A DNA stretch of 39,240 bases, taken from assembly GCA_947476295.1 (NCBI GenBank), contig CANJQC010000042.1, positions 1-39,240 of the forward strand. Direction: 5' to 3'. Origin of the DNA: Planctomycetaceae bacterium (GTDB taxonomy: Bacteria > Planctomycetota > Planctomycetia > Planctomycetales > Planctomycetaceae). Positions 1 to 39,240 of the stretch are shown here, piece by piece. Position numbers and translations under genes: made by a program. Position 1 is the first letter of the stretch, and each line of letters begins with the position of its first letter. Below the pieces are notes generated by a model, which ran no database searches, was not told where the DNA came from, and was given only the letters and a program-made list of their open reading frames with translations.

Positions 1-47
1 ACGCGTTAAATTCGAGGCCGATCAAGCCCAAAAGGAAGAGATGACAG

Positions 48-1271
48 ATGCGGGTTCAGATTATCAGCAATTTGTTCTTCCCGGATGAACTTGCAGGGGC
101 ATCTTTGTATACAGACCTCGCTGTTTTCCTGCGGGACAAAGGACATGATGTCCGAGTGACAACCACGTTTTCTTACTATCCGGCGTGGAGTCTGAAATCG
201 GAAGACAAAGGCATTAAATGCCGCGACGAAGAGTTTCAGGGGATTAAGATACGGCGCATTTCGATGTTTGTTCCTGAGAGGCCAACGGGAAAAGGACGAT
301 TGTTATCCGATCTAAGTTTCCTTTGGTCGCTTCTTCAACGTGGGCGTTTCGCCAATTGGTCACCCGATGTTGTGCTGACGGCCCTGCCAATGCTCTCACA
401 GTGCATGGCACAGCGGTTCATGTATCCTTTTCGCGGCATTCCCCGACTGATCATCGTTCAGGACTTTGCAGTTGAGGCTGCGTTGGAGTTGGGCATCCTG
501 AAAATTCCCGGTGCTGCTGGCGTTCTGCGAAGTCTCCAGCGATGGTCGCTGCGGTCCGCAGGCACGATTTCAACAATCAGCCCCATAATGCTCCAGAAGC
601 TTGACGCACAGATCGGCTCAGATCGGCGGACGATCTTTATTCCCAACTGGATTCATCAAAGTCTGCAGAAGGAAATTGAGAAGCAGCAAACGAAGGGACT
701 GATTCGAAGTCCCCTGTGTGTCTTCTACGCCGGTAACCTCGGAGTGAAACAGGGACTTCCTGATTTTCTCCAACAGTTCGCGGAGGCTAAGTGTGCAACA
801 AAGGGATGGCATCTCAACATCTGCGGCGGCGGTGCAGAAAAATCCCGAATTGAAAGTGCCGTGGCCACCCTTGTCGGAGTGAGCGTTGGGCCGGTTCTCG
901 ATGAACCCGCCTATATCTCCAGCCTCCTGACGACCACCGCCTGCCTTGTGACCCAGCGGCCCGGCACAGGAGCCAATTTTCTTCCGTCAAAATTGCTCCC
1001 GGCTCTCGCAACTGCAACACCGGTGCTCGCGGTGTGCGAACGTGCAAGTCCCCTCGCAGAGGAAGTGGTGGAGGGTGGATTTGGCGAAGTAATTGAACCG
1101 GGGAACGCAGGGGCACTCAGGGATTGCCTTATTCGCTGGCAAGAGGAACCTGAAATTCTTCAGCGAATGAGTGAAATGGCAAAGAGACGATCTGCCATGT
1201 ATCATCGGGATTCGATCCTTCCCCGATATGAAGCAGAACTACTTCATTTGGTTGCATCTAAGCCTGATTGA
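48..1271 (+). CDS. WcaI-like family 4 glycosyltransferase
   Basis: This 407-residue protein is a GT-B fold sugar transferase of the WcaI type, which would add a nucleotide-activated sugar to a lipid-linked exopolysaccharide or O-antigen intermediate at the inner face of the membrane. The N-terminus (IISNLFFPDELAGASLYTDL) is the characteristic WcaI opening, with the acceptor-side glycine region. The C-terminal half carries the donor-side pattern, with GNLGVKQGL near residue 227, ICGGGAEKSRIE near 258, and SKLLPALATATPVLA where GT4 enzymes place their nucleotide-sugar loop. The ATG follows an AGGAAGAG-type ribosome site about 8 bases upstream. A GDP-fucose synthase follows after a short gap, consistent with a polysaccharide operon that probably begins left of the window. 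Family assignment is firm; donor and acceptor are unknown. Confidence 0.85.
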   Translation: MRVQIISNLFFPDELAGASLYTDLAVFLRDKGHDVRVTTTFSYYPAWSLKSEDKGIKCRDEEFQGIKIRRISMFVPERPTGKGRLLSDLSFLWSLLQRGRFANWSPDVVLTALPMLSQCMAQRFMYPFRGIPRLIIVQDFAVEAALELGILKIPGAAGVLRSLQRWSLRSAGTISTISPIMLQKLDAQIGSDRRTIFIPNWIHQSLQKEIEKQQTKGLIRSPLCVFYAGNLGVKQGLPDFLQQFAEAKCATKGWHLNICGGGAEKSRIESAVATLVGVSVGPVLDEPAYISSLLTTTACLVTQRPGTGANFLPSKLLPALATATPVLAVCERASPLAEEVVEGGFGEVIEPGNAGALRDCLIRWQEEPEILQRMSEMAKRRSAMYHRDSILPRYEAELLHLVASKPD

Positions 1272-1349
1272 TAACTTTTTCGCTCGTACGGAATTTAGCT
1301 GAGCCATCGGTGGTTTTCCTGCCCATAGATAGTGACTGCCCGCTTCATT

Positions 1350-2303
1350 ATGATTTCATATTCCTCATCAATCTTTGTCGCTGGCCACCGAGGCATGGTG
1401 GGGGCTGCTGTCGTCCGTCAGTTAGCCGCTGGCGGATTTCGAAATCTGTTGCTCAAAAACCGATCCGACCTAGACCTGACGTCTCAAGCGAGTGTCAATC
1501 AATTCTTTGCTGAGCATCATCCGGAAGTGGTCGTTTTTGCAGCAGCAAAAGTAGGTGGCATTCATGCCAACAACACTTTTCCGGCGGAGTTCCTGTATCA
1601 GAATCTGGTAATGGCTTCCAACGCTGTCCATGCTGCGTGGCAGCACGGGACGAAGCGATTTCTGTTTCTGGGCAGCACCTGTATCTATCCTCGCATGGCG
1701 CCGCAGCCGATTGCCGAAAGCAGCTTGTTAACGTCGTCGCTGGAACCGACAAATGAAGCCTACGCGATCGCAAAAATCGCAGGCCTGAAACTGTGCCAAT
1801 TCTATCGACGTCAATATGGCGTGTTGTTTCATTCCGCCATGCCGACAAATCTGTATGGTCCCGGTGATAATTATCATCCTGATAATAGTCATGTCCTGCC
1901 GGCACTGATTCGACGGTTTCATGAAGCCAGGGAATCGAATGCCGATTCGGTAACGATCTGGGGCTCAGGGACACCGTTACGAGAGTTTCTGCATGTCGAT
2001 GACCTTGCGTCCGGCATTCTGCATTTGCTGCAGTTGCCGGATCCTCCCGATTTGGTCAACGTTGGCACCGGTGAAGAAATCAGTATTCGCGGCGTGGCTG
2101 AACTCATCGCCGAGATTGTCGGATTCCGCGGCAGGATCATGAATGATCTGTCCATGCCCGATGGGACGCCACGCAAGCTGAGTGATATCAGCCTGATAAA
2201 ATCCACTGGCTGGTCCCCGAAGGTCTCCCTTCGAGACGGTCTGGCAGGGGCGTATCGAGACTTCCTGAACGAACTCTCCACCGAGCAACTCAGAAGTGTA
2301 TAG
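1350..2303 (+). CDS. fcl: GDP-L-fucose synthase
   Basis: This NADPH-dependent epimerase/reductase of the extended SDR family converts GDP-4-keto-6-deoxymannose to GDP-L-fucose for surface glycans. The Rossmann motif is [11 protein letters not shown] near the N-terminus. The family hallmark [19 protein letters not shown] is followed by [11 protein letters not shown], which holds the catalytic Tyr-x3-Lys. The length of 317 residues from the ATG at 1350 matches the family. A GTG six codons upstream (1332) is in frame, and neither start has a clear ribosome site; the ATG is preferred because homologues begin just before the Rossmann strand. No GDP-mannose dehydratase is visible in the window, so its partner must be elsewhere. 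A REP-like hairpin follows 50 bases after the stop. Confidence 0.92.
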
Positions 2304-2353
2304 TGGGTGGTGAGAGAAGCGCTGCCCCTAACGAATTGCGACTAACTCCTCTC

Positions 2354-2426
2354 AAAAAAGGGGTCAGGAACCAATAGCCAAATGGCCCAGAGGGTGCTCC
2401 GCACTATTGGTTCCTGACCCCTTTTT
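2354..2426. repeat. REP-like palindromic element, copy 1
   Basis: A perfect 23-bp inverted repeat has its left arm at 2355-2377 and right arm at 2404-2426. The core is GGGGTCAGGAACC and the outer ends are A/T tracts. The arms flank a 26-base loop. The loop is the reverse complement, with a few mismatches, of the loop in the element at 23994-24063, so both are copies of one mobile-like unit in opposite orientation. It lies between fcl and the O-antigen polymerase-like gene, and its T-tract end could act as a transcription terminator. GGGGTCAGG-type repeats are often spread by REP-associated Y1 transposases; none is encoded here. Confidence 0.85.
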
Positions 2427-2498
2427 AAAGCCACAAAACCATGTTTCGGTGTCCTGCTGTTGAAGCATCGTGACAACCTGATTTCCGGAGGCGAGGAC

Positions 2499-3872
2499 AT
2501 GTTTGGTAATTTCGAGGGTTGGCTGTTCTCTGTAGTTTTTATTGTCGTTGTGTGGATTTACCTGTTGATCCGCAAAGGCCCGGTGGCCGCGCTTGGTGCG
2601 TCGATGGTGCTGAGTTTTGCATTTCCAGTCTGGCTCAAGGTCGACATCGGAGGGGCGCCCATCGATGTCCGAACAGCCATCGCCTTGATCAACCTGTTGA
2701 GTTTCATCTTGCATCCGCGAGGATTTCATCCGCAAGGCAAAATCCTTTTACCGCTGACCCTTCTGGACTGTTGCATGGCGATGATCTACCTCAGCCATAT
2801 TGCAACTGATAGTTTTGCAACGGGGTTTACGCCGATGTTGCCTTGCCTGGCGTACTGCGAATGGGTTCTTCCGTACGTCGCGGGGCGATACGCGATTCGG
2901 GACAGGAACGATCTGAAATGGGTTGCCTCGTGGGTCCTGGGAGTACTCCTGTTGCTGGGATTGACGGCCTGCTTCGAATCCCTGACGAAAGTGAATCCAT
3001 TCGAGTTTGTATTTGGAAATCGTCCAACGGAGTTGGCCAGTCGCCATGCTGCGAGATTCGGCTTGAAGCGTGCGTTTGCACCAACAATGCATCCCATCTT
3101 TTTCGGCATGATGATGACTGTCTTGATGCCATGGCTGGTTTGCATGTGGCAATCGTCGGAGTCACGGCGAATACGTGGACTGACCGTATTTGCAGGAGTG
3201 ATTGCACTGGCAGGAACAGTTTTTACTATTTCGCGAACGCCGGTAATCACCATTCTGATCGCTGCGAGCCTGACGCTGGCACTTCGATTCAAAGTCCTCC
3301 GATGGCCGCTGGGACTGTCGCTGGCCATAGCAATTGGTGTGTTCGTGGCATTTCCGAACGAAGTTATGGATGCGGCTAGCCGCTGGACCGGAGGTGGGGA
3401 CAAACCACGTCTGATCGAGATTGATGGGGAGGCTGTGGTCACTTCAAGCAGTCGAAGCCGGTTGCATATCCTCGGAATCTACTCAGAGGCATTGGCCAAA
3501 GCAGGTCTATTCGGATACGGCAGCGAGGCGACGACAGGGTTTCCACTCCGGATTCCTGGAGTGGACGGCACGTTCAAATCAGCAAACTTGTTTAAGCAGG
3601 TCGATAACGGCTACATTCTGCTGACACTGCGGTTTGGCTGGGTAGGCGGCGCTTGTCTGGTGATCTTATTTCTGACCGCCATCGCGACTGGGCTGTCGCT
3701 TTATTTTGAGCGGCCGGATCAACTGTTCCCCGGAGTCGTCGCGTGCCTGCTGGCCGTAGTCGCAAGTTTTTCGTTGTTACTGGTTTTCATGAGCTATGAT
3801 TTTGGTTTGCCCATTCTCTGGACAATGGGCGTGCTGTCAGGATTGGCTTCGGCTCGAACAGAAGAGAGGTGA
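2499..3872 (+). CDS. O-antigen ligase/polymerase-like membrane protein
   Basis: This 457-residue polytopic membrane protein has about ten hydrophobic segments, beginning with GWLFSVVFIVVVWIYLLI at residues 7-24. A large hydrophilic loop at roughly residues 290-370 is followed by two or three more segments, the layout of Wzy/WaaL-type O-antigen polymerases and ligases. It would polymerise or transfer lipid-linked glycan repeats on the periplasmic side. The ATG at 2499 is chosen over an in-frame TTG at 2460 because a GGAGG site sits 7 bases upstream. The preceding glycosyltransferase and fucose synthase support a surface polysaccharide role. Sequence similarity within this fold is weak, so ligase and polymerase cannot be separated. 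Confidence 0.7.
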   Translation: MFGNFEGWLFSVVFIVVVWIYLLIRKGPVAALGASMVLSFAFPVWLKVDIGGAPIDVRTAIALINLLSFILHPRGFHPQGKILLPLTLLDCCMAMIYLSHIATDSFATGFTPMLPCLAYCEWVLPYVAGRYAIRDRNDLKWVASWVLGVLLLLGLTACFESLTKVNPFEFVFGNRPTELASRHAARFGLKRAFAPTMHPIFFGMMMTVLMPWLVCMWQSSESRRIRGLTVFAGVIALAGTVFTISRTPVITILIAASLTLALRFKVLRWPLGLSLAIAIGVFVAFPNEVMDAASRWTGGGDKPRLIEIDGEAVVTSSSRSRLHILGIYSEALAKAGLFGYGSEATTGFPLRIPGVDGTFKSANLFKQVDNGYILLTLRFGWVGGACLVILFLTAIATGLSLYFERPDQLFPGVVACLLAVVASFSLLLVFMSYDFGLPILWTMGVLSGLASARTEER

Positions 3873-4527
3873 AGAGCATTGCACCACGAATTTGCAACTG
3901 CGAACAGACGTTCATAGAACGCGTCATGGAAGGCACCCTGTGTTCGGCCAAAGGCTGGCTCAGGGCTGGAGTGGAAATAACAGTCTGGTCTTGTTTAGGC
4001 AAAAAGATTTGAGTTAAGAAGATGAGTCGCATTCGAGTCGTTTAATTTTCTTACCACGCAATCTCCTTGCCTCAAATTGCGATTCTGCTTGCACAACTGT
4101 TCGAGTCTCAGTCAAAATGTTCTGTACTTGGTTGCATGGAACTCATGTCCCTTGATAACTGCCACAGTAATTATTGCGCCGATCCTTACTGGGTGGCGTT
4201 GAGGACGTCGACTTCCCTTTGATAGCGGAGTGTATTTTTGGCGAACCGCTCATCTCCGCTAACAGAACGCTAATGAATCGCAGGTGTTTTTGCGATTATC
4301 AGCGTGCCGTTAGCGATCATTAGCGGTTTCAAGACAGAATTCCATTGTTTCAGCAAGGGCTACGTACTTGCGGCCATGAAATCAGGGGATGGACATCCTC
4401 CGCTCGCCTGAAATGGCACCCGATACGAATTCGCGAATCAAACAGCACTGACGCAGCGTGTCTTCATGGCTATACTTTCACAGATCGATACGAGTGAGGG
4501 TTGCTGACTGTCTCATAGGACAATGTC
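3873..4527. other. Intergenic stretch with one imperfect stem-loop
   Basis: No convincing gene lies in these 655 bases. The only structure is an imperfect palindrome at about 4256-4326. CCGCTAAC at the left faces TTAGCGG at the right, and inside it ACGCTAATGAATCGCA faces TGCGATTATCAGCGT around a short T-rich loop. There is no T-run after it, so it is not a standard terminator; it resembles a small interspersed repeat. An AGGA ribosome site precedes the next ATG at 4528. Confidence 0.5.
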
Positions 4528-5298
4528 ATGGGAGTTCACGACTGGAGTCGCGTTGATGACGGGATTTTTCACGACTTTCATCATGCGTGGATCGAAGAGA
4601 TAAAGCGCGAATTGAATGGGGGTCTGTTGCCTGAATGGCTGTACGCATTGGCCGAGCAGCAAGTGTCGGAGTTTGGCCCCGATGTATTGGCCTTGCAGGC
4701 TCCCGGTTCGAAGGACGAAATGAAATCGAGCGAGCGTGACGACAGCAGCGACAGTGGAAGTGACACGGGTTTGATGGTGGCACCTCCGCGAGTCGCAATG
4801 ACGCTTCAGGGAGCGGAGGATTTTTATACGCAGCGGCAAAAATCCGTCGCGATCCGTCACGCAAGGGACGACCGAATTGTCGCCATCGTGGAAGTGGTTT
4901 CGCCCGGAAATAAATCTAGTCAGCAGAGGCTGGAAGCATTCGTCCGCAAGGCCTGCTCACTGTTGCGGCAGGGGATTCATCTATTGGTGCTGGATCTGCA
5001 TCTTCCCACACGTCGGGCACCGGACGGAATTCACGGAGCGATCTGGAACATCATTGGCAGCAGCAGCGATGAAGATTACCACCAACCCGCTGACAAGCCA
5101 TTGACGCTCGTCGCATACCAATCCAGATTGTACGCTGGCGTCACTGCGTACGTTGAACCCGTCGCAATCGGCGATCTGCTGAGGGAAATGCCGCTGTATG
5201 TGACCGCTGAAGGGTATGTCTCCGTGCCGCTACTGGAAACCTACGATCGAGCGTTTGCCGCTCTGCCACGTCGCTGGGCCAGTGTACTGGAACAATGA
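4528..5298 (+). CDS. DUF4058 family protein
   Basis: This 256-residue protein opens with MGVHDWSRVDDGIFHDFHHA and carries ALAEQQV, the standard N-terminus of DUF4058 proteins, which are common in planctomycetes and cyanobacteria and have no known biochemical function. A central region (IVAIVEVVSPGNKSS) resembles the PD-(D/E)xK-like strand pattern noted in such families, but this is only an impression. An AGGA site lies 7 bases upstream of the ATG. A nucleotidyltransferase-fold gene starts 43 bases after the stop, so the two are probably co-transcribed. The protein has no signal peptide or membrane segment and is expected in the cytoplasm. Confidence 0.8.
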   Translation: MGVHDWSRVDDGIFHDFHHAWIEEIKRELNGGLLPEWLYALAEQQVSEFGPDVLALQAPGSKDEMKSSERDDSSDSGSDTGLMVAPPRVAMTLQGAEDFYTQRQKSVAIRHARDDRIVAIVEVVSPGNKSSQQRLEAFVRKACSLLRQGIHLLVLDLHLPTRRAPDGIHGAIWNIIGSSSDEDYHQPADKPLTLVAYQSRLYAGVTAYVEPVAIGDLLREMPLYVTAEGYVSVPLLETYDRAFAALPRRWASVLEQ

Positions 5299-5341
5299 CT
5301 TGCGAAAAACAGCTGGCATTGAATTATGGAAAACGGCTCTT

Positions 5342-5932
5342 ATGACTGAATTTCGATTAACCGGTGCAGCACTTTGGGAAAGGATGAACCTCGCTGTGGA
5401 AAAGGTTCAGGAACGTCTGGAAAAAACGGCACGGACGCTGGAGGCGGCTGAAATCCCGTATTGCATCATCGGCGGAAATGCCGTGCGGGCCTGGGTCGCG
5501 CAGAGAGACGAAGCTGCCGTACGAACAACGCGTGATGTCGATATCCTGCTGCGACGCAGTGACTTGCCCGGAGCAATTCATGCAATGCAGAACGCCGGTT
5601 TCGTGTATCGACCTTCTGCGGGTATCGACATGTTCCTAGATCACGAAGATGCCAGGGCACGCGATGCTGTGCATGTCCTGCTTGCCAGCGAACGACTACG
5701 TGAAACTGATCTGTTTGCCGCACCGGATGTGGATGAATCTGTGATGGTGGACGCGCACAGAACACTGTCTCTGGCAGCCCTCGTTCGAATGAAGCTGAAT
5801 GTTTTTCGTGATAAAGATCGAATGCATCTGCGGGACATGCTCGACGTGGAACTCATCGACGCCAGTTGGGTCTCAGATTTACCCCCGGAACTTGGGGCTC
5901 GTCTTCAGGAACTTCTCGATAATCCGGAGTAA
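5342..5932 (+). CDS. Nucleotidyltransferase-fold protein
   Basis: This 196-residue protein has the minimal nucleotidyltransferase signature: a GGNAVRAWVAQ turn near residue 45, then RTTRDVDILL with the two acidic metal-binding positions near residues 65-67. This resembles AbiEii-type or MNT-type proteins. The N-terminal helix is rich in Glu and Lys. The ATG at 5342 is chosen because the longer open frame would run back inside the DUF4058 gene. The C-terminal half (MVDAHRTLSLAALVRMKLN, then RDMLDVELID) matches the helical tail often seen in these small proteins. Substrate is unknown. Pairing with DUF4058 rather than with a HEPN or AbiEi partner argues against a classical toxin-antitoxin role. 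Confidence 0.7.
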   Translation: MTEFRLTGAALWERMNLAVEKVQERLEKTARTLEAAEIPYCIIGGNAVRAWVAQRDEAAVRTTRDVDILLRRSDLPGAIHAMQNAGFVYRPSAGIDMFLDHEDARARDAVHVLLASERLRETDLFAAPDVDESVMVDAHRTLSLAALVRMKLNVFRDKDRMHLRDMLDVELIDASWVSDLPPELGARLQELLDNPE

Positions 5933-6130
5933 GTCGGCAAGCAAATAGTCCCGACGTACGGGTTAAATACACTCGTACATATAAAGCAATCATCCGGCAG
6001 AGATGTCCTGATCGGTGCTATGGACAAGAACTTCTTAACAAATCGATTCTTCGGGAAAATCTTCCTGCCAAATTCCACCCCGGGCAGATTCAATACAATA
6101 TGCTTGGTACTTCGTCACACCCCAAAGCTT

Positions 6131-6163
6131 AAATAAAGGGGACAGTTCCGGACCCATTTTTTT
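6131..6163. repeat. REP-like half element
   Basis: A 33-base imperfect palindrome has GGGGACAGTTCCGGACCC at its centre, flanked by AAATAAA on the left and a T-run on the right. It resembles the GGGGTCAGGAACC elements at 2.35 and 24.0 kb in size and design, but the core differs. It lies in the 271-base gap between the nucleotidyltransferase gene and the next gene. Nothing else was recognised in that gap. Confidence 0.55.
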
Positions 6164-6203
6164 CAGTTCTGGGATACACCACACGAGAAGGACATAGGCT
6201 GAC

Positions 6204-7430
6204 ATGCAGTCGAAATTCGTACTGGCTCCATTGACTATCTGCTCATTCCTGGTGACGGGGGCAGTTGTTGCATCTCACGTTCTGCTGGAACCTGCGGCTT
6301 CGGGAACCGCAGAGTCGAAAACGCGGGTCGATGCCGCATTCGGCGATCCCATGAGTGCCGAAGGTTCTGTTCTCGGGATGCCAAAGACATTGTTAATGAC
6401 AGGTGTGACTTCCACAGTTCCTGACGTGCGCACGATGCCCGTGATCAGGGCAGTGCCATGGGAACACCAAGACCTGGGACGCGAATTTCGTCGGGCTGGT
6501 TCGCAACTGTCCTGCAGCCTGCTGGAACCCGGTATCGACGTGATTCAACCGCTGGTCGCCCCGACGCCTGGTACCGCTGGGCCGATCGGACGACAGACGG
6601 CATTCTCGCTCAATCTTGAAGTCGATCCGGCTGCAAAATCCACACTGCCTCGAGTCGCGCGAGGTGCGATCGAAAGTTATCTCGAATCACATCAACTGAC
6701 GATTCAGACCGTGTATTACCACACAGCCGAAGGCCATCCATTCTTAGGTCCTCAGGTCCGCGCCGCATTCGTAGCTGTCACCAGTCCCGAAAAGACGACG
6801 GAAGCGGAAGCAATGATCGTCGCATCGATCAAGGAACTGCGAACATTGGGACTTTACTGGGATCAATCGACCGCACTGGTACCCGAACAGGCTCGTACGA
6901 TGATTCTGGCGTTCCGATACAGTCTGGACACCAACATCGCCGGCACCGAAAAGTCGGCGTCTAACCATGAGTATGAGCTTCTGTTTTTGCACCTGCTCAA
7001 GGACTCAACCGCCACTGCTCCAAAGCTGGCGGTGTTCGCCACTTCGAATGGCCGAAACGAGTTGAATCTGCTTGAGACCTGCGATCCTGTGTCTGCTCAG
7101 CAGAAGTCTGTCATTGCGGCTCGTGTCCGCTTTGGTGAATTCAACAGGATGGGGATGTATCCGGCAAATCCAGTGGTGACCGGAGTTTTCCATCAGGCTC
7201 AACTTTCGCTGCCCGTCGATTCAGTAAAAGCCTTGTTGGAAGGATTTGCATCCGGCACGCCACGGTTACTGTCCGATGTGCTGGACGAACTGAGCAGCCG
7301 GGGTGCGACGGGCAATACCAGTGAACTGTTCACTACTCCTGCGCAGGAACCTTCCGTGGTCGCACCAGATGCCGCGACACCAGAAGCCACTCGGACGGAC
7401 AGTGCAAACCCGGATGGTGCGGCCAAGTAG
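6204..7430 (+). CDS. Exported protein of unknown function
   Basis: I do not recognise this 408-residue protein. The N-terminus has one Lys followed by a hydrophobic stretch (FVLAPLTICSFLVTGAVVAS), which looks like a signal peptide or anchor. The rest is soluble and mixed in composition, with a low-complexity Ala/Thr/Pro tail after about residue 370. There are no cysteine clusters and no obvious catalytic motif. It stands alone between the nucleotidyltransferase gene and the lipid cluster, with gaps of 271 and 356 bases, so it gives no operon context. The ATG at 6204 is preceded by a weak AAGGA about 11 bases upstream. A periplasmic or membrane-anchored location is inferred. Confidence 0.6.
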   Translation: MQSKFVLAPLTICSFLVTGAVVASHVLLEPAASGTAESKTRVDAAFGDPMSAEGSVLGMPKTLLMTGVTSTVPDVRTMPVIRAVPWEHQDLGREFRRAGSQLSCSLLEPGIDVIQPLVAPTPGTAGPIGRQTAFSLNLEVDPAAKSTLPRVARGAIESYLESHQLTIQTVYYHTAEGHPFLGPQVRAAFVAVTSPEKTTEAEAMIVASIKELRTLGLYWDQSTALVPEQARTMILAFRYSLDTNIAGTEKSASNHEYELLFLHLLKDSTATAPKLAVFATSNGRNELNLLETCDPVSAQQKSVIAARVRFGEFNRMGMYPANPVVTGVFHQAQLSLPVDSVKALLEGFASGTPRLLSDVLDELSSRGATGNTSELFTTPAQEPSVVAPDAATPEATRTDSANPDGAAK

Positions 7431-7786
7431 TAGCGTGTCGCAACCGGAATGGTCAGTGCGAAGCACAAAAGCGGAAGGGCAGGAGCCACGCCCTCCCCAA
7501 ATGAGCCATTAGGCAAGGCCCACACCGGCGGCTGCCGCCATTCCGCTCCCGGACCATGATTTGCATCTGGGAATTCCGGATATTACGACTGCGCAGGGTT
7601 TTCTGACGCTTCATGGACCCGAGGGCCTTTTTTTGGGGTGTAGTCTTCCCCGATGTCTCCCATAATACCAAGCTCGGAAAATAACGGCGTACTATGTGAA
7701 GCAAGCGAGTCCTGCAGTGACCACTGCGAAGCGAACCATTTGTACGCCTTTCGTCCACGTCAGATGTCGCTCAGAAAAACGCATTC
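7431..7786. other. Gap upstream of the lipid cluster
   Basis: No gene is supported in these 356 bases. There is a small GC hairpin (GGCGGCTGCCGCC, about 7529-7541). A GAGGGCC followed by seven T residues near 7620-7633 gives a weak terminator-like feature. The promoter of the lipid cluster should lie here, but no convincing -35/-10 pair was found. Confidence 0.4.
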
Positions 7787-9358
7787 ATGGATACTCCTGC
7801 AAGACACGATCGCCCATTCGTTCTGCTGACGGGCGGAACTGGACTCGTTGGCGGGCTGGTGCTTGCGCAGTTGATGCGAAATGAGATTCCTGTCGCCCTG
7901 GTGGTGCGGGGGAATCGGCGGCAGTTGGCGGTCGAAAGGGTTGACATCCTGATGCGGCGGCTGGAGGAGCGATTTGGACGGCTCTTTGTACGACCTGTTG
8001 TCCTGGAAGGTGACATGTGCCAGCCGGGATTGGGGCTGTCGGATGCTGATCGACGCTGGATCGCGGCGAATTGCGGCAGCGTGATTCATTCCGCCGCAAA
8101 CCTGCTCTTTCGTCCAGCAAGCGAGCATCCGGACAATGAACCCTATAGAACTAACGTGGAGGGAACTCGGTATCTGCTGGAAGTGATGATCTCGGCACAG
8201 ATCACGGAATGGCACTATGTCTCAACAGCGTACATCGCTGGGTTGCGAAGTGGGATGATTTTGGAGCAGGAATCGAACGTTGGACAACAGTTCGGCAATG
8301 ACTACGAGCGCAGCAAGACACTTGCCGAACAAATGTTAACGCAATCCACTGCGATACGGTCACTCACAATCTATCGCCCTTCGATTGTGATCGATCTGCA
8401 TCCGACGACCAGTATGCGTTCCGATCAGACGATCAACAGCGCGTTTGTCATGTTTCAAACGCTGAGCCAGCGGTTTGGATTGCCGGAACGCGGCGAATGG
8501 TTTAGAAGATTGGGCTTCGGTGGCGAAGAACGCAAGAACATTGTGACGGTGGACTGGGTGGCCACGATGATCGCTCAGATTTATCGCCGACCCGCATTGC
8601 ATGGTTCAACCTATCATTTGACAAGTCCGAACGGAACGTCTGCTTCACTTCTGGAAGACGGCTTTCGAGCGGCTGTGCAGAACAGCGGTGCAAAGCTTCC
8701 ACCGCGACGTGCGGAAGCGATGGCATTGATCGACGAGCACGCGGCACCTTTTGTGGCGGCGTTCAAGCCATACTTCAGGGATGACCCAAAGTTCGATCGC
8801 ACAAATACGATACGTGCAATCGACGTGTGCGGCGCATCAGACCTGCCTGAACTGACGGTTGAGCACCTGCAGGATTTTTGTATGCGGCAAACGAAGCCAA
8901 CTGGTCCTTCGGCTGCAGCGAAAGTAGAGTTCTCGGCTTGGAATCAGTTTGTTAACAGTGTGGAACGACGCTCGGTATCATCAACTCATGAAGCAGAGCA
9001 TCGCGGTACATTCATAGGCCTCGAATTATCAGGCCCATGCGGCGGGCAGTGGCATGTTGAACAAGCGGCGGCTGGCATTTTGCTGCATCGCTCAGCGACA
9101 TCGCTCGCCGCGGTTCGCTGGATCACGACCGTTGCTGCGATGAATGAACTCATTGAAAATCGACTTTCCGTCAGGAACGCTCTTGAAGAAGGACTCCTCA
9201 GTCTGGAAGTCGATCAAACCAGCGATTATACAGGTTTTCAGCTCACCAGTTCGCAGGCTGAAAAGTTCATCAACCAATTAGAAAAGCTGACCGCAGAGAT
9301 TCAGCGTCACAATCCTGACTTTCACGTTCGGAAGTCGGAGGTGGCTCATGTCGGTTGA
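7787..9358 (+). CDS. Thioester reductase (NAD_binding_4) with extra C-terminal domain
   Basis: This 523-residue protein has an N-terminal extended SDR of the thioester-reductase type. The nucleotide loop TGGTGLVG is at residues 15-22, and the catalytic pair is in NDYERSK (Tyr173, Lys177). Such domains (HetM, carboxylic acid reductases, NRPS R domains) release ACP-bound acyl chains as aldehydes or alcohols using NADPH. Here it would offload the product of the adjacent megasynthase, which has no thioesterase. Residues about 400-523 are not part of the reductase. The pattern SGPCGGQWHVEQAAAG followed by a helical ENRLSVRNALEEG segment resembles an SCP-2-like lipid-binding domain (low certainty). 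The stop overlaps the next ATG by 11 bases, implying translational coupling. An in-frame repeat (8989-9013) lies at the domain junction. Confidence 0.82.
   Translation: MDTPARHDRPFVLLTGGTGLVGGLVLAQLMRNEIPVALVVRGNRRQLAVERVDILMRRLEERFGRLFVRPVVLEGDMCQPGLGLSDADRRWIAANCGSVIHSAANLLFRPASEHPDNEPYRTNVEGTRYLLEVMISAQITEWHYVSTAYIAGLRSGMILEQESNVGQQFGNDYERSKTLAEQMLTQSTAIRSLTIYRPSIVIDLHPTTSMRSDQTINSAFVMFQTLSQRFGLPERGEWFRRLGFGGEERKNIVTVDWVATMIAQIYRRPALHGSTYHLTSPNGTSASLLEDGFRAAVQNSGAKLPPRRAEAMALIDEHAAPFVAAFKPYFRDDPKFDRTNTIRAIDVCGASDLPELTVEHLQDFCMRQTKPTGPSAAAKVEFSAWNQFVNSVERRSVSSTHEAEHRGTFIGLELSGPCGGQWHVEQAAAGILLHRSATSLAAVRWITTVAAMNELIENRLSVRNALEEGLLSLEVDQTSDYTGFQLTSSQAEKFINQLEKLTAEIQRHNPDFHVRKSEVAHVG
8989..9013 (+). 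repeat. In-frame short repeat, copy 1 (EAEHRGTF)
   Basis: This 25-base segment inside the thioester reductase gene resembles segments at 11168-11192 and 14102-14126 in the megasynthase gene. All three are in the same reading frame, giving EAEHRGTF, DAEHRGTL and DTERRGAL. Similarity between this copy and the 11168 copy extends upstream, where both read RRS followed by a Ser/Thr-rich stretch. All lie in inter-domain linkers. Confidence 0.6.
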
Positions 9359-12300
9359 TTCGAATTCCCCGATCGTGATCGTGGGTATGGCCTGTCGAGT
9401 TCCCGGTGCTGACAGCGTGGATGAATTTGCCGAACTGCTGTTCAGCGCCCGCACGGGATACAGTGAGTTGCCAGAGGATCGCTGTGATCGATCGTTGTAT
9501 TTTGATTCGCATAAAGGGAAAGCCGGAAAATCTTACACAACGCTGGGTGGCACAGTTCCCGAACGACCGCTTGATCGTAACCTTTGCCCGCTGCCAGAAG
9601 AGTTCGAACGCCTGTTCGATACGGCTCATGTACAATTTGCAGAAGTTGCGGCAACCGCATGGCAGAATGCCGATCTCCGTCCGCAGGACAGCCGCCTCAA
9701 AAGAACGGGAGTTTACGTCGGTCATTCCGGCGGTACAAAATCCGGCGGCGGTCTGAGTCTCGGGACTCAGATCGAAGAAGCGTTGTCGTTCATCGATGAC
9801 ATCGAATCATTTCGACAACTGCCAGCAGAAATCCGCCGCGAGATCGTCGCAGAAGTCGCCCAGGCGGTTCGACGTGATCGACCGTCGCGCCGACCCGGTG
9901 CATTGCCGAGTTTTCACGCTTATCAGGCTGCGTCGCTGTCGGCGAGAATTCTCGGACTGACGGGGCCTCGCGCGGTGATCGACGCTGCGTGCGCATCGTC
10001 ACTGGTGGCTTTGGCACAGGCAATTCTGGCGATCAAAGCGGGCCGTATCGACAGTGCAGTCGTTGGCGGAGCGACATATAATAACATCGACAATTTGATT
10101 TTGTTTTCGCACTCCCAGGCGTGCACCGCGACAGACTCACGACCCTTTGATAACAACGCCAGCGGGCTGGTGAGTTCCGAAGGTTATGTTGCTGTCGTCA
10201 TTATGACGCAGGAAATGGCCATCAGGCACGATCTGCCGATACTCGGTGTAATTCGTGGCGTCGGCATGGCGTCCGATGGCAACGGTCGCAGCTTGTGGGC
10301 TCCGCGAATGGAAGGCCAGGTGCTTGCCCTGCAGCGAGCGTACGGCGACGCTGCACCGCTGGACATTGATTACATTGAAGCACATGCAACCAGTACTCAG
10401 TTGGGTGATGCGACAGAACTGGAAACGCTTCGGCGGTTGGCACAGAATCCGCAGGCGCAATTGGGACGGCATCAGTTGTTGCTGGGCAGCGTCAAATCAA
10501 ACATCGGTCATACGCTGGAAGCAGCCGGACTGGTTGGGCTGGTTAAAGTCCTCATCGCGATGCAGCGACGACAGATTCCTCCTTCACTGCGCTACGAGCA
10601 GCCGAACCGTAACTACGATTGGACGACAGCTCCCGTGCGAGTTGTGTCCTGCACGGAATCGTGGCCCGAGCACTCTCTGCATTCAAGACCGCGTCGCGCG
10701 GCTGTGAGCGCGTTTGGAATCGGCGGGCTGAATGCACATGTTGTGGTGGAAGAATTCAGCGGCGGTGTCTATTCGCCCCCGAAGTCGGGGGCGAAGCTGG
10801 CTGGCAAGCCGGATGAGGGGGATTTTGAGCCCATCGCGATCGTTGGTCGCGGCATCATCGTGGCGGGTGCGAAGAACCTGGAGGAATTCAGGTCCATCCT
10901 CAATTCGAACTCTTCGGCACTCAGCGACGCCCCGGAAAATCGCTGGCGCAAGCGTGCCGGAGTCGCTGCAGGCAGCGCTGCGGAAACGCATCGCACGCCG
11001 CATTGTCACGGTGGATTTATCACGGACTTCAGCTTTGATGGAGGCCGGTATGCGATCCCACCAAAGCAGGTGCAGCAGGCCAATCCGGTTCAGTTGATGC
11101 TGATTGATGCGGTGGCTCAGGCCCTGGCGGATGTTAATGTCCTCCGACGGTCTCCGTCGGGTACTCGCGATGCAGAACATCGCGGCACATTGAGTGACTT
11201 TCCGGTCGATCGTCAGCGAGTTGGCGTCGTGATCGGTACGGTCTTTGGCGGCGAATTTGGCGACCAGCTTCAGGTCGGTATGCGATTGCCGGAAATTTGC
11301 GAACAGATGTCGGCCGCCATGCAGCGACGGGGTTTGACGGATCAGTTGACACAGCAGGTCACTACCGAGTTCCGTCAGGTCGTCCTTAAGCACCGTCCCG
11401 CACTACTGGATGAAACCGGCAGCTTTACAGCCAGCACGCTGGCATCACGAGTTGCAAAAGCGTTTGACCTGATGGGCGGTGCGTGTGCTTTGGACAGTGA
11501 CGACACCTCCGGATTGTCCGCGATTGCGGTAGCGGCAGATCAGTTGCGTTCGGGAACCTGCGACATGATCGTCTGCGGGTCGGCACAGCGTTCGATGAGT
11601 CTGTCGGCTTTCGAGGCGCTGGACATGAATGGTCAACTGGTACGATCGGGCCTACCAGAAGATGTTCCAGATGACTGCAGCCGGATTCTTCCGGGTGAAG
11701 GCGTTGTGGCATTGATGCTGTGCCGACTGTCCGATGCCAGACGGCTGGACCTTCCGATCCACGGAATCCTGGGTGATGTTGTTCAACTTTGTGAATCTGC
11801 GGGACGGCCTTCAATGGCCTTTGAAGAGAATGCGACGGGCTGCGATGGTGATGCGGTACAGGTACTGAATGCCGCAGATGCAAAAATTGTTCGCCAAGTC
11901 GGCTACCTTGCCGGAGCCCACTCGCTGGTCCGCATCACGGCGGAAACGCTTGCGGCTCAGCAGGAGCATCACACTTCCGAGCCAGTGACATCCATCAGGA
12001 TTGCCGCGCGGACGGCAGACGGTATCGTGCTGCACACTTCGCTTTCGATTCCGACTGCAGCGCCTGGCATCGAAACTCAGGTTCCACCGACTCCACTGAT
12101 TCAACAGCGAGTTTCATTACCATTGAGTATGCAGGTGTCTCCCCAAATGTCGACTGCCACAACAGCCATCGAGGGTCCATTACGAAGCGTTCGGTTTGCG
12201 GCCACATCCAGTGCTTCGCTGCTGCAATTACTCAAAAATGCCAGTACTCGTGTAAATCAAATTGGTATTGATAATCGCGTGATTCGTGAGACTGAGGCTA

Positions 12301-15300
12301 CGGCATCTGCATCTGCATCGTTCGAATATACTTCCGACGACATTTTTCGCGCGACGATTCTGGTATCCTCAATCGATCAACTGCAACAACGTCTGACGGC
12401 GGCTGTCAAAGCCGCCGAAGCTGGAAAATTTCGTACGCTGCTGGATCGTGAACGTGTAATCCTGTGGCAGACTCAGGAACAAACACCGCGCGTCGCGTGG
12501 CTCTTTCCCGGTCAGGGATCACACTATCCTGAAACGCCGGCAGTGTTTTCCGCCAGCGAAGTTGCGAGACGCACTCTAACGGAGACAGATGACCTCTACA
12601 CAGCCAGCAATCTGCCTCGATTGAGCTCAGCGTTCGACAACACAGCGATCAAACCGGGTGTCGATGTGTGGTGGGCCCAGGCATGGGTACTGGGCGTGTC
12701 GGCAGCCTTGATTGAAACCCTGAAAGCCGAAGGTCTGCGTCCGGATGCCGTGCTGGGGCATAGTTTTGGTGAGTTTACGGCTTCGCTGGCAGCAGACGTC
12801 ACAACGTTACCGCAGTCGATCGAGCTGGCAAAACATCGAGCCAACGCAGTGATGTCACATATGCGTGTCCCCGGCGGACTATTGTCAATTCGCGCTGCGA
12901 TGCATGAAGTGGATGCGATTCTGAAGTCTGCCGGGCTGGCTGTGTATGTGACGCATCTCAATTCGACAAAGCAAACTGTGATCGCCGGAAGTCGAGAAGG
13001 CATCGTATCAGCGAAAGCACTTCTGGACAGGCATGGCATCGCGTCGATGTCTGTTTCGGTGCCCGCACCGTTCCATACGCCACTGATGATGGAAGCAGAA
13101 ATTGCGTTTGAACGTATGTCAGCCAGCGTTCCAATGCGGCCTCCGGTGTGCGGATTTTTGTCAGCCACCTGCGTGCAGTATCTGGCCGAACCCTCCAGCA
13201 TTCGCAGTAGTCTTGTGCGTCAGTTGACTCAGCCGGTGATGTATATGCCATCGATTCAGCGGATGCTGGGCGAAGGCTTTCGTGTATTCCTTGAAGTCGG
13301 GCCAAATGACGTGCTCACACGTATGAATCGCGACATCGTGGATTCTCAGGCGTTGTGCATAAGTCTGGATGTTCCCGGTCAGCCGTTTGCAGAACGCATG
13401 CAGTTGGTTCATGCTGTACTGGAATGTGTTGCCAACGTTTCCAGCGTGCCGCGCCGTGCCGTGTCATCGAACACGCCGCCGATGATTGAAGCGATTGGCC
13501 ACACTGGGAGTAATACGGTTCTCGCTGGTCAAAGTGACACGGTCTTCGACGTGACGCGATCGCGGCGCACAGGTCGTAAATCGGCACCTCAGCAGGACGA
13601 GTTCGGCTCACAGGATCGAAGCTGGGATCTGCCGGCGAATGAGAACGACAGACCGGCGGACTCTGTACCGCAAAGATTTGCAGATTCCATTTCGACAGTC
13701 CAGCCGCTGACATCAACGACGGCGTCAGCCACTTCCGCAGTTTCCAATACGCAACTTCGAAGTTTCGTGCTGGATCTGGTCGTCGAGCTGACGGGTTACG
13801 CTCCGGACGTTGTGGACTTCGACGCAGATCTGGAGGCCCATCTTGGGATAGACAGTATCAAGAAAGCTCAAATTCTTGGCGAACTCGGCGTGTGGCTGGG
13901 AATGACCGTGCGCCCCGATGGATTACGATTTGATTCCGTCCGCACACTTGACGACGCTATTCGAACGGTGCAGAAACTAGCGGAGGAGCAGGATTCTGCG
14001 GCGAGCCGGGATAGGTTAGCCCCCAGCCCTCAGCACCTCTCAACACCGCTGGTTCAATTTGCACCAGCCGCAACAGTTCAGCAAAATGGCCGTGAAGTCT
14101 ACGACACGGAACGCCGCGGCGCGTTGCCTCCGAACGCTCAACTGGATGCCCTTTTGATCGACTATGTTATCGATCAAACCGGCTATACCCCTGACATTGT
14201 CGATCTGGACGCGGATCTGGAAGCCGATCTGGGACTGGACAGTATCAAACTGGCGCAGTTGATTGGTCAGATGCGTGAACAGTTCAATCTGGAATCATTG
14301 ACGCTGGAATCGATTAGTCAAAAACGATTCCGCACGCTGCGCGAGATTCGTGAGTTTCTGGTGCAACAGGCGGGCGGGCCATTACAGAATTCAGTGAGCC
14401 TAGCGGCGTCAGCCCCCGGACTGCTGGCTGCTGCGGGACAAATCAGTGCCTCCGGACCAGTCGCAGGTGAGCCTGTCCGGGAACTGACACTGCCCGGCTC
14501 ACTAGGAGGTTTTGAGACAGTTCGCGGTATGGAACCCGTGAGTGAAATTACACCGGAATGGTCACAGTGGTTCTATCCGAACAATGTTGCACCAGCGTCT
14601 GTAAATGCTGCGATGCAGGCAGGCATTGAACGAGGTCGAAAGCATCAAACGCAGGTCCGCGCGGCTCTTCGCTCTCTTGTGACTCAACCTGTGGCACAGT
14701 TTGTTAAACGCGACTGGAGTTCCGTAGAGGCAGCGCACATTTCAGGCATCGCCGTCGGTGCGGGTGTGGCTGAATCATCCGTGCAATTTGCTGTGGCTGT
14801 GGTGCGCGATCGTTTGCATCCGGCAACATTGGACGTTGTGGACGCGCCGGTGAAGTCAGTCGCTCGCACAGAGCAGCTTGACGTTCCTGTCCTTTCAGCT
14901 GTGTCACAGGAAACCCAGCGATTTGCTCTGCGAGTGGTCCCGGCTCCGCGCCGCGCGGGCATGCCGCTTATGCCGCTTAATCCGGAACTGCACGGAGCAG
15001 CGTTGATCCTCGGAGCGAATGCGCTGGCCGAATCGCTGGCTGAGCGTATTCGTCGACTGGGCCAGAAAGCGATCGTACTGAGCACCTCCGTTCCGATCGC
15101 ACAGCTTGAGCAGACACTCGCCGATTTGTGGAAGCACACGGCGACCCCGCATTTGTTTCTGACGATGGCGTTTGATTCCGAATCTACAAGAAACGTGACA
15201 CAGGAAGACTGGAAACACCGCCGACCGGCGGCTTTGGAGGTACCATTTCGCATCTGCCAATTGTGGATGCAGCGGACGATTGATGCGAATCAGATGGAAA

Positions 15301-17402
15301 ATGCCAGCGTAGTCGCAGTGACCCAACTGGGCGGCGATTTCGGTTTCAGCGGTCGGCAGGTGCGTTCCATCGAAGCCATCGGCGGACTGGTCAAAGCGAT
15401 GCTGATCGAAGCTTGGATGCGGGGCTTTCGCACGACGCCGATGAAGGTGATCGATCTAGCATCGGACATGCCGCCCGATGTTTCCACCAGCGGCATTTTG
15501 CAGGAACTGGCTGTTCCGTCGTATGACATGGAGATCGCCTTCCGAGGCTCACGCAGCGCCGAACGTCATTGTGTACAGGCAGTGGCGGCGCCGTTGAATG
15601 ATTCTGTTGCAGCCACAAGCAGGGAAGCGAGGCCCCGCATCACGCGCGGCGGCACATGGATTGTTTCCGGCGGCGGGCGCGGCATCACAGCGGTGATCGC
15701 GATGACACTCGCAAAGAAATATGACCTGAAACTGCATTTGCTGGGCACAGCGCGTGTTCCACAGCTCAGCGAAGACTTTGTGCGCCAGGTCGCTGCAGAT
15801 CGCAGCGGCGTTCGAAATGCTGTTATGCAGGACGCATCAGCCCGCAGGGTCAGCCCAGTTGAAGCGTGGCGAAATACCGAGAAAGCAATCGAGATCGATG
15901 CAACTCTGCGGGACTGCCAACAGCAGAAAATCACCGCGACGTATCACTGCTGCGATGTATCGAACTTTGCCGAAGTGGAATCAGTCATTCGCTCAATTCG
16001 TCAACAGTCGGATCCGATCTGCGGCGTGATCCATGGTGCCGGTGCCGGTCAGGACGCGCGGTTTGATCGCAAGCGACCCGACAAAGTGGAAAAATGTCTG
16101 CGTGCCAAGATCGACGGATCATTCGCGCTGATGCAGGCGACCAATTCCGATCCGCTGGACTGGTTCGTGACATTTGGTTCGATCAGCGGGCGTTTCGGCG
16201 CAAATGGTCACACAGATTATTCACTGGCCAACGACATGATGGCCAAGATTGTTGATCGCTATCGCAGTCAGCGGCCTGAAGTGCGCAGTCTGACCTTCCA
16301 CTGGCACGCCTGGGGCGATATCGGCATGGCGACGAAGCCGGAGGCGAAACTGGCTCTGGAAATGATTGATATGGAGTTCATGCCGGCTCGGGACGGCATT
16401 GCTCACTTTATGCGTGAACTGGAATTCGGCGGTGATGAGCCCGAAGTCTTGATTACCGATGAGAGTTATTTCCGCAAATTCTTCCCGGCGGAACGGCTGT
16501 CGCTGACGTCCAGCGCGTCAAATTCGCTGCCGCTTCCGTTGCTGTCCTCCACAGTGACTCAGCATGAAGACGGCATTTGTTCCAGCGTAGTAACTTTGAA
16601 TCCTGTGTCCGATCGATTCTTGTCACAGCACCGCGTTCAAAACCGTCCAACGTTGCCGTTTGTGGTCGCGTTGGAATTGATGGCGGAAGCCGTCCGAGTC
16701 AGAACCGGGCAGTTCAGCGTTGGCGTCTGCACTCAGGCGCTGGCAAAGCAGGCGATTCGATTTGCAACAGACGACCCACTGGCGGTGACTGTGCAGACTC
16801 GTCTGACCGGCAATGGAATCATTGAATGCCGATTACTGGCTGATGTGCGTCGCCGTGATGGTCGTATGGTGGAAGAAGATCGTGAATATTTCCTCGCGAT
16901 GTTTGATGTGAGTGGTCAAACGTCAGTGTCCGCTCCGGAGATGCCGGGCGTCAGACATATTGACAATGCACTTCGCTGGCAGCGAGTCGAGTATGGAACT
17001 TCGGACGGGTTGATCTACCACGGGCCGGAGTTGCAGGAGTTGCGTGAAGTCGCAGATGATGGCCAGTCGATTATTGGTCGGATTGCGGCGTCCGCTCCTG
17101 TCCAGTTGTTTGGAGGTTCCCGCGCCCGAGGCTTCACGGTGCCTTGCGCGACGATGGATGCATGTCTGTACGCAGTCGGCTACGCTGCATGGCATCGATA
17201 TCAAAAACCAAGTCTTCCCGTGCAGTTCGGGGTGATCGAATTTGGCCGCTTACCAGACCCTGGGGAACCATGCGTGGTCAGCATTCAGCAGAAGCAGCTT
17301 CTGGAATCCGGCGCTTGCTGGGACTTTCAGTTAGATGGTCATAATGGAGACCGATTGCTGACAGTGAGTGGTTATCAAATCGGATGGTTAAAAAATCACT
17401 GA
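9348..17402 (+). CDS. PUFA-synthase-like multidomain polyketide/lipid synthase (KS-CLF-AT-ACP-ACP-KR-DH)
   Basis: This 2684-residue iterative synthase builds an acyl chain on its own carrier domains. KS1 (about 5-430) has Cys215 in DAACASS, His346 in EAHATST and His388 in NIGHT. A second KS-like domain (about 492-880) has Asp719 where the nucleophilic Cys should be (DSDDTSG) and no recognisable catalytic histidines, like a chain-length factor. AT (about 1048-1365) has Ser1139 in GHSFGE and His1243. Two ACPs follow, with Ser1503 (LGIDSIKKAQI) and Ser1632 (LGLDSIKLAQL), the PfaA-type carrier motif. KR (structural half about 1870-2090, catalytic half about 2100-2400) has SGGGRGIT, Ser2278 and Tyr2291. 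A single DH (about 2410-2684) has His2428 and Asp2604. There is no ER and no thioesterase. GGAGGTG lies just upstream of the ATG. Several linkers contain interspersed repeats. Confidence 0.93.
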   Translation: MSVDSNSPIVIVGMACRVPGADSVDEFAELLFSARTGYSELPEDRCDRSLYFDSHKGKAGKSYTTLGGTVPERPLDRNLCPLPEEFERLFDTAHVQFAEVAATAWQNADLRPQDSRLKRTGVYVGHSGGTKSGGGLSLGTQIEEALSFIDDIESFRQLPAEIRREIVAEVAQAVRRDRPSRRPGALPSFHAYQAASLSARILGLTGPRAVIDAACASSLVALAQAILAIKAGRIDSAVVGGATYNNIDNLILFSHSQACTATDSRPFDNNASGLVSSEGYVAVVIMTQEMAIRHDLPILGVIRGVGMASDGNGRSLWAPRMEGQVLALQRAYGDAAPLDIDYIEAHATSTQLGDATELETLRRLAQNPQAQLGRHQLLLGSVKSNIGHTLEAAGLVGLVKVLIAMQRRQIPPSLRYEQPNRNYDWTTAPVRVVSCTESWPEHSLHSRPRRAAVSAFGIGGLNAHVVVEEFSGGVYSPPKSGAKLAGKPDEGDFEPIAIVGRGIIVAGAKNLEEFRSILNSNSSALSDAPENRWRKRAGVAAGSAAETHRTPHCHGGFITDFSFDGGRYAIPPKQVQQANPVQLMLIDAVAQALADVNVLRRSPSGTRDAEHRGTLSDFPVDRQRVGVVIGTVFGGEFGDQLQVGMRLPEICEQMSAAMQRRGLTDQLTQQVTTEFRQVVLKHRPALLDETGSFTASTLASRVAKAFDLMGGACALDSDDTSGLSAIAVAADQLRSGTCDMIVCGSAQRSMSLSAFEALDMNGQLVRSGLPEDVPDDCSRILPGEGVVALMLCRLSDARRLDLPIHGILGDVVQLCESAGRPSMAFEENATGCDGDAVQVLNAADAKIVRQVGYLAGAHSLVRITAETLAAQQEHHTSEPVTSIRIAARTADGIVLHTSLSIPTAAPGIETQVPPTPLIQQRVSLPLSMQVSPQMSTATTAIEGPLRSVRFAATSSASLLQLLKNASTRVNQIGIDNRVIRETEATASASASFEYTSDDIFRATILVSSIDQLQQRLTAAVKAAEAGKFRTLLDRERVILWQTQEQTPRVAWLFPGQGSHYPETPAVFSASEVARRTLTETDDLYTASNLPRLSSAFDNTAIKPGVDVWWAQAWVLGVSAALIETLKAEGLRPDAVLGHSFGEFTASLAADVTTLPQSIELAKHRANAVMSHMRVPGGLLSIRAAMHEVDAILKSAGLAVYVTHLNSTKQTVIAGSREGIVSAKALLDRHGIASMSVSVPAPFHTPLMMEAEIAFERMSASVPMRPPVCGFLSATCVQYLAEPSSIRSSLVRQLTQPVMYMPSIQRMLGEGFRVFLEVGPNDVLTRMNRDIVDSQALCISLDVPGQPFAERMQLVHAVLECVANVSSVPRRAVSSNTPPMIEAIGHTGSNTVLAGQSDTVFDVTRSRRTGRKSAPQQDEFGSQDRSWDLPANENDRPADSVPQRFADSISTVQPLTSTTASATSAVSNTQLRSFVLDLVVELTGYAPDVVDFDADLEAHLGIDSIKKAQILGELGVWLGMTVRPDGLRFDSVRTLDDAIRTVQKLAEEQDSAASRDRLAPSPQHLSTPLVQFAPAATVQQNGREVYDTERRGALPPNAQLDALLIDYVIDQTGYTPDIVDLDADLEADLGLDSIKLAQLIGQMREQFNLESLTLESISQKRFRTLREIREFLVQQAGGPLQNSVSLAASAPGLLAAAGQISASGPVAGEPVRELTLPGSLGGFETVRGMEPVSEITPEWSQWFYPNNVAPASVNAAMQAGIERGRKHQTQVRAALRSLVTQPVAQFVKRDWSSVEAAHISGIAVGAGVAESSVQFAVAVVRDRLHPATLDVVDAPVKSVARTEQLDVPVLSAVSQETQRFALRVVPAPRRAGMPLMPLNPELHGAALILGANALAESLAERIRRLGQKAIVLSTSVPIAQLEQTLADLWKHTATPHLFLTMAFDSESTRNVTQEDWKHRRPAALEVPFRICQLWMQRTIDANQMENASVVAVTQLGGDFGFSGRQVRSIEAIGGLVKAMLIEAWMRGFRTTPMKVIDLASDMPPDVSTSGILQELAVPSYDMEIAFRGSRSAERHCVQAVAAPLNDSVAATSREARPRITRGGTWIVSGGGRGITAVIAMTLAKKYDLKLHLLGTARVPQLSEDFVRQVAADRSGVRNAVMQDASARRVSPVEAWRNTEKAIEIDATLRDCQQQKITATYHCCDVSNFAEVESVIRSIRQQSDPICGVIHGAGAGQDARFDRKRPDKVEKCLRAKIDGSFALMQATNSDPLDWFVTFGSISGRFGANGHTDYSLANDMMAKIVDRYRSQRPEVRSLTFHWHAWGDIGMATKPEAKLALEMIDMEFMPARDGIAHFMRELEFGGDEPEVLITDESYFRKFFPAERLSLTSSASNSLPLPLLSSTVTQHEDGICSSVVTLNPVSDRFLSQHRVQNRPTLPFVVALELMAEAVRVRTGQFSVGVCTQALAKQAIRFATDDPLAVTVQTRLTGNGIIECRLLADVRRRDGRMVEEDREYFLAMFDVSGQTSVSAPEMPGVRHIDNALRWQRVEYGTSDGLIYHGPELQELREVADDGQSIIGRIAASAPVQLFGGSRARGFTVPCATMDACLYAVGYAAWHRYQKPSLPVQFGVIEFGRLPDPGEPCVVSIQQKQLLESGACWDFQLDGHNGDRLLTVSGYQIGWLKNH
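10772..10795. repeat. Perfect in-frame palindrome in the KS1-CLF linker
   Basis: Two 10-base arms, TTCGCCCCCG and CGGGGGCGAA, flank AAGT. The element is inside the coding sequence of the megasynthase, in the linker between KS1 and the second KS, and is read through as part of SPPKSGAKLAG. The position in a tolerant linker suggests a repeat inserted in frame. Confidence 0.7.
11168..11192 (+). repeat. In-frame short repeat, copy 2 (DAEHRGTL)
   Basis: This copy matches the segment at 8989-9013 in 18-20 of 25 bases and in the same frame. It sits in a non-conserved insert of the cysteine-less KS domain, directly after RRSPSGTR. Confidence 0.6.
14001..14027 (+). repeat. Linker repeat with GAGCC...TTAGCCCCC core, copy 1
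   Basis: This segment reads GAGCCGGGATAGGTTAGCCC and continues CCC. It resembles the segment at 14394-14420 and lies in the linker after ACP1. From memory, repeats of the form GAGCC-(about 10)-AGCCCCCGG are common in planctomycete genomes; this needs a database count. Confidence 0.5.
14102..14126 (+). repeat. In-frame short repeat, copy 3 (DTERRGAL)
   Basis: This most diverged copy shares about 18 of 25 bases with the copy at 11168. It is in the linker between ACP1 and ACP2, in the same frame. Confidence 0.5.
14394..14420 (+). repeat. Linker repeat with GAGCC...TCAGCCCCC core, copy 2
   Basis: This segment begins GTGAGCCTAGCGGCGTCAGC and continues CCCCGG. It lies in the linker directly after ACP2 and is read as VSLAASAPG. 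It shares the GAGCC and AGCCCCC ends and the spacing with the segment at 14001-14027. Confidence 0.5.
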
Positions 17403-17409
17403 ATCAACG

Positions 17410-18624
17410 ATGTACCAATCTTCCACAGCATTTGAAGCACCGCTGACACCTCGAATGTTCTTCGCGGCAGACGTGCATGCGCTGGAAAGCCAGTGCGTGT
17501 TTGAGAAGACCTGGCAAATGGTTGGACTGGCATCCTCGATCAGCAAACCGGGACAGTATCTTTCGACCGAGATCGGCAGTGTTCCTGTAATTGTCCGGAA
17601 CTTTGACGGGGAGATGGTGGCACTTAGGAATGTGTGCGCGCACCGACATTGTTCGCTGGTGACGTCGCCGCTGGGGCAGAACGAAAAACTCAAGTGTCCC
17701 TTTCATGGCTGGGAGTACGGAGCGGACGGCAGGACGCGCAGGATTCCAGCAGCAAAAAACTTTCCGGACTTCAATCGCGAACACTACAAGCTGGCATCAT
17801 TTCCGCTGGAAATCTGCGGAGATCTGTTGTTCGTGCGTGTTGCCAGTGACGGGCCGTCGTTGCGGGTATGGCTCGGGGACCTGTACGATCGCATTGAAGA
17901 ATGGACGTCTTTTCCAACATCAAAGCTGGCGGTGAGTCGGCTTCTTCCGTTACCAGCGAACTGGAAAATCCCGGTCGAGGCCGCGTTGGAGAGTTATCAC
18001 ATACCGGAGGTCCACGCGCAGACATTTGGCGAAGATCCCGGCGAATCGAAGAGTGATCATGCGTTCGCGAAGTATACGACGTCGTTCTTCACATCGTTCA
18101 ACACGCCGCGTCTCATCGACAAGCTCCTGAAAGTCTATGAACAGTTCATTCTCAAAATTCTCGGCGCGTCGTTTAACGCAAAGTACGAACATCATCATAT
18201 CTTTCCAAATCTGTTGATATCCAATACCAGTTCGTTAACGCTCGTGCAGACCGTGAGACCGCTCACCGCCGAAACAGCCGTCAGCAATGTCTGGCAGTAC
18301 GGACGACTGTCGGTACGGAGCAATCCGATTTCAAAGCTGACCGCGTTTCTGTGGGGACGCTTTACGGGCTGGTTGTCGTATCAGATCCTCAAAGAAGACA
18401 TCAGCATTTTCCCCAGCGTACAGCGCGGTGCACGGGCTGCAACGGATCGCGCGATCCTTGGCCGCTGTGAAGAACGGCTGTATGCGTTTGAAAGGTTTTT
18501 GCATGACCAGATTCTGGCACAGAATGGATGCGACATTATGGCGGAAGACGGCATAAAAACAGGCGCGTGCGAGGCCGCATCGATGTGTTCGAAAACGCCC
18601 TGTGCGGTGGAGGTCACAGAGTGA
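17410..18624 (+). CDS. Rieske non-heme iron oxygenase, alpha-subunit type
   Basis: This 404-residue protein has the two parts of a Rieske oxygenase. The [2Fe-2S] ligands are Cys76-x-His78 and Cys96-x2-His99 (CAHRHC and CPFHGWEYG). The mononuclear iron site has His197 and His202 (ESYHIPEVH) with Asp330 (KEDISIF) as the likely third ligand. Such enzymes hydroxylate or dihydroxylate a substrate using electrons from a separate reductase, which is not visible here. The start is 7 bases after the megasynthase stop and the stop overlaps the next GTG, so it belongs to the cluster operon. It probably tailors the polyketide or lipid chain; the substrate is unknown. Confidence 0.88.
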   Translation: MYQSSTAFEAPLTPRMFFAADVHALESQCVFEKTWQMVGLASSISKPGQYLSTEIGSVPVIVRNFDGEMVALRNVCAHRHCSLVTSPLGQNEKLKCPFHGWEYGADGRTRRIPAAKNFPDFNREHYKLASFPLEICGDLLFVRVASDGPSLRVWLGDLYDRIEEWTSFPTSKLAVSRLLPLPANWKIPVEAALESYHIPEVHAQTFGEDPGESKSDHAFAKYTTSFFTSFNTPRLIDKLLKVYEQFILKILGASFNAKYEHHHIFPNLLISNTSSLTLVQTVRPLTAETAVSNVWQYGRLSVRSNPISKLTAFLWGRFTGWLSYQILKEDISIFPSVQRGARAATDRAILGRCEERLYAFERFLHDQILAQNGCDIMAEDGIKTGACEAASMCSKTPCAVEVTE

Positions 18625-19385
18625 TCAGCTTAAACGGCAAAGTCGCATTGGTGACCGGTGCTTCCCGTGGCATCGGGCGTGCCTGCGTAGAATCGCTTGC
18701 GGCTTGTGGCGCGGCAGTGGTCGTCAATTTCCTGAAATCACAGGATGCCGCGAAGGATCTGGTGAATCTGATTCAAAGCCGTGGGGGTCGAGCGATCGCG
18801 GTGCGGGCCGATGTATCAGAACGTGACGATGTGCAGGCCATGATCGATGTGGTCGGCGAACAGTACGGACGGCTGGACATCATTGTGAGCAACGCAGCGG
18901 CCGGCGGATTTCGACCATTGACTCAGGTGACTCCTGCGGGCTTCGATTCCATCCTGCGCATGAACGCCGCCCCGTTGATATGGCTGACTCAGGCAGCACT
19001 TCCCCTGTTCAAAGCGTCGCAGGACATTTCTCGGGTCATTGCGATCTCCAGTCACGGGTCAATGCGTGGTATCGCGAACTACGGACTTATCGGCACTTCC
19101 AAGGCCGCGTTAGAAAGTCTGGTACGGCATCTGGCGTTTGAACTGGGGCGATCGGGTGTAAACTTCAATGCCGTCATGCCCGGGATTGTCGAAACGGATG
19201 CAATCAAGACGCTGCCCGGATCAGCCGGAATGCTGGCGTCTGTGCGGGAACAGATTCTTGTACGCGATCGAATGCTGCAACCCGCCGATGTTGCTGGGAC
19301 GGTACTGTTTCTGTCCAGTCCGTTGAGCGAACTCATTCAGGGGCAGGTGATTGTAGTGGATGGCGGAATCAGTATTCGGGTATAG
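18621..19385 (+). CDS. FabL-like SDR, probable trans-acting enoyl-ACP reductase
   Basis: This 254-residue SDR has TGASRGIG at residues 12-19 and SNAAAGGFRP in the place of the NAG motif. The active-site segment reads NYGLIGTSKAALE, with Tyr154 and Lys161 six residues apart. FabG-type ketoreductases have Tyr-x3-Lys, where this protein has Ile. Tyr-x6-Lys is the enoyl-reductase spacing of FabI and FabL, and the surrounding sequence (SKAALE, then VDGG near the C-terminus) resembles FabL of Bacillus. The megasynthase has no ER domain, so this protein may reduce enoyl intermediates in trans, the role PfaD fills in PUFA synthases. The GTG start overlaps the Rieske stop by four bases (GTGA); an upstream in-frame start at 18528 would lie inside the Rieske gene. 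Confidence 0.82.
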   Translation: MISLNGKVALVTGASRGIGRACVESLAACGAAVVVNFLKSQDAAKDLVNLIQSRGGRAIAVRADVSERDDVQAMIDVVGEQYGRLDIIVSNAAAGGFRPLTQVTPAGFDSILRMNAAPLIWLTQAALPLFKASQDISRVIAISSHGSMRGIANYGLIGTSKAALESLVRHLAFELGRSGVNFNAVMPGIVETDAIKTLPGSAGMLASVREQILVRDRMLQPADVAGTVLFLSSPLSELIQGQVIVVDGGISIRV

Positions 19386-19388
19386 TCT

Positions 19389-19398
19389 GACAATTGTC
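19389..19398. promoter_or_regulatory. Perfect palindrome GACAATTGTC, copy 1
   Basis: A 10-base perfect palindrome lies in the 33-base gap before the acyltransferase ATG. The same 10-mer occurs at 21846-21855 before the P450 gene. Both are followed closely by GG. A shared protein-binding site is possible but unproven. Confidence 0.35.
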
Positions 19399-19418
19399 GG
19401 TGGCAACGAGGTTTTATC

Positions 19419-20888
19419 ATGGTTGTTCCAGCACCAACATTCGATGCTCAGAAGCGCTCTGAAACGAACGTCGTACGTGCGGCGGAAACACCGGTGATGG
19501 AACCGTTACCGCTGACCCCGCTGGAGCAGTTCCTGCTGCAGTGTGCTGGGCCGCAGTCCCCGATGGTGATTCGGGTCGTGTTACGGCTCACCGGTGACTG
19601 CCAGCCGGACCTGTATGTGCAGACGCTGCAGCGCGCGATTGCGCGACATCCGCTGCTCAGTTGCCGAATTCAGAAGATCAATCGACAGTGGTGCTGGATG
19701 TCGGGCACACCGGAACCGGTTGTCATCAGTCGCCGATCCGGGTCCATTTTTGAACTCGAAAGCGGTACGGGAAGCAAGTTCATTGACCTGACACAGTCCG
19801 CCGGACTGCATACTTCAATTGCGGTTCTGGATGACGGCGTCAAGGTCTATTTGGACGTCCATCACGCAGCGTCCGATGGAAACGGCCTGCGACAGGTAGT
19901 AATCGAGTGGTTTCATCTGTATCACTGCGAAGTGACCGGCACACCTTCGAAACTTCCGGTGATCGACCCGGATCGTCTGTTGCAAAGACACCGGTTCCCG
20001 CAGCCCGCATCGATTGCTCCGATCAGCATGAAGCAAGCGTTGCGAAACTTCTGGGCGACGATTCGAGGCCGCACGTCGCGTTGGGCGGCGGTCGGGAGCG
20101 GTGATCGCAACGCCCTGCAGCCGACATCCAGCCACTGCGTCGAAATCATTCTGTCGGATGAACAGGGTGATCAGCTTCGTGAGCGAATGGCGGCATGGGA
20201 AGTGAAGCTCAATGAACTGGTGATGGTCTGCACCATGAGCACATTTGCGGAGCTGGCACCTCCCGGCAGGATGGATCATCATGTCATGGTCCTGAATCCG
20301 GTCGATATGCGGATGCCATCCGACCGCACGTTGCCGGCGACCAATCGCTTTGGCTTCGCTTTCATGCGCCGACCGCGTGCAGAGTGTTTAAATCCCGTCG
20401 CAATCCTGCGTGGAATTCATGACGAAATGACCTACGTGCGATCGAATTACGTCGGAGTGGAATTCATCAAAGGGCTGGCGACCGCGTCGAAGATTCCTGG
20501 CGGAATCGATCTGTTTCGCAGGCTGGGCCTTTTCATTCCTTCGATTCAATGGACCAGTCTGGGAGATGTTTCGCGGGGGAGTAAACGATTAATGCCGTGG
20601 AAGGACGGGATGCCGATTTCCGGAAACCTGCAACTGGCGACAGTGACCGGATTTGCTCCCTGCGTGGATGACGTTCCCGTGAGTATCGCGACGTGTGAAA
20701 CGAACCGGAAAATTACGCTCACAGTGCGATCATCGCCACGATTCCTGACGATGTACGAGACGCAGAAATTTGCCGCGATGCTTGTTCAGAGCCTTTGCAC
20801 GTTTGAGCTGCCGGACGATACCTGTGACGTGAAGCGAGCCAGCGCAGCACTGACAAGTGGAGCAACCGACGAAAATGAATCTGGCTGA
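19419..20888 (+). CDS. HHxxxDG acyltransferase (condensation/WES-like)
   Basis: This 489-residue protein belongs to the chloramphenicol-acetyltransferase-like superfamily that includes NRPS condensation domains, PapA-type acyltransferases and wax ester synthases. The opening LTPLEQFLLQ resembles the start of condensation domains, and the catalytic motif HHAASDG is at residues 148-154. Such enzymes transfer an acyl group from CoA or a carrier protein to an alcohol or amine. In this cluster it could esterify an alcohol made by the thioester reductase or a hydroxyl added by the oxygenases. A GAGG site lies 8 bases before the ATG. Its end overlaps the next gene by 14 bases. The acceptor is unknown. 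Confidence 0.75.
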   Translation: MVVPAPTFDAQKRSETNVVRAAETPVMEPLPLTPLEQFLLQCAGPQSPMVIRVVLRLTGDCQPDLYVQTLQRAIARHPLLSCRIQKINRQWCWMSGTPEPVVISRRSGSIFELESGTGSKFIDLTQSAGLHTSIAVLDDGVKVYLDVHHAASDGNGLRQVVIEWFHLYHCEVTGTPSKLPVIDPDRLLQRHRFPQPASIAPISMKQALRNFWATIRGRTSRWAAVGSGDRNALQPTSSHCVEIILSDEQGDQLRERMAAWEVKLNELVMVCTMSTFAELAPPGRMDHHVMVLNPVDMRMPSDRTLPATNRFGFAFMRRPRAECLNPVAILRGIHDEMTYVRSNYVGVEFIKGLATASKIPGGIDLFRRLGLFIPSIQWTSLGDVSRGSKRLMPWKDGMPISGNLQLATVTGFAPCVDDVPVSIATCETNRKITLTVRSSPRFLTMYETQKFAAMLVQSLCTFELPDDTCDVKRASAALTSGATDENESG

Positions 20889-21642
20889 TCCCGTTGAAGT
20901 GTTTCCAGATTGTCGGCTGTGGCTGGCGTACTTTGACGACGGATCAGGCGATTCTGTTTCAAGCCCGAAGAGCGCTCTTGCGGAAGCGAAATTGAGTGTT
21001 CGTGATCAGCTCCGATGGCAGCAGTATCGGCCTGCGACAAAGAAGCGACAGTTTCTCAATAGTCGTCGGGCCGTGCGGGCCGTGCTGCAACGGGAACTCG
21101 GTGACGACGCAGCCCACATTCAGTTTGATTCCGATTCGCAGGGATGTCCCATCCTGCTGTCTCAACAAGTCGGTCCCTGGCCTCAGATAAGTCTTTCACA
21201 TTCCGGCAACGCCGTGGCTATCGCGATTTCCATGAACGCATTCCCGATTGGTGTCGATATCGAAGTTGTCGAGCCGCTCCGAGCGGATGCCTTGCGGCTG
21301 ATTGCGTCACATCCGCAGGAGAGGGCCTGGTGCGATCGGGAAACAGGTCGCGAATCCGATGCGTTGGCAACTCTCTGGACGATCAAAGAGGCGGTCTGGA
21401 AAACGCTGCACTGTCGCGATGAGATTCCGATTTCCGAAATATCGATTGAATTTGATCGCGGAATTCTGACGCCCTGTGTGGCAAATTCGGCGTTCCAGGA
21501 CGCCAAATTTCGCACGCAGTTGTTTGTCTTCGAGTGTGAGGCTGTTGTTCCGGAGACAATTCGTCTCGCGGCGGGCGACACTCCATTACGCGGCTGCGTA
21601 ATGCAACGAGTGACCGAGCCACATCGTTACGATGCACCGTGA
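20875..21642 (+). CDS. Sfp-type 4'-phosphopantetheinyl transferase
   Basis: This 255-residue enzyme would attach phosphopantetheine from CoA to the ACP serines of the megasynthase. The hallmark motifs are present: ISLSHSGN, then GVDIEVV at residues 126-132 with the Mg-binding Asp and Glu, and WTIKEAVWK at 168-176. The length is typical of Sfp/HetI enzymes. The ATG at 20875 is inside the end of the acyltransferase gene (14-base overlap); a GTG at 20857 is an alternative. Coupled translation in the cluster strongly suggests it serves this pathway. Confidence 0.9.
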   Translation: MNLADPVEVFPDCRLWLAYFDDGSGDSVSSPKSALAEAKLSVRDQLRWQQYRPATKKRQFLNSRRAVRAVLQRELGDDAAHIQFDSDSQGCPILLSQQVGPWPQISLSHSGNAVAIAISMNAFPIGVDIEVVEPLRADALRLIASHPQERAWCDRETGRESDALATLWTIKEAVWKTLHCRDEIPISEISIEFDRGILTPCVANSAFQDAKFRTQLFVFECEAVVPETIRLAAGDTPLRGCVMQRVTEPHRYDAP

Positions 21643-21845
21643 GTCACCGCTGAATCGCTCTTCCCCCGCAAAGATGCCGCAGCCACTGCTCCGAATGGTC
21701 CGACGCCGGTGTCTCCTCCCAAGGTGCTTTTCCGAAGATTTTGCTCGCAACGGACAGACAGGCAATATAGGGTCTTTAGGTGATGGCCCGAACCGTGGTC
21801 AAACCCCTTGGCACCGGGAATTTGCCGACGAGTTGTAGGGATTGA

Positions 21846-21876
21846 GACAATTGTCAGGACGAAGCGACCTTCGTCC
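21846..21876. promoter_or_regulatory. GACAATTGTC palindrome plus hairpin before the P450 gene
   Basis: The palindrome GACAATTGTC (21846-21855) is followed immediately by a perfect 8-bp hairpin with arms GGACGAAG and CTTCGTCC around CGAC (21857-21876). It ends 31 bases before the P450 ATG and has no T-run, so it is not a terminator. It may be an operator or a leader structure. The full gap between the transferase and P450 genes is 265 bases, so the P450 gene may have its own promoter. Confidence 0.4.
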
Positions 21877-21907
21877 AGCCCCGACGCATCTCCCTAAGAG
21901 TTTGCTT

Positions 21908-23305
21908 ATGAGTTCGTTCGCGACGCTGAAGTCTCCCCCGGCACCCCGCAGCCATTGGCTTTGGGGCAATCCGGAAGTACTGGCCGACCCGCTTGCGTTC
22001 ATGCGAAAGATGGCTTCGGATTATGGAGGTATCGTGAGCCTGCGTTTACTGACGCACACGGCATGGATGGTGACTGACCCAGCGGCAATTGAGTCGGTGC
22101 TGATCAGGCAGGCAGATAAGTACCGCAAGCATTTTGCAGTGCGACTACTCCCGATTGCTCTGGGCAACGGGTTGTTGACGAGTGAAGGGGACTTCTATTC
22201 CCGCCAGCGTCGCTTAGCACAGCCGGCGTTTCAGCGTTCGCAGGTCTCCCAGTATTACTCGACATTTGTCAGCGCGACTCAGCGCATGCTGGACACATGG
22301 CAGGTTGGGGAAAGTCGAGATATTCTCCAGGAAATGCACACATTGACTCTTGGCACAGCATCAAAAACGTTGTTCGGAGTCGATGCAGAATTTCAGTCTG
22401 AATGCGTCCGCGCTGCGCTCCGAGTCGGCCAGGCAGAGTTTGTGCGGCGACTTCTCACAATCTTTCACTTTCCGATATGGGTGCCGACACGCTCCAATCG
22501 TCGACTCCGCCGCGCTACGCGGGACCTTGACGACATTATTTACGGCTTTATTCGGCAGCGGCGAGCCTCCGGCGAGCAGCGCGGCGATCTGCTTTCGATA
22601 CTGCTTCATGCTCGTGACGGAGTCGATCAGACAGGGATGACAGACAAGCAACTGCGGGATGAATGCCTCACAATTTTTCTGGCCGGTCAGGAGACGACGG
22701 CCTTGGCAATGTCGTGGTGCTGGTGGTTGCTGGCAGAACATCCGCACGTGGCAGACCGAATTTATGCGGAAGTTGATACCGTGTTTAACGGTCAGATCCC
22801 AACCATGGAAGGTCTGACTCGCCTGCAGGAGACTGAGCACGCTCTTCTCGAAGCGATGCGACTCTATCCCCCGATCCATGTGATCGGCCGTGAACCGCTG
22901 GTCGATACAGAGATTGCGGGTTTTCATTGCCCACGAGGGACAACGCTGTTGATGCCGGCATGGGCCGTACATCGGAACGAGCGGTATTTTAAGAACCCGG
23001 ACGCATTTCTTCCGGAACGATGGCGTGATGGCTTCGAAAAGCAACTCCCGAAGTGCGCCTATTTTCCATTCAGCGCGGGACCGCGCATCTGCCTGGGAAC
23101 GCATTTTGCGATGCTGCAAATGAAGCTTGTTATTGCAATGATCGCGCAGCGGTTTCAGTTCACACTGGCACCAGGGCAGAAGGTGACTCCAAACGTTCAA
23201 ATCACCCTTCAGCCATCTCCGGGCGTGCCGGCGATTGTCCGCTCCAGACAGTCGATCCATAATTCTGACTTCCGGGGCTCCCTTGCACACTCATCAACGG
23301 AGTGA
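21908..23305 (+). CDS. Cytochrome P450
   Basis: This 465-residue P450 has all core motifs: AGQETTA in the I-helix (259-265), ExxR (Glu315, Arg318 in EAMRLYPP) and the haem loop FSAGPRICLG with Cys395. There is no N-terminal membrane anchor and no fused reductase, so electrons must come from a separate ferredoxin system, not seen here. The style (PERW, then FPFSAGPRICLG, then FAMLQMKL) resembles fatty-acid-type P450s such as the CYP110/CYP102 clans. The ATG at 21908 is chosen because homology starts with PPAPRSHWLWGN. It probably hydroxylates the product of the lipid cluster. It ends 29 bases from the convergent ruvA. Confidence 0.93.
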   Translation: MSSFATLKSPPAPRSHWLWGNPEVLADPLAFMRKMASDYGGIVSLRLLTHTAWMVTDPAAIESVLIRQADKYRKHFAVRLLPIALGNGLLTSEGDFYSRQRRLAQPAFQRSQVSQYYSTFVSATQRMLDTWQVGESRDILQEMHTLTLGTASKTLFGVDAEFQSECVRAALRVGQAEFVRRLLTIFHFPIWVPTRSNRRLRRATRDLDDIIYGFIRQRRASGEQRGDLLSILLHARDGVDQTGMTDKQLRDECLTIFLAGQETTALAMSWCWWLLAEHPHVADRIYAEVDTVFNGQIPTMEGLTRLQETEHALLEAMRLYPPIHVIGREPLVDTEIAGFHCPRGTTLLMPAWAVHRNERYFKNPDAFLPERWRDGFEKQLPKCAYFPFSAGPRICLGTHFAMLQMKLVIAMIAQRFQFTLAPGQKVTPNVQITLQPSPGVPAIVRSRQSIHNSDFRGSLAHSSTE

Positions 23306-23334
23306 TGATCAGGGATCCGGCTGCACGCCACAAT

Positions 23335-23958
23335 CTATTTCCGTTGTCGCTGGTAAATCTCGGCCAGAATGTCTTCGACGGATTTGAGCTTCTTGCCGGA
23401 TTCCATGATTGTCTCGATGCGGTCACGGGCGTCCTGCGGGCTGTGGCCGACGCTCACAAGGGCTTCGTAGGCTTCTGACATGAGGTCTGAGGCGTTGTCC
23501 GGTGCGTCCGGAATTCGGGCGGCGATCATCAATGCGAACTTGGTCATCTTGCGCCGGAGTTTGGCGACGATGCGTTCGGCCATGGCCGGGCCAATGCCGG
23601 GAAGTGTACTGAGCGTCTTCACGTCTTTTTCTTCGATCGATGTTGCAATCTCACGCACCGGTCTCACCATTGCTCGCAACACTTTCTTGACGCCCAGACC
23701 ATCGACGGAACACACAAATTCAAAGAACTCCAGTTCCGCTTCATTCATGAAGCCGATCATGCGCGGCGTGAGTCGTCCCTGTTGGGGATTACCTTCGAGA
23801 TACTCGATCGTGCGAAGGCTGACTTCCGTGTCTATCTTAGACTGCAACTGGCGACGGACGATGTCCGGCAACAGAACCTCGTGGTCAAATCCGCCGATGC
23901 GAATAGTGGCGCAGACTTCATTCAGACCCACAAGCAGGCCAGTAACGCGAGTAATCAA
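23335..23958 (-). CDS. ruvA: Holliday junction DNA helicase subunit RuvA
   Basis: This 207-residue protein binds four-way junctions and loads RuvB. The N-terminal OB domain ([10 protein letters not shown]) is followed by two helix-hairpin-helix motifs, one degenerate ([13 protein letters not shown]) and one clear ([16 protein letters not shown]), and a short C-terminal UBA-like domain that contacts RuvB ([22 protein letters not shown]). The TTG at 23958 is chosen over one four codons upstream because TGAGGTG lies at the right distance and homologues begin at the OB strand. It follows ruvC, with a REP-like hairpin in the 111-base gap. No ruvB is in the window. Confidence 0.85.
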
Positions 23959-23993
23959 ATAACACCTCAAATGTCAGGATGTCAACAAATTGG

Positions 23994-24063
23994 AAAAGGG
24001 GTCAGGAACCAATAGTGCCGAGCACCCTTCGGGCCATTTGGCTAATGGTTCCTGCCCCCTTTT
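23994..24063. repeat. REP-like palindromic element, copy 2
   Basis: The left arm AAAAGGGGTCAGGAACCAAT begins at 23994 and the right arm ends at 24063, with two or three mismatches between arms. The loop is the reverse complement of the loop of the element at 2354-2426, with few differences, so the two are inverted copies 21.6 kb apart. It lies between ruvC and ruvA, ending 6 bases from the ruvC stop, and could attenuate or stabilise the transcript. Confidence 0.85.
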
Positions 24064-24069
24064 CAAAAA

Positions 24070-24594
24070 CTACGCCGCAAAACGCACGGAATGGTACAGA
24101 CACAACGCGACAGCGGAAGCATCGGCGACGTCGTGTGGTTCGGGCAGTTTCGTGAGTCTCAGCGCTGCCTGAATGGCATGTTGCATCTGATCCTTGGGAG
24201 CCTTCCCGCTGCCGGTCAGCAGTCGTTTAACTTCAGCCGGAGTATAGTGAATCACGGGGATTCCGGCATCTGCGATCGTCATCAGAATCGCACCGCGCGC
24301 ATGTGCCAGCAGCAGCGACGATTTGACGTTGAGGGCGTTTGAAAAGACCTGCTCAATCGCGACGATTTCCGGCTTTAATTCCGCCAGCACTTCGCGCAGT
24401 CCACAACCGATCTCATGCACGCGCTGATGCAGACTCAAGCTCTTCGTGGACTGAATTACACCGCCTTCCCGCAGGAAGGGCCCGCGCGATGTACGTTCAA
24501 TCAGCGCGTAGCCGGTGCGGTTAAGACCCGGATCGATTCCTAAATATCGGGTCTGCTTCTGCACAAGGTTTTGAGAACGTACGGTAAATTCCAT
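24070..24594 (-). CDS. ruvC: Crossover junction endodeoxyribonuclease RuvC
   Basis: This 174-residue enzyme resolves Holliday junctions. The acidic catalytic residues are in LGIDPG (Asp21), AIEQVF (Glu81) and PHDVADASAVA (two Asp near the C-terminus). The ATG at 24594 is chosen because AAGGA sits 7 bases upstream; the frame continues 11 codons further up without a site. It lies 53 bases after ispF and before ruvA on the same strand. Confidence 0.95.
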   Translation of the reverse strand: MEFTVRSQNLVQKQTRYLGIDPGLNRTGYALIERTSRGPFLREGGVIQSTKSLSLHQRVHEIGCGLREVLAELKPEIVAIEQVFSNALNVKSSLLLAHARGAILMTIADAGIPVIHYTPAEVKRLLTGSGKAPKDQMQHAIQAALRLTKLPEPHDVADASAVALCLYHSVRFAA

Positions 24595-24647
24595 GCTCAC
24601 ATCCTTGTGAAGTTCTGTGTGAAGCAAACCTGATCTGCGACCATGGG

Positions 24648-25160
24648 TTAAACAGTTTCACGTACCATCAAGACAACAACGTCGGCTGAGATTGATTCGC
24701 CACGTCCGACCGGGCCGACCTTTTCACCCGACTTTGCTTTAACGTTAACAACATCGGGCAACAGGTTCAGAAGTGCTGCCAGCCGAATACGAATCTTCGG
24801 TTTCCATAGTGCCATGCGAGGGCGTTCTGCATGGATGGTACAGTCGAGGTTGACTATTCTCCAACCACGTTTCAAAATGCTCTGCAGCACGGCATCTAGG
24901 AGCTTCGTCGAATTGGCATTCTTCCATTCGTCGCTGGTGTTCGGAAACCACTCGCCAATATCGCCCTGACCTGTCGCGCCCAGCAAAGCGTCGATCACGG
25001 CGTGCAGCAGCACGTCGGCATCGCTGTGCCCGTCGAGTCCAAAGTCGGCGTCTGTGATGTGTACACCGCCGATGATGAGCGGTCGTCCGGAAATCGTGCG
25101 ATGCGTATCGTGGCCTTCGCCGATGCGCAGACTGGACGATGTCGATTTTTCGTTTTCCAT
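24648..25160 (-). CDS. ispF: 2-C-methyl-D-erythritol 2,4-cyclodiphosphate synthase
   Basis: This 170-residue enzyme makes the cyclic diphosphate of the MEP isoprenoid pathway. The zinc ligands are in GHDTHR (Asp18, His20) and DGHSDADVLLHA, and the NVKAKSGEKVGPVGRGE segment is the family C-terminal signature. The length is slightly above the usual 160 because of a short Lys/Ser-rich N-terminus. No clear ribosome site was found before the ATG. The 295 bases up to the divergent lipoprotein gene show no gene and should hold both promoters. Confidence 0.95.
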   Translation of the reverse strand: MENEKSTSSSLRIGEGHDTHRTISGRPLIIGGVHITDADFGLDGHSDADVLLHAVIDALLGATGQGDIGEWFPNTSDEWKNANSTKLLDAVLQSILKRGWRIVNLDCTIHAERPRMALWKPKIRIRLAALLNLLPDVVNVKAKSGEKVGPVGRGESISADVVVLMVRETV

Positions 25161-25455
25161 CAGCAGTTTCTGTAACGAACTCGGGATTTATGCTGGACGC
25201 CGGATCTCATACGATGCTGAGCCTTTACACCACGGCTCGGCAATCTGTGCCGAAGTATGCAGGCATTAAAGATTCGAACTGTCTTCCAAAACCTCGCAAT
25301 TTGCCAGTTCAATCATGTCTTTCCGAGTCTGCCGTTGACTCAAAAAGGGCGTCTGCCGTACGGTTCGAGGATTCCCAGTCTGCGGAGACCGTTGAATATC
25401 CGTCAGATTCGCGACTGCGAACGTGATCGTTTAGTCCCTATACAAAGATATCACA

Positions 25456-26373
25456 ATGTCACACGCACCAGCCCTTGCTGCGGCAACGCTTATGTTGTTG
25501 CTGCCAGGCTGCGCGCTGTTTCCGGCGAACGGAGAGGTTTCAAAGAGCGTCGCAGCGACTCAGGACTGGTTAGGAACGACGGCGGAGGCAGACGACGGCC
25601 CGACACTCAAAAGCGCTCGACTGGAAGCAAGTATTGTGACTCGGCCGGCACATGACGAGCGAATTCGTCAGCATGTATGGCTGGAACTGGACGAGAGCGG
25701 GCTCATGGCACCGGATCGGCGTCAGCGACTGAATCGAAGCGGATTCCGTGTTGCGGTCGCGAGTGGCACAACTCCGTGGGCTCTTCAAAGTCTGGCACGC
25801 GAAGCCCTGGCGGCCCTTCGATCCACCGAAGGACAGGCATCGTCAAATTCACCGGTGAATGATCGGTTCGCTGCGATGGGACCGACCTTCAGTGTGTTGG
25901 AGAATAGTAAGAGTCTCATTGAGGTTCAAAGTCAGCTTGATTCGGCTATGTTGCCGCTCAAAGAACTCCCCGAACTTGCCGTGCTTCGCGATCAATCCGG
26001 TTTGCGCTGCGTGATGGAAGTCTCTGTCAAAGAACTTACGGAGGATACGGTTCTGTTGAGCGTGTTGCCTCAGATTCATATTGGAGCCAACACGACGCGG
26101 TTCAGCATCAGCGGGGCGATGGAGCAACTGCCTGTGCGGCAGAATATCGTACCCCTCTATGACCAGCAGTTTACCGTCCGGCTGCACACTGGCGACATAG
26201 TCGTTATCGGGCAACAACGATCTGAGACGTGGAATTCCGGTCGTCTGTTCTTTGAACCACTCACTGGAAGCGCGGCGACGGAACGGCTGATGATGATTCG
26301 CCTGGCGGGCATCGATCAGCTGAAAGGTAAGAGTGATCCGTCATTCCGGCTGGGCGCTTATGACAAGTACTGA
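25456..26373 (+). CDS. Putative lipoprotein of unknown function
   Basis: This 305-residue protein starts with a short hydrophobic signal ending in LLPGC, a plausible lipobox with Cys19. The signal lacks the usual basic residues, so lipidation is likely but not certain. The mature part has no motif I recognise; it includes [10 protein letters not shown] and a C-terminal beta-rich segment with [10 protein letters not shown], the style of planctomycete cell-envelope proteins. Its stop overlaps the TrmL gene by 14 bases, so the two are probably co-transcribed although their functions seem unrelated. Confidence 0.65.
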
Positions 26374-26872
26374 GAATGGCGATCGAGATTCAGATCAACC
26401 GTCGCAGCCGCTATTGCATCTGGTCCTGTATCAGCCGGAGATTCCGCAGAACACCGGCAACATCGGTCGCACATGCGTTGCGATCGGTGCCAAGTTGTGG
26501 CTCATTCGTCCATTGGGGTTTCGCGTCGATGATCGGTCGCTGAAACGAGCGGGCATGGATTACTGGCAGCATCTGGACTGGGAGGTTGCTGACAGTTGGG
26601 ACGATGTGCGAAAGAGCCTGCCCGATTCACAGGTATGGTGTCTCACAAAAACAGCCAGAAGGCTCGTGTGGGAGGCCACATTTCGAGAAGGCGACGTACT
26701 GCTCTTTGGTTGCGAATCCAGAGGGCTTCCCGCGTCAATCCTGAACCAGAACCCCGCCAGCAACCTCAAGCTGCCCATGAGCGATCTTGTTCGCAGCCTC
26801 AACCTTGCCAGCACCGCCAATACCGTTGCGTATGAAGCCGTGCGGCAGTTGTCCAGCCGGGCCAGCGGATGA
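26360..26872 (+). CDS. trmL: tRNA (cytidine/uridine-34 2'-O)-methyltransferase TrmL
   Basis: This 170-residue SPOUT methyltransferase methylates the wobble ribose of leucine tRNAs with SAM. The SPOUT knot motifs are present: [17 protein letters not shown] near the N-terminus, [11 protein letters not shown] in the middle and [18 protein letters not shown] at the C-terminus, which forms the trefoil knot. The ATG at 26360 is chosen because homology begins shortly after; a longer frame runs into the lipoprotein gene. Confidence 0.93.
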
Positions 26873-26974
26873 CGGTCAGTGAAAGGTGTGTCTGAGGTAC
26901 CCGCATTCAGACCAATGACGACGCTGTGCGGTGAACGTGTCGTGGGATTGGGCAGGATATATGGGAAGCGCTGA

Positions 26975-27226
26975 TCAGAACGAATGAAGACGTCGAGATC
27001 TACAGTGATCTGTTCGCAGGTAGACACCTTTAAATCCGTGGCCTTTCCAGTGCCGGACCATGTTCTCCATTGCCTCTGCGGTGTCCATCGCCGCGTCGGT
27101 CCCTAGCCCGTAGACCAGGCACATGTCACCGCAACTCGGGATAAGGTTCCTTTTTGGCAGTGGCAGCTCAGCCGAGGCACTGCCAACCGTGACTGCGAGG
27201 AGTGTCAGAATGAGCACGTCTTTCAT
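26975..27226 (-). pseudogene. Short exported protein, probable truncated remnant
   Basis: This 83-residue open frame begins with a clear signal peptide (MKDVLILTLLAVTVGSASA), with GAGAGG about 7 bases upstream. The mature part includes CGDMCLVYGLGTDAAMDTAE and HGFKGVYLRTD, which looks like the start of a larger exported domain, then ends abruptly in a basic stretch. The intact signal and ribosome site with an early stop suggest a truncated gene. A genuine small secreted protein cannot be excluded. The 263 bases upstream of it show nothing recognisable. Confidence 0.5.
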
Positions 27227-27492
27227 CTGGAACCTCTCACGATGTTTTTCCTGGAGCGATTTTAATTGCTGCCGGACAGAGAGTAGAGCTTTGCCTCGCG
27301 GAAGTGAAATCGTGCATGGATCTGTCGTGCTTTGAGTGTGCTGCCGTTTTTCCCTTCCCAAAGCAAAGGTATGGCTTGTCCCTGCTGGTTTTAAATCAGG
27401 CATTTTTCCCGTTCGTAGCTAGGCAGAACTTGACCATTTTCATAACGCAGTTCAACAGTCCAGTCGATGCCCGGCTCCGAGGCTAAAGGCTA

Positions 27493-28173
27493 CAGCACGC
27501 CAAAAGTTTCAAACGCGACGGTGGCTGACATGCCGCCGCGAATAGCATCGCGTACCTGATTTTCTGCATTGACCTTATTCCAGGCCGCTCGCACGACGGA
27601 CGTTTCCACGGCCTGAGGCACGATAACGACGCCGTCCTGATCGGCAGCAATCAGATCACCCGGACGAATGACGACACCGTCAATTTCCACTGGCACATCA
27701 AAGTCAATCACGCGCTGTCGATCGCGGCTGTCATACGGACAGCAGCCTCGTGCGAACACCGGAAACTTCATGCCGCGCATCTGAGCGACATCGCGGACTG
27801 CACCATCAACGACAACACCGACACAGCCGGCATTACGTGCGGCGGTGGAAAGCAATTCTCCCCAGATGCCGGACCGCATTGAACCAGCTGCCGCGCACAC
27901 CAGTACGTCGTCTGGACGACAGGCATCTACAGCTTCAAGTTCCAGCCTGTACGGTTTCGGATCGACATGAGCCATATCAGCCCAGAGCGTCGTGCGGCAG
28001 CGACCGATCAGAATCACATCGGGTAACGTGACTGGAAGCATCGCTACGCGCGGCGACTGATGAGTCAACCCGGCGGCGTCCAGTGCATCGCACAACAATG
28101 GCACGGTGAGTCTCGCACGCATCATCTCAAGTGTGATCGCCGTTTCAGTCACTGCATCAGCGGAATTCGACAT
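27493..28173 (-). CDS. RraA-like / HMG aldolase family protein
   Basis: This 226-residue protein belongs to the RraA/dimethylmenaquinone methyltransferase-like fold, whose best-studied members are class II pyruvate aldolases (4-hydroxy-4-methyl-2-oxoglutarate aldolase) and RNase E inhibitors. The signature region GSMRSGIWGELLSTAARNAG and DGAVRDV, with the Arg-Asp metal/substrate pair, is intact, followed by GVVIRPGDLIAADQDGVV. The ATG at 28173 has GAGAG upstream; the longer open frame is unlikely. It is divergent from the M81 peptidase gene across 145 bases that contain CGGTA-TAACG-TACCG (28236-28250), a possible operator. A catabolic aldolase is more likely than an RNase regulator. The end is set at the stop near 27493. 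Confidence 0.82.
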
Positions 28174-28318
28174 TGTGAGTCTCTCGTAATATCCATTCAA
28201 AACCAATTTACCATACCCGTACAATTCATAGCGCACGGTATAACGTACCGATTGACGCACGGCAAGCACTACGTTCCAATGCGGAACCGTCCGTCTCTGC
28301 ATACTAAAGGAACCACTC

Positions 28319-29860
28319 GTGCCCCAACCACCGCGAATCTTTATCGCCGGGCTGTTTCATGAGACTCATACGTTTCTGGACGGCACTACGGCGTGGGATG
28401 ATTTCCATATCGTTCGTGGCGAGAAAGTTCTGACTCTGAAAGGCGACAGCAGCCCGATGGGTGGCGTGCTGGAAACTGCCGGGCAACTTGGGTGGAATGT
28501 CGTTCCGGCGCTGTCCGCCGCCGCTTACCCGAGTGCGATTGTGCAGGACGAAGTGTTAGAACGGTACTGGAATGAATTTTCGGCCGCGCTTGCAAAGTGC
28601 ATCCAGTCCGGGCCGCTGGACGGCATCTTTCTGGTCCTTCATGGCGCCATGACCTGCGAAACGATTGACGACGTCGAAGGCGAGCTGCTCGAGCGTTTGT
28701 CACAGCAGTTACGGACAGTTCAGGCAAGATCGTCAAAGGTCATTCCAGTCTTTGGCGTCTATGATCTGCACGCCAACTTTACGCCTAAGATGGCTCAGTT
28801 CTCGCAATGTCTGGTGTCGTACCGTGAAAACCCTCATGCTGATGCTCGCGAATCAGCCGTTCGCGCGGTTCGTCTGATGGATCGGTGCCTGCGAACGTCT
28901 GAAACGCCACGGACATTACTGGCACAACCGCCGATTGTCTGGCCACCGACCGGAACGGGCTCGGCATCAGACCCGATGCAATCGCTGTTGCGAATGGCTC
29001 GGCAGCTTCAGTCCGATCATCCGAATTTCTGGGAAGTCAACGTCACAGCGGGCTTTGCGTTCGCAGACACGTTCGATACAGGAGTCAGCTTTGGTATTGT
29101 TACGACCGGCGATGATGACGAAGCCAAATCCGCATTGAAGCAGTTATCTGATCAGGCTCTGCGACTCGCTCCGCTGGGCAATGTCGTTGAACGACCGGTC
29201 GATGATGTTCTTGCCGAGCTACCTCGGAACGAACCCGGGCTGACGGCTGTTGTTGAACCATCCGACAACATTGGCGGCGGCGGGCCTGGCGACTGCACGG
29301 GACTGTTGCGAGCCTTCATCCATCATGGATTTACAAATACGGCGATCTGTATCTGTGATCCCGATGCCGTACGCAGGCTGCAAGACCAATCACTTGGCGA
29401 CCGGGTTGAACTTGCCATCGGCGGACGTGGAAGTCGGCTCGATCCTGGTCCGATCAATCTGACGGTGAAACTTGTTCGTACGTGCGATGGTCACTTCACA
29501 CTTCGCGATCGCCAGAGTCACCTTGCATCGATGGTCGGTGACCGATTCAACATGGGTGATTGCGGCATCGTCGAGTACGAGGGCATTACGATCCTGCTGA
29601 CATCAGTGAAGACTCCGCCGATGGATCTCGGTCAATGGCTGCACGTCGGCCTTGATCCGTCGCAGTTCTCTTTTGTCGGTGTCAAAGCGGCGGTATCTCA
29701 TCAGCGTGCCTGGGATCCGATCAGCAAAGGCAACGTCTGGGTTTCAACGCCGGGGCCGTGCTCAAGTGACTTACACCAGTTGCCGTACAGGAAGCTGCGG
29801 CGACCTGTGTTTCCGCTGGATGCGATTGATCTCCACTGTTCGAGCCCGAGGATCTGCTGA
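28319..29860 (+). CDS. M81 family metallopeptidase (MlrC-like)
   Basis: This 513-residue protein matches the MlrC/DUF1485 family, zinc peptidases named for microcystin breakdown but mostly of unknown substrate. Family landmarks are GLFHETHTF at the start, LHGAM near residue 105, YDLHANF, and the SYRENPHADARE segment; the C-terminal MlrC domain includes DNIGGGGPGDCTG and ends with RRPVFPLDAID, as usual. The GTG start has AAAGGA 8 bases upstream. With the divergent RraA-like aldolase it may form a small catabolic locus. Confidence 0.88.
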   Translation: MPQPPRIFIAGLFHETHTFLDGTTAWDDFHIVRGEKVLTLKGDSSPMGGVLETAGQLGWNVVPALSAAAYPSAIVQDEVLERYWNEFSAALAKCIQSGPLDGIFLVLHGAMTCETIDDVEGELLERLSQQLRTVQARSSKVIPVFGVYDLHANFTPKMAQFSQCLVSYRENPHADARESAVRAVRLMDRCLRTSETPRTLLAQPPIVWPPTGTGSASDPMQSLLRMARQLQSDHPNFWEVNVTAGFAFADTFDTGVSFGIVTTGDDDEAKSALKQLSDQALRLAPLGNVVERPVDDVLAELPRNEPGLTAVVEPSDNIGGGGPGDCTGLLRAFIHHGFTNTAICICDPDAVRRLQDQSLGDRVELAIGGRGSRLDPGPINLTVKLVRTCDGHFTLRDRQSHLASMVGDRFNMGDCGIVEYEGITILLTSVKTPPMDLGQWLHVGLDPSQFSFVGVKAAVSHQRAWDPISKGNVWVSTPGPCSSDLHQLPYRKLRRPVFPLDAIDLHCSSPRIC

Positions 29861-29959
29861 CGGCTCCCATTGTCGAAGTGCGTGAGTCTGCCCAACAGTT
29901 GGGAATCACGCTCGGTATGACCTGCGATGAGGACTGCACCATATGCTGAAAGGATTCTG

Positions 29960-30646
29960 ATGCCTAGCATTCTGCACAGCGAGAGCACGTTCCGCGGGGA
30001 CGATGAGAGCCGCAGGGAACGTTGCACACTGTGTGGAGCCGAGTCTGTTTTCTTTCACAAGGATTCCGCACGCCGCTATTTTCGCTGCCAGTGCTGCCAG
30101 CTCGTTATTGCTGACCCCCGAACTTTGCCGACCCGCGACGACGAACAATCTCATTACGATCTTCACCAGAATGACCCGAGCGACCTTCGTTATCGCCTTT
30201 TTCTGAGTCGCCTCTTCGAACCCATGAATGCTCGTCTGGCTGCCAAAAGCCAAGGACTTGATTTCGGCAGTGGCCCAGGGCCAACGCTTTCGCAGATGTT
30301 TGCCGAAGCGGGTCACACGATGCAGATCTACGATCCGTTCTATGCTCCCGATCAGTCCGTGCTGCAGAGCAAGTATGATTTTGTCACTGCCAGCGAAGTG
30401 GTGGAACATTTCCATCAACCGGGTCATGAGTTCGCGAGGTTATGGTCGCTGCTGGATACTGGCGGGTGGCTCGGCATTATGACCAAACGCCTCCGCGATG
30501 CTGACTCGTTCAGCAGATGGCACTACAAGCTGGATCCTACGCATGTCAGCTTCTTCTCACTGGAAACATTTCGCTGGCTGGCAGATCACCTGAAGGCCGA
30601 ATGGATTGTCGCGGGAAACGATGTTGTTCTGTTTCAGCGACGATGA
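29960..30646 (+). CDS. Class I SAM-dependent methyltransferase with N-terminal zinc ribbon
   Basis: This 228-residue protein has an N-terminal CTLCG and CQCC pair that could bind zinc, then a class I methyltransferase core with GLDFGSGPGPT as the SAM loop and ASEVVEHFHQPG as motif post-II. This arrangement is seen in small-molecule or sugar methyltransferases. The ATG at 29960 follows AAAGGA 6 bases upstream. It is convergent with the Fae homologue. The substrate is unknown. Confidence 0.8.
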   Translation: MPSILHSESTFRGDDESRRERCTLCGAESVFFHKDSARRYFRCQCCQLVIADPRTLPTRDDEQSHYDLHQNDPSDLRYRLFLSRLFEPMNARLAAKSQGLDFGSGPGPTLSQMFAEAGHTMQIYDPFYAPDQSVLQSKYDFVTASEVVEHFHQPGHEFARLWSLLDTGGWLGIMTKRLRDADSFSRWHYKLDPTHVSFFSLETFRWLADHLKAEWIVAGNDVVLFQRR

Positions 30647-30739
30647 CCTGAGGTGTCTCATTCGTGTGAACGAATACGTCCGCGATACGCCCGGATTGAC
30701 TCCATGCGCTGCAATCCTCGATCATCGTTGATCATCGGT

Positions 30740-31288
30740 TCATAGCAACTCACCATCCAGCGCCATCTGATGAAAGCAGTGAGTCACTTTATCCTGATTT
30801 TCGAGCAACCAGTCAATTGTCGGTTCATTTCGCATGGCTTTGCCGATGGCTTTTGATATGGCAGCGCGGTGGGTTCGGAAGAGGATCTCGTAATCAACAT
30901 CTTCTGTAATGACAGCCGGGTCAAGCCAGACGGATACGATGATGCCCAGATCGTTGGCTTTTTCTTTCGGGATGTCGCCCGCGCGGACTGCATCAAGGAC
31001 GCCGTTGGCAATTGCAGCCTGCACCGTTCCCATCAGAATGTTGGTATACTTCTCGTTCTTAACAGTCACCTTGCTCACCATGACCGTCACGGGGCGCACC
31101 TGAACATCGCAGTTCAGGATCGCGAAGACTTTGGAATGTCCCTTGGACTGATCACCCATCAGATTGGCGATCGCATTACCGACAGGCCCGTCGAGTTCCC
31201 CGATGACCACTTCCGGTTCCGCCGCCGACCATCCCGCTTCATCTTCCACCAGCGCTTCGCCGGTACGCATGACAATTCTCTGAGACAT
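30740..31288 (-). CDS. Formaldehyde-activating enzyme (Fae) homologue
   Basis: This 182-residue protein is similar over its full length to Fae, which condenses formaldehyde with tetrahydromethanopterin. Shared segments include MRTGEALV at the start, ANLMGDQSKGHSKVFAIL, VTVKNEKYTNILMGTVQAAIANGV and a C-terminal ENQDKVTHCFHQM. The active-site histidine that follows GEALV in Methylorubrum Fae is not seen; Glu occupies the aligned position. The function is therefore uncertain. The ATG at 31288 has AAAGGA upstream; the frame extends upstream only through a tandem repeat. No other methanopterin-pathway gene is in the window. Confidence 0.78.
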   Translation of the reverse strand: MSQRIVMRTGEALVEDEAGWSAAEPEVVIGELDGPVGNAIANLMGDQSKGHSKVFAILNCDVQVRPVTVMVSKVTVKNEKYTNILMGTVQAAIANGVLDAVRAGDIPKEKANDLGIIVSVWLDPAVITEDVDYEILFRTHRAAISKAIGKAMRNEPTIDWLLENQDKVTHCFHQMALDGELL

Positions 31289-31323
31289 GATGATCCTTTG
31301 TAAGGTAATAGAATCGAGACTGG

Positions 31324-31377
31324 TCTTACTCATAATCATACTCTTACTCATAATCATACTCTTACTCGTAATCGATT
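31324..31377. repeat. Three 18-bp tandem repeats upstream of the Fae homologue
   Basis: Units TCTTACTCATAATCATAC at 31324-31341 and 31342-31359 are identical. The third (31360-31377) differs at a few positions. The next 51 bases are GC-rich and unrelated, followed by two 12-base units GATTAAGAGTAC and GATTAAGAGTAT (31429-31452) that read like the complement of the first set. The block lies between RNase P RNA and the Fae homologue. Confidence 0.85.
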
Positions 31378-31463
31378 CCTGTTGCAGCGATGTCTTGATC
31401 CCGGCGGCGCGGCGAGATGCGGCGAACCGATTAAGAGTACGATTAAGAGTATGCTCAAAAAAG

Positions 31464-31848
<385 letters not shown>

Positions 31849-31897
31849 CAGGGAGTATTGTCGAAACTTCCCGGCGTTTAGCAATCGAGTCGTCATC

Positions 31898-32956
31898 TCA
31901 GCCGCCAATTGAGTGCATCGGGCGGTCCGGCTGGACGAAATTAGCCGTATTGATCTCGTGGCCCTCATTCTTGGCCGCAATGCATTCCAGCATCAATTCC
32001 GCTACATCATCGTCGGTCCCGCCGGACCTGAGCGTCGTCTTAACGTCGGTCTCTTCATGGCTGAACAGACAATTTCGAAACTTGCCGTCCGCTGTCACTC
32101 GAAACCGATTGCAGCTGGCACAGAACGGCTGGCTCACGCTGGCAATGAGACCAATCCTGCCGCGACCGTCCGCGAATTCGTAATCCTGCGCCGGTGCCTG
32201 CGTTGTGACAGCCCCGATGACAGGCAGCAGATCCTTTGCATCCCCCCTGTCAGTTGTTGCCACAACAGGCCTGAGCGGACCGAATTCCGATTCCAGAATC
32301 GCGATAATCTCATGAGCAAACAGCACTTTGTCCCGCTGCCATTGACCATCGGAATCTAGCGGCATGAATTCGATGAAGCGGACAACCGTTTCCGTCTCGC
32401 GAGCCATGTGACCGAATGGCACGATCTGATTTTCCGTCAGGCCGCGCACCGACACTGCGTTGAGCTTAATAGGTGAGAATCCGGCCTTTCGAGCCGCCTC
32501 AATTCCCGCCAGCACTCGTTCATACCCGTCGCGGCGTGTGACGGCTTTGAAGACCTCCGGATCAAGAGCATCCAGACTGATATTCAGCCGCTTAAGTCCC
32601 GCATCTTTCAATAGTTGAGCCTGTTCGTCCAGCAGAATTCCATTCGTTGTCAGCCCGATGTCACGGATCCCGGGCACAGCCGCAAGCCGCTGGACAAGGA
32701 CATGCAGGTCGCGGCGCACCAGCGGTTCGCCACCCGTAAGTCGAATGCGATCGATTCCAAGCGTCGTACCGACGCGGACAATGCGTTCGATTTCTTCAAA
32801 CGTGAGCAGGTGCTCCTTTGGCATGAACTCAACATTGTCCGCCGGCATGCAATAAAAGCAGCGAATGTTACAACGATCCGTCACGCTGATTCGCAGATTG
32901 TTGTGCAGACGCCCGAAGCGATCGATCAGCCGCTGCGGTGACTGTGCGTGGTTCAT
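31898..32956 (-). CDS. moaA: GTP 3',8-cyclase MoaA
   Basis: This 352-residue radical-SAM enzyme performs the first step of molybdenum cofactor synthesis. The N-terminal cluster is Cys29-x3-Cys33-x2-Cys36 (CNIRCFYC), and the C-terminal cluster that binds GTP is CASCNRFRVTADGKFRNC. The C-terminus ends in Gly-Gly, as required for function. The ATG at 32956 is preferred over a TTG six codons upstream. It lies 158 bases after moaE on the same strand, with an interspersed repeat in that gap, and only 50 bases before rnpB. Confidence 0.95.
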   Translation of the reverse strand: MNHAQSPQRLIDRFGRLHNNLRISVTDRCNIRCFYCMPADNVEFMPKEHLLTFEEIERIVRVGTTLGIDRIRLTGGEPLVRRDLHVLVQRLAAVPGIRDIGLTTNGILLDEQAQLLKDAGLKRLNISLDALDPEVFKAVTRRDGYERVLAGIEAARKAGFSPIKLNAVSVRGLTENQIVPFGHMARETETVVRFIEFMPLDSDGQWQRDKVLFAHEIIAILESEFGPLRPVVATTDRGDAKDLLPVIGAVTTQAPAQDYEFADGRGRIGLIASVSQPFCASCNRFRVTADGKFRNCLFSHEETDVKTTLRSGGTDDDVAELMLECIAAKNEGHEINTANFVQPDRPMHSIGG

Positions 32957-33046
32957 TGTCGTTCGACCGTTCAAGTATTAAGTGCCCGTTCTTTTGCCAG
33001 CGAAATCGTTTCTGGCATTCCGACAAGGGATATCCTTATGCAGGAT

Positions 33047-33160
33047 GGACATTCATGTCCGTTGGATTGCGGGAAAACGCTGCCGATAGCGAAGATTACT
33101 GCAATTGGAAAAGATTACGCCTCTGGAACGATCTCCGGCGAGGACTCGGACATGAATGTC
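33047..33160. repeat. Interspersed ~113-bp element A, overlapping the moaE 3' end
   Basis: The element starts with GGACATTCATGTCC and ends with GGACATGAATGTC. Its reverse complement aligns with 37467-37579 over its full length: the first 20 bases are nearly identical, the middle is diverged and the end matches again. It covers the moaE stop codon and its last 14 codons. Confidence 0.65.
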
Positions 33161-33612
33161 GAAGCTACGGGAATCGCAGCCTCAGGCCGTGAGCCCATAA
33201 CGGGCTCCGGATGAAGCCACTCCGTCGCCCCATCAGCATAATGTTCCTTCTTCCAGATCGGTACGCTTTCCTTGAGCGTATCGATCAGCCATCGTCCGGC
33301 TTCGAAAGCCTGAGCACGGTGAGGCGAACTGACAGCAGCGGCGACGGCGATATCTCCCAGTTCCAGCCGCCCGTAGCGATGGGAAATCGCAACTTCAACT
33401 ACATTAAAACGTTGTCGCACTTCTGCCTCAAGGCGCTGCATCGCGGCAGTTGCCATTTCGGGAAACGCTTCATATTCCAGCCATGAAGTGCGAGCTACAC
33501 CTGTGAATTCACGTACGGTGCCCAGAAACAGTACGACCGCACCGGCCTGATCACTGCGGACGGACTCCGTCAGTGTCGAAAAATCGATAGGCTGCTGAGT
33601 CAGTTCGATCAT
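33115..33612 (-). CDS. moaE: Molybdopterin synthase catalytic subunit MoaE
   Basis: This 165-residue protein pairs with MoaD to insert the dithiolene sulfurs into precursor Z. Family motifs are GAVVLFLGTVREFTG, LEYEAF, ISHRYGRLELGDIAV, SSPHRAQAF and VPIWKKEHYADG, the last with the catalytic lysines. The ATG at 33612 follows GGAGG by 6 bases and lies 2 bases after the moaD stop. The last 14 residues (TFMSESSPEIVPEA) come from an interspersed repeat and are absent from typical MoaE, which ends soon after WLHPE. Confidence 0.94.
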   Translation of the reverse strand: MIELTQQPIDFSTLTESVRSDQAGAVVLFLGTVREFTGVARTSWLEYEAFPEMATAAMQRLEAEVRQRFNVVEVAISHRYGRLELGDIAVAAAVSSPHRAQAFEAGRWLIDTLKESVPIWKKEHYADGATEWLHPEPVMGSRPEAAIPVASTFMSESSPEIVPEA

Positions 33613-33614
33613 GA

Positions 33615-33860
33615 TCAGCCTCCGCTTACAGGAGGAAAACAAGCGACGACATCGCTGGCCTGCAGCACGCGATCGTCTGAGGCATATACATTATTGACGG
33701 CGCAGAGCAGAATTCCAGTCCGCGCTGCCAATGTCGGAAATGTATGCAGCAACGCCACACGCAACTGAGCGACAGTGGCGGCGGCAGGAAGTTCCAGTTC
33801 GACCGATTCACATCCGGCGATTTCACGGGCAGCGGCAAAAAGTAATACGGACAGTTTCAT
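33615..33860 (-). CDS. moaD: Molybdopterin synthase sulfur carrier subunit MoaD
   Basis: This 81-residue ubiquitin-fold protein ends in VSGG, the Gly-Gly tail that is thiocarboxylated to carry sulfur. It opens with MKLSVLLFAAAREIAG, the usual MoaD start, and has ALLHTFPTL and VACFPPVSGG in the expected places. It is directly upstream of moaE, so the two subunits are translated together. Confidence 0.95.
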   Translation of the reverse strand: MKLSVLLFAAAREIAGCESVELELPAAATVAQLRVALLHTFPTLAARTGILLCAVNNVYASDDRVLQASDVVACFPPVSGG

Positions 33861-33936
33861 GAAAACGATTCATAGCAGGTCCACCGCCACTTTTATGCCG
33901 TCGGAGCCGACTTCCGCAGGTTCCCGTCAGAAGTTC

Positions 33937-35130
33937 TCAGGAAACCGGTACTTCAGAATCCTCAAGTCGGCTGGAATAGCCATATTGATCAAAGATCCAT
34001 TTGATCCGTCCGTAGATTTTCTGCATCATCTCACGATCCATGCGGAACGAGTTCTTTTTATAGGTCGTCAATTCGGGCAATTCGGCCTTTATAAATGGTT
34101 CAACCGACGACCAACTGCTCAATCCGAGTGCTCTGTAGGTCTGAGCGACTTCGCCAAGTGGATCGACTTCTAGGTCTTCGAACCGTATTTCGTGAAGGTT
34201 GCCGGCAGGAATCAGAGACTTCGTATCCTCGTACGTTCGAATGCACTTTTCGTACATCATAACCATTTCATCTTCGCTGCCTTCCATGCTGGTTGGAAAC
34301 AGCGAGTTCTCGGCAAACATCGTCTGTCGCAGATGCATTGAAGAATTGTAGACAGCGTAAGGATCTCGATAGATGTAAATGAATTTTGCGTTCGGAAACA
34401 TCTCCAGCAAGGTCGCGACACGATACGTATGACTGGGTGATTTCAGCACCACCGACCGGTTCTTGCGAATCGTCAACTTCTTAATCAATCTCAGCAAAGA
34501 TGACTTCCATATTGTTCTTTCCTCATCAGTCATGTCGCGAGGATCATAGAACCGACCGTAGATATCCTGACGCATGGGAAATCCCGTCATCAAATACGGC
34601 GACAATCCACAGTCCATTGCCAGCGCGATTTCGTCTTCCTGCGGTGTGTGCCAGGTAGTCGTCATGTTGTCCATCGGTCGCGTCTTGGGAATAAAACACT
34701 TTGTCAGCTTTGGAACGATGCTTTCCGTAAGCAGGAAATTTCCGGGATACATGCACTGGTACAAATTAGCGAAGGTCATCTCCGGATCCATGGTCATCAG
34801 ATTGTGCAGCAGAGTTGTGCCGCTGCGCCAATGTCCAAGGATAAAGATTGGAGGATGTTCAACTTCCGTGCGAGCGATCCTGCGACCGTAAACAGCGGAC
34901 TCAAGCAGATTCTGAGCCGATGTCAGCACGCTCAGGGCAGAAATCGAGGCCCAGCGAAACGCATAGGGTGCGGTAAGTTTTGGCTTGTACCTGAGCAGCT
35001 TCAACCAGCCACTAACGCTCAGTCCGTGCCACATGCATATGACACCCTGACGCGACGCCTTGACCTTAGCGGTCTGGACGTTGAGCACAGAGGTTTGTAC
35101 TGAACGAACGGATTGTGCTGTTTTTGCCAT
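33937..35130 (-). CDS. Sulfotransferase family protein
   Basis: This 397-residue protein has the PAPS-binding motifs of sulfotransferases: the 5'-phosphosulfate loop GHWRSGTTLLHN at about residues 99-110 and the 3'-phosphate motif YIYRDPYAVYNSS. An N-terminal hydrophobic region near residues 55-70 could be a weak membrane contact. It would move sulfate from PAPS to a hydroxyl, perhaps on a surface glycan. The ATG at 35130 is chosen as the first reasonable start; no ribosome site is visible, and a Met 32 residues later is an alternative. It is upstream of moaD on the same strand with a 76-base gap, but no functional link is evident. Confidence 0.85.
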   Translation of the reverse strand: MAKTAQSVRSVQTSVLNVQTAKVKASRQGVICMWHGLSVSGWLKLLRYKPKLTAPYAFRWASISALSVLTSAQNLLESAVYGRRIARTEVEHPPIFILGHWRSGTTLLHNLMTMDPEMTFANLYQCMYPGNFLLTESIVPKLTKCFIPKTRPMDNMTTTWHTPQEDEIALAMDCGLSPYLMTGFPMRQDIYGRFYDPRDMTDEERTIWKSSLLRLIKKLTIRKNRSVVLKSPSHTYRVATLLEMFPNAKFIYIYRDPYAVYNSSMHLRQTMFAENSLFPTSMEGSEDEMVMMYEKCIRTYEDTKSLIPAGNLHEIRFEDLEVDPLGEVAQTYRALGLSSWSSVEPFIKAELPELTTYKKNSFRMDREMMQKIYGRIKWIFDQYGYSSRLEDSEVPVS

Positions 35131-35193
35131 TTTTGAGGGTAGGGTGGAGGTCACCAATGATGTGCATCCGGTCGATAGAAATCCATGTAAAGA

Positions 35194-35216
35194 CGATACC
35201 AACTCAATTGGTATCG
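35194..35216. promoter_or_regulatory. 9-bp inverted repeat between divergent genes
   Basis: CGATACCAA and TTGGTATCG flank CTCAA. It lies 64 bases upstream of the sulfotransferase ATG, in the 383-base region between that gene and the divergent von Willebrand A protein gene. A half-site (ATACCA) recurs about 20 bases further right. It could be a repressor site; nothing else was recognised in this region. Confidence 0.4.
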
Positions 35217-35513
35217 GAACAACTGAATTAGCGTGTCATACCAAATCGAGGCCCAAAGTTTATTCCGGTCGATTTTGATCGATTGAAGCCCGTGCTGCTT
35301 CCCCAACCGCGTTTAAGCGAGGATTATGCAGAGTACCTTTGAAACACTGCTGCGGAGGTTTGTACAATAAACGTATGCATTCGCCTCGTTCCCAACGTGG
35401 CGATTCGGCCATTCTTGGGGAAGCTGCTGGCTAAATGGGCTCAGTTGCAATTCGTATAAATGGCAGGCCGCGCAACTGCGTTTTGCATCGCGCCGCTGCT
35501 TCGGGAGTTTGCT

Positions 35514-37445
35514 GTGAAGTCATTCTTTAAGAATCTGCCCTCCATCGGACTCTCACTCCTGATCAATGTATCCGTACTTGCGGCGCTCTATTGCATTCAT
35601 CGTTCGATGCCCGTGTTTGCGAAGGAGGTACTGCTGGAATCAATTTTCACTGAGGAAATGCCTCAGGAGGAAATGACCCGCGACTTGCAGCTCGACACCA
35701 CTCCCGCTGAAACACTCAACGTCATTGCCGGCGGCACACCATCGACCGTGGTCGGAGCCTCAGCTCAGCCGGCTGCGGCTGCCGTTAATGTGCAGAAGGC
35801 AGCGGTGATGAAAGAAGTCAATATCAGGCCCGTCACCAGTGACGTGGCACTGCCCTCGGACGAAATGATCGGTCAGGAATTGGGCGAAGGCGAGATTGTC
35901 GGCGAAGTGGGTTCAATGGTCGAAGGCTACGGGGCCGCGATGGGAATTATCACACAGGAAATCATTCGCATGATGCGACAGCAGAAAGTCACAGTTGTGT
36001 GGCTGTTCGACGAATCCGGAAGTCTCGAAGATGACCGTAAAGAGATCCGCGAAAACTATCTCCGCGTCCTCGATGAACTGACAGTTGCAACGACCAAGGA
36101 TGAGGAGCTGCGAAAAGGCAGCGAACAGTTGCTTACGGTCGTTGCCAGTTATGGCCAAGGCATCCACGAACACACGCCGCGCCCGACCGCTGATCTCGAT
36201 ATGATCAAAGCCGCCATCGACAAAGTTCCTGTCGATCAATCCGGTCAGGAAAACATGAGTCAGTCCATTGCCACGATCATCAATAAGTACAAACAAACGG
36301 CCATTCGTGGCAAACGAAAACTAGCGGTGATCGTGGTTTCTGACGAGTCCGGTGACGACGGCGACTTTGTGGAAAATGCTATCTCCGAGAGTCGTGCCGC
36401 GAAAGCGCCGCTGTATTTTCTGGGCCGTGAAAGCATGTTTGGCTTTCCCTACGCTCACCAGCGCTGGATCGACGAGCCAACCAAAGAAGAGTTCTGGATT
36501 CGCATCCGCCGAGGCCCGGAAACTCCATTTCCCGAGTGCCTGCAATGGAACGGTTTGCATTCGCGATGGGACACGCAGTCTGCAGGCTTCGGGCCGTACG
36601 AACAGATCCGCATGGCTCGCGAATCGGGAGGAATTTTCTTTGTACTCCCCGGTGAAGAAAGCACACTTATCGGCGAAGGCGCATTTGACCGGCGGAAATA
36701 CGATTCTCTCTCGATGAGGGAGTATCAGCCGAATCTTGTTTCGCGTCCGGAATATATCCGCGACCGATCCACAAGTCAGTTCCGCGAAACGATTTGGCGC
36801 GTGATTTTCACGTTGAATCCCAATGGAGACAAACTGCTGTTTCAGTCATCTGATCCGGAACTCAATATTCAAAACGAGCACTTCCCGCTGGCAGTGGAAG
36901 GGTTTCGTTCAGTGGCGGCGGCGCAGGTTGTCAAAGCCGCACGAGCCATGCAGCTCATCGAACAGGCTGTAGGCCTTCTCGAAAAAGTCAAACCTCTCCG
37001 CGCCTCCGAGGCCACTCAGCGATGGCGCGCCGGTTACGATCTGTCTTTGGCCCAGTTGTATATCTTTCGGTTGCGGCTATATCAGTATCTGCTCGCGATG
37101 GATAAGCACGTCAATGAGATGCCTCAACCCAAAAATCCCAAAGCCAACGAATGGAATCTCTGGTGGAATACTCAGACGATCGTCCCCGACGATGCACAGT
37201 TTAGTCGCCTCAAAGACGGGTTCGCCCTCAAAATGTCCCGCGATGAGTATCTGGAAATGGTGAAGACCGAAGAAGCCGCTTCCATCGAACGCATGAGAAT
37301 TGTCATTGTGAATCATTCCGGAACTCCGTGGGCACGACGTGCTCAGACTGAACTCGACATGGGGTTCGGCTTCGTCGTCGTCGATCGTCTCTGGGATCCC
37401 TCCGGTCAACGCAGCGAAGCTCAAAAACGAGTCCCGAATCTGTAG
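35514..37445 (+). CDS. Membrane-anchored von Willebrand factor A domain protein
   Basis: This 643-residue protein has one N-terminal membrane segment (IGLSLLINVSVLAALYCIH, about residues 10-28), a low-complexity Ala-rich spacer, then a vWA domain from about residue 155. The metal-binding MIDAS motif is DESGS (Asp166, Ser168, Ser170), with AVIVVSDESGDDGDF further on. The C-terminal half is helical and not recognised. The GTG at 35514 is chosen because CGGGAG lies 6 bases upstream; an ATG at 35460 has no such site. It probably acts on the outer face of the cytoplasmic membrane as a protein-binding module. Partners are unknown. Confidence 0.75.
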   Translation: MKSFFKNLPSIGLSLLINVSVLAALYCIHRSMPVFAKEVLLESIFTEEMPQEEMTRDLQLDTTPAETLNVIAGGTPSTVVGASAQPAAAAVNVQKAAVMKEVNIRPVTSDVALPSDEMIGQELGEGEIVGEVGSMVEGYGAAMGIITQEIIRMMRQQKVTVVWLFDESGSLEDDRKEIRENYLRVLDELTVATTKDEELRKGSEQLLTVVASYGQGIHEHTPRPTADLDMIKAAIDKVPVDQSGQENMSQSIATIINKYKQTAIRGKRKLAVIVVSDESGDDGDFVENAISESRAAKAPLYFLGRESMFGFPYAHQRWIDEPTKEEFWIRIRRGPETPFPECLQWNGLHSRWDTQSAGFGPYEQIRMARESGGIFFVLPGEESTLIGEGAFDRRKYDSLSMREYQPNLVSRPEYIRDRSTSQFRETIWRVIFTLNPNGDKLLFQSSDPELNIQNEHFPLAVEGFRSVAAAQVVKAARAMQLIEQAVGLLEKVKPLRASEATQRWRAGYDLSLAQLYIFRLRLYQYLLAMDKHVNEMPQPKNPKANEWNLWWNTQTIVPDDAQFSRLKDGFALKMSRDEYLEMVKTEEAASIERMRIVIVNHSGTPWARRAQTELDMGFGFVVVDRLWDPSGQRSEAQKRVPNL

Positions 37446-37466
37446 AGCCCTGTGTTTACGTACCTT

Positions 37467-37579
37467 GGACATTCATGTCCGAGTCCTGGCCAGAAACCTA
37501 CCGCCGTCGCGGGATTCTTGAGTTACACTAACTTTCCCATAGAAAATGTCTCCCCGCCACGCGACGGACATGGGTGTCC
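37467..37579. repeat. Interspersed ~113-bp element B
   Basis: The element starts with GGACATTCATGTCCGAGTCC and ends with GGACATGGGTGTCC. It aligns end to end with the reverse complement of element A at 33047-33160. It lies in the 183-base gap between the von Willebrand A gene and nth. Confidence 0.65.
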
Positions 37580-37628
37580 ATGTCTACATAGGAAAAATCA
37601 CAAAATCAGGTTGCGGACACAAATCACT

Positions 37629-38327
37629 GTGGCAAAAAAATCCTCCTCGAACAAAAAAATCCTCGAACCGAACTCTTTGTTTGATGAACAAAAGCAACGC
37701 GCGAAATCCGTAATTCAAGTTTTGAAAAGGGTCTTTCCCGACGCCAAATGCGCATTGCACCATGAATCGGCGTTTCAGTTGCTCGTGGCCACGATTCTGT
37801 CCGCGCAGTGTACCGACGAACGAGTGAACCAGTCCACGCGGGAACTGTTTCTTAAGTATCCAGATGCCGCAGCCTTGGCGGCAGCCTCCCAAGACGATGT
37901 TGAACGCATCGTGCGACCGCTCGGATTTTTTCGTAACAAAGCCGCAAATATCCGTGGCATGGCTCAGGGTCTGGTCGATCGATTCGACGGCGAAGTCCCG
38001 CAGGACATCGAACGACTGATATCGCTCCCGGGTGTTGGCCGGAAGACGGCGAGCGTCGTGCTGGGTACCTGGTTCGGTATTCCTTCCGGTGTCGTCGTAG
38101 ACACACACGTTCGGCGAATCACAAACTTGCTGGGTTTGACGACATCACAGAATCCCGAAATCATTGAACGAGACCTGATGCAGATCGTCCCGAAATCTGA
38201 ATGGATCAATTTCTCTCACCGCCTCATTCACCACGGCCGACAAACCTGCATCGCCCGCCGCCCAAAATGCACTGACTGCGCTTTGCTGAAATACTGCCCC
38301 CGCACCGGACTGGACCCACTGGAATAA
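37629..38327 (+). CDS. nth: Endonuclease III
   Basis: This 232-residue DNA glycosylase/AP lyase removes oxidised pyrimidines. The helix-hairpin-helix is [14 protein letters not shown] with the catalytic Lys139, and the catalytic Asp158 is in VVVDTHVRR. The [4Fe-4S] cluster ligands are Cys207, Cys214, Cys217 and Cys223, with the family spacing of 6, 2 and 5. The GTG start at 37629 is chosen because the longer frame runs back into the interspersed repeat. The first 15 residues are Lys/Ser-rich. Confidence 0.95.
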
Positions 38328-38665
38328 CAAACGTACAAACCGTAAAGCCGAGGAATATCAGACGCCGGACTGAGCCCGTTTCATTGTTGGTGCAGCGGAG
38401 TCCATAGACTTCGCGCAGCCACTCGTAAATAGAAAATCAACCCCACTTCCCAGTGATGAAGCAGGGCATTGTAAAAAGACGCGATTGACGTTCCACAATG
38501 GGCTGCAGCCAATAAATGAAAACCGCTGCGTTACATTTATTGATTGCCGAGCGTTTTCGCGCGGGAGTTGCCCATTTTATGGGATCGGCTGGGCCGATAG
38601 ATTGGTGTATGCTCGTCCCTCTGTTAGGCTGAGGAAGATATTCCGCTGTCATGGGGCTTCAGCCC
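38328..38665. other. Intergenic stretch with small palindromes
   Basis: No gene is supported. There is a perfect 9-bp hairpin CAATAAATG/CATTTATTG with a 15-base loop at 38510-38542. Two short GGGCTxCAGCC palindromes occur at about 38500-38509 and 38653-38664; the second directly abuts the start of the sigma-factor remnant. Confidence 0.45.
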
Positions 38666-38852
38666 ATGTACGACGTCACTCGAATCCTAGCGCAAATCGA
38701 ATCCGGTGATCCGGCGGCGGCCGAGCAGTTGTTGCCACTGGTGTACGACGAGCTGCGCAAGCTGGCGGCGGCCAAGCTGGCACAGGAGAAGCCCGGTCAA
38801 ACACTTCAGGCCACTGCGCATCGTACACGATGCGTACATTCGGCTGTCGATG
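38666..38852 (+). pseudogene. Frameshifted, truncated ECF sigma factor (TIGR02999-like)
   Basis: The first 50 codons encode an ECF sigma region 2 start ([20 protein letters not shown], then [20 protein letters not shown] and PGQTLQATA). One extra base near 38819 then shifts the frame. Removing it restores LVHDAYIRL, the expected continuation. Homology stops at about 38852, so sigma regions 3 and 4 are gone. The gene is clearly dead, cut off by unrelated sequence leading into transposase remnants. Confidence 0.85.
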
Positions 38853-39004
38853 TCTCTAGTCTGAACTTGAACTGCTCCAAAATGAGCATTGAGCGGTAGA
38901 AGATTGGAGTTTGGCCAAAAAACGGCCACTATTAAATTACATTTGTAGCCAGACAGTATCGAGATTTGTTTGGACTTTGTTTTTGCTGCCGTCACTCATC
39001 CGCC

Positions 39005-39240
39005 ATGAGCAAGCCAGACAAACGCCCGGTGCATGTTGCGGAAATCAAAAAGACATACAAAGGCACGGTTCACGTTTCGACGTACCTGCGCCGGACGTTT
39101 CGCAAGGACGGCAAGGTCAAGCATAAGAACGTCGAAGTCTGAAGTCGATTGATCTGCACATTCGCCCGATTCGCCATTGGAACGATGATCGTATTCGATC
39201 GCATGTGTTCCTGTGCATGCTGGCGTATTACGTCGAATGG
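39005..39240 (+). pseudogene. Internally deleted IS1634/IS4-type transposase
   Basis: An N-terminal fragment of 45 residues begins MSKPDKRPVHVAEIKKTYKG and stops at 39140. In a different frame from 39139 to the window end, the sequence encodes LKSIDLHIRPIRHWNDDRIR and then HVFLCMLAYYVEW, the C-terminal signature of IS1634-like DDE transposases. The central catalytic domain (about 1 kb) is missing, so this is a collapsed insertion sequence. A palindrome TGGCC-AAAAAAC-GGCCA at about 38912-38928 may mark the element edge. The right end is beyond the window. Confidence 0.75.

Follow-up and report, generated by a model that had tools for sequence, protein, structure and literature searches.

Planctomycete envelopes are unusual, and for most planctomycete PKS clusters we know of no product. 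The locus analyzed here raises the question of what a compact lipid cluster in this group builds and what its product serves. From sequence comparisons, we lean towards reading it as a dedicated secondary-lipid synthase whose product would serve a cell-surface polysaccharide. The window, meaning the whole stretch of 39,240 nucleotides analyzed (Planctomycetaceae bacterium, contig CANJQC010000042.1), holds a tight six-gene operon at positions 7787 to 21642, encoding a thioester reductase (TR), the synthase, a Rieske oxygenase, a FabL-like SDR, an acyltransferase (AcT), and a phosphopantetheinyl transferase (PPTase). The open reading frames, their coordinates, and the 2684-residue protein proposed in an earlier sequence-only reading were reproduced by our ORF check and translation. 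The genes discussed below are as follows:

48 to 1271, plus strand: GT4-type glycosyltransferase, upstream (PF13579/PF00534); linked to the synthase by position only; possible member of a polysaccharide locus
1332 to 2303, plus strand: NAD-dependent epimerase/dehydratase, sugar-nucleotide type (PF01370, 207 bits); linked to the synthase by position only; possible member of a polysaccharide locus
2460 to 3872, plus strand: Wzy_C (O-antigen ligase/polymerase-type) membrane glycosyltransferase (PF04932, 39.5 bits; motif DNxYxxxxLRFG)
6204 to 7430, plus strand: g6204, predicted exported or anchored protein, no family match; modeled N-terminal helix and beta-rich body
7787 to 9358, plus strand: TR, NAD_binding_4 (PF07993, 126.5 bits; GGTGLVG at 16, YERSK at 173)
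9348 to 17402, plus strand: iterative synthase, 2684 aa, KS(1-473)-CLF(487-825)-AT(1051-1333)-ACP(S1503)-ACP(S1632)-KR(2102-2323)-DH(about 2375-2684)
17410 to 18624, plus strand: Rieske non-haem iron oxygenase alpha subunit (PF00355 and PF00848)
18621 to 19385, plus strand: FabL-like SDR with Yx6K, candidate trans-acting enoyl reductase (FabL is the best NCBIfam model; ORF listed from 18528)
19419 to 20888, plus strand: condensation-like/PapA5-like AcT (HHAASDG at 148)
20857 to 21642, plus strand: Sfp-type PPTase (PF01648, 41 bits; GVDIE, WTIKEAVWK)
21842 to 23305, plus strand: cytochrome P450, neighbor and non-member, after a 199-nt gap; no relative near 30 homologous synthases

The TR and synthase genes overlap by 11 nt, and 7 nt separate the synthase stop from the Rieske gene. 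We set the SDR start at the GTG at 18621 rather than at the ORF start because homologs align from about residue 32. A scan for promoters and terminators found sites no more frequently than in shuffled sequence.

Domain annotation with Pfam and NCBIfam recovered two ketoacyl-synt domains, Acyl_transf_1, two PP-binding stretches, KR, and PKS_DH_N on the synthase, bearing out the order KS-CLF-AT-ACP-ACP-KR-DH on one protein that had been claimed for it. The PKS_DH_N match scores 26.2 bits, slightly below its cut-off of 27; the predicted structure of the C-terminal 310 residues (pLDDT 90.5) is that of a PKS dehydratase, with 5bp3 as the top Foldseek match (E 3e-16), and H2428 and D2604 are kept in all 34 alignment rows that have letters at those columns. 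The nucleophile column of the second KS holds Cys in none of 37 homologs and D or E in 31, so its assignment as a CLF fits, while the active-site residues of KS, AT, KR, and DH are near-universal over the 37 alignment rows. The synthase is 67% identical over residues 5 to 2683 in two genomes of the same genus, and among more distant named loci, most match it at 31 to 47% identity over the best segment; given such homologs, the reading of this protein is not a product of chance. Catalytic residues of the operon are kept among homologs.

We placed the synthase KS in a tree whose references were plasmid records and PDB 6riw, with HglE, HglC, and Type R sequences absent from the set; no hgl or Type R reference was recognized among the best 20 to 60 of more than 1200 matching plasmid records. 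The KS groups with PfaC KS domains as their sister group (support 98/88) rather than with PfaA, and the planctomycete KS domains lie outside the PfaA, ArsA-type, and SgcE groups. The C-1027 PKS, which we take to be SgcE and which is the single enediyne sequence in the tree, forms a pair (100/100) with a Gloeothece PKS and falls beyond the planctomycete clade. Holding the KS together with PfaA cost 22.8 lnL in an AU test, with a p value of 0.0588 at which PfaA placement is not strictly rejected. Only two tree references, Persicobacter PfaA and a Beijerinckia PKS, were checked as lying over the PfaA cut-off; the PfaA or PfaC labels of the remaining records were assigned from similarity and architecture. 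An unbroken alignment with 6riw ("ORF10"), presumably the PfaC of Moritella marina, covers the synthase KS and the first part of the CLF; both proteins have a KS with a dead KS directly behind it. This corrects the sequence-only reading: the KS-CLF pair groups with PfaC in the tree, which points to one active KS and probably no PfaA-type KS. The planctomycete protein differs from PfaC in fusing KS-CLF to AT-ACP2-KR-DH, in a CLF whose Cys position is mostly acidic, in its presumed release by a TR, and in the apparent lack of a PfaA KS and of PfaD. The list of secondary-lipid synthases accordingly gains a PfaC-side, single-KS architecture with a candidate enoyl reductase in trans.

The TR, Rieske oxygenase, FabL-like SDR, HHxxxDG acyltransferase, and PPTase of the sequence-only reading are all present by Pfam or NCBIfam match or by motif. 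The TR scores well above the PF07993 cut-off and reaches 96.7 bits on NCBIfam TIGR01746, below its cut-off of 213.35. Ten homologous synthase ORFs are extended at the N-terminus by more than 150 aa, and in all ten the extension is a fused TR; counting fusions as well as genes up to 6 kb away, 19/19 judgeable loci have a TR. The fusion supports the reductive release proposed earlier. The SDR scores 244.5 bits on FabL, below the equivalog cut-off of 328. Yx6K is the catalytic spacing of the FabL enoyl-ACP reductase, and it occurs (YGLIGTSK in the window) in 33 of the 34 SDR copies beside homologous synthases, the remaining copy being truncated. We counted an SDR near 24/30 synthases, a figure low by at least one (L025/L083 and L034 carry SDRs). 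The PfaD family (TIGR02814) has no match in 10 genomes, the bacterium's own included, and matches 3 of 14 control genomes. Together with the Yx6K conservation, this supports the earlier proposal of reduction in trans. With the TR fusion, the trans SDR, and the PPTase as evidence, the description of a compact, Pfa-related secondary-lipid synthase is supported.

The remaining operon genes recur to different degrees. The Rieske gene adjoins 18/30 homologous synthases. The AcT carries the HHxxxDG motif and scores 29.2 bits on PF00668, slightly below the cut-off of 30.6, and 27.2 bits on the NCBIfam PapA5 family, far below the cut-off of 396; a copy lies within 6 kb of 25/30 synthases. The PPTase gene adjoins 5/30. 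The P450 had been counted as a second oxygenase of the pathway. Relatives of it occur within 6 kb of none of the 30 homologous synthases, no match exceeds 34% identity in 9 related genomes, and a 199-nt gap separates its gene from the operon; we rejected it as a pathway member, leaving one recurrent oxygenase gene, the Rieske, instead of two. Overall, the first reading is largely right on the operon, its domains, and its relation to Pfa, and its proposed release and trans reduction are supported, while the P450 drops out and a PfaC-type KS is favored over a PfaA-type one.

Two further genes, Wzy_C and g6204, lie upstream of the interval flagged by the sequence-only reading and are absent from it. 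The Wzy_C protein exceeds the PF04932 gathering cut-off of 31.7. WaaL-type ligases have a His in an HN motif of the periplasmic loop. This His is absent from the window protein, which has DN instead, as do all 10 distinct synthase-linked copies containing the region; HN appears only in a second Wzy_C-like protein at L036. g6204 has no Pfam, NCBIfam, or PHROGs match, and structure comparison recovered no known fold for it (best Foldseek E 0.15; best VIA Z 2.4), which does not prove that its fold is new. Its model (pLDDT 80) has a beta-rich body and an N-terminal helix at residues 4 to 27, on account of which the protein is probably exported or anchored.

To place these genes at the genome level, we surveyed 59 related genomes, including the bacterium's own, 9 of which carry a synthase ortholog. 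g6204 is found in exactly those 9 and in none of the 50 genomes without the synthase, and Wzy_C at 31% identity or more occurs in all of the same 9 and in no others. Since the genomes are related, these co-occurrences cannot be counted as independent events. Weaker Wzy_C matches occur in the synthase-free genomes G055 and G058 (27 to 28% identity; E 1e-27 and 1e-35). The pattern is patchy even within one genus (7/18). In 20 further chosen genomes with synthase homologs, g6204 and Wzy_C are both present in the same 15 and both absent from the same 5. Records carrying the synthase and both partners are titled Stieleria tagensis TO1_6, Rhodopirellula europaea 6C, and Neorhodopirellula pilleata Pla100. 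What is new here is that the synthase, g6204, and a close Wzy_C occur together in genomes even where g6204, Wzy_C, or both are on other contigs than the synthase, as in several genomes. In three of the nine (G004, G005, and G015), separate contigs carry the synthase operon, the Wzy_C gene, and a pair of PPTase and g6204 genes, so the link there is one of co-occurrence alone; the PPTase gene is paired with g6204 away from the synthase in these three and in G019. The PPTase and AcT are less clean markers than g6204 and Wzy_C: PPTase-like matches occur in 28/59 genomes and AcT-like matches in 31/59, and among the nine genomes with the synthase, AcT matches reach at least 32% identity in seven and 27% in G023 and are only weak in G015. 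A widespread cluster type thus gains a definite gene set, including the partners g6204 and Wzy_C outside the interval first flagged.

Fifteen loci have 6 kb or more of sequence on each side of the synthase. Seven of them contain a polysaccharide-assembly gene (counted as Bac_transf, Wzz, Poly_export, Wzy_C, and WecG) no further than 10 kb from the synthase, and 8 have none nearby; of 40 control windows of 20 kb, evenly spaced, 2 contain one. In an independent Pfam scan of 20 genomes, the synthase locus of 5 included a Poly_export gene.

These observations suggest a scheme in which the PPTase would arm both ACPs, and the PfaC-type KS-CLF with the in-cis malonyl AT would extend the chain iteratively. 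The in-cis KR and DH would process each beta-keto group, the FabL-like SDR may take the part of PfaD as a trans-acting enoyl reductase, and the TR would then release an aldehyde or alcohol. In lineages carrying it, the Rieske enzyme could hydroxylate the chain, and the HHxxxDG acyltransferase might form an ester, with the chain and a second acyl-ACP as partners or with a sugar as the acceptor. The product is best read as a reduced, hydroxylated long-chain lipid, with each step of the chemistry, the chain length, the oxidation site, and any covalent glycan linkage being what we infer. This lipid, the Wzy_C glycosyltransferase, and the putatively exported g6204 would together build or anchor a surface polysaccharide, tying lipid making to surface polysaccharide, a link not seen in the earlier reading. 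A more specific and tentative version is that the PKS-built long-chain alcohol is itself a membrane anchor, with the DN-type Wzy_C possibly joining polysaccharide to it and g6204 acting as a new envelope partner. If true, this would be a new mode of polysaccharide anchoring in which the alcohol fills, in these bacteria, the role that lipid A or a phospholipid anchor has elsewhere, for instance in adhesion or in a holdfast.

The TR, SDR, PPTase, glycosyltransferase, and sugar epimerase of the window are also consistent with a heterocyst-glycolipid-like product, a TR-released long-chain polyol with one or a few sugars that forms a layer below a polysaccharide coat, the glycan then being a neighboring layer and not a covalent polymer. 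In the cited sections, HglB is an ACP plus a thioester reductase domain (PMC8064123), and the hgl island has CLF, KR, DH, ER, TER, and PPTase domains, with its glycolipid sitting under a polysaccharide layer (PMC11804610). An "hglE-KS" cluster, possibly of the same type, was reported by antiSMASH in one Pirellulaceae strain, according to the part of that study cited (PMC13190842). However, the genome distributions of Wzy_C and g6204 follow that of the synthase, which is more than simple glycosyl transfer seems to need, and we consider such a product rather unlikely.

More improbable still is a free lipid, secreted or stored, as the product, with the polysaccharide genes as mere passengers inherited along with the synthase on one genomic island or within one ecotype. 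A single-island passenger would not explain why g6204 and Wzy_C stay with the synthase even on other contigs, nor is g6204 found in any of the 50 synthase-free genomes; yet such a lipid would fit the 8 of 15 fully flanked loci without polysaccharide-assembly genes and the other genes seen on some flanks (in L066 the synthase adjoins genes for an Omp85 protein and a mechanosensitive channel; in L152 g6204 adjoins MutL). That the protein is a PUFA synthase with polyunsaturated fatty acids as its product is very improbable, and we rejected membership in that class. PfaA (TIGR02813) is indeed the best NCBIfam family of the protein, and the continuous alignment with 6riw agrees, but the score of 604.1 bits is below the cut-off of 1010 (Persicobacter PfaA reaches 2170), the two PP-binding stretches compare with 4 to 6 tandem ACPs in Type A PUFA synthases, the PfaD family has no match in the 10 genomes, and a TR is present for release.

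Returning to the favored polysaccharide-serving lipid synthase, its closest published relatives each share part of its design. The Type R secondary-lipid cluster, which includes Acidobacteria, consists of a one-protein synthase followed by a PPTase gene and so provides a precedent for a compact Pfa-like synthase (Shulse and Allen 2011, PMC3098273, in the section cited). Its order is given there as KS-MAT-CLF-ACP(3-6)-KR, with no DH or TR named in that section; compared by this published description, the planctomycete cluster differs in its KS-CLF-AT-ACP2-KR-DH order and its added TR, SDR, AcT, and Rieske genes. This precedent corrects the earlier reading on one-protein compactness, while the tree, in which the KS lies outside the PfaA group, agrees with that reading. 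The hgl island, defined by homologs of at least 7 of 19 Anabaena genes (PMC11804610), shares an iterative CLF-containing synthase, a thioester reductase, a PPTase, a glycosyltransferase, and an envelope lipid (PMC8064123, PMC11804610). In the parts cited, its enzymes are split over several genes with HglB as ACP-TER, whereas in the planctomycete cluster the TR is either a separate protein or the N-terminal part of the synthase, with Wzy_C and g6204 as partners.

Types I and J (Gemmata, Planctopirus) are likewise Pfa-like clusters in planctomycetes, but Type J comprises PfaD and KS-MAT-ACP3-KR, and the section cited does not describe a TR, a Rieske gene, or a KS-CLF-AT chain (PMC3098273). Among the literature matches listed, no title or abstract opening describes this cluster type or the polysaccharide link, subscription papers being mostly outside that scope. 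The zeamine and fabclavine PUFA-like synthases also combine a PUFA-like chain builder with a recruited TR; as described in the part cited, they add an aminotransferase and are joined to NRPS-PKS (PMC13291983), whereas no such gene was seen adjoining the window synthase. As a separate observation, a class III aminotransferase is present in a distant planctomycete type (L031 and L034).

The window is one entire contig (C42) of a 5.99-Mb assembly in 252 contigs. Its relevant genes are as follows.

2460-3872, membrane glycosyltransferase (Wzy_C)
6204-7430, putative exported or anchored protein (g6204)
7787-9358, + strand, thioester reductase (TR)
9348-17402, + strand, synthase of 2684 residues
17410-18624, + strand, Rieske oxygenase
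18621-19385, + strand, FabL-like SDR
19419-20888, + strand, HHxxxDG acyltransferase (AcT)
20857-21642, + strand, Sfp-type transferase (PPTase)
21842-23305, P450

The six genes from TR to PPTase are separated by -11, 7, -4, 33, and -32 nt on the same strand (7787-21642), the pattern expected of a single operon. The sequence-only reading had placed KS, CLF, AT, two ACPs, KR, and DH on one protein, and a domain search, conserved residues, and a DH model all bear this out: the search finds a KS, a second KS-like domain, an AT, two ACPs, a KR, and a C-terminal dehydratase. Among the 37 synthase homologs compared (ORFs each >1500 aa, duplicate loci removed), KS Cys215, His346, and His388, AT Ser1139, Arg1164, and His1243, and DH His2428 and Asp2604 are invariant in all rows with letters there. 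KR Ser2278 is likewise invariant, accompanied by Tyr2291 (33/34), Lys2254 (33/34), and Asn2295 (29/34), and the ACP serines are present in 32/35 rows (first) and 30/34 rows (second). No row carries Cys at the nucleophile column of the second KS (D in 19, E in 12, others in 6 of 37; Cys lies one column downstream in 9 rows), which fits a chain-length-factor role. The last 310 residues are predicted to form a double hot-dog dehydratase (pLDDT 90.5), whose best structural match is the MAS-like DH 5bp3 (E 3e-16).

Among 51 KS domains placed in a tree that lacks HglE, HglC, and Type R, 36 rows form one clade with support of 100/100; 35 of these rows are from planctomycete records or window-related genomes and one is from an Acidobacteriota MAG. 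The sister of this clade is the PfaC KS group (98/88) rather than PfaA, ArsA-type PKS, or SgcE. Making the clade group with PfaA lowers the log-likelihood by 22.8 units; with an AU p value of 0.0588, this alternative is disfavored but not rejected. PDB 6riw, which we take to be Moritella PfaC, likewise aligns without a break over the KS and the beginning of the CLF. No record in a plasmid collection had a single place spanning 80% of the synthase.

Alignment of five synthases identified at least 41 named loci, a lower bound because the search relied on just two short peptide patterns from the KR region. The synthase ORF is present in 39 of the 41, and the 30 of those with at least 4.5 kb downstream served as the neighborhood sample. 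In the 6 kb to each side of the synthase, SDR was counted in 24/30 (at least one too low), AcT in 25/30 (in L096 and L101 it lies upstream in the opposite orientation), Rieske in 18/30, and PPTase in 5/30. The same profiles in 40 control windows found TR in 3, SDR in 2, Rieske in 1, and AcT and PPTase in none. Judged by these neighbor counts, the conserved core is TR-synthase-SDR-AcT, with Rieske in the majority. The P450, read earlier as a cluster member, drops out: its relatives occur within 6 kb of none of the 30 homologous synthases, and it is peculiar to the window's genome among those examined. In L067 (6747-8468) and seven other loci, the synthase has as a neighbor a B12-binding radical SAM protein with DUF4070 or one related to it, divergently upstream in seven and downstream in L086. 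Two loci, L065 and L094, are in records titled Candidatus Kuenenia stuttgartiensis; the L065 contig also occurs in the same-genus genome G005, so that record's name looks doubtful.

The best evidence that TR may act on the synthase's chain is fusion and proximity. All ten synthase homologs whose N-terminal extension exceeds 150 aa have TR there, 40-47% identical to the window TR; nine are from planctomycete records and the tenth is from an Acidobacteria MAG, and the L074 contig begins inside TR. Counting these ten, TR is either part of the synthase or no more than 6 kb away in 19/19 judgeable loci. Three other proteins with long N termini, two reference PKSs (Beijerinckia and Rhodobacteraceae) and a FabF-like protein, gave no TR match. 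The SDR is nearest to FabL by NCBIfam profile. Of the 34 SDR copies that neighbor synthases of the planctomycete KS clade, 33 retain Tyr-x6-Lys and the remaining one is truncated; the PfaD family is absent from all 10 genomes searched. The SDR would be a candidate for enoyl reduction.

Co-occurrence shows that the synthase, g6204, and Wzy_C are coupled at the gene level. The protein g6204 has no match in Pfam or NCBIfam, and its model (pLDDT 80), one N-terminal helix followed by a beta-rich domain, has no convincing structural match; a profile search identified the gene at 2460-3872 as Wzy_C. A KS-type hit of some sort occurs in all 59 genomes compared (own included), and synthase orthologs occur in nine (G000, G004, G005, G006, G013, G015, G017, G019, and G023; top scores from 6020 down to 1065 bits, against 755 in the next genome). 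Precisely these nine carry g6204 (0/50 others) and the window-type Wzy_C (31-100% identity); weaker Wzy_C matches occur in the synthase-less G055 and G058 (27-28% identity, E 1e-27 and 1e-35). The chance of the g6204/synthase match is 8e-11 if genomes are independent, which the 59 are not. Distribution inside the genus is patchy: all three genes are present in 7/18 genomes and none in 11/18. In G004, G005, and G015, g6204 lies downstream of a PPTase gene and apart from the synthase, and a third contig carries Wzy_C, with a Bac_transf gene 4 to 14 kb from it. The G019 g6204 contig reads PPTase, g6204, Poly_export, Wzz, and the first part of TR; it is probably adjacent to the synthase contig, which starts inside TR.

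A second sample of 20 of the 41 loci, picked mainly for long flanks and including G019 and G023 again, has g6204 and Wzy_C together in 15 genomes (the Wzy_C match being fragmentary in the genome of L071) and neither in the genomes of L088, L089, L092, L096, and L101, where AcT is downstream of the synthase in 0/5. The DNx(Y/F) motif is present in 10/10 distinct synthase-linked Wzy_C copies with that region. The Acidobacteria-labeled MAG of L089 (8513-16726) has a fused TR-synthase without g6204 or Wzy_C, possibly through horizontal transfer or misbinning.

Polysaccharide genes also lie near the synthase in some loci. One stretch of L036, from the same genus, holds TR, g6204, Wzy_C, two sulfotransferases, a second Wzy_C-like protein (28.7 bits, below cutoff, with HN at the motif position), a WecG-type GT, GT4, Bac_transf, Poly_export, and Wzz. 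At least one of five polysaccharide families lies within 10 kb of the synthase in 7/15 loci flanked by 6 kb or more on each side, versus 2/40 evenly spaced 20-kb windows of seven related genomes (Fisher p 0.0008), a comparison in which profiles built from synthase-locus members favor the 7/15 figure, the controls are drawn from different genomes, and several of the positive loci are closely related. A separate, independent Pfam scan covering 20 genomes gave Poly_export 2 to 9 matches in each, one of them inside the synthase locus in five genomes (L075, L076, L077, L084, and L100). A sulfotransferase (PF13469) lies at 33937-35202 on the other strand, and its 41% identical homolog directly follows AcT in L027, hinting at a sulfated product or polysaccharide.

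We infer a pathway in which PPTase would load the ACPs, KS-CLF and AT would build the chain by repeated malonyl addition, and KR, DH, and SDR would reduce it; TR would release an aldehyde or alcohol, Rieske would add oxygen in some lineages only, and AcT would esterify the product. The lipid would then meet polysaccharide machinery, of which Wzy_C and g6204 would be parts tied to it, perhaps through a covalent lipid-glycan link. The main rival, a heterocyst-glycolipid-like product, seems to us unlikely; in its favor, HglB likewise has a TER (PMC8064123) and heterocyte glycolipids lie beneath a polysaccharide layer (PMC11804610). The literature also describes compact Pfa-like synthases of Type R (PMC3098273), TR-coupled PUFA-like synthases for zeamines (PMC13291983), and an antiSMASH hglE-KS-like cluster in a planctomycete (PMC13190842). 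As far as literature searches show, the novelty lies in the TR-KS-CLF-AT-ACP2-KR-DH architecture, in its PfaC-side KS, in the set with a FabL-like reductase proposed to act in trans, and in the link of Wzy_C and g6204 to the synthase at the genome level.

The window's genome encodes two more synthases of the clade on contig C63 (L030; 1315-9423, 2702 aa, and 12452-17590, 1712 aa), accompanied by a multi-ACP protein, a PPTase-like gene, and an ABC-2 exporter; the polysaccharide profiles had no match in that stretch. A distant 3600-aa synthase type in L031 (102-5614) and L034 (421-6074) occurs with PPTase, Rieske, SDR, TR, and a class III aminotransferase, plus an MMPL-type transporter in L031, and by analogy could make an aminated, zeamine-like chain.
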